In this document: piece after piece, positions 1-64,000 of the stretch
Layout: every line of letters begins with the position of its first letter
Position numbering within the stretch: the stretch's first letter is position 1
NCBI GenBank assembly: GCA_036925085.1
Contig: JAUPFP010000041.1
Location: 442,001 to 506,000, forward strand
Direction: 5' to 3'
Origin: Brachycybe producta
Lineage: Eukaryota > Arthropoda > Diplopoda > Playtdesmida > Andrognathidae
DNA length: 64,000 nucleotides
Position numbers and translations under genes: made by a program
The notes under the pieces: generated by a model
What the model saw: the letters and a program-made list of their open reading frames with translations, nothing else
Told to the model about the DNA's origin: nothing
Databases searched by the model: none

Positions 1-1017
1 CAATTTGATCCATAAAAAGAGATGTTGAAGGAAAACCCTCATGTGGTATGCCATCATCAATTGTGAAGACCTTCTTGTATTGTTCATTTAATAAGGTAGC
101 TTTCCCTACTGGATCTGAAACAAGCTTCCCATTTGTGTCAACCAGAGAAGGAATAGATTCTCTACTTCGCCTAGAGTTCTTGATGTAATGCCAAAATAAT
201 TTTGGGTCCGTTTTTAACCATTCTCCAAGCGTTTCTGTTTTAAAATTATCGTGAGCTAACAAGATTTCCCGTTTCGCTGCTGTGCGTGCAATACGGAATT
301 CATTGCAATTCACTAATTTTGGGTGATTTCTAGCCCTATTCCTCCATAAGTGTTGCTTATGAAGAGCCCTTTTAACTTTGCTAGTGTACCATACTGGTGT
401 GGCACAGTCTCTAACTACCTTGGTTGGAATAAAGGAGAAAGACCCACTTAAAATTAAACTATGAAATCGTGACCAATTCAAATTCACATTTTGAGGATGA
501 AAACATTCTTTAAATTTATGAAAATTATCTATCAAATGTGACTTAAAACCATCCCAATTACATTTGTTAAAAAGAAACACTACTCTTTTAACCTCAGAAA
601 TTTTTTCCACACATGCATTAACATCACATAAGATAATCTGATGATCACTAATTCCCCCTGATACCCTAACATTGGATAATAACTCCGGACTATTAGTCAG
701 TACTACATCAAGAATTTTGTCATTTCTGGTTGGTTTAGTTACAACCTGTTCCATAGAATAAGTATTCATACTATCTAAAAATGAAACTTCTAACAGCTTG
801 TCACTGCCACTGATCACCGTATGCATTTCCCAGTTGATGTTTGGAAAATTTACATCACCTCCTAAAATAATGATTGGGCTATGGTATTTACGATGAAGAG
901 TGTCCAAAGAAGTTCTTACACTAGTGACATCTGCTATGGAGGATCCCGGTGGCCGATAGAAAGAATATAAAAACACCTTTTTACCATTCTTTAGCCTTAA
1001 ACTACAACATACTACAA
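1..1017 (-). mobile_element. Jockey/CR1-type LINE, endonuclease and linker, one open frame cut at both ends
   Basis: One minus-strand reading frame runs without a stop through the whole segment (about 338 codons) and leaves the window on the left. It shows landmarks of the APE-type endonuclease of non-LTR retrotransposons: FYRPPGSS, then GGDVNFPNINWE (the GDFN-like box), TRNDKILDVVLTN, and ISDHQII near the end of the domain. A linker follows with WHYIKNSRRS and a stretch like the run-up to reverse transcriptase (ATLLNEQYKKVF). The RT itself lies outside the window. The frame meets the gag-pro fragment abruptly near 1018, so the LINE 5' end is missing or interrupted. The endonuclease would nick target DNA to prime reverse transcription. 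Lack of stops suggests a young copy. Family assignment rests on motifs only. Confidence 0.85.
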
Positions 1018-1780
1018 TGACCGTTCTGACGACTCTGAGGACATACCAGTCAAGGTGCTCGACCGGGCTCCTGCACATGAATGGACCCCGGACGATCTGA
1101 TCGTTTGGAAGGACACGTTCGACGTCCTTAAACAATCCACACAGGAGATTGGGTGCCGCGAGAATAAAACGATAGCCATCATGGCTCCCGGAACCCAACC
1201 ACCGACGAAGGGCCACTCCTGCTGCCGAAAACTAATGACAACGGTGTATGAGCAGCTGGTAGACAGCTGTTCACCTCAAGAAGTCGGAGACTACGACGCC
1301 AGCGACAAGAACCCGTGCATCGCTGTCACGATCAACGGGAAAATTATACGGATGCTCGCGGACACAGGAGCTACAGGCAGCGTCATCACCGCTGAACTCG
1401 CACAGGAACACAAGTTCGAAATCGAGCCTGTGATAATCCCAAACAACATTCAGGGTGTGGGAGGTCAAAGGATCACCGTGGTGGGACGACTCGCCGCGAT
1501 GGTCCGGCTAGGCCCCCACGCTGTGTGAGGGCACTTATTGGTGATAACCGGCCGGCATGAAGCCATCTTAGGCCGAGATCTAGGCCGGGCTCTGCACTTA
1601 GCTGTGTCCATGACAACAAATAAAGTATACGTGGAGGACGACCTCTTCGAGTCCACACTCCGACAAAAATGCATTGAAGCACACATCGGATGGGCTCTGG
1701 AAGAGACTTGCTTAGTGGCCCCTGGCAAATCTACCAGTACCTCTGGAGGGAATCTCGAAACTCCACCCCGTAAGTGACAA
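1018..1780 (+). pseudogene. LTR retroelement gag end plus aspartic protease, broken copy
   Basis: This segment matches the better copy at about 59911-60666. It begins abruptly inside the gag C-terminus and continues in the same frame into the retropepsin domain with LADTGATGSVI. The frame has no stop at the gag-protease border, where the other copy has TAG. It is cut by TGA at 1526-1528, where the other copy has CGA, so the ILGRD part of the protease lies downstream of the stop (1538-1777). The protease would cleave the Gag polyprotein. This copy is dead as written. Higher GC than its flanks marks it as part of the retroelement. Confidence 0.85.
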
Positions 1781-3274
1781 CGATGGGGACGACCACCCAC
1801 GCTAGCAAGAAACAAAATGTGACAGAAATAGAACAATAATTCACCAGTGTTTACTCCATGACTTTGGAAATAAACACTAGCAACCATCAAATATCAACAA
1901 TAGAAGAGCGGGAGAAATTCGAGAAGTTGAGTTGAGAAACTGCGGACAGTTGTCAAGAGGTGGGGGAGAGGGTAAAAGGAACCCCCCAACAAATAAGTAA
2001 CCCCACAACGTCAACAACCCTCTACAAACACTCCCTCTACATAACTCCCAAACTTTACAAAATTCACACAACTTTAATTTTTGGAACAATTTTAAACTTT
2101 TCAAAATGGCCGCCAATATTTACATATTGGCAACCATTTCAAACATTACAATAACTTGACCAGAACCACGTGGCCTTCACAAACAACTGTCAACCACGTG
2201 GTACACCTGAGATAAACGCCGAAGGCCAGTCAAGGACGTTCAGAAGAGATAAGAAAATCAAAAGCCATAAAAGGGTCAGCAAAAGAAAAAACATCGTGCT
2301 CCCCTTTATTATGGGTGGACGTCATTGACCATGCTGTTGACAGTAGAGAGACAGAAAACTTCAAAGAGACAATTGCTCTGGGGGCCAGACCAATACACTG
2401 GGACTTCAAAGGAAAACACACAACGAAAAACTGCAGGCCATAAACGGATAGAAGAAAAAAAAAACAGTTTTGAAGATTTTGTGAGAGCGGACACCTTCAA
2501 TTAAATAATAAAATTGAAGAACCTGTCACCCTCTCAATTACAATCGAATTTCTGGGACGTCAACACCCACCCCAAGAAACAATAACAAACAGCAAGGTGC
2601 ATTTGTAACCTTGCTGACCCATCTACACTGCCTTTTCAAAAGACATTAGGGAAAAGAAGAGGAGAAAATTAATAGACAATTTCACACGTCGGTGTGAAAT
2701 AAAATAACGGCCCTTCTCCCTCGAGATTCCTTAGTCCTTTTGTTTATCCAAAAATAATAAACAGGACCTGCCTCTGATAAGAATTAGATCAACACCTCTC
2801 ACATCGAATATTGGTGGGACAACCCCCACCCCCAATAAATAAAGTCGTGAAGAAACCAATTAGAGTAAGGTGTCTTATTCTAAAAGGGGCCGGCCCTTCT
2901 AACTTTTAAAATTAAATAAAAATATATACAAGTGACCAAACCTGGTCAATTACCACTCGATTTGCTCTCTTCAAAGAAGCACTCGTTTTATTCATCTCAA
3001 TTATATTCACCTTCAATCTTCAAGTCTTCAAGTTATTCTTGTGCCAAGTCTCAAATTTTAGAATTCGGACTTCTTCAGTTTTTGTTGTTAATCAAAAACT
3101 TGAGTGCCACCTTCAAGCCTTGGAACTCAAGTGCAGTGCTCCAGACCTTCAGAACTTTTTGGACCTCTTGAAATAATAACAGAGTGATTGGGGACCGATT
3201 TCTGTTATTATTTGGAAGTGAACACCAGAAGCGGGACTTTTGAAAAAGTAAGAACTTTTAAACTCTTAAAAAAC
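1781..3274 (+). mobile_element. Non-coding middle section of the same retroelement, copy 1
   Basis: About 1.5 kb without a convincing ORF, colinear with 60667-62164. Shared features include polyadenylation-like AATAAATAAAG near 2835-2845 and a run of short AT-rich stretches. The conservation of this spacer in both copies shows that gag-pro and the downstream ORF belong to one element rather than being a chance junction. It might contain an LTR or an internal promoter; no terminal repeat pair could be proven. Confidence 0.6.
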
Positions 3275-4873
3275 ATGCCAGGTAGAGGCTCATGGAGATG
3301 AGGCAGAATGATGCCTGCCTCTTCTAGTGAAGATGAGATGGAGAGTGGAACGGTGGGGACCGCTGAACCCCTCTCTCAATCTACCTGCCAACTATGAAAG
3401 GCGGGCACCGCCAGTGCGCCCACAACCAGAAGAGTCGCCAAACTTAATAGATAGGCGCCGCACCTCCTCTGAACCAGAGAATTTTCACCGGCGTGGGGAG
3501 AAGCACCTAAAAGCAAGCTTCAAGTGACCTGAAAATGTCAGACGCGAAGGGAAACCTGCTGCCCCAGGCAGCATCGTCCCCTTTGAAGTTACGACATCAA
3601 AACACTACTGGGAGGAGCGGGAAGACCGCATCGATATCAACACAATGGCATGGGGGGTTAACCAGGCATTCCGCGATAGCCTCGCGCCTGGCCAACCCAT
3701 CCCAGGTGGAGCTGCAGCAAGAGGGAAGCATGAGGGAGGCGGATCTGTGCCGTCCCCTCTCGAAGATCTCCAGTTGGAGCTACAAAGGGAGGCTGTTTTC
3801 CACCAGGAAGCAAAAGACAAGAAGGAAGGGGAGGCCAACCTGGCATACCTTGCGTCCGCCTCGTCAAGCGGGGTCTGCCTTGCACGGCGCAACTCCCGAA
3901 GGAGGAGCTTCTGCAAATCGAGGCCCGACTCCGAGAGGCCACACAAGCTCCGTCATCGGCCACGCCATCGCCGCCACCCTTGAACTCTCCAGCGACCCTG
4001 TTGACTAGCCTCTATGTCTCCTTCCCCATCTGTAATGCCACCGGAGCCATTCCGACACCACTCACCGGTGCCATCTATCTCTCCGCCACCTCCTCCTCAT
4101 ACACCATTACCGTCACCACCAACTTCCCGATGTGCCACGCCTCCACGCAAGGAGATCGTCGCACTGACCCCGACAATAGCATCAGTAGTGGTAGTTCCCC
4201 GACCTGTTGGTGTTCAGGTTTTCACTGGGGCTCGCCCCAAAGAATCTCAACAGGCCTACAGGGACCACCACTCAACTCGAGACTCTTCCACGGCCGCAGC
4301 CACGTCGCTCTTCGCCTCGTGGTTCCCAACCTTTACCCCGACGCCGACCCGACGGAAGAAGCCAGCAGGAACAACGTGGTTCCTCTGGATGCGGCCCTCC
4401 GCCGCGCGATAACTTCGCCCCAAGGGCCAGGCAGGATCTACAGGACCTATGCATCCAACTGGACCGCGACCGTTGCTACGAGACTCGGGACCCATCTAAT
4501 CGGGTCCCGCGCCGCTCTCCTCCTCCGCCGCCTCCGGGTCACCCTTCTGGAAGACCTACACCCACACCTTTGATGCCGCCACCTTCCGCCGAGCGTCCCA
4601 CCTTCTTGAAAAAGCAGAAGGCCATCACAGACCTTCTGCAAGGTGTCATGCAAGAGGGAGGTGACCCCATGGAGGCACTGGGCCGTCCACCAAGAAGTGC
4701 CAAGCCACTAGAGGCGCTGAGTAGAAAATCAGCGTCGAAGCAACTACGTCAGCAGGCCCGCGATATGGCCCGGTCCGCCCTGCACCATGCCAGGCCTATC
4801 GCAGGTGCATCGGTTCCCCTGGAACCTGCGGCTCCAACACCAGCCCGACCAGCCGCACCGCCCACTGTACCCC
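3275..4873 (+). pseudogene. Broken copy of the retroelement's second ORF
   Basis: Homologous to the open frame at 62165-64000. It starts at the equivalent ATG (3275) but meets TGA after eight codons (MPGRGSWR then stop, where the other copy has GGA) and changes frame several times. The Pro/Ser/Arg-rich middle and the segment with RQQARDMARSALHHARP can still be followed in pieces. Similarity to the right-hand copy stops near 4873, where the sequence turns AT-rich, so the 3' end is truncated. Function of the ORF is unknown. Confidence 0.75.
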
Positions 4874-5757
4874 CTGCCAGGGTCAATCACTCCACTTGTT
4901 CCATTTCTCAAAGAACAATCAACATTTCACTCTTCGTTTTCCGAATTCTTCATCAAATTCTTCAAGCCTGTTCAAGGTCTTCAAATTTTTTAACTCTTCA
5001 AGTTTAAGTTTTGTTTCGTGTGTCTTCACCTTGTGTCACCAACAGGTCGTCAAACATTACAAGTGAAGTTGTGTGTGTGCACCGAAACAAAAACAGGTAA
5101 ACACAGACACACATAAACACAGACGGGGCTTAATATATATATAATAACATATAATACATTATACATGTATATATATCACGTCATTTGCACCACAAGAAAA
5201 TTACTGATAACATCTTTTGTTTTTGCATTGATTTTTCTACATGTAGGACACAGGCCTATACTTTGCTGTCCTAGAACCATCGACCAGCTTTAGGGTCTCT
5301 ACACCCTACCAGCTCATAACACAGTCCGGTCATAGTCCGATCAAATTTTTCTATAGGAAACCTTCATCTAAGTGTATTCGCCAGTGTGAACGCCGATTTT
5401 CTAATTAGATAAGATTTCAATTAATAATCTCTAACCTGTTAAGTCTATTTGACCATGGGCGACCTGACCCCGCCTTGATGGTGAATGATACGTGTCTACG
5501 TCACCCCGCATCCTTATTCCCTAGCAACGGCTTGGGCGTGGTAAAATTCCATGAATTTATTTAGTTACCGGGCCAACCTGTTAACCAAAGGACCTTGGAA
5601 GCAACAGCTGTACCCCCCCCCCCCCCAAGTGTTTCCATAAATAGCCACACAATAGACGATCAATTAAATAAAACCATATATTAAACTGTACAGGGGAAAC
5701 AGAGGTTATACTGTATTTCTATGATTTATGATTCAATATAAATATAAATTTTAACGA
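4874..5757. other. No gene recognised; flank between retroelement and TPS1
   Basis: AT-rich sequence with short AT dinucleotide runs (5130-5175) and a C homopolymer (5613-5626). I looked here for exon 5 of TPS1 on the minus strand and did not find it, so the retroelement or another rearrangement probably separates TPS1 exons 1-4 from the rest. Confidence 0.5.
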
Positions 5758-5759
5758 AC

Positions 5760-8700
5760 ATTTCTATACCAACAAGGACCCCCACATCTGGTTTCGCCAT
5801 TGTCTACAAGGTCATCTATCATAATAACAGCTGCACGAACCTAATGCAAAATATATAAAAACAATAGAACAAAAATTGTAATCATCTCATCCATTCGTTT
5901 TAAGTTGTGACTTACAAATTCGTAGGCCCATCCTACTACTTGTGAAAGAAACACCTCTTCATCCGACATGCTATTCGGATTCTTGTGCAGTAACTTGTAC
6001 GTGTTGGGGGCCATCAAACCATACATCATTATTTCATTCGGAACAGTGCCCTCCAGTACCTTAAAGCCAAAACGAACGCAACATGAATACCAGTATAAAA
6101 AACATTAATTCTGAGTAAATAAATTTACCTTTTCAAAACGTTGATAAAAACCTTTTAAATCTTCATTACTTGAAGTTAAGGCACTGACAATGCGTGGGAA
6201 GCTTTTCAAAAAACGCTCATTATCAGCTTTTGCAGAGTTCACACTATATCCGGGGATTTTTGCCCTAAAGCCGGAATAGAACAATTACATTTCATTTCCG
6301 CCTCTGCCTCGCATACAATCATAATGTCACGATATAGAATTATTCCGATGAAGGAAGCCATGGTGCAAATAGGTCCAATAGGACAATTCTTTCAATTCTA
6401 GGAGAATTTTTTACAATGTCACCTTCGAAAGAAGCGAAGGTAGCAAATAAAATATATACATATGAGACGTTAAATAGCGAAAAGCATTGCAATTGTAGCC
6501 AATTACAGAAGCGGAACGTAGCGCAAAAAAAGAATTTACAAAAACACTGCTAATTTATCTATTTCTGCATTAATTATTAAAATAAACTATTTCAATTTAA
6601 ATCGTTTCCTTACCATTTGTAAATTATTTTTGTGCGAGTGCTCCATGCCACTCCAATTGCATATGCTTTATACTGTAAGCTACTATTTAACGACCCATTT
6701 GTTTACACATGCAGTTAGAAATAGGAGAGAACTTCAGTTGGCTCCGCTTTTTTATGACGACCGGCAACTTCTAATTGGTTTGTTGTGTGGTTCGACGTTG
6801 ACAAGGGCGGAGCATGTGACGTCAGACTACATAACCAACCAATTAGAAGTTGCCAGTCGTCATAACAATTAGGGCGTAGCCAAATGAAGTTCTCCCCGAT
6901 TTCTAACTGCGTGTCTCAGCAGGGAGACCCCACAGCCCCTGTGTATGTTATGTGAAATTGTTGTAGATGACTGAACTTTGAACTCAATTTACTCAGAACA
7001 TTAATTTGGTCACTCATTCTCATTGGCTTCTAGGCCCACTCAAATGAATTTGTTAGCTAGTACCTAAAATCAGGACAGCCGAGAGTGGGCCAGGGGCAGT
7101 GGGAAAACAATAATTCCGGGCCCGATGACAGAAAAAACTGCTTTAGACACATTCTAACTTCTAGATAGTCTAACTGATACTGTAGATATCAAAAAGAAGT
7201 TGAAGCTAGGAGCTTCATAAGAAAATGAATAGAAAGAAATGGATTTTTAAAATATAAATTAAGAGGCTAGATACATCGTTTAGTTCGAAATTTCTCCGAA
7301 TGTAGGCGCTGCGATCGTTGTTGATTGAAAAACGGTTTTTTAACGTTTTTTCTCCCGGTTCGAAGTCACATAATAATTAATAGAAAAATAATTTCGCGTG
7401 CTAACCTTATAAAAAGAAAACATTGTGAAGCCAGTAGATTAATGCACGTAATAATTATTTTGTTATTGTTCTGAGTTGTTTTTAACGGGAGTTCTTCAAA
7501 TGTTTGGGTGACGGTTTTTTGCTCCTATGGAACTTAACATGGAGTTAAAAAACGTAAGATTTTAAATGTTATTTAAAAATAGAAAGCCCTTTTAAAATTT
7601 AGAAAAAGGAACAATCCTGAAGGCAATAAACACGTGTAAGTACGTGCTAATTTTTCTGATTGCTCTAAATCATTTTTAATGAGAGTTCTCTTAACTTTTG
7701 TTGGACGGTGTTTTAGTCCTATGGGACTTAACATGGAGTTTAAAAACGTACGATTTTAAACGTTATTAAAAAATAGAAGGACCTTTTCAAAATTTATAAA
7801 AAGGAAACATCGTGAAGCCAATACATGAATGTATGTGCTAATTATTTTGTTATTGTTCTAAATCAGTTTTAACGAGAGTTTTTCAAATGTTTGTGGGACG
7901 GTTTTTGATCCTATGGGATTTAACATGTGGTTGAAAAAACGAACGACTTTGAACCTTGTTTAATAATAGAAGGACCTTTTCAAAAATTATATAAATCGAG
8001 CACGTGAAGAACAATACTTTTTATTGCATTTTGCGCTTTATTGTATTTGAATTGAGCGATTGTGAGGCGATTTCTTGCAGTTTTAGTAACACCATATAAG
8101 AACACTCATTTGTCTCGTTGTCGTCTGCTCAAAACAACAAGATGGACGTGGATCTAGGCTCTTAAGATGATTTAAAATAGAAATTAAGATCATCTAAGAC
8201 TTTTATGAGGTGTATTTTACCTGTTAATATTAGTGATAAAAGTAAATACGTAAACAGAGTGTTTAGTCAAATCGGGTTTGGGGTCCGGATCAATACACGC
8301 TGTTAGTACTAGTATTACTACCGTTCTACATATTACAATAACCGACTAACAAATTAAAGAAATTATGTAACAAAATCGCAAATAATACAACACTTACAAC
8401 AATACTATTACTACAATACTCCCTCACTCCCTCCCTCCCTTTGTGCACGAATGTTCTCAGAAACTACACACTCTAAGATTGTGAAAATTAACCAGTATAC
8501 ACATCTTTAGATGGGCTTCTTCGTAAGCTACATTAGAATTTTCAATTTTGTTCCGTTTGCCTGATTTTTGTGAAAAATCATCAAATTTCACCAAAACCCT
8601 TGAACACATAAAGTTGGCAGCCAGGAAAGCGTGCATGATTGCATCATACTTTTGTTCAAATGAATAAATTAACGCACGTGGGTTACAGTGAGGTCACCTT

Positions 8701-11151
8701 TGATCTCACAATTTACATTGGTAGCAAAATTGGTTATGTCTCTGGCAGAGAAGTGAGAGGTGCTTGGTTCAAGTCCTGGCTGGGGTTTTTATACATTCAT
8801 TTTTTCAACGCAAGGCAGGTTTATACTAGGATCAAGAAAAGTATTTACTCAAAATGTATATCTGGAAATGTTCTCAATTTGAGATGTTATACAGTGCATT
8901 TCATATATATAGACACACCCCAGAAATTGTTTATAACTCGGGCAGGGCCGGAGTAAGATGAAATTGGGCCTGATGCAGCAGTGCAAGAATCCCCAAGATA
9001 TTGCAAAAAACGCAGTTAAATTACTAAGTAAACTGTTTAACATCGTCCTCTGTTTTCATCTGGGCCTATTTCAGGAATCGGCCTAATGCTGCAGCATCAA
9101 TAGCACCCACCTTAATCCGGCACTGAACTCGGGCTATACTCAATAGATTTTCCTGAAATTTTCAACATAAAGAGAGCATCATATATATTATAAACGTTCT
9201 GCTGGGCAGAAATTTTTTTCTTAAAAAGGTAAACATTTATAAAATTAAAAACTGGAAAATGACCGTTTCATAATTGTAAACAAACTAATGTACTTTTCAC
9301 TTTTATTAATTATTGTCACAAAATCACATACTGAACACAACAGTAACATTAAAATTAATAAAGTATATGATTGTCCTAATGTTTTATAACTTAAAACATT
9401 GATTTCTACATACTTTACACAATATTTATAAACAAATTAACAAAAATTCTGTCCAGAAGCAGCTAAAATGGCACTTTTCAGCTCTATTGATGTCGTATAA
9501 TCATGGCAATCTGCAATGACGTCCTAAAAGTTTTCTGTAGGATTTAAGTCCAGGGGACACTCTCATAACGTTGTCTGATAATAAACATTTGTTTTTGGTT
9601 GAAATGAAGGAAAAGCTAATTAATACAAGGGACACTAAACACTTCTCATATTGTTAGGCTCCCACCACCAAACTTTCTGAGAGAGAAAAATTCAATCTTG
9701 ATGATCTTGAAGTTTTTTTTCTTTTCTTTTCTTCATATTGGAAGGATGCGAGGAAAAAACCACAATACTTTTCTAATCAAAATTATGGCAGTGGGTGAGC
9801 CTAATGACATGGGAAACATGTAGTGTCTTTGAAATGAGTAGCATAGTTTTTGAAATGCATAGCTTATGAAGTTATGATTCATTTCAATCAAAATAAATAT
9901 CATCGTTTATCAGAAAATGTTGGGAGGATATGCACTGCCTTACGAAAACATCGATTCCCTAGCATTAGCTTAATATTCCAGCAAGAGAATGCACCAGTTC
10001 ACTCCAGTAACATAACGAAGAAATGTTACAAAACCAAACTATCACCACTTTCCAACGGCCGAAATGTTCCCTCAACTTAAATCCTATAGAGAACATTTGG
10101 TACATCACCGTACGTGATGATTAAGCAGATTGCCATGATAATAAATTAATAATACATTAGTAGAGCTGAAAAGTGCCACTTTAGCTACTTCGGGCAGAAT
10201 TTCTGTAAATTTCCAGTATGTAGAAAAAAATGTTTTCAGGACAGTTATATACTTTATTAATTTTAATGTTACTGTTGTGTTCAGTATTTTATTTTGTCAC
10301 TGTAATAAAAGTGAAAAGTTTATTAGTGCATCTATAATTGTGAAAAGGTCATTTTCCAGTTTTTAATTCTTTTTAATTTTTACCTTTTAAAAAATTTGTT
10401 TTCTGCCCAGCAGAAAATTTATAATATAAGATGCTCTCGCTTTATGCTGAAAATTTCAGGCTAATCAATCAAGTGTGTGAAACGCTATCACACCCGTCGA
10501 AGACGGGCTTTCTTTCTAGTAATTTATAACTCACATTATATGTAAACTAATGAGTACAACTGTAGACAACTGTAGACAACTGTAATAACGAGTACAACTA
10601 TGAACTTGCAGGGCAGTATAGCTACAATACATATATACTGTTACTTTCAAAATTACATAATGACAAGGGGCGACTGATTAAGCGCCAATTTGAACAAACG
10701 CCAAACTGAATAAGCGCCAAATTGAACAAACGCCAAACTGAATAAAAGCCAAAAATTTGGCGGTTATTCAGTTTGGCGCTTGTTCAATTTGGCGTTTATT
10801 CCATTTGGCGCTTATTCAGTTTGGCGTTTGTTCCATTTGGCGCTTATTCAGTTTGGCGTTTGTTCCATTTGGCGGTTATTCAGTTTGGCGTTTGTTCCAT
10901 TTGGCGTTTATTCAGTTTGGCGCTTGTTCAATTTGGCGCTTGTTCAATTTGGCGCTTATTCAATTTGGCGCTTGTTCAATTTGGCGCTTGATCAGCGCCA
11001 CCAATGACAAAGTAGTGTGAAAGATAAAAAAAAGATCGTACCAATTTGTTAAAGAGTTCTTTGTCGAATAGCGCCGTACTGGTAACTTCAATGAATCACT
11101 AATGAAGTGAACACCGATGGTACGACTTACAACTCGAGCTACGTTCATCAT
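5760..11151 (-). CDS. FPPS-like (IDS-type) terpene synthase candidate TPS1, exons 1-4, 3' part not found
   Basis: Exons (minus strand): 11151-11042, 6264-6129, 6059-5916, 5840-5760, all bounded by AG acceptors and GT donors, phases 2,0,0,0. The start is the first of two adjacent ATGs at 11151. Exon 1 encodes a basic, Ser/Arg-rich N-terminus ending in RRYST, like a mitochondrial presequence. Exon 2 carries FLKSFPRIVSALT. Exon 3 aligns with the FPPS stretch containing the Lys/Arg isopentenyl-diphosphate site but reads NEIMMYG. Exon 4 carries the first Asp-rich motif, IDDLVDN, then ETRCGGPCW. Relative to FPPS the Phe-Phe pair before the motif is Ala-Val. This is the most diverged copy. Exons 5-9 with the second Asp motif are absent down to the retroelement, so it is partial or a 5' remnant. 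Intron 1 (4.8 kb) is filled with transposons. Confidence 0.75.
6707..6914. mobile_element. Foldback MITE in TPS1 intron 1
   Basis: A nearly complete palindrome about 208 bp long. The left arm begins ACATGCAGTTAGAAAT and the right arm ends with its complement ATTTCTAACTGCGTGT; inner arm parts pair as GGCAACTTCTAATTGGTT with AACCAATTAGAAGTTGCC. The centre holds TGACGTCA-like sequence. No coding capacity. Confidence 0.75.
7257..8166. mobile_element. MITE with CTTAAGAGCC-type termini and three internal tandem units
   Basis: The right end GGATCTAGGCTCTTAAG and left end TTAAGAGGCTAGAT form short terminal inverted repeats. Between them about three degenerate units of roughly 185-200 bp repeat a phrase including GGGACTTAACATGGAGTT. 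A shorter relative with fewer units lies at 40373-40838 in TPS3 intron 1. The size difference is explained by tandem-unit number. No ORF. Confidence 0.65.
8735..8790 (+). repeat. Possible tRNA-derived (SINE-like) segment
   Basis: GGTTCAAGTCC at about 8765 matches a pol III B box and a weak A-box-like stretch lies about 50 bases upstream. The cloverleaf is not convincing, so this is only a hint of a tRNA-derived SINE inside the Helitron. Confidence 0.25.
9139..10464 (+). mobile_element. Degenerate Tc1/mariner-like element with long inverted repeats
   Basis: The ends form inverted repeats of about 330 bp: left TCCTGAAATTTTCAACATAA pairs with the complement of TTATGCTGAAAATTTCAGGC on the right, and similarity continues inward past AAAAGTGCCA. 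Between them, around 9940-10110, are transposase remnants on the plus strand: IFQQENAPVHSS (the second catalytic block, with Glu where Asp is usual) and, in another frame, LNLNPIENIW. Frameshifts make it inactive. A sister copy lies at about 48120-49570. Confidence 0.8.
10672..11000. repeat. 16-bp minisatellite in two opposed orientations
   Basis: Units such as CAATTTGGCGCTTGTT repeat in tandem from about 10757 to 11000. A shorter block of the same unit in reverse complement lies at 10675-10750, so the two can fold into a hairpin. It sits about 40 bases from the exon 1 donor of TPS1. Open frames here are by-products of the repeat. Confidence 0.9.
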
Positions 11152-12000
11152 TTTCTTGACCAATTGAAAAATGAAACTTTTATAAAACTTGAACAGGATT
11201 TATTTGAGAAATCGCGTCAAGAAATATCATCATATATATAACACATTTCTAGTCTAGTTATTTTTATTTATATAGGTAATACGCATATATAAATAGGCTA
11301 TTTAGTATTTATATTGATAGTCATTTATATTTATAGATATTGCAACACCCAGTGAATCATGGTCCTCAAGAAATGCTAGCCTAGGGGGTACGTGACATCT
11401 CTGTCGGAGGGACAGAGATAGAAGGAGGTTCTATAAGTGGCGGATTGATACCGCTAGGACCCTGGTCGCTTGGACCTGGTTACACCTCGTAGGTGTTCAC
11501 AGGTCCGAGGCATAAAAAGACCACGCTCCTCTTTGTTCTTCGTCCATTCTTTCGCTCAGCTTTTTGTACTACGTCGATTACTATATCCGTATCACATCAT
11601 GGGCCCATGGTAAAGTGTTTACAATACGAAACTGCGTTGTCTTTATGTTTGGTAACTTTTCCTTCTCTGGACAGGCCAGAGACACCATAGGACAAGAAAG
11701 CATACAGATCCCTTATGGAGCAGCAGATCTTCCAACCAAAGAAGATGAACTACACTACTAATGAAAGTTCGTCCTTGCAGGATCAAATATTATTTATTTG
11801 AGACAAAAGATATATATTAAATAAAATAAAACATTATTGTCCAGAAACACATGCAAACCAACACTAAACAATGAGAAATGTGAAATGAAAGCTGTAAAAT
11901 AAACAATTCAATAAAACTGTCTTAATTTAACTTCCAAAATGGTATTAATTGATGTACAAACTCAGAAATAGAACGAATAGAAACTTTAATGACGATTCGA
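11152..12000 (-). promoter_or_regulatory. Putative TPS1 upstream region, conserved with TPS3
   Basis: Sequence upstream of the TPS1 ATG can be aligned in pieces with that upstream of TPS3 (42776-43180): next to the ATG, around the AATACGCA phrase, and the stretch ending AATAGAACGAATAGAAA. The LTR-like unit at 11345-11765 interrupts it in TPS1 only. No secure TATA box was found. Confidence 0.4.
11345..11765 (+). mobile_element. Solo LTR-like unit (family P), copy a
   Basis: Contains an approximately 35-bp palindrome at 11472-11506 (GGACCTGG ... CAGGTCC) followed directly by CATAAAAAG as TATA-like box, then a 3' part ending AGACACCATAGGACAAG that aligns with the unit at 55359-55800. The unit is absent from the homologous region upstream of TPS3, showing insertion. 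No internal retroelement genes follow. Confidence 0.6.
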
Positions 12001-12713
12001 TTTGGAGATCATCGCTGCGTGATGTCATAAACACCATGTTAAGTGACATACAATAGTTTCCAATAACATGGTCTCTCCACATTCTCACCTTCTAAATTTA
12101 GCAACCAAAAGACCGTCTTTACCTGGCCACAATAGCAACTTCAATAACTATTTGATAACAACACTCCATCAGACCCAAGACAATTGTATAGGTAGAATCG
12201 AGACCATGTTGTGGAATTGTCAAATTTTATTAACATTGTATCTGTGATATTATAATATTATGTGCATTCTGTATGCCCTAGGCACTTCAGAGTTGCAAAT
12301 GTCACGAGAAATGGTAAATTTGAAAGTTCCAAATGTTGCTCAATTGATCTAGCAATAAAAAGGTTATTTGTAATGTCATGCTGCAATTACCTCATTAATC
12401 TTCAAAGATGTTCCAGAAGAACTGTTTATTCTTAATTAAAATTTATCTTCAACAAGGGTCGAGCAAATAACAATAGGCCTACTCTCCTAACATTGCACAA
12501 CTCACTTAACATTGCGTTTATGACGTCACACAGCACGTGCACACTAGTTGTTCCAACTATTTTGTACACCAGTCAATTGGAATCATACAGAATGTCAATA
12601 TTTTTCCTGATTTTTCTTGCAATTTGTTTTTGCAACTGTTACAAGAATTTATAATCTCTCAAGCGAACATTTTTAAGTTTGTATCAGTCTGAATAAAACA
12701 AGCTGTATATATA
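12001..12713. other. No gene recognised
   Basis: AT-rich intergenic sequence upstream of TPS1. Nothing coding or repetitive could be supported. Confidence 0.4.
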
Positions 12714-12948
12714 CAGTGAAACCTTGGATTGCAAGTAACGTTATTTGCGAGCGTTTTGCAAGACAAGCAAATCCTTTTAATAAATTTTAATTTGATAAAC
12801 GAGCGTGGTCTTGCAATATGAGTAGTATGTATACGCTTTGTCTGCCGAGCATAACGTGATCACAACTGAACCTTTGCTTCGCTTTGATATACGAGTGATT
12901 TGTATTACAAACACGTTCCCAGAACGAATTATGTTCGCAATCCAAGGT
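12714..12948. mobile_element. Mariner-type MITE
   Basis: Begins CAGTGAAACCTTGGATTGC and ends GCAATCCAAGGT, giving inverted termini built on CCTTGGATTGC. Internal TTTGCGAGCGTTTTGCAAG and the right-end CCAGAACGAATTATGTTCGC resemble the sub-terminal parts of widespread mariner-derived MITEs. No transposase. Confidence 0.65.
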
Positions 12949-13442
12949 AAAAAGAAGGCATATTGTGAATGCTGGCTGTTGAGCACTGTGCCTACAGTTT
13001 GTTGACTATGGAAATGTCATTCTGTAATACTTTGATTGCATGTAACTTCTAAGCTCAAATTCAAAATTTGGTCTCTTAAGAGACTAGACATTCCAGCATG
13101 CACGTGCTGCATAATTACATAGACGCAACGTTAAGTGAAGTTTGTTGAGTCTAAAAACATGGTCTCAGTTCTTAATTGCTACCTTTAGTATTTTTAAGTT
13201 GAATTTTTAGCAGTACTTGAAATTGCAATCTCTTATTGAATGTTGTGGCCAGGTATTAACATTCTTTTTTTTTTGTTGCAATATTTAAAGGGGTTTTTAA
13301 TTTGTACACTTTTTAGTTATGCTAATTTGCCTGACCCATGTTAAAGACCATTCACCTTAAAAAAGGTTCATTTTGCCAGCCACCTTTCGGTTCTTTAATA
13401 TCATATGTCAGCTTTAAGAAAAATTGGGAGTATTAAGGTAAC

Positions 13443-14050
13443 ACTTTAGGTAACACTTTAGTCAAAAATTTAGTCTTGACAGCATGGCACCCCTTGGTGC
13501 ACAGATATTCGGACTTGGGTGGCCCAAATTCTAGAAAATTCGTGGAACCAAGTCCGACCGTGAGAAAATTAGAAATGTCCCAAGAATATTTCTGATTATG
13601 ATTAGTATCCCCGGCCCAGGGCAATGATTGGCCCAGTTGGTCAATCATTTGTAAGTGTTGTGTCTTTGAACTATATTGGGTTTCTGTACTCCTAAAATAG
13701 AGGAGTATCCAGCAGAAGGCACTCAGACACAGCCTGAGTCCCTCTGCCTGGAGCCTCCAGCAATCCAACGAAAAGGACTATAGTTACTTCGGCATCGTCA
13801 CGCCCTATATCCAAAGATCCCTATAAAAGATGGTCTTTTTGTGGGCCGTACCAGGCAAGGCAAGTAAATGTCGCGCCCGGTGAACCCAACCCCCAGAGGT
13901 TCAACAACAGTAGAGGCTGGCCCGCAGCAGTCGACAACAGAGTCGACCCCGGAACCACTGATTCATCAGAGGGAACAACGTCGTCAACAACGAAGTTCCT
14001 CACGAGTCGTCGGTAAAGGAGCCAAAGGAGGAGGGCCAGTCACGTCACAA
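13443..14050 (+). mobile_element. LTR-retroelement remnant with gag-like N-terminus
   Basis: This block is missing from the otherwise matching sequence near TPS4 (45430-45450), so it is an insertion. It contains CCCTATAAAAGATGG (13819-) and then an ORF from 13868 whose start (MSRPVNPTPRGSTTVEAG) is Pro/Ser/Thr/Gln-rich, like the N-terminus of many Gypsy Gag proteins. It is cut off after about 60 codons. Family unknown. Confidence 0.45.
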
Positions 14051-14334
14051 TTTACAAGTATTAAGGTAAATTCACGATGTTTCGAATTGCTATTCGGTTG
14101 CTCGAGTCATTTGAGCAACTTTAGAACCGCAAACTTAACTGTCTCATGACACGTACATAGGCTCTTAAAAGCCTAGACAACTGAAATTTTTTCTGTTCTT
14201 TTAAAGTTTGCACGTGCACAACTTTTAAACAACGAGCATGGGAAAAATATTTTGTTTGGGATCTCAATTTTTGCCAATTACAACACGTGTATAAAATTTC
14301 ATAAAAATCTCCCAGTTTCAAAGATGTCACCCCA

Positions 14335-14790
14335 GTATAACACCCTGCATTTCACCGTTTTGGTCTTCCCATAGCCTGGGGGTCCCTGGAGATCTAAGGA
14401 ACGTAATTCCGCCCCTTCCCTCTTCCCTTGGAGACCCCAAAGCTGCCAAACACATCCTGGTTCCGGTATCGGCGGATGGATACCCGTCGAAGCATGGTCC
14501 CTAGGGCATGGGTACACCTGCAAGGGTGTACACAGGCCCTAGGTATAAAAGGCCATGTTTCGGTATATTCTGGGTCCATTCTCTGATATCGAAAACATGA
14601 AAGAACTCATTCAATGGTCCAGTAGCGAAAGCACGCCACACTAGTAACTCTTCTCTGTTTTATTGCAATTCCATGATTGTGTGTAATAAAATAAGTAATC
14701 GTCAATCTACATTCGTCTCGCCTGTTATATGATTCTTTTCCGCAACAGTTTCGATAATACAGAGAATCCTGGAGAACGACCCCAGCACCG
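14335..14790 (+). mobile_element. Solo LTR-like unit (family P), copy b
   Basis: Palindrome at 14504-14539 (GGGCATGGGTACACC ... GGTGTACACAGGCCC) is followed by AGGTATAAAAGG, then an AATAAAATAAG polyadenylation-like signal near 14686. The corresponding TPS4-side sequence (45530-45540) lacks the block, so it is an insertion. Confidence 0.6.
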
Positions 14791-14904
14791 ATTGGAATCA
14801 GGTTGTATTACACTAAAGTCTCTTAGCGAAAAGCGGTATCCACTCGAACTAAGAGATTCTACACCTGAGCCCCATAACATGAGCTCTACATTGTTACACC
14901 AGTT

Positions 14905-17900
14905 TTGTAAATGTTCCACGGGGGGTGGGGAGGTCTCAACAGTTAAAAAAGACCCCGGGTAGGGGGTTTGAGAAGCCACCGGTGGCTTCTTAGTTTTGAA
15001 AGGTTCTCAGGTCTCTGCCAGCTTCGAAAGGCCACCTGGGCCATCTCCGTTTCATAATACAATTTTTTTGTTATTACTTATCAAGCTAGGCATATTTAGA
15101 AAATATTCCGCCGCAAATTTAATTCCCAGGCTCCTTTCCGTAAGAGTAAATAAGATGATTTTCGTGTTGTTATTGTTAATAATAAACTTTTTATGAACCA
15201 AACATCGAAAGAAGAAAAAAACATCTTTTGTCTGAAAACTTAAAATTTAATTATTTTCAAACTGACATGGCAATTTTAAAATATTTCAACATAAAAATCT
15301 CCCTCTCCCTTTTAGCTAGCTTTTTAGCTAGGTAAACCCATAGTATTTACGAGCTGCTTCACACGAAACACTGAACGCGACGAAGTGGTCGATGCTCTTC
15401 TCTTTGGTGCAACAAAATAAACCGTGGTCGGTGTTTCACGTGAACACACCCTATGTAATCAATAGCCTGTTAAAAGTGAACACTTTTTTGTGGCAACACA
15501 AAGTGTTCCGTGTGAAGCGGTCCTAATAATTCTACAAATATCAAGAGTCTCACAATGAATTCAGTTCCTTTTCTACAAAGAAATCCAAGCAGTAAGTAAA
15601 GATATTAGGTGGCAACTTGAACGTCGGTGCCGTGATTATGTTCATGATTTCATCGTTTAAACGCTTAGCATGTTTTCTGAAATCATCCTCAAGCTGCAGC
15701 TCAGAAAACAAGTTCCTCACTCTCTGGACACATTCCTTGTCCAATTTGCCATAATTGTCCTAAATATATTTGCACAACAGTTTTATTTTATCATCTTTTT
15801 GGAAGAACCAGACTTACGTTTAAAACTTGTCTTTGTTCACTGTTGCATTTTTCTAGTGCAACGAGCAATGGCCAAGTACATTTGCCGTGACTGGTATCCA
15901 TTGAAGATTTTCCCAGTACAGATATATCACCGAAAACATCAAGATAGTCGTCCTAACAAAAAATACAGAAATGAAAATTTAAAATTTATATTTAAATAAA
16001 GACTGAATAAAGAAATTCATGTAAACGATCGGTTCCATGAACCCTATAAACTGTGATGATATATATACCCTAGCAGAGCGTATACCTTTACCCTTGTATG
16101 CCCCTTCTTGTTCGATCTCGCTTAGTCGTGATCCATTAAAGCCACCACATACGTTCCAGTAAACGTGTGCAGGTCTACCAGAGCTTGTAGATGATAAAAC
16201 TGCATAGTTATTTAAGCCTGCTTTGTCGTCTGATCGACTTGTACAGGCATACTTGACAGGTTTACCAGAACATGTGTGGTGGCCGTAAGTACCATTACAT
16301 ACAGTATGTCATTAAATATAATATATTATATATAATTATTTATATAATTTCTAAAAAAAGCACAACTTGAGAAGAAAGAACTTTGCATAAAAATCATTTA
16401 GAGCTTCACTGCAAGCTTTGTGACTAAAACGTAAAAAGGAAGTAAAGATTATAATCTTACTTTATAATATTGAAACGATAAGTCCAGGAGCGATCCTGGC
16501 TCGCTTGATTTTATCTGGATCGTTTGTTTTTATTTTGGATTGGCATGGAACTTTGTCAACCCTCTGTACAGAGGATTGACCTAGTTCTATCAGCTGACGA
16601 TACCAATATCCTGCCTTGGGTCACCTTTTGGGTCTTGTGTCCTTTTTCCTCCCAGTCCCACCCCTTAATACAAAAAGATCGTCCTGATAAGCAGTAGCAT
16701 TAAGTCAATGGCGTTGCGTTTTTCTTGGAATATAAGTCTTAATTGACGATGAGTCATTTTTCTATATTTTGGTGACCACTGGTCAATCATGTTGTTTGGC
16801 CAGTTTGGTTTTGTCTTTCGTTATTGCCCAATCAGAGAATACTGAGAAAACATTCTCAGTATCCTCTTTTTGGGTATAAAAGGCCATGTATTTTCATGTT
16901 TAGCAAGCACTTTTTGAATTGTTACTCTGACACTGAAATTATGCCCAATTGTGGCCAAATTCTGTATACTGTGGGAATAAATTGTTATGAAGAGTAAAAA
17001 GTTTCTTTATATTTATTGGAAAGAATGAAAGCTCTAACAACGTCATCATCTCAAATTGCCAACCCAGGTGGATCATCACTTCCTGATGAAACTTCAAGGG
17101 AAAACACGATCAACTAGCTTTTAAAGGGCGAAAGCCCGAGGGGTAGCAGACAGCTAAAAGATCCATTTTAACTGTAAAAGTTCAATAAGGAAGAACTTGT
17201 GATTAATCAGAAAGGGATTAATTTGTTCCCTTCCTCCCGAACCAGAATAGAATAAGTGGGTTAGCCAACCGCTTTTTGGTATATTTTATCCCCCACAAAG
17301 GTGGTTCGTTACAATATATTACGAAAGTAATTAATCAAGTTCGTTGAGTAAAGTTCATTGGGTGATATAAATAAAACAGAGCATGTCACTGAACAGCCCC
17401 TGAGCATGAAAAAAAAGAAAATACTATTGCCCCTATAAAGTATTTGGAGCATGTGCATTTGGTTATTTTTATATAATTAATAAATTTTAATTTTTGCTCA
17501 TAATGAAAGATCAAATGCACCGACCATTCTTCATCAGAGCCAGATACAGGCTATTCATACTCTGTGAACTTTGTACTTTCCTATTGAACATTCTTCAAAG
17601 TATGTTAGATTTTGTTCAGTGCTGTAAACAAAACACAAAAAAAGATTATTACTCCAATTCTTATTTATCAGAAAAACGTTTTTATGACAACTGTTGTCAA
17701 TTTGCCCCTTTGTATTGGCATTTGTCAAACTATATGAACCTTGATGCATATTACTCTATAAATTAAATTAAAAAATCAGTCATTTTCTGTGTGTAAAACA
17801 GGTGTCTATAACAAATGATTCTACTCGTAACTCCATTTTATTTGAGTAAGTGCTAACTATTTGGAGAATTTGCTCCATGAGAATTCATGCGGTGATCATT

Positions 17901-19275
17901 GGGCTCAACAGAATTATTTTGTGCTCTGTATTCACACTCAAAAGCAAATGCTCACATTTTATTCATATGACCCATTGAGTTTCAAGTATCAGGGCCTCCA
18001 TAGTTAGTCATTTCTTCAATAGTAACCACAACTTCTTTTAGTACAGACGACAAAGAGTTATACAAGTTAGTCGCGATGTTCCACGAGCTAATAAGACTAT
18101 CATAGACTCCTGAGGTGCTGTTTTAACTCATGAGCACGTTAAGTCGAGTTAAAGCCCCATGGCGTGCACGCCTAGTTTAAGATGCCGACCCCAGCACGCT
18201 TAATCACAAAGTTTCAATATAGAAAAACATTTTTGTGCTATGTTTTTTTTTCCCCATTTTCTCGTAGGACACTAAAATATTTACCCGATCGGTGTACAAC
18301 TGCGCTATAAGCGATGATACATGTTTCACTTGTGAATGTGTACCTGGGTCCATTATTCCATGCTAGAAAAATTGAAAAATACAATTAGCAATGAAGGTCA
18401 CATCATTCATTTAGCACTTTGCTCAAAAACAAATGGAAACCACAAAAGATAACATTCTAGACCTTTTCAGCTTCACCTGAGTTACTATTGTAGTCGCAAG
18501 TATGCCTCAGAAATGCACATAGAAAGTGCTACGAAATTGCAATGAAATTTGCATGAGAAAAAGTTTATGATATTATGTACTTGCTCATTAACCTAAGGCA
18601 GTGCATGGTTTCCAAAGGGTGTGCCGTGAGTTTTACTCAGTGTCCCAGAAATTGTATGTGTTATTGTGGTGAAACTACTTTCTAAATCTCAGTAGGCCTA
18701 TGTAAGGAGTGCAGATTAACCTATCAAATCAGACAGAACGATGATGGCAAGGCGGTGGCACTCAGTTCGAATTTGATTTAATATTTTTGGACTTTGCAGA
18801 GATTTTTTGATATGGTAATGTGACCGCGTCGGTAACTAAAAATATTATTTTGAAATAACGTTTAAATTAATTTTCTGGTTTGAAGTGTGATACAATACCC
18901 GTAACCTGTTTTCTTAGAAATTCATTAAGGTGAGGATAGCTTTATGAACAACAGTCTAATTTATTTTTGGTATTTGGTGACCTGAGGTCACATTACTCAC
19001 TCCCTACTCTCTTTGTTTTCTTTGGTTGTTTATCAATGTGAGCTATTATAGATGGTTACTCAAAGATTATTTGAATTCAAATATTCCTATGACTTATTTA
19101 AACTTAGCAAGCTGATTGGTTTCACAGAATGTCAGTTAGTTTTCAGTTATCATATAGGGCCTCTTTAAAAGAATGAATATTGAACATTTTTAAGAGTTGA
19201 ATCACAAAAATGTAACGATCAGGGCAGTTCCCCTCATAATTGATATCAGGATGGGAAAGAGTACCCAGGAACATA
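14905..19275. repeat. Segmental duplication, TPS2 copy
   Basis: Colinear and highly similar to 45540-54106, including TPS exons 7-9 and introns. Differences are discrete insertions: in TPS4 the Helitron (47736-49684), the 50.0-51.4 kb block, MITEs and a 205-bp hairpin-bearing piece; in TPS2 the block at 16465-17325. A shorter match continues left at 13313-13432 versus 45316-45433. Confidence 0.85.
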
Positions 19276-22200
19276 GCACTCAAAGCATAGGCCTACTTTA
19301 GAATAATTATATCAAAATGTACTTATTATCATGGGCAACCTGCACATTTTGAGTAACAAAGAACTATTAGGTTATTGTCCAAAAATGGTGACAGGCTGTG
19401 TGTAATCTCAGTCGATAAAGATAAAATAAAAATTAATGAAAGTTTTGTTTCTGAAGTAGTTGATAAATTTTCGAGAGAACCACATCGACTAAGACTACTT
19501 TTTAAGGATAAATATACTGGAAATTAATTTTAAAAAAACTTGAACTTCTGCTGTTTTATTTTGCTTTTATGTCTATCTTTTTTTGCTAATTAATTAATAA
19601 AAAAAATATGAATACTTTAAATCAGTTAATTCTGTGAGAGACGCACGTTAGGGACATAATGCTATGGGCCAATAATTTTTTAGTTCATAATAGTAGCTTG
19701 GAAATCGCCCCACCTATGAAATTATCTTGCGGGCGACACTGGTATTTGAAAGGCAAAGACCTATAACTAACTGTGATGAATCTGATGATAATGTTTTTGA
19801 CTGAATGTGACTGTACTTACGTTTTTATTTTATGGTACCTGTGTGTACGACTGAAGACAAGGCTCTAATAAAGAGAAGTGATGCAACTACAATGTTTTGT
19901 GATTCTATTACAACTAAGTTTTTATCAATTAGTGACTCAGGTCACAGTAATGCACTTGCTGCTGATTAGCAAGTTAACACCTTTCAATATGAAGTAATAG
20001 CATGGGTATCATCTTTGTTAACCAGTAGACAGCAGCATGTTCAATTTGATTGTGTTGCCTCAGACTGGGTTAATGTAGCATCTGGTGTTCTATTGTTCAT
20101 AAATGACCCACCCAATGATATTAACAGCTCAATCTGATTGATGATGATGCTGTAATTTATAGAGAAATTAAAAGTTATAGTGATTTTCAAATTCTTCAAT
20201 AAGATCTTAATCTAGTTACAGTTTGAACAACGGTCTAACGAGAATGGTTGATTGCCTTGGAGCCTGCACACCGCAGCTAGCATGACATAAATAGCACCTG
20301 TCTGTGCAAACTCAATTTTCTTTTCATAAATATCTTCATGCCGATTAGTCAAGCATTGGTGGGTTTTTCGATTAGGAGCCACCGTAACCTGTAATCTAAG
20401 GTTTCGGAAGTGTTATTAATTTGTGCCAAAAGCACGAAGAAAAAAAAACTACAAAATCTCCTGCATAGAGGCTAAGCCTCTGCTAATCGAAAGAATAATC
20501 TTCGATGGTAATCAGGTTAAAATATAGTTATATACAGTTACCCATAAATAATTAATAAAAGTATAGTATTGATGTGTGAGACGTACCATTAGCATAGGAA
20601 CGGCTATGGGAGCATACATTGATCCCGAAGTCTTCATCTGAGTCATTCTTGCTTGATTAGCCCAAGTGAAATCCTTCATAGATCTTGTTCTACAAAATTC
20701 TGATCCAATCCGTGTATCCAAAGATTGGCCCACGTGCACATCTCTGCATACCTACAAAAAAAGAATAAATGTCTTAAAAGAACAAGATAAGAATCACAGG
20801 TGTAACTGGAGAAATAATGCAAGTACACATGCAGTTATTATAATCACTCATACCTCATTTAATAATTGAATAAAGGAAAGATAATAAGGCTTATCATGGA
20901 AATGCTTCTTCAGTAGATCAAATATTTTGGTGTACATCCAAACGCCATCTTCAATCGCATGTATTCCTATGTCACTCTGTCAGAAATTGCATAGAAATAT
21001 CATTAGAATGGACTGAGGGCTTACAAAGTGTTTCATATAAACTGAAATCATGAAATAATATGGAACACTTAATAAATGATACAACTTAAAAAAAGGCAAA
21101 AATTAACAACGTCAATTATGGCAATATTAACAAAATGTTAGTTTTAACAATTAAACTTTCAAAATTTGTTCGAAATTAGAAGTCTGTATAGCAGTGTGTG
21201 TGTGTGTATGTTTTTTGATTGCAGTATTCAAACGAGGTTTTGTGAGATATGACCCAACATTTGAATTTGAATAATAACTCTGGCCGGTGGCAGATTACTA
21301 TTTAGTCCAAAAGCAGCATAAAAAAGCATTGTCAAAATAAACAGTTATTCCTTGTGATACCGATCCCCCAATTTAACATAATAAGTTCAATTGCAGCATC
21401 ATTATACTGTATATGCCTTGTTAAATCGCACCAAAAATATTGAATACGACTCATTTCTAATAAAAAACAAAATACAAAAGTTAAATGCAACCACATTGAC
21501 TTAGTGTTACTGCTTATCAGAAAGCTCTCTTTATTTTAAGGGGTGGGACTTGGTAGAAAGGGCCCAGGCCCCAGCGAGGTGTGAACCAAACAAGGATATT
21601 CATACTTTTATAACTTTAAAGGGTTGGGGGTCACTACAGCTACAAAGGCTCACAAGCGCTACTAAGGGGAGAACAGCTACTTGGGTCACTACAGCTACCA
21701 AAAAAATTAATAGACCTTTTGTTCATCAAAAGGGTCACTACAGCTACCAAAAAATAGGGGACAAAATATAGACCTTTTTATCACTTTTTCGTCACTACAG
21801 CTAAAAAAATAACCCTTTCTCCCTAAAATAACCGAACCTTACCTAATAAAACCTTACCAAACCTTACCAAACAGAACCTTTACGATCCTAACCTAAAAAG
21901 TACCGATACTAACCGAACCTAACCAAACCTAACCGATCTTAACCGATCCTAACCAAACCTAACCGATCCTAACCAAACCTAACTGAACCTAACCGATCCT
22001 AACCAAACCTAACCGATCCTAACCGAACCTTACCGAACATAATGAAACCTAACTGAACCGAATGTAATCTAAACTAAACATATTGCTAAATAAAAAGGCC
22101 TATATTTTTTGGTAGCTGTAGTGACCCTCGGTAGCTGTAGTGACCCTTTTGATGAAATAAAGGTCTATATTTTCTTTTTGGTAGCTGTAGTGACCCTGGT

Positions 22201-24886
22201 AGCTGTAGTGAGCCTAGTAGCTGTAGTGACCCAGTTAGCTGTAGTGAGCCAGTCCCCTTTAAAGGGCGAAATCAGTTGTGTGAAACTAGACAGATGACAA
22301 AGTTCCACACAACTCCACAAAAAAAACGAGCCAGGATCACTCTTGGACTGATCGTTTCAATATGACCACGGCGTTCTATAGTAACGAGGCTTACGGGCAG
22401 CCTTCGTATTCTATCAAACATGGAGATAAAATTGTGTTTTTCGAAATTTACAATGTTGTTGTTTGTGTGACTCGTGAAAAGCCACTTCATTTTTTTTTAA
22501 CTATTTTATGATTTTAAGCACTTAATTTTTATTTTAAAAATCGATGGGTAAGTCTTGACAATATTTTAAATAGAAACTTCTGCAAGGAATGGTCTCTTTT
22601 AGGTGGTATGCAGCCTGGTTCAAAACATTATTCCTTTAAGGCATCTCAAACAATAAAAAAAACTAGAATGAAAATTTAAAAGAATGATGTTATTGAATAA
22701 CAACACCAAAACTAAAAATTATTACTAAATTAGTAAGCTGCATTCAGTTTTTCTTACTCAATTTTTTCTCTTCAATTGTAGTCTACGTATTCTTTAAATT
22801 TTCTAATACAAGAATGAGAAATTTCGACATGCATGTTGCTACCAAAATATAATACACTTAAGAGTTGTTGAAACTTCCTATAGCTGCCTCTTGTAACTTA
22901 CATGTGCCCAAATATAGCAGATTCTACTGCCAATGTGTGTTAAGAGAGATCCATTTCCGAACACTTGTGTGGACTTCTGAATATGTTAATTAGGGCCTTG
23001 CAGGCCCGGACTGGGCCACAGGGAAATGGGGAATTTCCCGGTGCGCCCCCCCCCATCAAAATACATGTACAAGTGATTGAATTTTTTTAAATTTTGCAAC
23101 TCATGGCACGACAATTACTTGGAATAGGTAATAAATTATTTTGGCAGAACAAATGTTTACCAAATATTAAAATGAGCGCCCCTAATTGTAAATTTCAGGT
23201 AAAAACAACAAATTTGCAATTATTTTCAATGCACCATTGCACATTTCAAATTTGGATTTTAATATTCAAATCCTCAAATGCAGTGGGCAAATGATGAAAC
23301 TTTTAATGCAAGGAACCAAATGCATGCAAGGGGTCATGCAGAACATGTCTAACATGATGCTACAACATTTTATACAGGTTCTCATTGAATGCTGCTGGTT
23401 ATTCCAATCTTTTCCAGGCATATGAGTATTTGCTAACCTTATCTTTTTCACAAGTATCATGTGAAAGAGCTTTCAGCAAACTGAAATTAGTAAAAATACA
23501 ATTTAGATGTTTGATGACAAATGAAAAATTGGAAACTTTTATGCTTATGTGCAGTGAAAAAGATATTGTTGATTTAATTAGTATTGATGACATTGCCCAT
23601 ATTCTTGCTAAAGATTCCTCGGTGTATGCTAGAATGCTTTGTATGTAATTTTGTTTAATAAGTTATCAGTGCTGTAAAGTTTTTGTAAATATATTACTAT
23701 AAATGACTTAGTCATTTATATTGCCTTTAGTCATTATGACTAAAGGCAATTATTAGTTGTGGTATTTGTAATAATTTTTCTAATAAACATTCACGTTACA
23801 TGAGCACGATACAATACAAGTGGCATGATTTAAGATACGGTAGATACCCTATATCACCCTACACAGCAGTGACATGTATGTTTTACAAATGTTTATGCCG
23901 TTAGAAGCCCAGTCCGGGCCTGGGGCCTTGGCACACAGAACACTTTTGGTAGTCAATTTCGATTGCAAAATGTTATAACAGGTATCTGGGCTGTGGGTGC
24001 AGTGAATTACTATGAAAAGAATCTAGACCTTGGCACACAAGCAACAACTTGACTTTTTTTTGCAGTCAAAATCAACCACAAAATGTGGTCTGTATGCAAG
24101 GGTCTTAGATAACAAGACATTTTGATGACATTTTTAATGTCGTTTGTTTCCTAGAACCCCCTTTTGAGCTACTCCTGAATAGCCAAATAAAATCACGCCT
24201 CAAGCTATATGAAAAATTGATTCCTGTAGAACGAAACTAAAAAAAGCCAAAGAAATGCAATCTCAAGAGGGCACAATATAGAACTTAATCTTTTCACCAA
24301 ATTATAATGCAGCTTTTCTTCAACAGAAATAATTATCTGTTTTTGAATTTGCAAAACCAACCAGAATGAAAACCTACATTTTTGTGCCAGCATGGCTTCC
24401 CATATCTTTCTTCACTATCGTCAATGATATCATCCACGAGATTGAAAAATGCACGCAGCTAAAAAAAAAACATAGTATTCATTTTATTTAAATTCAAAAT
24501 TTTACTTTTTTTTTGTTACGCAGTTTTGTATTTACAATTTCAAAAGACCATCCAACCATATGCGCTGTAAACATTTCCTCCTCAGAAATTTGCTGTGGAT
24601 TTTGATGAAGTGCTTTATACGTATTTACGGCTATCAAACCATGAAGCAATATTCCACATGGAACATTGCTTTCGAGCACCTGAAAAGAAATGAATAAGAA
24701 CTTGTTAAAAAAAGGCAATAATAATAATTATTTGTTAAAGTTACATTTCGAAAATGCTGAAAATAAACTTTGAAACCATCGTCGTTGCTGTCAGTCAAAT
24801 CATGAACTACGCGTGGAAAGCTTTTTAGAAACTGTACATTGTCATACGTAGCATCAATGGTCAGCGGAAGCCCGGTGTTTCTTATA
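15550..24886 (-). CDS. FPPS-like (IDS-type) terpene synthase candidate TPS2, exons 2-9
   Basis: Exons (minus): 24886-24745, 24679-24536, 24458-24378, 20976-20854, 20751-20587, 18362-18285, 15952-15818, 15759-15550 (stop TGA). All have AG acceptors and GT donors and keep frame: 358 codons. Exon 2 starts in phase 2, so a first exon is required; none like those of TPS1/TPS3 was found upstream. Exon 4 has AFFNLVDDIIDD, the first Asp-rich motif after the chain-length Phe-Phe pair. Exon 6 has HVGQSLD and QMKTSG. Exon 8 starts with DDYLDVFGD, then VLGKSS and GKCTW, the second Asp motif and its following lysines. FPPS residues for isopentenyl diphosphate are changed: Lys to Ile and Arg to His in CGILLHG, Gln to Arg in LRAFF, second Arg to Tyr in ERYG. 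Expected to bind Mg and an allylic diphosphate. Introns hold LINE, hAT and MITE insertions. Confidence 0.85.
16465..17325 (+). mobile_element. Insertion with LTR-like promoter in TPS2 intron 8
   Basis: Missing from the paralogous TPS4 intron. It contains GGGTATAAAAGGCCATG (16874-) and GGGAATAAATTG downstream, the arrangement of an LTR promoter and polyadenylation signal, and ends with a hairpin-like AAGGGCGAAAGCCC. It lacks the long palindrome of family P. Ends are approximate. Confidence 0.4.
19955..20235 (+). mobile_element. LINE reverse transcriptase fragment in TPS2 intron 6
   Basis: Frame pieces read SSLLTSRQQHVQFD, ASDWVNVASGV, LLFINDPPNDINSS and DDDAVIYREIKSY, matching in order the RT palm region of CR1/Jockey-like LINEs (the PQGS block is lost; the FADD-like block survives as DDDAV). 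Frameshifts and stops show it is a fossil. Confidence 0.7.
21622..22256. mobile_element. MITE family Q, copy 1, with 8-bp target duplication
   Basis: Flanked by CTTTAAAG at 21614-21621 and 22257-22264. Ends are GGTTGGGGGTCACTACAG and, inverted, GGGACTGGCTCACTACAG. Inside, CACTACAGCTACC recurs on the left and its complement on the right, around a core of about 10-bp units such as CCTAACCGAA/CCTAACCGAT. The 8-bp duplication suggests a hAT-type transposase supplied in trans. No protein. Confidence 0.8.
23001..23922 (+). mobile_element. hAT element, internally deleted, with dimerisation-domain ORF
   Basis: Termini CAGGCCCGGACTGGGC and GCCCAGTCCGGGCCTG are perfect inverted repeats, with 8-bp target duplication GGGCCTTG on both sides (22993-23000, 23923-23930). 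TPS3 has a similar unoccupied site near 37788. The remnant ORF around 23385-23648 includes SQVSCERAFSKLKLVK and LMLCSEKDIV-like sequence, the C-terminal hAT dimerisation domain. Catalytic parts are deleted, so it is non-autonomous. Confidence 0.85.
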
Positions 24887-26394
24887 CTTAAAATAAAAAA
24901 ATCGGATAATATAAAATATATTTTCGGTATGACCCATTAGAAGTTAGGGTATAATCCTAAAATACGGTACATTGGCTCATGGCCATATGCAGCTTCAGCT
25001 TTGGGTGGGTAGATTCGGTAAGTCAATGAAGTTGGCCCCTCCCGAAAGTGGGGGTCCAACCAACTAAACCGACCCTATTCGTTAGTTCTGCAAAAATGTT
25101 CGTTATAGTGCTACTTCCGGGTAAAAGTTATTTAAGTTTAATTCTGGCAGGCCAAAATGAGCTGGGTTCGGCATCCAAAGGAAAAAAGATACTTTTATAA
25201 TATTATTTTGTCAAAAAAAGAAGTTTACATATTAAGCATAATATGCATATAAAACACAAAGCGATGTGACTGCTTCGAGTATCTGTTCAGAACCACATCA
25301 GACTCAATAGAGATTCAAATTGACCAAAGTAAAGTATTCTAGGATTTTTCCAAAGTTAGAAGAGAAGACAAATTCTTCCTTTTAAGTTAGCTTTAACACG
25401 GTTACACGAAACTCGTTTAAACACAAAACTATTTCGGTGTTTCGTCTTTATTAAAGTTTCCACTGTACATAAAGCAGTTACAGTATCTCACTAACAGCAT
25501 GATAATGATGATACCATATTATAAGGTCATTAAATTATACTAACACAGGAATATATTAAAAACAAATTAAAAATAAAAACTATACCAGTTTGTTAGATGC
25601 TGCAAACGGCCCAACAATGTGGCACTAAACGGGCAAACATTAAATGCCCGACTTATAATATTGCAGGCATTTCACATTTTAGTCATTGTGTTTAAGTGAA
25701 GATAGAAAACAACTGTTACATCTTTATATACTGTACTACCCATACTTTACCGATAAGAAATGGAAACAATGAAAATAATTTTAAAAAATTATCACTCGGA
25801 TAATAAAATCAACAAGTAAAAAAACATAACACTTGTAATAAAAAAATAAATTTTTCATTTATTAAAATAGAAACTGAAAACTTCTAATGAACCTTCATGA
25901 AAGTATAACAATCTTTAAACATTCTTTTTGCTACATGTAATCTTATTACATTCAGTGTTTAGTGTTATAGCACCCTTTTCAAATAAACCGACTTGAGTTA
26001 AATGCTATTTAACCTGAACGAAATGGTCTACACTCTACAGCACAATTACTGGTGACCACTCTAACCACAATTAGAGAAATGTTTGTATGAACAAACTCAT
26101 ATTTGCGGGTCATTTGACAATGGAATTTACTTCCAGAGGATGTTGTGCATGTAAAGACATATTCTTCGGGGTAAGGGGTAAAGTTGTAAATTCTTCATTC
26201 AAAACCAATATATGATACTGAGTTTTGTTTGATTTTAATAAAAAAATACTTATAAACAAGCTTTTTTTATGTACTGTTTGTTGCTTCACCTCGATATGCA
26301 AATTTGACTTCAGAGGGGTTGACAAAAAAATTTGATTTGCATCATTTTGTCTGATAGTATGGAGCCCTGTTAAGGACATGAAATATTTTAATCT
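24887..26394. other. Upstream of TPS2 exon 2; no first exon found
   Basis: AT-rich; parts (25480-26000) resemble 39660-40030 in TPS3 intron 1 and 26000-26250 resembles 40860-41160, so this is the matching intron. I searched for the RRYST-type exon and did not see it here or up to 28 kb. Confidence 0.5.
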
Positions 26395-26560
26395 CGTCCA
26401 GGACGAGATATCAAGTCGTCCGGACGAGATACTATAAGTCATCCGAAAGAGATCGTCATTCGGACAAAAAACGTTTTCGTCTAGATGTAAATGGATGTGG
26501 TTTTCTCCAAAGCAATGGTGCTTACCACTCTCGAGAAAACCACATTCATTTACATCTATG
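26395..26560. repeat. Short palindromes and a hairpin
   Basis: 26395-26440 contains CTCGTCCAGGACGAG and CGTCCGGACGAG, adjacent small palindromes. 26480-26560 has arms of about 28 bp (TCTAGATGTAAATGGATGTG on the left, CACATTCATTTACATCTATG on the right) with a loop of about 24 bp. Probably a MITE remnant. Confidence 0.55.
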
Positions 26561-27242
26561 AAATAGTTTTTGTAGCGTCATTTACCGTCATATATAATTT
26601 CCGCTATATTACGGTATACCGCTATCTTTGGAAACCCCTGCTTAAGTGCCACGGAAACGGCATATGGAATAGTGACGACCAGATGACATCACAGGGCGTG
26701 TCTTGCTGTGACGTTATTTTTAAGCACATAAACCTAAAAGGCTAAAAATATACATTTAGCCTAATTGTGCAATATGTCATGATGTCTAAATTTAAAATGG
26801 CATCATTTATGTCCAAAATTTTATAATAAATTACTACTAGTTATAAATCTATCACTAGTTATAAATAAAGACAATATACATGTAATATAAACAGATACAT
26901 ATGTGAAGTAAGCAGTTAAAAAGTGATAAAAATGATAATTTAAACTTATCAAAGAAGAAAAAATCGAAACATTTACAAAATGTCAATAAACACATAAACA
27001 TCATAGTGCCTACAAGAGAAAGTATGCTGCATAAAGGCTTTGATGGGTCAGCTGTACACCTCTACCGTAGGTGACACTGTACTCGACTTCTAATGTATTT
27101 TATATAGTTGGCTCACCATAAGATGAAGCTTGCTGTGTCAGAGGGGTTGAGAAAAAATTATGATTGTGTTATTCTGTAATCAGGTAAAAAAATGAAACAA
27201 GCCTTAGTTTTTGTCAAACCATCTGACATCACAAGATTCATC
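26561..27242. other. No gene recognised
   Basis: AT-rich intergenic sequence. Nothing supported. Confidence 0.35.
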
Positions 27243-27900
27243 TTATTGTAACATGGCTGGACCACGTCCAGCCGGTTCTTTCTGATTTTGACTGTCTCTT
27301 TGTTGGGTTGCTGGTCCCAGACCCGCCGGTTGAGTTCGGGTGGTGCGACGCTCCACACCCTCCGGGCTCGGGCTTTGTGACCTGCCGGGTGATGCAGGTC
27401 TACTGGTTGACCTGGATGTGCGGCCCTTGGTCGCGCCTTTGCTTCTAGTTGGGGTCGGCCTCCCTGGCATTGTCGATTCTTGTTCTTTTAGGGTTTCCAT
27501 GTAGATGGGACTCCCGAGTTCTGACGTTTTAAAAAGGCAGCGATGACTCTACACCTTCCAGAGGTGTTCGCGAAGAAACAGACTCTTTTCTATGAAACTA
27601 TGACAATTAAAACTGCTTTATTTTATAGGATACTGCAATACATTGCAAAGCGATATAAAATAATACATATTGTTTCTACTTCGACTAAAGACTACTTTGG
27701 AATAGGGTATTCTCACACTCGATTCTCTAGCGAGGAGGGAAACACTCTGGTTCCACAACTTTTTGCCTACTGTCCTCATGAGGGTACTTCACGTGCTTGG
27801 TTTGTTACTTTGACCCTTGGGAATACCCATATGTCGAGCTGACCAATGGCGATCTCTGGTCCCAAAATATTTCCTTTTTTGGAACTCATTTCTCCGAAAT
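27243..27900 (-). mobile_element. LTR end plus gag-like N-terminus, truncated
   Basis: On the minus strand an 85-codon ORF (27500-27243) starts METLKEQESTMPGRP and is rich in Arg, Ser, Pro and Thr, as Gag N-termini often are. Upstream, 27510-27900 has LTR-like features, including a CCTATAAAATAAAGC phrase. The element is cut off at its 3' side. Identity is inferred from composition and layout only. Confidence 0.4.
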
Positions 27901-28019
27901 ATGTAAATAATTTCGCAGAAATTATTTGGGCTTGTCCAGTGTCACTGGACATGAGGAAAAGTAATTTCCTCTCTCAAACTGCTTCCATATGTGCAGACAA
28001 CACCCTTTCGTTTTTCGGA

Positions 28020-31000
28020 CATTTACACAACCCCCGGTGGGGGTTGTTGGTCCCCTATCGGGTGCCTCCCCAGGTGGCGGATAAGAGAATGCCCACCAGT
28101 TATGAAGGGTACTGAGGGCATAAAATACTCAGGGCAGACCAAAAAAAAAAACACGCCATTGCCGGTCCCCCAGCCCGGGTGCAAAAGTGGAGTTTCGATG
28201 TCAGGTTGGCAGCCGGTTGTAAAGATTTGCCAAAACATATGATGTTGGTTCTAAATAGTATTCCGAATATGGCTAGGGCGTCCCTGCCATAATTGACGTG
28301 CAGCTGCAATGCCCGGTGGCTGTGATAAATTGGCAAGGGCTACCCCACATTGGACGGGTGGGGCTAAAGAAGCGAGTCCAGCATCAACAACAAGGAGGTC
28401 TTGGAAGTAGTGGTAGAAGTGGAGGTACTAAACTTAGGTTTGGCACCTGGAATATAGGGAGTTTGACAGGGAAGACTAGGGAGTTATCTAGTGTGCTAAA
28501 GGCTAGGAGGGTAAATGTTGCATGTCTGCAGGAGACAAGATGGAAAGGTCATAAATGCAGGGGCATTTGGGGATGGGTATAAATTAATTTATGCAAGTAG
28601 TGAGGAGGGTAGAAATGGAGTGGGAATTGTCCTAGATCAGGAACTCAGACATAGTGTGGTTGCGGTTAGGCGGATAAATAGTAGGCTGTTAGTAGTAAAT
28701 GTAGTTTCGGGTGGCATTGTTATAAATGTTGTTAGTGCATATGGCCCCCAGGTTGGATTAGATACAGCCAGGAAATGAGCATTCTGGGAACAGTTTGATG
28801 ACCTGATATTGGGCCTGAATAGGAAGGAACGGGTCATAATTGGTGGGTACTTTAATGGACATGTAGGTAAAGGTAGGGAAGGGTATGAAGAGGTACATGG
28901 TGGGTGGGGCTATGGATAGTGAAATAAAGTAGGGGAGAGTATTCTGGAGGCGGCAGTGGCACATAAGTTAATTTTAGCAAACACTATTTCAGAAGCGAGA
29001 GGAACATTTGATTACTTTTAAGAGCAGGGTAGGAGAATCCCAGATTGATCTCTTCATGATTCGGAGTGAGGATAGAAACGAGTGCAAGGATTGTAAAGTG
29101 ATACCGAGTGAAAACCTAGCGGGACAACATAGGCTATTAGTGTTAGACCTAAAACCTAGGGGTGCAAAACAGGTGGTCAGACATAGAGGAGAGACAGCAA
29201 TTAGGTGGTGAGCATTACCAGACAAGGCGGAAGAGTTTAAGAAAATGGCAGGTAAGATAGCATGGGATTTAGATGGCACTGCAGGAGAGCTGTGGACAAG
29301 GGTAGCATAACAGATCCATGATTGTGGAAACGAGGTACTAGGGACAGTACGAGTAGGGTGATCTCGATTAGACAGAGAAACTTGGTGGTGGGATGAGGAG
29401 GTACTGATGGCAGTTAAAAAGAAGAAAGATGCTTTCAAGACTTGGTGGCACAATGGAAGCAGGGAGGCCCAGATAGAATACAACCGTGCCAAAATAGAGG
29501 CCAAATAGCGGGTAGCCTTAGCAAAGCATAAGAAATATGTGGACATGTATGCCAAGTTAGGTACCAGAGCAGGAGAAATGGCAGTATATAGAATAGCTAG
29601 GGCTCGGGAGGAAAGGCAGGGATATTGAAAAGGTGTTGAGTGTCAATGATAATGGGTGCAAAGTATTGTGGGGTAGGAAGCCAGTACGGAACAGGTGGGG
29701 GGAATATTTCAGTAAGCTTATGAATGAGGGGGTAGAGCATGAGCCTTTCACTGGAAGAAATAATGATGGAGAAGAAGTGGAGCAGGTTAGGGCTGAGGAA
29801 ATTGTTCAAGCATTGCGAAAAATGAAGCTAGGGAAGGCTTTAGGGCCAGATGGGATACCAGTAGAAGTGTGGAAGGTCTTGGGGAATGTTGCCATTTCCT
29901 GGCTCACAAAGTTATTCAATAGATTGGCTATGGGGGATAGAATGCCAGGTGCATGGCGGGACAGCTGGTTAGTGCCTATTTTCAAAGGGAAGGGATGTGG
30001 GAACTATAGAGGTATTAAATTAATGAGTCATATGATGAAGCTTTGGGAGAAAGTAATTGAAGCTCGGCTACAAGGTAAAACTGCAATTGGGGGAATTCAG
30101 TTTGGGTTTATGCCAGGAAAATCCACAATGCACCCTATTTTTGCCGTAAGGCAAGTTATTGAGAAGTTTCGGGCTGCCAACACAGGGTATTTACACATGG
30201 TATTTATAGATCTAGAGAAAGCCTATGACAGAGTACCACGGAAGTTATTGTGGGAGGTCTTACAGAAGAAGGGGTGGGTGAGAGTTATATAGATATGGTG
30301 AGGGACATGTATAGGGATGCACGGACAAGCGTTAAGACTGCTTGGGGTTCTCTGATAGTTTTCATGTTAGGATTGGTGTGCACCAGGGCTCAGCACATAT
30401 CTATTCATTTTGGTCCTGGATGAGTTACTGGCAGGGGTGAAGCAGGAGGTCCCCTGGTGTATGCTGTTTGCAGATGACATAGTCTTAGTTGGGAAATCCA
30501 AAACGGAACTCAAGATAAGGTTAGAGGAGACTAGGAATGCCTTGGAATCAAAGGGGTTGAAAATACGTAGGGCAAAAACGGAGTACATGAAATTTCAGTG
30601 GGATAGGAAAGAACAGTTGAATGAGGGGATTAGACTTGGGGACAGTTTAATGCAGCAGGTGCATGACTTCAAATATTTAGGATCTGTGCTGCAAGATGAT
30701 GGGAGCTTAGACTTAGACATCACAAACTGGATAAAAGCAGATTGGAATATGTGGAGGCAGGCTAGTGGGGTTTTATGTGACAAGAAGTTACCTATAAAAT
30801 TGAAGGGAAAGTTTTATAGGACAATAGTTAGACCAGCTATGTTGTATGGATGAGAGTGTTGGGCAATAAAGAAGGTACATGAGGACAGAATGCAGGTAGC
30901 TGAGATGAAAATGCTAAGGTTTATGAGTGGGGTAATCAGAAGGAATAGGATCAAAAATGATTTTATTAGGGGTAGTGTAGGGGTAACAAATATAGTAGAA

Positions 31001-31255
31001 AAGATGCAGGAGCAGGAGCGGAGGAGATGGGCTGCTGAGGCAGGCAATGAACTTAGACCTGGGAATAAAACAGGGTAGAGGAAGACCCAAGCAAACCTGG
31101 GACGGGGTAGTAAAACGGGATATGGTGGCATGTGGGGTCACTGGGGGCTTGGTGCAAAATCGGAACGAGTGGAGAGTTAGAACCAGCAAGGCCGACCCTG
31201 ATGCTTGCGGGATAAGGTTCAGGAAATGATGATGATGATGATGATGATGATTATT
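28020..31255 (+). mobile_element. RTE-type LINE, full-length but decayed
   Basis: Begins in a GC-richer leader (28020-28420), then encodes the endonuclease start FGTWNIGSLTGKTREL and ACLQETRWKGHK, continuing through frameshifts. The reverse transcriptase spans about 29633-30853: ALGPDGIPVEVWK, GFMPGKST, VFIDLEKAYDRVPR and LFADDIVLVGKSK are the ordered RT blocks, and ILGSVLQDDG-like sequence reads YLGSVLQDDG. The C-terminal part has a GRGRPKQTWDGVV-type stretch near 31085. The 3' end is (ATG)n at about 31227-31250, a short tandem tail typical of RTE. Several stops and frame changes make it inactive. Confidence 0.88.
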
Positions 31256-31702
31256 TTATGGGTCATCTGGGTGTCGAAGAAAAAGGGGTAGTCAAATAGA
31301 GACCTGGCAAGTGACACCCCCTATAAGTGTGTGTCTGACACATGTGCAGGGTCTGTCACATTATGGTCAGGCAATTATACAGTAATTGTTTATTAGTTGG
31401 TAGGAATTAATTTTTTTTAATTATAAGGTAATAAAAAAATTGCAAATTTTATTTATTATTTACTTTTAGATTTAAAATAATTGTAATTGTGTGACCACAA
31501 TTTTAGGATTTAATTAGACTAATACAAAAAATAAACTTTAATAATTAATTTAAAACAATAAAAAATTTTGATTCGTTTTTGCACGATCGTTTATCTTGCA
31601 AATTACTACAAGTCAACAGTATATAATATATTCATAGTGTTGGGTCAGGATAAAACAATGAATAAAATAGAAGTTAAAAGTTCTAGTGAAATTTAAGCTG
31701 GT

Positions 31703-34292
31703 ATGAAGGTGTACCCAAAAAGTAATTGGGAGAAACTTCTCTGTAAATGAAATAATATGTACTTTCAATGAACAACTTGGGACAACAATTTAATTTTTTT
31801 GAACAGCTCTTGTTTTCAAGAAAAATTGCCTAAAAGATCGGGGTGCACTTTAATACCAACCCCCAAAGTGTTTGGGACAACTAAAACAACAGCTGAAATG
31901 TAGCCAATAGGCAATAGATTGATTGGGACAACAGATTTTTTTTCGACAGTTACTATTTTTCAGAAAAATAAGCCTGTCATACTCCCATAGAAATATTTCT
32001 GAACCTGTTCCATCGAACTGTATTCTCAATGGACTTCAATGGACAATTTCATTTTCATTTGGACAATTCCAGTTGTTGAAATTCAGTCATTTGAAAAACC
32101 ATTAAGGTCTGGCCTATGTTATTCTAGAATGGAAACCAAATATGGGACAAGTCTGAAACATGCTCCATTGGATTGTGGACTTCAAAGGACAGTTTTCATT
32201 TTTGTTCAGACACCTCCAGTTCTAGAAATACAATCATTTGAAATACCACTAAGGCACACCCCAATGTTATCCTAGAATGGCTACCAGGAATGGTACAAAT
32301 TTGAAACTTATTACATTGAATTGTACTCTCAATGCACTTTAATGGACTGGTTTTCCTTCGGACACCTCCAGTTCTGGAAAAGTGATTTAAAATAACATTT
32401 TGGTCTACACTTATAATAGACACTGGAAATCGAACAAGTCTGAAACTTGTTTTGTTATATTGTACTCTAAATTTCTGGTTTTCATTCTAGGATAATTTTG
32501 GGGTATACCATAATTGTATTTCAAATGACTGCATTAAGTGTACCCCAATTTGCATATGCAATTTTCCTTAAAAACAAGCTGTCCAAAAAATTTAAATAGT
32601 TGTCCCAAGTTGTCCAGTGCCAGTAGATCTAGTCCTACTTACAGGATCCTGAGATCCTGAGGGATGTTGCTCCATCGCCTTGAAGTAGTCTCTCTTGAAT
32701 TACCCAATTCAGAAAACAGGTACTCTACCGTTACTTTCGTCCCAAGCACTGCACGAAGTGGCACTGATCCTAGGATCCTGTGTAGCACCTGGTCATACAA
32801 GAGTGCAACATTCTCTTTGTACCCCAAAACCGCAGCTAGACAGTCGTAGCCGATACTCCAGAACTGCGACGCGTCGGGCCGAATCGCGTCTATTAAAAAC
32901 CGCCTCACTGATCCAGTGCGATAAATCGTGTGCCATCCACGCTCCCAGTGTGTGAATTTACACTGGAACGTCGTCTGCTGGTCTGTGTCCGGCGCGAACC
33001 GCTTTACGTGGACCACTGCAACCTCTCAGTCCACTATCAACACAAACACTCTCTCCTCACCTGGTGGAACTGGAATATGCGGTTTTAAACTGTGTGGGTT
33101 ATAACATCCCAGGTACTGCACTCTCTTTGGTGCCATGTCTTGGTGCCATCTTATTAAAAAACTATTTAATAATAAGGCCCTTTCGGGGCATACTTGCATC
33201 ATTGGTTTCGATGTCGGTGCAATCGGTCCTCCTTCTCCGAAAGCCACACCCCCAAGCCTGCTTTGGTCGCTGGCGATGGCGGTACAGGTGGGCCCAGCGT
33301 CTGTGGGTCCATTTGGGTCACCACGTCCCTTTTGTGGGGCCTGGCTTGCTGCGTGAGGGTCTCTAGCTGGGCCTTCAGACTCTACTTGGATTGTCCTTTC
33401 AAAATGATTGTCTCCTTAGCTTCGAATAGGAGCGTCATTGATTGCTGTATAACATCTGCTTGATGCTCCACCACTCGTACTTCTCTGCTGGGTAGAAGAG
33501 ATGGTCTCCTGCAGAGCCCTCCATGGACAGGATTTGGACATGCCGCCCTGGGCTATGATGAAAAAACATCTTCACTACATTCCTTAGTTGTGTTTTTACA
33601 TGTCCTTCTGTTGGTCCTCCCAAAGGTCTTCTACGAGGACGAGTTGACCAATGTCTGTTGTCCCTGGTCCTTCCCGTGGTAGGTCTTGGAGTGCTCTGAG
33701 GTCGAAGAGCAACATCTTCTTGTTTCCGGAATCGTACACGTGGTCCCGGATATCTTTTCCCCACCAGTGATAGCATCTAGCTAGTCTGGTGAGTACCTCT
33801 ATGTCGAAGTCATATGCTTGTTTGGTCTGTGTCCATTCACAAAACCAACGTCCATCTTTATCAACCAAACTGTCGTAGGTGACATGCATACAGCATCACC
33901 GTGGTGGCGGGACTACAGGAAGCAATTCCACAGCCTCTTCTGGTGGCTCGAACCCTCCGGGCCACAGGGGCACTCTGTTAGGCTCCATGCTGGACGGCAC
34001 GTGGGAGTTGTGGCGCTGGTGCCATTCCCCAAGCCATGACAGCTCGGCACCATGCTGGCACCCTCCTATTGCAACTAGGTGAGAGGGGTAGGCAAGAGGC
34101 AGCTGGTCCCCTCGACTGGTGCTGGCCCTGCTAAGCACAGGAACCTCCGGCGCGAGCACACTGCATATGCAATTTTTGTTGAAAACGAGCTGTCCAAAAA
34201 ATTTAAATACTTGTCCCAAGTTGTCCAGTGCCAGTAGATGTAGTCCTACTTACAGAAAACCGGGCTCCCAATCACTCTGGGGTACACCTTAA
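31703..34292. mobile_element. 2.6-kb inverted-repeat transposon with unknown GC-richer ORF region
   Basis: Left end GAAGGTGTACCC at 31704 and the right end around 34290 (its complement, GGGGTACACCTT) start inverted repeats of about 120 bp. These include AACTTGGGACAA and AATTTTTTTGAACAGCTC-like sequence. A second copy of the right subterminal 92 bp lies at 32549-32640. 31860-32480 holds about three degenerate units of roughly 140 bp. From 32641 to 34165 the base composition is GC-richer and the minus strand has several broken frames (34219-33896, 33889-33596, 33247-32639 with one TGA), with WFCEWTQTKQAYDFDIE and HWERGWHTIYRTGSVRRF. I do not recognise the protein. Confidence 0.6.
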
Positions 34293-34756
34293 TAACTGCA
34301 AAATTTAATGTTAATGATAAAAAGTATAACCACCACCAAACAATATATTATATATGTATATCTATGCACTTGTAGGTTACATGTAGAATGAAAAATCTAC
34401 ATTTTACACATACAAACATAACATCATAGTAGCTTAGTGGCTAAATAAATACGGCTCATGCACAAAAATCTTGAGTTCTGGTGTCTGCATACAATTTATT
34501 TCTGTGCACACCTATCATTGTTAAAAGGTAAACGACTAGTATCTGAAGCCACATCACACGGAACACTTTGTGTTGCCACAAAGTGATGCCACGTAGTTGG
34601 TGATGTTCATCTCCACTGTAGTGAAAAAACAGTGACTAGTGTTTTGAGTGAACACACCCTATGAAACCAATGGTCAGCTAAAATAAAATAATTTTTGTGG
34701 CAACCCAAAAGGCTCCGTGCGAAGCGGGCCTAACGATAAACAGATTTTAAGACTCA

Positions 34757-37700
34757 CTATGAATTCAATTCCTTCTCTATAAAAAAATCCAAGCCATAAG
34801 TAAAGATGCTAGGAGGCAACTTGAACGTTGGTGCCATGATTATGCTCATAATTTTATCTTTTGAACGCTTACTATGTTTTCTGAATTCATCCTCAATCCG
34901 CAGTTCAAAATACAAGTTCCTGACTCTCTCGATACATTCCTTGTCCGGTATGCCATAATTGTCCTAAATATATTTGTACAAAAGTTTTATTTTATCATAT
35001 TTTTGGAAGAACCACACTTGCCTTTAAAAGCTGTCTTTGTTCACTGTTGCATTTGTCAAGTGCAACAAGCACTGGCCAACTGCATTTGCCTTGACCGATA
35101 TCTATTTTAATTTTGCCCACTATGGGTCTATGACCGAAAACATCAAGATAGTCGTCCTAACAACAACAAAAAACAGAAATGTAAATTTTAAATTTATATT
35201 TAAATAAAGACTGAATAAAGAAATTCATGTAAACGATCGATTCCAAACAATATCAATAACTATCTGCGTCTTAAACCCTTTAAACTGTGGTGATACACAT
35301 ACCGTTACCCCCAGCAGAGGTCATTTCCATGTACAATCATGCACCCTTCTCGTTTCTTGTGCTATTTAATCCTGATCCATTACATATGTCATTATGCAAA
35401 TTAGATTTCTAGCAAAAGTTCCCACTCCCTTTTTGATTTTAATGGTTGCTCAGGCTGGGTAATGAGCCAGTGCCACAGTTTTGGTGGAAAAAAAGTTTTC
35501 TTTTGTTTTTGTATCTCGTCTAGCCACAAAGCTCACAATGAAGCTCTGCGTAATATTTTCTCAAAGTGTGCTTTTGTTCAGAAATTATAACAAAAATTAT
35601 AATTACCGCTAATGATTTCTTTTCCTTGTAAGATCAGCTTGTGTGACAAGTTAGTGGGGTAACCGTTCATTGGGTGGTATGAATAAAACCGAGCATGCCC
35701 CTGAGCAGCCCTGAACATGATTAAAAAAAATCCATTGCCCCTATATAGTGCTTGGAGCATGAGCATTTTGGTTATTTTTATATGATTAATAAATCTGAAT
35801 TTTTGCTCAAAAAATAAAGATCAAATGCTCAGATAATTTAACTGCCGATGCAGACACAGGCTATTTATACTCTGTAAACTTTGTACTTTTCTATTAAGCA
35901 TTCTGAAAGCACTGTAGTATGTTAGATTTTATTCAGTGCTGTAATGTAAACAAATAACACAGAAAAAAGATCATTACTCCAATTCCTATTTATCAGAAAA
36001 ATGGTTTTTATGACAACTATACGAACCTCGATGCATCTTACTCTATAAATTAAATTAAAAAATGTGTCATTTTCTGTATGTGAAACTGGTGTCTTATAAA
36101 AATTGTTGCTACTCCTGACTCCATTTTGTATGAGTAAGTACTCACTATTTGGATAATTTGCTCCACTTTTTGCATGCGGTGACCATTGGGCTCAACAGAA
36201 TTATTCTTTGCTCTGTGTTCACACTCTCCAGCAAATGCTCACTTTTTATTCATATGACCCATTCAGTTTCAAGTATCAGGACCTCAATGGTAAGTCATTA
36301 TTCAAAAGTAACCACAACTTCTCACATCCCAGTCTACAAAGATGTCGCGATGTTCCACAAGCTTATAGACTCATGGAACGCAGTCTTAAATCATGAGCCC
36401 GTTCAGTCAAATTAAAGCTCCATGGCGTGCACGCCCAGTTTAAGATAACGGACCCCACGCACCCCCCAACACAGGGTTCTATTTGCTCTTAGGACATTTA
36501 AATATTATTTACCCGGTCGATGAACAACTGCGATAAAAGAATCGAAACATGTCTTGCTTGTGAATGTGCAACTGGGTCCGTTATTCCATGCTAGAAAAAT
36601 CCAAAATACGATTTAGCAATGAAGGTCACATCATTCATTTAGCATTTCAAACAAAAACAAATGAAAACCACAAAACATAAAAACATTCTTGATCTTTTCA
36701 GCAATTTTTAGCTTCGCCTGAGTTACAATTACAGTCGCAAGTGGGCCTCGGAAGTGCACATAGAAAGTGCTACGAAATTGCAATGAAATTTGCATGAGAA
36801 AAAGTTTATGATATTATACGTTTGCTCATTAACCTAAGGCAGTGCATGGTTTTCAAGGGGTGTGCCGTGAGTTTTACTCAGTGTCCCAGAAGTTTTAGCC
36901 TCTAATCTATGGTCTTGGAAGTGTTACATACTTTGCGCCAAAGGCGAAAAGCTACAAAATCTCTTGCGTAGAGGCTAAGTGGCTGCTAATCAAAAGAATA
37001 ACCTTCGATGTTAATAAGGTTGGAATATAAGCTTGAATATATAATAAAAGTATAGTATAATGATGTGAGACCTACCATTAGCATACACATTATCACAGGA
37101 CCATACATTGTTCCCCCTGTCTTCAGCCTACTCATTTTTACATAATTAGCCCAAGTGAAATCATCCATCGATCTTGTTCTACGTAATTTTGATGACATCA
37201 GTGCATCGAAACTTTGGCCCACGTGTGTATCCCTGCATATCTACAAAAATAGAATATCAGCTTTGTCACTGGAGATATAATACATGTACACGTATAAAGT
37301 TTTTACAATCACACATACCTCATTCATTAATTCAATAAGAGAAAGATAATAAGGTTTATCATGAAAATACTTCTTCAGTATATCAAATATTTTGGTATAC
37401 ATCAAAATACCATCGTCAATTGCATGCATTTTTACTTCACTCTGTCAGAAATTAAATAGAAATACCATTATAATAGAAAGCTAATCACAAATGATTCGAG
37501 GCCTTAAAATGTATCTAGTATCAACTGAAAACATAAAATATTATGATACACTTCTTACATGATATAATTTAACAAAAGGCAACAAAGTAACAACGTGAAA
37601 AAAACATAAAAAAAATGTTATTTAAACTTTCAAAATGTGTTTGAAATTAGAAGCCTATATAGCAGTATGTGCACAAATACATCAGATTCTACTGCCAAAG

Positions 37701-40700
37701 TGTGTTCAGAAAAAAGGAGCAATAAAGGGAATAGGGCAATATGCATTAGGGCAAATTAGGGCGGGTTTCTGAACATGTTCCTAAGGGCATTGGCACACTG
37801 ACCGCTATTGGTATTCGACTTCAACTGCAAAACGTTATAAGTGGTGTCTGGGTTGTGGTTGCAATGTATTGCTATAGAAAAAGAAACCCGGACCTTAGCA
37901 CACAAACGACAACTAGCTTGATTTCATTGTGCAGTCGAAATCATCCATAAAATGTGGCCTGTGTGACGAGGGCTTTAGATAACAAGACATTTTTAATATC
38001 GTTTGTTTCCTACAGCCTTTTTACGCTACTACTGAATAGTCACGTAAAATCATGCCGCAGGCCAAATGGAAAATTGATTGTCCTAAAAAAAAAACTAAAA
38101 AAGCCAACGAAATACTTGTGAATGCATATTCATGATGGCACAATATACTGTAGAACTTATCTTTTCGCCAAATTATAAAGTGCGACTTTTTTTTTCAAAA
38201 ATAACAGAAATAATTATCTGTTTTTGAATTTGCAAAACCAACCAGAATGAAAACCTACATTTTTATGCCAGCTTGGCTTCCCATATCTTTCTTCACAATC
38301 GTCAACGATATCATCCACGATATTTAAAAATGCACGCAGCTATAAAAAAAACATAATATTCATTTTATTATTTAAATTCATAATTTTACTTTTTGCACTG
38401 CAGTTTTGTATTTACAATTTCAAAAGACCATCCACCCATATGCACTGGAATCATTTCTTCCTCTGAAATGAGCTGTGGATTTTGATGAAGTGCTTTATAT
38501 GTATTTATGGCTAACAAACCATGAACGAATATTCCGCACGGAAGAGTGTTTTCGACCGCCTGAAAAGAAATATGAACAACCACTAGTAAAAAAAAACCAG
38601 AAAGATATTAACTTGTTAAAGTTACATTTGTAAAATGCTGAATAGAATGTGCGAAACCGTCATCGTCACTTATAGTCAAATCATGAACTACACGTGGAAA
38701 GTTTTTCATAAACTGTACATTGTCCTCTGAAGCGCCAGTGGTGAGAGGAACTCCGGTGTTAATTACACTTAAAATAAAAATCGAATAACATGAAATATAC
38801 TTTCGGTATGATCCCTTAAAAGTTAGACTAGTGGACAAATCTTTCCATTTTAATATCAAATTCGTTTAACACTAAAAAAATACTTCAGTCCCTTCTATTA
38901 CAGTATTATGTCTTAACTGTTTTCCACTGTATATGGAGGAATTGTTATTAACAACTTGATACCATAACGTGAGGTCTTTTATCACATTACCACATATTTA
39001 AAAATTAAAAATAAAAACTATAGGCCTACACGTTTGTTAGATAGCTTAACTTCCAATGTGGTAAAGGGCACAGCAATGAACATGCCAAGTATGCTCAAAT
39101 CTCACAATCTCATGTCTGATAACCAACATGGTTTTCTGAGAGGGCGCTCTTGTGACACTCAACTTATCCTGGTAGTGGATGACCTCCAGAAAAGCTTAGA
39201 CAATGGTAAACAGGTTGACATGGTGTTTCTTGACTTTTGTAAGTCATTTGACACTGTTTCACATTCAAAACTTCTGGGGGGGGCAGGTAACCAAATGGGT
39301 AACTTATTTTTTAAGTGATTGGAAACAAAGGGTAGTTGTAAATGGAGTCTGCAGTCCAGTGATATTTATAAAGCACTATATATGGGCAGGGCTGACCACT
39401 CTAAGAAAATTAGGGAGATTTTTGCTAGGACAGATTCATATTATTGGTCTTTTTTTTCCTAGAGTTATAAGACAATGGAACTCTCTTCCTGAGGCAGTGG
39501 TGAATGGGGATAATTTTGTTTTGTGGGATTGACATTTGTATATTCATTTTGTTTTTATATATGTGCTTGACAATGCTTAATGCTGCATGTGGACTCTTAT
39601 GTCCCTCTGCCATAGGTCTATTTGGCTGCTAGCAGAGTACTAGTTGTAATTGTAATCGTAATTAAATGACCGACGTATAATATTGCATAAAGTCGACATT
39701 TTGGTGATTGTGTTTAAACGAAGATAGAAAATAATAACTCGTACCCCTTTATATACTTACCCATATTTTACTGATAACAAGATAGCAACAATGCATATAC
39801 AGTAATTTAACAAATTTTCACATAACAATTCTAATAAACTCGAAAAGTAAAAAAAAAAAAACGAAACACGTGTGAGAAAAAATAACATTTTCATTAAATT
39901 TTGCTAAAATGGAAACTGAAAACTTCTATTTAATTTTGACCTTTAAGAAAGTAATACAATCTTAACATTCTTTTCTTTTTTTTTTTTTTGTTGAAAGGAA
40001 TTTTATTACATTCAGTGTTTAGTGTAAAACCTAGTACACACCTGATAATTTAATTGCATTTAAATAATAAACGTGTTCTACAGAGCCCTCTGAAGGGAAA
40101 ACAAACAATATATCGAATTCAATTTATTCAGTTAATAATCTGAAAACATTGAGTGAATACTTAAATATAAAATATATAAACTATTGACAAAATATTGATT
40201 TAGTATTTCAACTTAAAATATATTAATAATAAAGTTAAGTTTTATTTGGGATCATGTCCATGTTCATGTTCATGTTCTGGATTCCGTATAATTCACCTAA
40301 ACACATTTAATTTCAATTCATTTAAGTCATGTGTGTACAAGGTATTATAGCACCCTTTTCCATTAAACCCGCTTAAGAGCCTAGATATTTAGTAGATATT
40401 TAACGTTTTTTCTCCAGGTTTGAAGTCACATAATAATTAATAGAAAAATAAGTTCACGTGCTAATCTTATAAAAAGGAAACATCGTGAAGCCAATAGATT
40501 AATGCACGTGCTAATTATTATGTAATTGTTCTAAGTCGTTTTAATGGGAGTTCTTCAAATGTTTGGGTGACGGTTTTTTGGTTGTATGGGACTTAACATG
40601 GAGTTAAAAAACGATCGATTTTGAACCTTGTTTAAAAATAGAAGGACCTTTTCAATAATTATATAAATCAAACATGCAAAGAACAATACTCTTTATTGCA

Positions 40701-42775
40701 TTTTGCGCTTTACTGTATTTTAATTGAGCGATTGTGAGGCAATTTCTTGCAGTTTTAGTAACACCATATAATAACCCTCATTTGTCTCGTTCTCGTCTGC
40801 TCAAAACAACAAGATGGACGTGGATCTAGGCTCTTAAGTGATATGAGTGATAAGATAAGTCATATGAGTTAAATGCTATTTTACGTAAAGGAAATGGTCT
40901 ACAGTACAATTAGGGGTGACCACTCTAAACAAAATTAGAGAAACTTACGCAAGTATGTTTGCTCATAAGTAGACTCGTATTTTCGGTCATTTGTATCTAG
41001 AGTCATTTCTATCTAGGGTCATTTGTATCTAGGGTCAGTTGAAAATAGAATTCACTTCTAGAGGACGTCGTGTCCATGGGAAGACTTATTATTTTTGGAG
41101 TATACACACGGGTGAATTCTTTATCCAAAAACAATACATGATATTAAGTTTTGTTGGATTTGAATTAAAAAAAATACTTATTTTATGATATGCAAATTTG
41201 TAAAATTCTGAAACTTGTGTGACTCCCTGTATTTTTCATCTGCGCAAAAACTCCAGCCTTGCGGTCCCGTGTCCCAATTCTTCCCATTCTCACGGGAGTC
41301 ACCGCTTCCTTTAGGTCAAGGGGACCTAAAGGACAAACTAATATTCTGTTCAATTCGTAAATCGGTGAATGGATACCAATTGAGACACGGTCTCTTGGGC
41401 ATGAGTGAACCACGCAGGTGTACACAGGCCCAAGGTATAAAAAAGCCCATGCCTCGATCAACTCGAAGTCCATTTACTGATTTGCAAAACTGAAACTACT
41501 CATGCCAAATGGTCCCATTCGCAATGCAATGCCATCTTCAACTTATTCTACACTTTAATGTTTAATTTTAGTGTTTTTTTTAAGTGTTTTAAAAACTAAA
41601 TAGTTGGTGATAATGCTAAAAAATTGTCATGATGATATTTTTAAAAAATAAACTTTTTATGACAGTTGGGGTACCATTCCTATATCTCGACAGGGTGGGG
41701 TACGTATGGGGCCTATGGAGCCGCCATTTTTGACCAGCGCCAAGTGGCTGAGCTATTAAAATTCCATTGCGACACTCTGGCCAAATGTACATTTTTCACG
41801 CTTTTTTTCAGAGACATTAACAAAGAAAAATTCAAAATGCTTAATTCGAAAAATAGTAGATGATAGTTTAAAAAAAAAGAGATTTAATTACGATTGCTTG
41901 AAAAAGATTTTTCTTCATGACCGTTTGAAATCACTAAAGCCGTTGAACCTCATGAGTAATTACTGTAACTTGCAAGAGTTAGAATGATGCATGCACAATC
42001 GCAAATAGAACGAAGATGAGACCAAAAATTGGAAGTTTGGCTAAACTAAAAAATAGATAACTAACACATCGTTTGACTAAGAAACATAAAAACTACATTA
42101 CGTTCATCAACATAATATGTAGAGTATTTTCCGTCTGGTGACATTTTGTAATATATTAACCCATTCTTAAGTTATTTCAATTTCTACGAAATAACACCTA
42201 AAAATACGATGCTATTAGATAAGCTGGGAAGCAAAGATGAAACTTGTCAGAAAATGTGACGTGCACAACCCAGATATTGACCAAGGAGCCTTTAGCATGG
42301 ATTCAATGTGGACGGTGCATTGGGCCTAATCAATTTTGAAAATAGTCACTGTGGGAGAGAGCAGAGACGATGTTCAATGTTATTACAATGCTATGATAAA
42401 AGGAAACCTGTGAATTTAGCTTATTTTTCCAATTATAAATTATTATTAATTTGATACATGTATAAGTCCAATTAGTAACATAATTATTATATATAGTATT
42501 ACTTAGTTCTAATTTCTTAAAAATCTATTGCAAATAGTTTATTATATTAAAATTAACATTAACCAAATTATGAATTTGTAGGGTATGTATAATCTACATT
42601 ACATCTTCTTTTCAATCTTACATTACTTATATGACAAAGTAGTGAGGAAAAAAAAAAGATAGTACCTATTTGTAAAAGAATTAGTTGTCGAATAGCGCCG
42701 TACTGATAACTTCAATGAGCTACTATTGAAGCGAACTGCGATGGTACGACTTACAACTCGAGCTACGTTCATCAT
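34757..42775 (-). CDS. FPPS-like (IDS-type) terpene synthase candidate TPS3, complete, nine exons
   Basis: Exons (minus): 42775-42666, 38767-38626, 38559-38416, 38339-38259, 37441-37319, 37240-37076, 36590-36513, 35156-35022, 34963-34757 (stop TAG). Joined length is 394 codons, close to FPPS plus a presequence. The start is the first of two ATGs. Exon 1 encodes a basic Ser/Arg-rich N-terminus with VRRYST, suggesting mitochondrial import. Exon 3: CGIFVHG replaces the Lys and Arg of the isopentenyl-diphosphate site. Exon 4: LRAFLNIVDDIVDD, then ERYGKPSW. Exon 6: HVGQSFD and RLKTGGTMYGP. Exon 8: DDYLDVFGHRP, then VGKIKIDIG and GKCSW. All exons are open. Every intron is GT-AG except intron 8, whose donor is GC. 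Intron 1 carries a LINE fragment, a MITE and an LTR unit. Best candidate for a working enzyme; the product is unknown. Confidence 0.9.
39034..39665 (+). mobile_element. CR1/Jockey-like LINE 3' fragment in TPS3 intron 1
   Basis: Starts inside RT with SDNQHGFLRGRSCDTQLI and MVFLDFCKSFDTVSHSKLL, is internally deleted, and ends with the usual LINE C-terminus FFPRVIRQWNSLPEAVV (39450-39500). The tail at 39640-39665 is a TTGTAAT/TCGTAAT short repeat. Frameshifted, inactive. Confidence 0.8.
40373..40838. mobile_element. MITE with perfect CTTAAGAGCCTAGAT termini
   Basis: Left end CTTAAGAGCCTAGAT and right end ATCTAGGCTCTTAAG are perfect 15-bp inverted repeats. The interior matches the longer relative at 7257-8166 but with fewer tandem units. 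No ORF. Confidence 0.75.
41205..41560 (+). mobile_element. Solo LTR-like unit (family P), copy c, in TPS3 intron 1
   Basis: Palindrome at 41397-41431 (GGGCATGAGTGAACC ... GGTGTACACAGGCCC) followed by AAGGTATAAAAAAG. The upstream part with a Pro-coding look and the downstream ATTTACTGATTTGC resemble copy b. Ends approximate. Confidence 0.55.
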
Positions 42776-43180
42776 TTTCTTGACCAGTTGAGAAATTAAC
42801 TTTTAAATAGATAATACGCACAGATACGTCTACTTATGCGCTTTATATATGGATAGACAAAGTCATGTTTATAGATGTAGAGGGGTTGGGCAAAATAAAA
42901 AGTATGGAACACAATGAATTCTCCAATACCTTTTTTTTACGAATGCACGGTCAAGCATAATTAATTTGAGACAAAGACATATTAAGTAAGATAAAACCCA
43001 AATAAAACATTCTTATCTAAAAAAAACATAAATCAAATACAAAACAATGAAAAATGTCAAAAGAAAGTTGTAAAATAAACATTCAATAAAACTGTCTTAT
43101 ATTAATTTAACTTGCAAAATGGTGAAATGGTGGAGACAGAAAAATAGAACGAATAGAAATTTTAATGCAGATTGGGTCTA
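42776..43180 (-). promoter_or_regulatory. Putative TPS3 upstream region
   Basis: Aligns with sequence upstream of TPS1 (11152-12000 minus its LTR insertion), notably AATACGCA and GTTGTAAAATAAACATTCAA followed by AAAACTGTCTTA. Retention in two diverged paralogues suggests a promoter or untranslated leader. No defined motif beyond this. Confidence 0.4.
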
Positions 43181-44099
43181 TTCGTATTGTTGATCATCAT
43201 AAAACCCCTGTGCGAAATTCCATCCAAATCATAAAAGTGGTATTGGAGTTAATCAGTATGTTCTATACGTTTATCCAACAACGTATGTAAATAAATTTAT
43301 CTAGCCATATGTCTATATATGCCCGGGCGCCCAGATCTAGAGGCACCACAATGAAAAACTGAAATACAGAACCAAAATGTCAATTTCGGTAGTTCTAGAA
43401 TCTAGATAGATTGCTAAGCAAAGTGGTGATCAATGGGCAAACCCATTTGGCGAGTAATGCACACAACCATAGTAGGGCACCATTGTAGGGAACCCGTTGG
43501 ACGTCTTTCTGATGCCTTTCCTCGGGTACAATAAACTAGCCAAACCATGGAGCCAACCACTAAATTAGTAATGATACTGTTGCGTGGAGCCCATTTCACA
43601 AAAGTTATATGGCACATATTCACCGGTGTTTCACAAAGATAAAGTTACAAGAATTGTAATAACCAGCTAATTGTCACAATTTCACAAATTTCACAAAAAG
43701 TACACTCTGACAATGAATTAAAAATACAGCCATCACGGAAAAGATTAAAGATATATGGTGCGGACAAATTTACGTCCGGGCCCCCGGGAGCCCCAGATGA
43801 ACCGAGGAAAGCCCCGGGGGCTCTGATGAACCGAGGGGAGCACCAGGGGCCCCTGATGAACAGAAAGAGAGTGAGAGAGAGTAAGAGAGAGAGAGAGAGA
43901 GAGAGAGAGTGTGGTGTCCAAAAAAGATGGTCACTGACCTTTTCACTAATCTCTTTTCTGGCGGTCCCTTAATGAACGAAACGTGTTCAATTTGTAGGAC
44001 CACCAGCTAAAATAAAAAATACATACACGTTTATTGTAATTCTTTTGTTATTTGACCGCCATTTATAAAAAACAGTTAAAGATAATTACCCACTTTCGC
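43181..44099. repeat. Intergenic; GC-rich short repeat and (GA)n
   Basis: 43775-43860 holds three imperfect copies of a GATGAACCGAGG/GCCCC-containing unit; 43862-43911 is a (GA)n microsatellite. A 69-codon minus ORF at 43414-43623 is not recognised. Otherwise nothing supported. Confidence 0.5.
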
Positions 44100-45315
44100 G
44101 TATAGACAGCCTACCAAGACAACTGCATGGAAAAAAATCTTCAGTACGCTGGATGCAAAAGATGGGTTCTTCCACATCAAAATTGCTGAACGTGATGTAC
44201 ACAAGACTGCTTTTGTGACACCAGATGGTTTATGTATGTCAACCTTTTGGACTTACCAATGGCCCTGCTGTATATCAACGAGCTATGGACAATTTATTGC
44301 GAGGTTTTGAACAATTTTGCGCAGTGTAAATTGATGATATTATCATCTTTAGTGACTCCATTCAGGATCACTACATCCATCTTGAAGCTGTTCTTCAAGC
44401 TTTCCAAAAGGCAATGTCACCTTAAAGGCCAGTAAGTGTAAATTTTTCAAAAAATCTGTTGAAATTTTGGGTCACATAGTGGACGAGTCAGGAATAAAGC
44501 TCTGTCCTATGAAAATTAACAAAATCATAAACTTCCCTGTGCCTCAGACAAAAAATGAATTGCAAAGCTACCTTGGAATTGTTGCCTATGTAGCAACATT
44601 TTTTCTACCAGGCACAGCAGCAGTTATCTCCGATCTGAAGGAATTGACCAAGAAAAAAGCAAAATTTATTTGGGAAGAGTGACACCAACAAGCTTTCGAA
44701 GCATCAAAAAACAAGCTACAAGCGGTTAACGGATTGGTTTTCGATGATCCCTCATTGCGCAAAGTTATTGACCTCAAATCAGACAATCACACAATTGCAG
44801 CCACATTATACCAGGAAAATGAAAATAGACGTGAACTCCTCGATTGTAAAAGTAGACGCTTAAATCACAGAGAACAAGATTATTCAGCGATTGAAAAAAA
44901 ACTCTTGCTTTGCACCTGGGTATTTCAAAATTTCGGCCGTTTCGTAGGGCTGAAGTAGGTATAAGAACCTCGAAACCCGACTTCTAGAGTGCCATTGAAA
45001 AACACCGTCCTCCTCCACGTATCGAGCTAATTTTGATTGAAGTTCGAGATGTGGAGTTCACCGTTTGGGCCTGACCAAGACGGGACATAATGTCATAATT
45101 GAAGAGGCAATTAAGAGTGAACCAGAAAACAAGTATGACTTTACCATTCCTATGGTGTTTATGGATGGTGCGTGTATAAACAATGGCCAACCAGAAGCTA
45201 AAGGGTCTTATGGTATATGGTGGGGTGTAAACCACCCACTAAACTCCAGTGGTTTGATCAGCAAGTGAGCATCTAATCAACGAGCAGTACTCACTGCTGG
45301 CATTGAACTCTTTTT
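44100..45315 (+). pseudogene. Ty3/Gypsy pol remnant: RT, RNase H and a second RNase H-like segment
   Basis: Pieces in order: STLDAKDGFFHIKI (RT palm), IDDIIIFSDS (the catalytic DD block, with Ile where Tyr is usual), ILGHIVDESGIKLCP and VPQTKNELQSYLGIVAY (RT thumb/connection), then SDNHTIAATLYQENE, REQDYSAIEKKLLL (Gypsy RNase H). A further segment, FMDGACINNGQPEAKGSYGI then HPLNSSGLIS and ASNQRAVLTAGIEL, looks like an RNase HI domain. Stops and frame changes occur throughout, so it is dead. It ends at the start of the TPS4 segmental duplication. Confidence 0.8.
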
Positions 45316-46403
45316 AGTTATGCTAATTTGCCTGACCCATGTTAAAGACCATTCACCTTAAAAAAAGGTTCATTTTGCCTGCCACCTTTCGGTTCTTTAA
45401 TATCATCTGTCAGCTTTAAGAAAATTGGAAGTATTAAGGTAAATTTACAAGTATCTGGTAAATTCACGATGTTTCGAATTGCTATTCGGTTGCTCGAGCC
45501 ATTTGAGCAACTTTAGAACCGCAAACTTACTGTCACCCCAGTTTTGTAAATGTTCCGCGGCGGGGGAGGAGGTCTCAACAGTTAAAAAAGACCCCTGGTA
45601 GTCTCAAAGTTGTCTGAGACCAGTAACGGATCTAATGGGGGGGGGGGGCAGGGGGGCGAATGGCCCTCCCGCGCCCTTTATATTGCTCCATGGCGTCCTT
45701 CAGTTTTAAAATTTTAAATTTTCAAATTCCCAAATTTAAAAAAAAATTCGTTCTGTCCTATTTTTTATACTAAAATTTGTTTGTAAATATATTATTTTTA
45801 ATGTTACAATTATGATTGCTGACTCATTTTTTAAACAATGTTGCCCTTTTAATGGCCGCACATTTCAACACAGTTTTCTTAACAGAACAAAAGGTTTTTT
45901 AAAGTCTTGTGCATTTAGCTAAATCTGTAACATACATCCAGGTAATAATGGTCTTTTGTACAAATTATTTTAAATTGGGTGCCCTTCTTTTTTTAAATGG
46001 CCCCCCACACCCAATACCCTAGATCAGCCACTGTCTGAGACCCCTTGTGGCTTAAGTTTTCTGAGACTAATGGTGGCTTCACAGTTTTCTAAGACACCTG
46101 GAGCTTCACAGTTTTGAGAGGCCACCGGTGGCTTCTTTGTTTTGAAAGGTTCTCAGGTCTCTGCCAGCTTCGAACGGCCACCTGGGACATCCCCATTTCA
46201 TAATACAATTTTTTTGTTATTACTTATCAAGCTAGGCATATTTATAAAATATTCCGCCGCAAATTTAATTCCCAGGCTCCTTTCCGTAATCGGCATAGTT
46301 CTTTTCACTGTCGCATTAGTATTATGAACTATTTAGTCAAACAAGGTAGTGGGAGAACACTATCGTGGCAGTGCGATAGCGGCTATCACTTGGTCTGCAC
46401 AAT

Positions 46404-46455
46404 GATAGTTTTTGTGATTGTTGCTGTCACGACAGCAATTATCGCAAAAACTATC
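46404..46455. repeat. 25-bp-arm hairpin in a 205-bp insertion
   Basis: GATAGTTTTTGTGATTG... pairs with ...ATCGCAAAAACTATC: arms of 25 bp with three mismatches and a 2-base loop. The surrounding 46291-46505 is absent from the TPS2 side (near 15139). Confidence 0.7.
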
Positions 46456-46919
46456 AGCATGAAAACGAGTCTTAAGAAATAATTGAAAGTATTTTAGAAA
46501 TTAGAAGAGTAAATAAGATGATTTTCGTGTTGTTATTGTTAATAATAAACTTTTTATGAACCAAACATGGAAAGAAGAAATAAAACATCTTTTGTCTGAA
46601 AACTTAAAATTTGATTATTTTCAAACTGACATAGCAATTTTAAAATATTTCAACATAAAAATCCCCCTTAGTAATTTATAGCTAGCTTTTTAGTTAGGTA
46701 AACCCATAGTATTTACGAGCCACTTCACATGAAACACTGAAGGCCACGTAGTGGTCGACGCTATTCTCCACTCTGGCGCAACAAAATAAACCGTGGTCGG
46801 TGTTTCAAGTGAACACACACCCTATGTAATCAATAGTCTGCTAAAAGTGAATACTTTTTGTGGCAACACAAAGTGTTCTGTGTGAAGCGGTCCTAATAAT
46901 TCTACAAATATCAAGAGTC

Positions 46920-49900
46920 TCACAATGATTTCAGTTCCTTTTCTAAAAAGAAATCCAAGCAGTAAGTAAAGATATTAGGTGGCAACTTGAACGTCGGTGC
47001 CGTGATTATGTTCACGATTTCATCGTTTAAACGCTTAGAATGTTTTCTGAAATCATCCTCAAGCTGCAGCTCAGAAAACAAGTTCATCACTCTCTGGACA
47101 CATTCCTTGTCCAATTTGCCATAATTGTCCTAAATATATTTGCACAACAGTTTTATTTTATCATCTTTTTGGAAGAACCAGACTTACCTTTAAAATTTGT
47201 CTTTGTTCACTGTTGCATTTTTCTAGTGCAACGAGCAATGGCCAAGTACATTTGCCGTGACAGGTATCCATTGAAGATTTTCCCAGTACAGATATATCAC
47301 CGAAAACATCAAGATAGTCGTCCTAACAAAAAAATACAGAAATGAAAATTTAAAATTTATATTTAAATAAAGACTGAATAAAGAAATCCATGTAAACGAT
47401 CGGTTCCATGAACCCTATAAACTGTGATGATCCCTTGGATCCCTGTACCCTTGTATGCCCCTTCTTGTTCAATCTCGCTCTATTCAGTCGGGATCCATTA
47501 AGGCCGCCACACATGTTACGGTAAACGTGTGCGGTAAACCCGCACAGGCACGCCTGTGCAGGTCTACCGAGCTTGTAAATGATAAAACCGCGTAGTTATT
47601 TTAGCCTGCTTTGTCGTCTGATCGACCTGCACAGGCATACTTGACAGGTTTACCAGAACATGTGTGGTGGCCGTAAGTACCATTACATACAGTATGTCAT
47701 TAAATATAATATATTATATATAATTATTTATATAATCTAATATCATAATTTGCTAAAGGCTGACTCCCTCCCTCCATTTGTGCACGAGTGTTCTCAGAAA
47801 CTACACACTCTAAAATCGTGAAAATTAACCAGTATACACATCTTTAGAAGGGCTTCTTCATAGGCTACATTAGAATTGTCAATTTTATTCCGTTTACCTG
47901 ATTTTTGTGAAAAACCATCAAATTTCACCACACGGGCCCTTGAACACATAAAGTTGGCAGCCAGGAAAGCTTGCATGATTGCATCATACTTTTGTTCAAT
48001 GAATAAATTAACCCACGTGGGTTACAGTGAGGTCACCTTTGAGTCCTGGCTGTAGTTTTTGTGTATTCATTTTTTTTTTTTTTTCATTTTGCTCAATCTG
48101 AGATACTGCACAGTTTGTTTCATAAAGGGAGCCTCCTATATTATAATCTTTCTGCTATACAGAAATTTTTTTCTTAAAAAGGTAAAAATTTAGAGAATTA
48201 AAAACTGGAAAATGGCCGTTTCATAATTATAAATGAACTAATGAACTTTTCACTTTTATTAATTATTGTGAAAAAATAACATGCTCAACACAACAGTTAC
48301 ATTAAGATTAATAAAGTACACGACTGTCCTGATGTATTATAATATGTTTTCTACATACTTTAAACAATATTTATATGCAAATTTACAGAAACTCTGCCCT
48401 GAAGCTGCTAAAATGGCACTTTTTAGTTCTGCGGTTGTAGTATAATAATGGCTATCTGCTTAATCATTACGTACGATGATGTTTCAAAAGGTCTCTGTAG
48501 GATTTAAGTCTGGGGGAAACGTCGGCCGTTTCAGAGTGGTGATATTTTCGTTTCGTAATGATTCATTTCTTAGGTTACCAGAGCGAACTGTGCATTTTCT
48601 TGCTCAAATACTAAGCTAACACTAGGGAATCGACTTCAATGGTCAGTTAGTAAACACTCTCATAACGTTGTCTAATAATAAACATTATTTTTTTGGTTGA
48701 AATGAAGGTAAAGCTACTCATTGCAAGGGCACTAAATACTTCGCATATTGTTTAGACCAAAAGGGAAAAAAATTCAATCTTGATGATCTTGACAGTTTCT
48801 TTTTTTCTTCATATTAGAAGGATGTGATGAAAAAACCACAATATTATTTATTCTAAACAACATTTTGGCAGTGGGTGAGCCTAATGATAAGGGAAACATT
48901 TAGTGGATTCGAACGAGCAGCTTAAGTTTCTGAAATGCATACCTTAGGAATTATTTCAATCAAAACAAATACCATTGATCATCACACAATGTTAGGAGGG
49001 TATGTACTGCCATAAAACATCGACTCCCTAGCATTAGCTTATTATTCCAGCAAGAAAGTGCACCAGTTTGCTCCAGTAACCTAACGAAGGAATTGTTACG
49101 AAACCAAAATATCACCACTGTCAAATAGTCGACGTGTTCCCCCAACTTAAATCCTATCGAGGACATTTGGGACATCGTCTTACAGGATTATTAAGTAGAT
49201 TGCTATGATTATAATACATTAGCAGAGCTCAAAAGTGCCATTTTTAGCAGTTTAGTTGCTTCAGGGTAAAATGTCTGTAAATTTTCTTAAAAATATTGGT
49301 TAAAGTATGTAGAAAAGAAAGTTTTAAGTTATAAAACATCAGGACAGTCGTATACTTTATTAATTTTAATGTTACCATTGTGTTCAGCATGTTATTTTGT
49401 CACAATACTTAATAAAAGTGAAAAGTTCATTAGCACATCTATTTATTATTATAAAATGGACATTTTCCAGTTTATTTTTTTTAATTGTTACCTTTATAAG
49501 AAAAAATGTTCTGCCTAGCAGAAAATTTATAATATAAGATACTCTCTTTATGTTGAAAATAACAGTTGTAACTTGAGTTATAACCAATTTCTGGGGTGTT
49601 TATATATTTAAATATGAAACGCACTGTGTAAGGCTATCAGAGCATTGCACTATCACACCCCTCGAAGACGGGCTTTCCTTTTAGTTTCTAAAAAAAGCAC
49701 AACTTGAGAAGAAAGAACTTTGCATTATATGAGTGGAAACTTTTGCTAGAAAACTTTCTAGCAAAAGTTTCCACTCCCTTTATAATCTTACTTTATAATC
49801 TTTACTTCCTTTTTACGTTCTAGCCACAAAGCTTGCAGTAAAGCTCTACGCGATTTTTATGCAAAGTTCTTCTCAAGTTGTGGTTTTTTTTTAGAAATTA

Positions 49901-52887
49901 TATAAATAATTATAATTAGTAATTAATCAAGTTCGTTCAGTAAAGTTCATTGGGTGATATGAATAAAACAGAGCATGCCACTGAACAGCCCCTGAGCACG
50001 AGAAAAACAAGGGATTCAAGGAACCCTATAGACCTCCATTGCTTTAATATATGCTTTCATATATCAAATAACCAACTTTTTTTCATTGTGCGCATGTGTA
50101 CGCACATGTACACACGTGTGCGCATGTGTACGCACATGTACACACGTGTGCGCATGTGTACGCACATGTACACACGTGTGCGCATGTGTACGCACATGTA
50201 CACACGTGTGCGCATGTGTACGCACATGTACACACGTGTGCGCATGTGTACGCACATGTACACACGTGTGCGCATGTGTACGCACATGTACACACGTGTG
50301 CGCATGTGTACGCACATGTACACACGTGTGCGCATGTGTACGCACATGTACACACGTGTGCGCATGTGTACGCACATGTACACACGTGTGCGCATGTGTA
50401 CGCACATGTACACACGTGTGCGCATGTGTACGCACATGTACACACGTGTGCGCATGTGTACGCACATGTACACACGTGTGCGCATGTGTACGCACATGTA
50501 CACACGTGTGCGCATGTGTACGCACATGTACACACGTGTGCGCATGTGTACGCACATGTACACACGTGTGCGCATGTGTACGCACATGTACACACGTGTG
50601 CGCATGTGTACGCACATGTACACACGTGTGCGCATGTGTACGTACATGTACACACGTGTGCGCATGTGTACGCACATGTACACACGTGTGTGCATATGTA
50701 TATAGATAATCACACATGTATGTACTCATGTACATGACATAGTTACATGTGATGCGCATGCGTCATTCATTTGTAATAATATGGGTTTAAAATGAAAATA
50801 CGTCACATGTATTCTAATATACAAAAATAATAACAGAACATAAAAAGGAACACCCCTCCTAAATAAAAGAAAAGTCCCCCCTTTCGAATGCTACAACTGG
50901 AAAGAGGAAGAATCTCGATTTTTTGAAAAGAAAATTACGTTTTTAAAAAATTGAAATTTTATATATCGAATCGCTCTAAAATTCCAATTTTTTTCCAGTT
51001 TCATCGTCAGAATGTTTACATCATTTTAAGTCTGATGACATTTTATTGTAGGTGGCCCTGTTTTCGAGTTGTTCGACCCACTAAAAATTATGACCAAAAA
51101 CTCAAAATTTGTTTCTAAAAAATTCATAAAAAAATAACCCCTGGGTAAAATTTTCTAATTTTTTGTCAGGAGCTTCATATTGACCCACGGAATCAAATAA
51201 AAAATACTGCATGTCTTTATCTCATTCCGTTCTTGAGTTGTTCGAGGAACTAAATCGGGTTCCGGACACACATACACACACACAGACACACACACAGACA
51301 CACACACATTCTTTTTTTCCCCTTTTCTTGCATGATCCTATATACCTCCATTGCTCTTTAGAGCAATGGAGGTCAAAAAAAGAAATACTATTGCCCCTAT
51401 GAAGTATTTGGAGCATGTGCATTTGGTTATTTTTATATAATTAATAAATTTTAATTTTTGCTCATAATGAAAGATCAAATGCTCCGACCATTCCTCATCA
51501 GAGCCAGATACAGGCTATTCATACGCTGTGAACTTTGTACTTTCCTATTGAGCATTCTTCAAAGTATGTTAGATTTTGTTCAGTGCTGCAAACAATTAAA
51601 ACACAAAAAAAGATTATTACTCCAATTGTTATTTATCAGAAAAACGTTTTTATGACAACTGTTGTTAATTTGCCTCTTTGTATTGGCATTTGTCAAACTA
51701 TATGAACCTTGATGTATATTACTCTATAAATTAAATTAAAAAATCAGTCATTTTGGTTGGGGGTCACTACAGCTACCAAGGCTCACAAGCGCTACTAAGG
51801 GGAGAACAGCTACTTGGGTCACTACAGCTACCAAAAAAATTAATAGACCTTTTGTTCATCAAAAGGGTCACTACAGCTACCAAAAAATAGGGGGACAAAA
51901 TATAGACCTTTTTTTATCACTTTTTCGTCACTACAGCTAAAAAAATAACCCTTTCTCCCTAAAATAACGGAACCTTACCTAATAAAACCTTACCGAACCT
52001 TACCTAACCGAACCTTAACGATCCTAACCAAAAAGTACCGATACTAACCGATACTAACCGAACCTAACCGATCCTAACCAAACCTAACTGAACCCAACCG
52101 ATCCTAACCAAACCTAACCGATCATAACCGAACCTTACTGAACATAATAAAACCTAACTGAACCGAATGTAATCTAAACTAAACATATTGATAAATAAAC
52201 AGGCCTATATTTTTTGGTAGCTGTAGTGACCCTCGGTAGCTGTAGTGACCCTTTTGATGAAATAAAGGTCTATATTTTCTTTTTGGTAGCTGTAGTGACC
52301 CTGGTAGCTGTAGTGAGCCTAGTAGCTGTAGTGACCCAGTTAGCTGTAGTGAGCCAGTCCCGTCATTTTCTGTATGTAAAACAGGTGTCTTATAACAATT
52401 GATTCTACTCCTAACTCCAATTTGTTTGAGTAAGTGCTAACTATTTGGATTATTTGCTCCATGAGAATTCATGCGGTGATCATTGGGCTCAACAGAATTA
52501 TTTTTTGCTCTGTGTTCACACTCACAAGCAAATGCTCACATTTTATTCATGTGATCCATTGAGTTTCAAGTATCAGGGCCTCCATAGTTAGTCATTTCTT
52601 CAATAGTAACCACAACTTCTTTTAGTCCAGACGACAAAGAGTTATACAAGTTAATCGCGATGTTCCACACGCTAATAAGACTATCGTAGACTCCTGAGAT
52701 GCAGTTTTAACTCATGAGCACGTTAAGTCGAGTTAAAGCCCCATGGCGTGCACGCCTAGTTTAAGATGCTAACCCCAGCAACACCCAATCAAAAGGTTTC
52801 AATATTTACCCGATCGGTGTACAACTGCGCTATAAGCGACGATAAATGTTTCACTTGTGAATGTGTATCTGGGTCCGTTATTCCATG
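46920..52887 (-). CDS. FPPS-like (IDS-type) terpene synthase candidate TPS4, exons 7-9 only
   Basis: Exons (minus): 52887-52810, 47322-47188, 47129-46920 (stop TGA), equivalent to TPS2 exons 7-9 and differing by few residues: HGITDPDTHSQ for HGIMDPGTHSQ in exon 7, DTCHGKC for DTSHGKC in exon 8, and five changes in exon 9. The second Asp motif DDYLDVFGD and the GKSS and GKCTW lysines are intact. Splice sites are normal. The expected exon 6 should lie about 2 kb further right, but homology to TPS2 ends at 54106 in a transposon stack. Exons 1-6 are therefore absent from the window: either displaced beyond 64 kb or lost. Intron 7 is enlarged by a Helitron, a 30-bp satellite block and a MITE. Confidence 0.75.
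47736..49684 (+). mobile_element. Non-autonomous Helitron, copy 2, exact ends
   Basis: The TPS2 paralogue has the empty site TATATAA/TTTCTAAAA at 16341-16354. Here the element TCTAATATC...CCTTTTAG sits exactly between the A and the T, with no target duplication. That is the Helitron rule: 5' TC, 3' hairpin then (C/T)TAG, insertion at A-T. It carries a Tc1-like element at about 48120-49570. No Rep/helicase. Confidence 0.8.
48120..49570 (+). mobile_element. Degenerate Tc1/mariner-like element, copy 2
   Basis: Same long-inverted-repeat element as at 9139-10464. Transposase remnants include LLFQQESAPVC-like sequence near 49040 and SPNLNPIEDIWDIV near 49140-49180, the latter better kept than in copy 1. 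Inactive. Confidence 0.7.
49686..49905. mobile_element. Foldback element with perfect 22-bp central hairpin
   Basis: Outer arms CACAACTTGAGAAGAAAGAA and its complement near 49870 enclose an inner perfect inverted repeat: GAGTGGAAACTTTTGCTAG at 49730 and its complement ending near 49777. Half of it is present at 16350-16460, and a decayed relative near 35405-35590. Confidence 0.65.
50013..51372. mobile_element. Insertion of unknown type carrying a satellite block
   Basis: Absent at the matching place in TPS2 (about 17412). Bounded by direct repeats around ACCTCCATTGCT (50031, 51349). The right end has a perfect 14-bp-arm hairpin, ACCTCCATTGCTCT and its complement. Contains the 30-bp satellite, an AT-rich middle, and a CA/GACA microsatellite at 51267-51309. 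Confidence 0.55.
50087..50697. repeat. 30-bp satellite, about 20 copies, strictly alternating pyrimidine-purine
   Basis: The unit (for example TGTGCGCATGTGTACGCACA then TGTACACACG) repeats about 20 times with almost no variation (one base differs at 50643). Every step alternates Y-R across the whole array, the pattern that favours left-handed Z-DNA. It contains no stop in any frame, so long ORFs appear in all six frames; these are not genes. Confidence 0.95.
51755..52361. mobile_element. MITE family Q, copy 2
   Basis: Target duplication GTCATTTT at 51747-51754 and 52362-52369. TPS2 has the intact single-copy site (AGTCATTTTCTGTG near 17778), confirming insertion after the duplication. Same ends and core as copy 1. 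Confidence 0.85.
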
Positions 52888-53487
52888 CTAGAAAAATTGA
52901 AAAATACAATTAGCAATGAAGGTCACATTATTCATTTAGCATTTCGCTCAAAAACAAATGAAAACCACAAAAGATAAGAACATTCTTGACCTTTTCATTA
53001 AGCTTCACCTGAGTTACTATCATAGTTGGAGGTGGCGCTCAGTTTGAATTTGATTTAATATTTTTGGACTTTGCAAAGATTTTTGATATGGTAATGTGAC
53101 CGTGTCGGGTCTGTGTGTATATAAGTGTGTGGATTTAACACTGTACAAAACCCCTTGAGCACGTCGGAATTTATATAAATTTGAATAAATGAACCACTTT
53201 TTTTCTCAAGGTCTCAACGTATATGTTGAACTCTTCCCATCCAAGAACCCCATAATATTAAATTGGAGAGGGGGGGAAAGGTTGGAAAGTGTAGAAGGGG
53301 AGGGGAAAGAGAAACGTTGAGGGGGGAAAAAGTGGGAGGGGTGACTGAAATTGAAATGAAAGGAGTAAAAAAGAAACAACCGACACGCATGTGCACACCA
53401 GAGAAGATGAAAAGCTCATTTTCTCTTTCAAATATAAAACATGGGAGGGGATAATAATAGCAAAATTAAACTACAGTTTATCACATT

Positions 53488-53617
53488 CAATTGTGCCCAG
53501 CATTACAATTTCTTTTGCTCAGCCCTTTTATGAACGTCATCAATTTCTAATTGGGTTTGTTACTTGGTCTGACGTCATAAAAGGGCGGAGGAAAAGATTC
53601 TAATACTGGGCACAATT
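53488..53617. mobile_element. Small MITE with TGACGTCA-like arms
   Basis: Arms AATTGTGCCCAG and CTGGGCACAATT at the ends, with CCCTTTTATGA and TCATAAAAGGG further in. It lies within a larger block (53116-53655) absent from TPS2. Confidence 0.6.
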
Positions 53618-54106
53618 GCCTGTGAATTTGGCTCCCGTCATTTATGACGGGTTACTACACTAGTTTTGAAATAATGTTTAAATTCATTTTCTGGTTTGAA
53701 GTGTAATGCAATACCCATAACCTGTTTTTTAGAAATTGATTAAGGTTATGAACAACAGTCTAATTTATTTTTGGTAGTTACTGACCTGAGGTCACCCTAC
53801 TCACTCCCTACTCTCTTTGTTTTCTTTGGTTGTTTATCAATATGAGCTATTATAGATGGTTACTAAAAAATTATTTGAATTCAAATATTCATATGATTTC
53901 TGTCAATGGTCATGAGTCATAACGGACTTATTTAAACTTAGCAAGCTGATTGGTTTCACAAAATGTCAGTTAGTTTTCAGTTATCATATAGGACCTCTTT
54001 AAAAGAATGAATATTGGACATTTTTAAGAGATGAATCACAAAAATGTAACGATCAGGGCAGTTCCCCTCCTAATTGACATCAGGGTGTGAATGAGTACCC
54101 AGGAAC

Positions 54107-54698
54107 GGGACTGGCTCACTACAGCTAACTGGGTCACTACAGCTACCAGGCTCACTACAGCTACCAGGGTCACTACAGCTACCAAAAAGAAAATATAGAC
54201 CTTTTTTTCATCAAAAGGGTCACTACAGCTACCGAGGGTCACTACAGCTACCGAGGGTCACTACAGCTACCGAGGGTCACTACAGCTACCAAAAAATATA
54301 GGCCTTTTTATTTATCAATACGTTTAGTTTAGATTACATTCGGTTCAGTTAGGTTTCATTATGTTCGATTAGGTTTGGTTAGGATCGGTAAGGTTCGGTT
54401 AGGTTTAGGTTAGGATCGGTTAGGATCGGTTAGGTTCGGTTAGGTTCAGGTTAGGATCGGTTAGGTTCAGGTTAGGATCGGTTAGGTTCAGGTTAGGATC
54501 GGTTAGGTTTGGTTAGCTGTAGTGAGGAGAAAGTGATAAAAAAAGGTCTATATTTTGTCCCCCTGTTTTTTGGTAGCTGTAGTGACCCTTTTGATGAACA
54601 AAAGGTCTATTAATTTTTTTGGTAGCTGTAGTGACCCAAGTAGCTGTTCTCCCCCTAGTAGCGCTTGTGAGCCTTGGTAGCTGTAGTGACCCCCAACC
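54107..54698. mobile_element. MITE family Q, copy 3, reverse orientation
   Basis: Starts GGGACTGGCTCACTACAG directly after the end of TPS4 homology and ends GTGACCCCCAACC. The core is the complement of copies 1 and 2, with TTAGGTTCGG/TTAGGATCGG units. Confidence 0.85.
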
Positions 54699-55358
54699 GC
54701 TACCAAGGCTCACAAGCGCTACTAAGGGGAGAACAGCTACTTGGGTCACTACAGCTACCAAAAAAATTAATAGACCTTTTGTTCATCAAAAGGGTCACTA
54801 CAGCTACCAAAAAATAGGGGGACAAAATATAAATCTTTTTTTTATCACTTTCTCCTCACTACAGCTAAAAAAATAACCCTTTCTCCCTAACCTAACCGAA
54901 CCTTACCTAATAAAACCTTACCGAACCTTACCTAACCAAACCTTAGCGATCCTAACCAAAAAGTACCGATACTAACCGAACCTAACCGATCCTAACTAAA
55001 CCTAACCGAACCTAACCGATCCTAACGAAACCTAACCGATCCTAAAAAACCTAACCGATCCTAACCAAACCTAACCGAACCTTACCGATCCTAACCGAAC
55101 CTAATCGAACATAATGAAACCTAATCGAACATAATGAAACCTAATCGAACATAATGAAACCTAATCGAACATAATGAAACCTAACTGAACCGAATGTAAT
55201 CTAAACTAAACGTATTGATAAATAAAAAGGCCTATATTTTTTGGTAGCTGTAGTGACCCTCGGTAGCTGTAGTGACCCTTTTGATGAAAAAAAGGTCTAT
55301 ATTTTCTTTTTGGTAGCTGTAGTGACCCTAGTAGCTGTAGTGAGCCTGGTAGCTGTAG
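54699..55358. mobile_element. MITE family Q, copy 4, forward orientation, head-to-head with copy 3
   Basis: Lacks the first 15-20 bp of the element, abuts copy 3 directly and is cut at its right end by the LTR starting TGTAACACCC. Copies 3 and 4 make an imperfect inverted repeat of about 1.25 kb. Confidence 0.85.
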
Positions 55359-55800
55359 TGTAACACCCTGTAAATCGTGATCCCGCCAAAACCATAGCCT
55401 GGGGGGTAAACAACTCTCAACCGTCCCTCCCTCCTCTCTGACTCACCTTTCTGACTCATGCCCAAGCGGCGGATTGATACATAAAGGACCATGGTCACTT
55501 GGACCTGGTTACACCTCGCAGGTGTACACAGGTCCAAGGTATAAAAGGACCATGTTCCTCTTTGTTCAGAAGTTCTTTCCTTTGCCTGTTTTTGAGATAC
55601 ATTCCAAATCATGGGCCTGAGGATTTCCAGTTAGTATATTAATATTCACCCTTGTATCTGTACTTCTTACAAGGAATGAATAAAAGTGTTGTAACAAGAA
55701 GTAGCGTTGTCTCTATGTCTTTATGTTAATAGCTTCTCTTCAGAGGCCGGAGGTTTCATAGGGCAGGAGCTATACGATTCTCAGCAGCTACAACATCTTC
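55359..55800 (+). mobile_element. LTR-like unit (family P), copy d
   Basis: Begins TGTAACACCCTG. A palindrome at 55501-55535 (GGACCTGGTTACACCT ... AGGTGTACACAGGTCC) directly precedes AAGGTATAAAAGG. AATAAAAG at 55678 is a polyadenylation-like signal. It could be the 5' LTR of the gag-pro element that follows, but a matching 3' LTR lies outside the window if it exists. Confidence 0.6.
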
Positions 55801-55816
55801 TCTAGTCGGAATACCG

Positions 55817-56380
55817 ATGGAGAAGATGTATATCAGCATCAACCGGAAGAGAGAGAGATGGCCGCCACTCTCCTGCATCGATTACACCCCCATGCAGAAG
55901 AGTGACTACAATCTATCTCCATCCAGCTCTCTCTACAGCTCGGATCTTCTCTGTGCAGGTGTCATACTGCTCAGAGAAGAAACGAAAAGTAGAAAATGTC
56001 ATCTAAAGGTTGGTAAACCGCGTATGGAGACCCTCGATCACGTCAAAGTCAACCGCGCGGCGTCCTTTGTGTTGGAACCACGTGTGGAGACCCTCGATAG
56101 CGTCAAAGTCAACCACGTGGCGCCATTTGTAAAACCGCGTATGGAGGCCCTCGATCACGTCAAAGCCAACCGCGCGGCGTCCTTTGTGTTGGAACCACGT
56201 ATGGAGGCCCTCGATAGCGTCAAAGCCAACCGCGTGGCGCCTTTTTATGTTGGGACCATGTATGGAGGCCCTCGATCACGTCAAAGCCAACCGCATGGTA
56301 CCGTTTTTGTGGAATCGCGAAAGAGACTTGTGGCTACACACACCACGTGTCGACCGCGCGATTCTGTGTCCTGTCCTTAG
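55817..56380 (+). other. 187-codon ORF with about five 60-bp repeats
   Basis: From 56019 to about 56316 a unit of 57-60 bp repeats about five times, coding alternating versions of RMEALDHVKANRAASF and RMEALDSVKANRVAPF; an indel shifts the frame in the last unit. It lies in what looks like a retroelement leader. Whether it is translated is unclear; it could be a leader repeat. Confidence 0.4.
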
Positions 56381-58284
56381 AGACACATGTTAAAGGAACT
56401 GCTGCATCGACATCCATTAAGCACGTGGGCAACACCTTGGTAGTAGTTCTTTGACACATGTGTTTCCGTCCGTGTTTTTGTATTTTATGTTTCCATTATC
56501 ATCACCCACTGTCACCTTCACTCTTCTTTAATTTTCAAAGTGAAACCCACACCACGTGGGCAACACTTTAAACAAATTCTTCTTACTCTCCGAGAGGAGT
56601 TTGCAGTCTCATTAAGAGATGAGCAAACAAATCTCATCTACTAATCTATCCACCTATTAATAGGCTTTTAAAGGACGTGTGTGTCTTTTAAAATGTCCTA
56701 TTATCTTCACTCTTCATCTTTAATTTTCAAGCAAGATTCTCCCTAACTCTATCTCATTGTTAGGGGGCTTACAAGCTTAAAACACACTTTGCCTAGCCAC
56801 GTGGGACTTTCTTGTCCCCCCTTTTCTTTGTTCTTTGTTTTTACACTTGTGTTTCCCTTGGGACCCTCTATGTCCCAAGTCATGTTCTTCAGTTTCTTCA
56901 TCATCATCACCTCAATGCATCATCACATGAACTTTCTCCATTGGACAGCACTGAAGCCCGGCCGCCATCTTGGATTGACCGGACACTCTTCAAAAAGCGC
57001 CAACGGAGCGGTTTTTCGCTCCATGTGACTCATTGTTGTACCTTCTCTCATCTTTTTGTGTCCTCTTCTCTTCTCTTCTCTTCCAGAGGGTTGCACTCAC
57101 GCGCCCCCTGGCGGAGTTCCTCTTGTTAGAGAAAACTTCTCTTTTTCTTTGAATTTTCTCTCTTTTTGTGTCTTTCTCCTGGCCACCATAAAAACGTGCC
57201 CCGGAGGAACTTTTCAATCATCAATTTTTGGACATTGCAATAAACTGACCGGAAGTGGCCACCACAGCGCCACCTACGGACTTCTTCATTCTACTCAACA
57301 TAGTCCCTCACTGGGCACTGACTCTGTCTTTTTCATCCAGAGCCATCCAGCAGTGAGGACTCAAAATTTCTACAGTCTGAACATTTCTTCTGGTTCACCA
57401 AGCACTTAGCTTGTTGAACACACTTCAATTTCTACACTGTTTTACTTTTTTTAATAAAACTAAATTAAAACTTTTGATGTGCGGGCACCGCACCTAAGTT
57501 TTAAACTTTCAAAGTAAAACAGCTTTCTTTTCTTGCTTCTTTGGAGAGTTCAGCCATCTTGAACTTCTCCTTTGTTTGTGCATTTAAAAAGTTCAGCCAT
57601 CTTGAACTTTTTGTTCTTTGTGTGTTCTTCACACACACACTCTTCATTCTTGTTTTCAAGTAAAACTAAAAGTGTGGGCACCGCGCTCTAGCTTTACTCT
57701 TCATATTGCTTGCCTCTTCTACAGGCAACTGCAATACACTTCATTTCTAATTCACTTTCCGCAGTGCAATTTCGATTGGGTGGTGTACCACGCTCGAGGT
57801 TGTATTGTACATCTGCTGTTTCTTTATTGAGGTTTTTGGAATTCTCATAACCTCCACGTGGTCGCCAAATACCACGTGTCGAGAGAGATCCTTCCAAAAT
57901 CTGACACTCAATAGAGAACTCACGACGCTACACCAGTTGGGAACCAAAACTCGTCACACGCCCAACTGAGAACACGATCAACACGATACGACCATCACCA
58001 CACTAACGGAGTGAACGGCCACTTCGTTATACACGTCACAAGCTTAGGTAATCTATCGTTACTCAGTGTATAAGAGTACGATAGTGTCGGTTGCCGACAA
58101 GCACTAAATTACCGACGCGAAGTGACAACACCGACCTACAAACTGAACGAGTCCCATCATACTGGAACCCGAAAGTATAGCTCAGAGTGTACTCGAGAAC
58201 CCTCGGAGCTGCACACAACGACTTGGACTTCGCCGGACTCGTTCATCACCGCACATTCACATTACACAAGCCACATCATTAATC
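56381..58284 (+). mobile_element. Leader region upstream of gag
   Basis: No convincing ORF. Pyrimidine-rich tracts at 57030-57180, a repeated phrase GTTCAGCCATCTTGAACTT (57548-, 57590-), a repeated TGCGGGCACCGC/TGTGGGCACCGC (57480, 57673), and several CACGTGG motifs. Likely 5' untranslated sequence of the downstream retroelement. Confidence 0.45.
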
Positions 58285-60036
58285 ATGGCTGCCTCACACG
58301 ACAATACGGGGTCCCTGTCTGATCACCAGGGTTCGCACGAAGATCTGTTGGAAGTACCCGTGACTACTGATGTGACACCACCGCCGCGGCCGACTGGGGC
58401 CGAGTTTGACCACCTGTCACAACAAGTGGCTGCACTCTCGACTCGTATGTCTCAGCTCATAGACGACCGATTCACACCGAATCGACCGACTACACCACGG
58501 CGGACAACACGCACACACCGACTTCGCGACGATGACTCGGACACCTCTTCAGCCCCCTATGTTGGCTATAGAGAGCGTCACGATCGTTACGAAAGACATT
58601 ACACACCGCACACACGTCATCTACCGCGTAACCCTGACTGGCCACAACAAGGGCAGTCAGATGATCCGCGTCACAGAGATGAGCGTGCGGAAATACCGAT
58701 TACGACACATGCTGATTCTCCTCACTCGCTTGTCCGGGTTGCACGTAGCGGTCGCCGCTCGACACCCCCGGAACAACAGCCTCACCAAGGAGCGACACAA
58801 GGCACTTCAGTTTACGCGCCACGTTTTCCACCGCAAGGGGTAGGTCTGATGCCGGCTGGAATGCCAAACGTCCAGGATGGCATCTATCGACCAACCCCCA
58901 GAGAACCCTCCGTGGAAGAGTTCAATAAGAAATACAGCGGTCGCCACCCTGCCGACTCAATCCAAAAATTCAACGGATTGACAGGTTTCCGTCCCTTCCT
59001 GGAAGAATTCGAGGAAGTGGCACACCTGTACGGTTGGAAAGACCACCACAAGGAGGAATACATCACGGGGTGTTTCACTGGGGCCGCCCGTACGTGGCTG
59101 AGTAAACTAAGGTATGAGCTTCAGGACATTCCTTGGCCAGCACTGAGAGTACAGATGGTAGATACGTTCGGGAAGCCGAACGAACTGGCCATCTTGGAGA
59201 AAAAGTACACAGAGATGCTCCAGAAGGAAGGTGAGAGTACACAAGCTTTCATCTGGGAGTTTATGATACTCGGCGACCGAGTTTACCCGCAACTTGACGA
59301 TCAGCTGCGTATAAGCCAGTTGCGCCGCGCTCTACATCCCACCATACAGAACGCCGCGCATCACGCATCTACGACGTCGTTCAAGGACTTCGCAAACGCC
59401 GTCCTCAATATGGAGGTGGTCTTGCTGTCCTTGGATAAATGGCCGACGGAACCAAAACCCGCAGCTGATTCACAGTCGGGTAAAGGAGCATCGAAGACCG
59501 ACCAGGAGCCGGCGGCAGCCGCCAGCCCTAAAGACAAAACACACCGGTCTAGGCACGATAAGAAGCCTAGTCAGACTGCTGCCACCAATTCAAACCGACA
59601 CTCTGCAGCGGACCCCCAACCAGAGACCACTCGCACGTTCGACAAGAGTAAGTCGACGTGTTATAATTGTGGCAAATTGGGACATTTCGTCCGTGAGTGT
59701 CGGCAACCAAAGAAGAAGGTTGCAATCAAGCAGTTTGGGGAGCCGGTTACCGACTATGACATCAAAGGAGAGGTGCCTGAAACGGATATCATCACCGAAG
59801 ACGGCATTGAGTTTGCTCTGATACGAGTGGCGGGACAAATCCGCCGGATTCCTCTTCCAGCGGCAGACTCAGCCGCCGGAGCACCTACTCCTGATAAACC
59901 CGACAACGACAGCTCTGACGACTCTGAGGACATACCAGTCAAGGTGCTCGACCGGGCTCCTGCACATAAATGGACCCCGGACGAGCTAATCGTTTGGCAG
60001 GATACGCTCGACGTCCTTAAACAATCCGTCAAGTAG
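58285..60036 (+). CDS. gag: Gag protein of an LTR retrotransposon
   Basis: 583 codons. It would form the particle that packages element RNA. Start ATG at 58285 is the first in frame. Residues 1-210 are polar and low in complexity. About 215-375 match the retrotransposon Gag capsid-type domain: FNGLTGFRPFLEEFEEVAHL, then YITGCFTGAARTWL, VDTFGKPNEL, YTEMLQKEGESTQAFI. A Lys/Ser/Ala-rich linker follows, then one CCHC zinc knuckle at 459-472 (CYNCGKLGHFVREC). The acidic C-terminus ends at TAG. The protease frame continues in phase beyond this TAG, and the left copy has sense codons there. No intact RT is seen within the window. GC content is far above the flanks. Confidence 0.92.
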   Translation: MAASHDNTGSLSDHQGSHEDLLEVPVTTDVTPPPRPTGAEFDHLSQQVAALSTRMSQLIDDRFTPNRPTTPRRTTRTHRLRDDDSDTSSAPYVGYRERHDRYERHYTPHTRHLPRNPDWPQQGQSDDPRHRDERAEIPITTHADSPHSLVRVARSGRRSTPPEQQPHQGATQGTSVYAPRFPPQGVGLMPAGMPNVQDGIYRPTPREPSVEEFNKKYSGRHPADSIQKFNGLTGFRPFLEEFEEVAHLYGWKDHHKEEYITGCFTGAARTWLSKLRYELQDIPWPALRVQMVDTFGKPNELAILEKKYTEMLQKEGESTQAFIWEFMILGDRVYPQLDDQLRISQLRRALHPTIQNAAHHASTTSFKDFANAVLNMEVVLLSLDKWPTEPKPAADSQSGKGASKTDQEPAAAASPKDKTHRSRHDKKPSQTAATNSNRHSAADPQPETTRTFDKSKSTCYNCGKLGHFVRECRQPKKKVAIKQFGEPVTDYDIKGEVPETDIITEDGIEFALIRVAGQIRRIPLPAADSAAGAPTPDKPDNDSSDDSEDIPVKVLDRAPAHKWTPDELIVWQDTLDVLKQSVK

Positions 60037-60069
60037 ATTGGGTGCCGTGAAAATAAAACAATAGCCATC

Positions 60070-60666
60070 ATGGCTCCCGGAACCCAATCGCCGACGAAGG
60101 GCCACTCCTGCTGCCGAAGACTAATGACAACGGTGTATGAGCAGCTGGTAAGCAGCTGTTCACCTCAAGAAGTCGGAGACTACGATGCCAGCGACAAGAA
60201 CCCACGCATCGCCGTCACGATCAACGGGAAGAGTATACGAATGCTCGCGGACACCGGAGCTACGGGCAGCGTTATCACCATTGAACTCGCGCAGGAACAC
60301 AAGTTCGAAATCGAGCCTGTGTTAATCCCACCCAACATTCAGGGTGTGGGAGGCCAACGGATCACCGTGGTGGGACGACTCGCCGCGACGGTCCAGCTGG
60401 GCCCCCACGCTGTGCGAGGGCACTTACTAGTGATTACCGGCCGGCACGAAGCCATCTTAGGCCGAGATCTAGGCCGGGCTCTGCACTTAGCTGTGTCCAT
60501 GACAACAAATAAAGTATACGTGGAGGACGACCTCTTCGAGTCCACACTCCGACAGAAATGCATCGAAGCACACATCGGATGGGCTCTGGGAGAAACTTCC
60601 GTAGAGGCCCTTGGCAAATCTGCCAGCACCTCTAAGGAAAACCTCGAAACTCCACCCCGTGAGTGA
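60070..60666 (+). CDS. pro: Retropepsin-type aspartic protease, in frame with gag
   Basis: 198 codons from the first ATG after the TAG; the true start may be readthrough from gag, since the frame is the same. The catalytic triad is LADTGATGSVI (Asp at residue 61). Flap-like VGGQRITVVGRL and the hydrophobic-hydrophobic-Gly helix motif AILGRDLG complete a full retropepsin fold. It would process Gag. It ends in TGA at 60664-60666 with no RT attached, unusual for Ty3/Gypsy, where protease normally continues into RT. Confidence 0.9.
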   Translation: MAPGTQSPTKGHSCCRRLMTTVYEQLVSSCSPQEVGDYDASDKNPRIAVTINGKSIRMLADTGATGSVITIELAQEHKFEIEPVLIPPNIQGVGGQRITVVGRLAATVQLGPHAVRGHLLVITGRHEAILGRDLGRALHLAVSMTTNKVYVEDDLFESTLRQKCIEAHIGWALGETSVEALGKSASTSKENLETPPRE

Positions 60667-62164
60667 CGACGAAAGCTACGGCCACCCACGCTGTCAAGAA
60701 ACCAAACGCGACGAAAATAAAACAATAATTCACCAGTGTTTATTTCATGACTATGGAAATAAACACTAGCAACCATCAAATATCAACAATAGAAGAGCGG
60801 GAGGAATTTGAGAATTGTTGTGTTGAGAAACAACTGAGGACAGTTGTCAAGAGGTGGGGGAGGGGATAAAAGGAACCCCCCAACGAATAAACAACCCCAC
60901 AGCATCAACAACCCCTCTAAACACTCTCAAATAACTCCCAAAACTCTACAAAATTCACACAACTTTAATTTTCGAAACACTTCTAAACTTTTCAAAATGG
61001 CCGCCAATATTTACATATTGGCAACCATTTCAAACATGCAATAAACTACACCGGAACCACGTGGCCTTCACAAACAACTGTCAACCACGTGGTGCACCTG
61101 AGAAAAACGCCGAAGGCCAGTCAAGGACGTTCAGAAAAAAAATCAAGAGCCATAAAAGGGTCAGCAAAAGAAAAACACCGTGCTCCCCTTTATTATGGAC
61201 GGACGTCATTGACCATGATGTTGACAGTAGAGGGATAGAAAACTTCAAAGAGACAATTGCTCTGGGGGCCAGACCAATGCACTGGGACTTCAAAGAAAAA
61301 AAAAACAAACAACAAAAACTGCTGGCCATAAACAAATAAAAAAGGAAGAAAATCAGTTTTGAGGATTTTGTAAGAGCGGACACCTTCAATTAAAAAAAAT
61401 AAAATTGAAGAACCTGTCACCCTCTCAATTAAGATCGAATTGTGGGACACCAACTCCTGTCCCACTCCCCCCCTAAAAATAATAACAAACAGCAAGGTAC
61501 ATTAGTAACCTTGCTGACCTATTCTTTCCAAAAAAGGCATTAAGGAAAAGAAGGGGAGAAAGTTAATGGGCAACTTCACACCTCGGTGTGAAATAAAATA
61601 ACGGCCCTTCTCCCTCGAGATTCCTTAGTCCTTTTGTTTATCTAAAAATAATAAACAGGACCGACTCTGATAAGAATTAGATCGACACCTCTCACATCCA
61701 ATGTCGGTGGGACAACCCCCACCCCCAATAAATAAAGTCGTGAAGAAACCAATTAGAGTAAGGTGTCTTATTCTAAAAAGGGGCCGGCCCTTCTAACTTT
61801 TAAAATTAAATAAGAAAAGTGACCAAACTTGGTCAATTACCACTCGATTTGCTCTCTTCAAAGAAGCACTCGTTTTTGTTCATCTCTTTATGCTCGATCT
61901 TCTGCAATCATCAAATCTTCAATCTACTTCTGTGCCAAGTTCCAAATTTTAATTTCGAACTTCTTCAGTTTTTGTTGTCAATCCAAAGCTTGAGTGCCAC
62001 CTTCAAGCCTTTGAACTCACGTGCAGTGCATCAGACTTCAGAACTCTTTGGACCTCTTGAAATAATAACAGAGTGATCGGGGACCGATTTCTGTTATTAT
62101 TTGGAAGTAACCACCAGCAGCGGGACTTTTGAAAAAGTAAGAACTTTTAAACTCTTAAGAAAAT
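60667..62164 (+). mobile_element. Non-coding spacer between protease and second ORF, copy 2
   Basis: Colinear with 1781-3274. Contains GGGATAAAAGGAACC at 60863 (TATA-like), polyadenylation-like AATAAATAAAG near 61728, and a CACGTGG pair at 61039 and 61086. It may hold an LTR or an internal promoter for the second ORF. No ORF of note. Confidence 0.55.
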
Positions 62165-64000
62165 ATGCCAGGTAGAGGCTCATGGAGAGGAGGCAGAATG
62201 ATGTCTGCCTCTTCTAGTGAAGATGAGACGGAGAGTGGAACGGCGGGGACCGCTGAACCCCTCTCTCAATCTACCTGCCAGCTACAAAAGGCGGGCGCCG
62301 CCAGTGCGCCCACAACAAGAAGAGAGTCGCCAAACATAATAGATAGGCGCCGCACCTCCTCCGAACCGGAGAATTTTCACCGGCGTGGGGAGAAGTGCCT
62401 AAAAGCAAGCTTCAAGCGACCTGCCAATGTCGGGCGCAAAGGGAAGCCTGCTGCTCCAAGCAGCATCGTCCCCTTCGACGTCACGACATCAAAACACTAC
62501 TGGGAGGAGCGGGAAGACCGCATCGATATCAACCTCATGGCATGGGGGGTTAACCAGGCGTTCCGCGATAGCATCGCGCCTGGTCAACCCATTCCGGGTG
62601 GAGCTGAAGCGAGAGGGAAGCGTGGGGGAGGTGGATCTGTGCCCTCCCCCCTCGAAGACCTCCACTTGGAGCTGCAGAGGGAGGCTGCCCTTCGTCAGGC
62701 AGCCAGAGATAAAAAGGAAGGGGAGGACAATCTGGCGTACCTCCGTGCGGTTTGCGTCCGCCTTGTCGAGCTGGGCTTACCGTGTACGGCGCAACTCCCG
62801 AAGGAGGAGCTCCTGCGAATCGAGGCCCGACTCCAAGAAGCCGCCCGAGTTACGTCATCGGCCACGTCATCACCTCCATCCTCAAACTTGCCAGCAACCC
62901 TGACAACTGGCCTCTCCACATCTCCTTCTCCACCCATAACGCCACCAGAGCCTTTCCAACACTGCTCACCGGTGCCGTCAATCACTCCGCCGCCTCCTCC
63001 TCATACACCATTATCGTCACCACCAACCTCCCGATGTGCCACGCCTCCACGCAGCGAGGCCGCCACACCAACTCCGACTCCAAAGCTACCTTCCATAGTG
63101 GTGGTTCCCCAACCTGTTCGTGTTCAGGTTCCCACTGGGGCTCGCCCCAAGGAGCCTCAACAGTCCTACAGGGGCCACCACTCTTCTCGAGACTCTCTTC
63201 AACGGCCACAACCACGTCGCTCTTCGCCACGTGGTTCCCATCTTTCGCCCCGACGCCGACCCGACGGAAGAAGTCAGCAGGAACAACGTGGTTCCTCTGG
63301 ACGCGGCCTTCCGCCGCGTAATAACTTCGACCCAAGGGTCAGGCAAGACCTACAGGATCACCGAGTCCAACTGGACCGCGACCATCGCTACGAAACTCGG
63401 GGCCCTCCTACTCGGGTCCCGCATCGCTCTCCTCCTCCGCCACCTCCGGGCCGCCCTTCTGGACAACCTACGCCTACACCTTTGATGCCGCCACCTTCCG
63501 CAGAGCGTGCCGCGTTCTTAAAAAAACAGAAGGCCATCACAAACCTTCTGCAAGACGTCATGCGACAGGGAGGTGACCCCATGGAAGCACTGGGCCGTGC
63601 ACCAGGAAGTGCCAAGCCACTGGAGGCGCTGAGCCGGAAGTCGGCATCGAATCGACTACGTCAGCGGGCCCGCGATATGGCCCGGTCCGCCTTGCGCCAT
63701 GCCAGGCCTATCACGGGCGCATCAGTTTCTTTGGAACCTGCGGCTCCAACACCAGCCCGACCAGCCGCACCGCCCACTGTACCCCATGCTGGGGCTACTC
63801 TGGGGCGGTTACCGCTGGATCATCCGTTCCGTGCAGCCACCTCCGGCGAGAGGTTGCTCAACAATCGGTGGGTCACTTGGCAGCGTGAAGTGCGCTCTGC
63901 CAACACCCTTTACGTAGGACACTTCTCTTTGGAGGAAGGGTTTCCCCGTCTGGACCTCCCTCCCCGGGAGCGATATGTCGTGGGACTCTCCCGCCTAACA
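62165..64000 (+). CDS. Retroelement second ORF, unknown function, open to the window edge
   Basis: ATG at 62165 opens a frame of 612 codons with no stop; it leaves the window on the right. Order of features: Gly/Arg/Ser-rich start (MPGRGSWRGGR), an acidic-Ser patch (SSSEDETESG), a conserved-looking stretch around TSKHYWEEREDRIDINLMAW and VNQAFRDSIAPGQPIPGG, a helical charged part (LELQREAALRQAARDKKEGE), then about 200 residues rich in Pro, Ser and Arg. A basic helix follows (NRLRQRARDMARSALRHAR) and a final part with LLNNRWVTWQREVRSA. It could be a nucleic-acid-binding Gag-like or ORF1-like protein. No family recognised. A broken copy lies at 3275-4873. Confidence 0.7.
   Translation, partial: MPGRGSWRGGRMMSASSSEDETESGTAGTAEPLSQSTCQLQKAGAASAPTTRRESPNIIDRRRTSSEPENFHRRGEKCLKASFKRPANVGRKGKPAAPSSIVPFDVTTSKHYWEEREDRIDINLMAWGVNQAFRDSIAPGQPIPGGAEARGKRGGGGSVPSPLEDLHLELQREAALRQAARDKKEGEDNLAYLRAVCVRLVELGLPCTAQLPKEELLRIEARLQEAARVTSSATSSPPSSNLPATLTTGLSTSPSPPITPPEPFQHCSPVPSITPPPPPHTPLSSPPTSRCATPPRSEAATPTPTPKLPSIVVVPQPVRVQVPTGARPKEPQQSYRGHHSSRDSLQRPQPRRSSPRGSHLSPRRRPDGRSQQEQRGSSGRGLPPRNNFDPRVRQDLQDHRVQLDRDHRYETRGPPTRVPHRSPPPPPPGRPSGQPTPTPLMPPPSAERAAFLKKQKAITNLLQDVMRQGGDPMEALGRAPGSAKPLEALSRKSASNRLRQRARDMARSALRHARPITGASVSLEPAAPTPARPAAPPTVPHAGATLGRLPLDHPFRAATSGERLLNNRWVTWQREVRSANTLYVGHFSLEEGFPRLDLPPRERYVVGLSRLT

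What the first reader, a model, noticed from the sequence alone, without database searches (positions are those of the whole stretch)
5760..52887. Tandem cluster of FPPS-derived candidate terpene synthases that have lost the isopentenyl-diphosphate site
Four same-strand paralogues keep the metal-binding Asp motifs (DDIID/DDIVD/DDLVD and DDYLD) and the Lys after DDYLD. The three copies showing exons 3-4 all replace the FPPS residues that hold isopentenyl diphosphate: the Lys and Arg of GGKxxRG (human K57, R60) are Ile and His/Tyr; the Gln before AFF (Q96) is Arg; the second Arg of RRG (R113) is Tyr or Cys. Loss of the co-substrate site with retention of the ionisation machinery is the hallmark of IDS-type terpene synthases in insects. 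A multicopy cluster in this animal suggests a home-made terpene pathway (pheromone, defence or signalling).
Basis: partly seen in the sequence, partly recalled or inferred. Interest (0 to 1): 0.95.

Follow-up and report, generated by a model that had tools for sequence, protein, structure and literature searches.

The report
Array of FPPS-derived candidate terpene synthases
An unnamed arthropod carries a long row of duplicated genes that arose from the ordinary enzyme making farnesyl diphosphate but lost the pocket for its second substrate, so they probably make scent, defence or signalling terpenes; the products are untested.

Summary
The window (G000:C41:442001-506000 of a 295 Mb genome with TTAGG telomere repeats, so an arthropod) cuts through one same-strand array spanning about 340-554 kb of the contig: a gene with canonical FPPS residues at the downstream end, nine copies with exons 2-9 open, and three fragments. 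In all nine open copies the IPP-site residues K57, R60, Q96, R113 and Q240 are replaced. Canonical genes and array form one supported clade (100/99). Two subfamilies exist: g copies keep both Asp motifs and the diphosphate-binding Lys/Arg; T copies have lost the first Asp of the second motif and K200. The window's first copy (g1) is a truncated duplicate of a T gene. Selection is purifying between subfamilies, weaker among recent copies. Terpene synthase activity is the best reading for the g subfamily, but activity, expression and taxon were not shown. Such enzymes are known in several insect orders, so this is a new, probably independent member of a known kind.

The parts
5760..5840 (-). g1 exon 4 (FARM DDLVD; RCG)
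   Evidence: truncated copy, identical to T5 over exons 3-4
5916..6059 (-). g1 exon 3 (NEIMMYG in place of GGKxxRG)
6129..6264 (-). g1 exon 2
24745..24886 (-). g2 exon 2
24536..24679 (-). g2 exon 3 (CGILLHG in place of GGKxxRG)
24378..24458 (-). g2 exon 4 (LRAFF, FARM DDIID, RYG)
20854..20976 (-). g2 exon 5
20587..20751 (-). g2 exon 6 (KT of K200-T201)
18285..18362 (-). g2 exon 7 (LYTDR in place of FFQIQ)
15818..15952 (-). g2 exon 8 (SARM DDYLD, K257, K266)
15550..15759 (-). g2 exon 9 with stop
38626..38767 (-). g3 exon 2
38416..38559 (-). g3 exon 3 (CGIFVHG)
38259..38339 (-). g3 exon 4 (FARM DDIVD, RYG)
37319..37441 (-). g3 exon 5
37076..37240 (-). g3 exon 6
36513..36590 (-). g3 exon 7 (LFIDR in place of FFQIQ)
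35022..35156 (-). g3 exon 8 (SARM DDYLD; GC donor)
34757..34963 (-). g3 exon 9 with stop
52810..52887 (-). g4 exon 7; exons 2-6 lie beyond the window at C41:507764-510440
47188..47322 (-). g4 exon 8 (SARM DDYLD)
46920..47129 (-). g4 exon 9 with stop

Best explanation
A lineage-specific tandem array of FPPS-derived genes whose g subfamily (g2, g3 and g4 in the window; g5 and g6 beside it) most likely encodes IDS-type terpene synthases. Shown: FPPS descent, replacement of IPP-binding residues, retention of both DDxxD motifs and of R112, K200, K257 and K266 in g2-g6, coexisting genes with canonical FPPS residues, and dN/dS below 1. Inferred: with the IPP site gone, Mg2+ bound by the two Asp motifs still pulls the diphosphate off an allylic substrate (GPP, FPP or GGPP supplied by the canonical enzymes), and the cation is cyclised or quenched into a terpene in the remodelled pocket (Y204 to G and one residue deleted after K200-T201 in the g copies; F98/F99 to A/V in T5 and g1). 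The role is probably chemical signalling or defence.
For: The FPPS homology is strong and the exon models are open. K57, R60, Q96, R113 and Q240 are changed in 9 of 9 open array copies, while all metal and diphosphate residues tabulated are kept in g2-g6. Two tandem FPPS genes on C80 and a third (F0) at the array's downstream end keep all seven IPP-site positions tabulated, so the array copies are free of the housekeeping role. Array, F0 and C80 form one clade at 100/99. dN/dS over exons 3-9 is 0.22-0.34 in all 20 T x g pairs and 0.44-0.76 in the 10 g pairs; for g2-g3 over exons 2-9 it is 0.63, bootstrap 0.43-0.91. In 2000 simulations each, unconstrained drift left no stop in 0.65% (g2) and 1.1% (g3) of runs. 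Published insect terpene synthases show the same signature: LlTPS keeps 3 and PsTPS1 4 of 15 IPP residues (PMC10962984 section 5).
Against: No expression or activity data. The chemical inference rests on sequence only, and no structure was modelled. The FQIQ segment before the second Asp motif is rebuilt (LYTDR, LFIDR, LYNDR) and one residue is deleted after K200-T201, which could impair as well as retune catalysis. The T subfamily has lost the first Asp of the second motif and K200. Three array units (T1, T6, g1) are broken, and g4 has lost the AG acceptor of exon 2, so decay is part of the picture. Between g2 and g4 the 12 base differences in exons 7-9 give 11 amino-acid changes, so constraint on the youngest copies is not shown. 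One published IPP-site-less insect TPS (LlTPS2) is active in vitro but was reported as not transcribed (PMC12376265, passages).
Confidence: 0.62

Rival explanations
1. FPPS-like proteins without terpene synthase or prenyl transferase activity: pseudo-enzymes or binding proteins kept for another role, as reported for the blattodean FPPS-like clade.
For: Blattodean FPPS-like protein EneoA showed no IDS or TPS activity (PMC13143122, passages). The T subfamily here has an altered second Asp motif (GDVLD, GDVLE, NDVWD) and has lost K200.
Against: In Blattodea both Asp motifs are disrupted; g2-g6 keep both motifs and all diphosphate Lys/Arg tabulated.
Confidence: 0.22
2. Prenyl transferases with a changed acceptor: the allylic diphosphate is ionised but attacked by something other than IPP (irregular coupling, or prenylation of a small molecule).
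For: The ionisation site is kept while the IPP phosphate clamps are lost, which fits any non-IPP nucleophile.
Against: No direct evidence; the characterised insect cases with this signature in the passages read are terpene synthases.
Confidence: 0.09
3. Mostly decaying tandem duplicates (pseudogenes) with no function.
For: Three truncated units (T1 with a stop, T6, g1), transposon insertions, higher dN/dS among recent copies, a lost exon-2 acceptor in g4.
Against: Nine copies are open through exons 2-9; dN/dS is 0.22-0.34 between subfamilies; simulated drift rarely leaves g2 or g3 free of stops.
Confidence: 0.05
4. Ordinary farnesyl diphosphate synthases supplying the cell.
For: FPPS family membership.
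Against: The IPP residues are replaced in 9 of 9 open array copies, and three genes with the canonical residues exist in the same genome.
Confidence: 0.02

Closest known systems
Insect IDS-type (noncanonical) terpene synthases: Phyllotreta striolata PsTPS1, Lutzomyia longipalpis LlTPS and LlTPS2, stink bug TPSs
   Same: FPPS-derived, both Asp motifs kept (g copies), IPP-binding residues replaced, separate canonical FPPS in the genome; tandem duplication is reported for stink bug FPPS-like genes (PMC13143122, passage).
   Different: This array groups with its own genome's FPPS genes, not with the sampled insect FPPSs, so its origin is probably separate; activity is unknown. No characterised TPS sequence was available for the tree.
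Canonical farnesyl diphosphate synthase (human FPPS, the solved IDS 8a7r, and this genome's C80 and F0 genes)
   Same: Same Pfam family, Asp motifs, R112, K200, K257 and K266 (g copies); F0 shares with the array an intron just before DDYLD.
   Different: GKxxRG, Q96, R113 and the FQIQ segment are replaced in the array copies.
Blattodean FPPS-like clade
   Same: Tandem FPPS duplicate with diverged sequence (PMC13143122, passages).
   Different: There both Asp motifs are disrupted and no activity was found; here g2-g6 keep both. The T copies come closer to it.
Termite GGPPS-like terpene synthases
   Same: Independent arthropod recruitment of a duplicated IDS gene for terpenoids (PMC13143122, passages).
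   Different: Derived from GGPPS, not FPPS.

Membership tests
IDS-type terpene synthase (insect noncanonical TPS) | Descent from an IDS (polyprenyl synthetase, PF00348) | tested here: met
   PF00348 E 2.2e-49 for g2; clade with the genome's own FPPS genes 100/99
IDS-type terpene synthase, g subfamily (g2-g6) | Both Asp-rich motifs kept | tested here: met
   DDIID/DDIVD and DDYLD in 5 of 5
IDS-type terpene synthase, T subfamily (T2-T5) | Both Asp-rich motifs kept | tested here: not met
   second motif GDVLD, GDVLE, GDVLD, NDVWD; g1 and T6 show only the first motif
IDS-type terpene synthase (insect noncanonical TPS) | Disrupted IPP-binding residues | tested here: met
   K57, R60, Q96, R113 and Q240 replaced in 9 of 9 open copies; of seven positions tabulated g2, g4 and g6 keep 1, g3 and g5 keep 2, T2-T5 keep 0, the three canonical genes 7. 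The published 15-residue list itself was not available
IDS-type terpene synthase (insect noncanonical TPS) | Separate canonical FPPS in the same genome | tested here: met
   Two on C80 and F0 on C41, by residues; activity not tested
IDS-type terpene synthase (insect noncanonical TPS) | Makes a terpene from an allylic diphosphate without IPP | not testable with these tools
   needs recombinant enzyme
IDS-type terpene synthase (insect noncanonical TPS) | Transcribed | not testable with these tools
   no RNA data for this genome
Farnesyl diphosphate synthase | GKxxRG, Q96, RRG and FQ before DDxxD | tested here: not met
   replaced in g2-g6 and T2-T5
Canonical plant/microbial class I terpene synthase | Terpene synthase Pfam domains with a DDxxD and an NSE/DTE motif (recalled) | tested here: not met
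   only PF00348 matched g2, the one copy scanned; the g copies carry DDYLD. T5 has NDVWD, a faint resemblance only
Blattodean FPPS-like (inactive) clade | Both Asp motifs disrupted | tested here: not met
   g2-g6 intact; T2-T5 disrupted in the second motif only

The most novel reading that the evidence does not exclude
In an arthropod outside the insect orders in which FPPS-derived terpene synthases have been described, perhaps outside winged insects, an independent array of at least nine copies has split into two classes. One is a Mg2+-dependent terpene synthase class with an intact metal site. The other (T) has a rewired second metal motif (N/G-D-V-x-D/E) and no K200, and so uses a different ionisation chemistry or substrate, or has become a non-catalytic partner.
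Probability: 0.25. Interest if true: 0.72.

Novelty: new member of a known kind. Interest (0 to 1): 0.55.

Why it matters
It adds what looks like a separate animal origin of terpene synthases from FPPS, with a possible starting point still in place: a gene with canonical FPPS residues sits at the end of the array and shares its extra intron. That makes the route from chain-elongating enzyme to terpene synthase testable gene by gene in one locus. If active, it means this animal can make its own terpenes rather than taking them from food or microbes.

Tried and rejected
Exon 1: compared upstream regions of g1-g3, aligned the conserved upstream blocks of g2 and g3 and scanned for ATG plus donor in the needed phase. 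No convincing candidate; a conserved TATATAAAG block upstream of g2 and g3 may be a promoter.

Close relatives elsewhere: g2 alone found one protein, a canonical FPPS at 30% identity; a profile of g2, g3 and three FPPSs found 82 FPPS-like proteins at E up to 1e-20, none above 38% identity to g2. Absence there is weak evidence, since relatives must share 5-residue words.

Taxon: a LINE ORF found one unnamed protein at 29%; gypsy gag and an RTE-like reverse transcriptase piece found no relatives in genome contigs and viral contigs; no Rfam (gathering threshold) or tRNA matches in the window. In the whole genome, 7679 overlapping exact (TTAGG)6 matches point to an arthropod ((TTAGG)n in arthropods: PMC8977481, abstract in the listing). 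Only 8 weak odorant-receptor matches (best 32 bits) hint that it is not a winged insect, but exon-wise search makes that soft. One weak DIOX_N match was not diagnostic.

Rejected: that the genes are the cell's FPPS supply (three genes with canonical residues exist), and that all four window copies are equal candidates (g1 is truncated and of the T type). Trees without the genome's own FPPS genes left the array unplaced on a long branch; neither a clade with the insects (AU p 0.092) nor one with lepidopteran FPPS-like proteins (p 0.236) was rejected, and these were not retested. Whether F0 or C80 is nearest to the array is not resolved; F0 plus array is not rejected (AU p 0.118).

Full report
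What is there. On the minus strand of the window lie FPPS-like genes. g2 has exons 2-9 at 24886-15550, g3 at 38767-34757; both are open from exon 2 to the stop. The introns between exons 2 and 9 fall between codons (phase 0); splice sites are GT-AG, with one GC donor in g3. g4 shows exons 7-9 (52887-46920) and g1 exons 2-4 (6264-5760). g2 matches PF00348 at 2.2e-49; its best solved relative is the isoprenyl diphosphate synthase 8a7r, 1.8e-56 (from Phaedon by my inference). g2 and g3 are 68% identical to each other; g2 is 29-33% identical to three FPPSs. Exon 1 was not found.

The residues. On an alignment with the 82 homologues, g1-g3 have lost K57 (78 of 78 homologues with a letter there have K), R60 (78 of 78), Q96 (75 of 80 have Q) and R113 (82 of 82). 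g2 and g3 have also lost Y204 (80 of 81) and g2-g4 Q240 (81 of 81); the conserved C-terminal Arg (79 of 80) is Lys in g2-g4. The Y204 and C-terminal columns lie beside gaps, so they depend more on the alignment. g1-g3 keep D103, D104, D107 and R112; g2 and g3 also keep K200, T201, D243, D244, D247, K257, D261 and K266. Which positions contact IPP is recalled from human FPPS, except the four that the finding names. The segment FFQIQ before the second Asp motif reads LYTDR, LFIDR or LYNDR in the g copies, and one residue is deleted after K200-T201 in 9 of 9 open array copies.

The whole array. The genome search places the window at C41:442001-506000 of a 295.3 Mb, 442-contig assembly and lists 31 PF00348 exon matches. 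Fetched neighbours and exon searches give, downstream to upstream, all minus strand: F0, with canonical FPPS residues (340.4-346 kb); T1 (exons 8-9, with a stop); T2, T3, T4, T5; T6 (exons 3-4, acceptor lost); g1 (exons 2-4); g2; g3; g4 (its exons 2-6 lie beyond the window at 507.8-510.4 kb); g5; g6 (to 554.3 kb). Nine copies (T2-T5, g2-g6) are open in exons 2-9; in g4 the AG acceptor of exon 2 reads AT, so it may be defective. g1 exons 3-4 equal T5 over 225 of 225 bases and no exons 5-9 were found between it and T6, so g1 is most likely a truncated duplicate.

Two subfamilies. g2-g6 keep both Asp motifs and the diphosphate Lys/Arg. T2-T5 have GDVLD, GDVLE, GDVLD and NDVWD as second motif and Asn for K200; T3 and T5 have also lost T201, T2 and T4 K266. 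T5 and g1 have Ala-Val at the chain-length floor positions 98-99 (role recalled), where this genome's canonical genes have Phe followed by Phe, Tyr or Leu.

Canonical FPPS. Two tandem genes on C80 (about 4.4-8.7 kb and 20.5-24.3 kb) and F0 carry all seven IPP-site positions and all catalytic positions tabulated. Splice sites were checked for five of the F0 exons; the other F0 exons and the C80 genes were joined by eye from open frames. F0 appears to share with the array an intron immediately before DDYLD that the C80 genes lack (FQIQDDFLD is contiguous there). A further diverged FPPS-like gene lies at C1:18.14-18.16 Mb and a fragment at C1:17.21 Mb; matches on C28, C7 and C24 look like decaprenyl diphosphate synthase subunits and GGPPS (my reading).

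Descent. A tree of 44 proteins (30 of the 82 homologues, human FPPS, 8a7r, and 12 genes of this genome) unites the 9 array copies (100/100) and array + F0 + C80 (100/99), apart from the 27 insect and unnamed FPPSs, whose own grouping is weak (83/32). Three long unnamed homologues used were dropped, and the other 49 were not used. With the C1 gene added (partial, long branch) it joins the array (96/88). So the IPP-site loss followed FPPS duplication in this lineage, as far as these sequences show. No characterised insect TPS was in the tree, so separateness from those rests on the close tie to the genome's own FPPS genes.

Selection. dN/dS over exons 3-9: 20 T x g pairs 0.22-0.34, 6 T pairs 0.28-0.61, 10 g pairs 0.44-0.76; g2-g3 over exons 2-9 0.63, bootstrap 0.43-0.91 from 300 resamples. 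Between g2 and g4 the 12 base differences in exons 7-9 give 11 amino-acid changes (dN 0.034, dS 0.012), compatible with neutral drift or diversification. Simulated drift from the present sequences at 0.125 changes per site leaves no stop in 0.65% (g2) and 1.1% (g3) of 2000 runs each.

The animal. (TTAGG)6 has 7679 overlapping exact matches, an arthropod telomere repeat. Odorant-receptor matches are few and weak (8, best 32 bits), soft evidence against a winged insect. The taxon is not named.

Literature. PMC10962984 (passages and section 5) and PMC12376265 (passages) state that substitutions in IPP-binding motifs mark insect terpene synthases; PMC10962984 adds that these arose repeatedly. PMC13143122 (passages) reports an inactive FPPS-like protein with disrupted Asp motifs in Blattodea and tandem FPPS-like expansion in stink bugs. 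PMC11321324 (passages) describes unusual terpenes in springtails, background only; PMC12314897 (passages) was looked at for millipede terpenoids and not used. I make no claim that this array is absent from print; in the listings shown by ten searches I saw no paper describing it, and many papers are not held.

Verdict. The reported feature is real and larger than reported. Terpene synthase function is likely for g2, g3, g5 and g6, possible for g4, doubtful for the T type, and not expected for g1.

Noticed in passing
G000:C41:363221-424674 (outside the window): T subfamily: FPPS-like genes whose second Asp motif is GDVLD, GDVLE or NDVWD and whose K200 is Asn, yet open through exons 2-9 with dN/dS 0.28-0.61 among themselves.
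   Followed up: partly
window 1001-5007 and 58147-64000, + strand: Two copies (87-92% alike in the matched blocks) of a gypsy-like element: gag and protease frames (one open 629-aa gag frame at 58147-60036), followed by a long ORF (614 aa at 62159-64000, running off the window) with no Pfam match.
   Followed up: partly
window 50087-50700: Near-perfect 30-bp tandem repeat (20.5 copies, 99% matches), open in all six frames, in the intron between g4 exons 7 and 8.
   Followed up: no
G000:C1:18139000-18160500: A further diverged FPPS-like gene (HLYRG, RSG, NDMAD) that groups with the array on a long branch.
   Followed up: partly
window 25600-26000 and 39640-40060: Conserved non-coding block upstream of g2 and g3 with a TATATAAAG motif; possible shared promoter.
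   Followed up: no
exon 8 of g3, g5, g6; exon 2 of T2, T3; exon 6 of T2, T3, T4: GC splice donors recur at the same exon in different copies.
   Followed up: no
window 28277-30853, 2-1231, 23358-23648: An RTE-like LINE in several frames, an endonuclease-bearing LINE fragment and a hAT transposase end (element names are my reading); the region is rich in mobile elements.
   Followed up: partly
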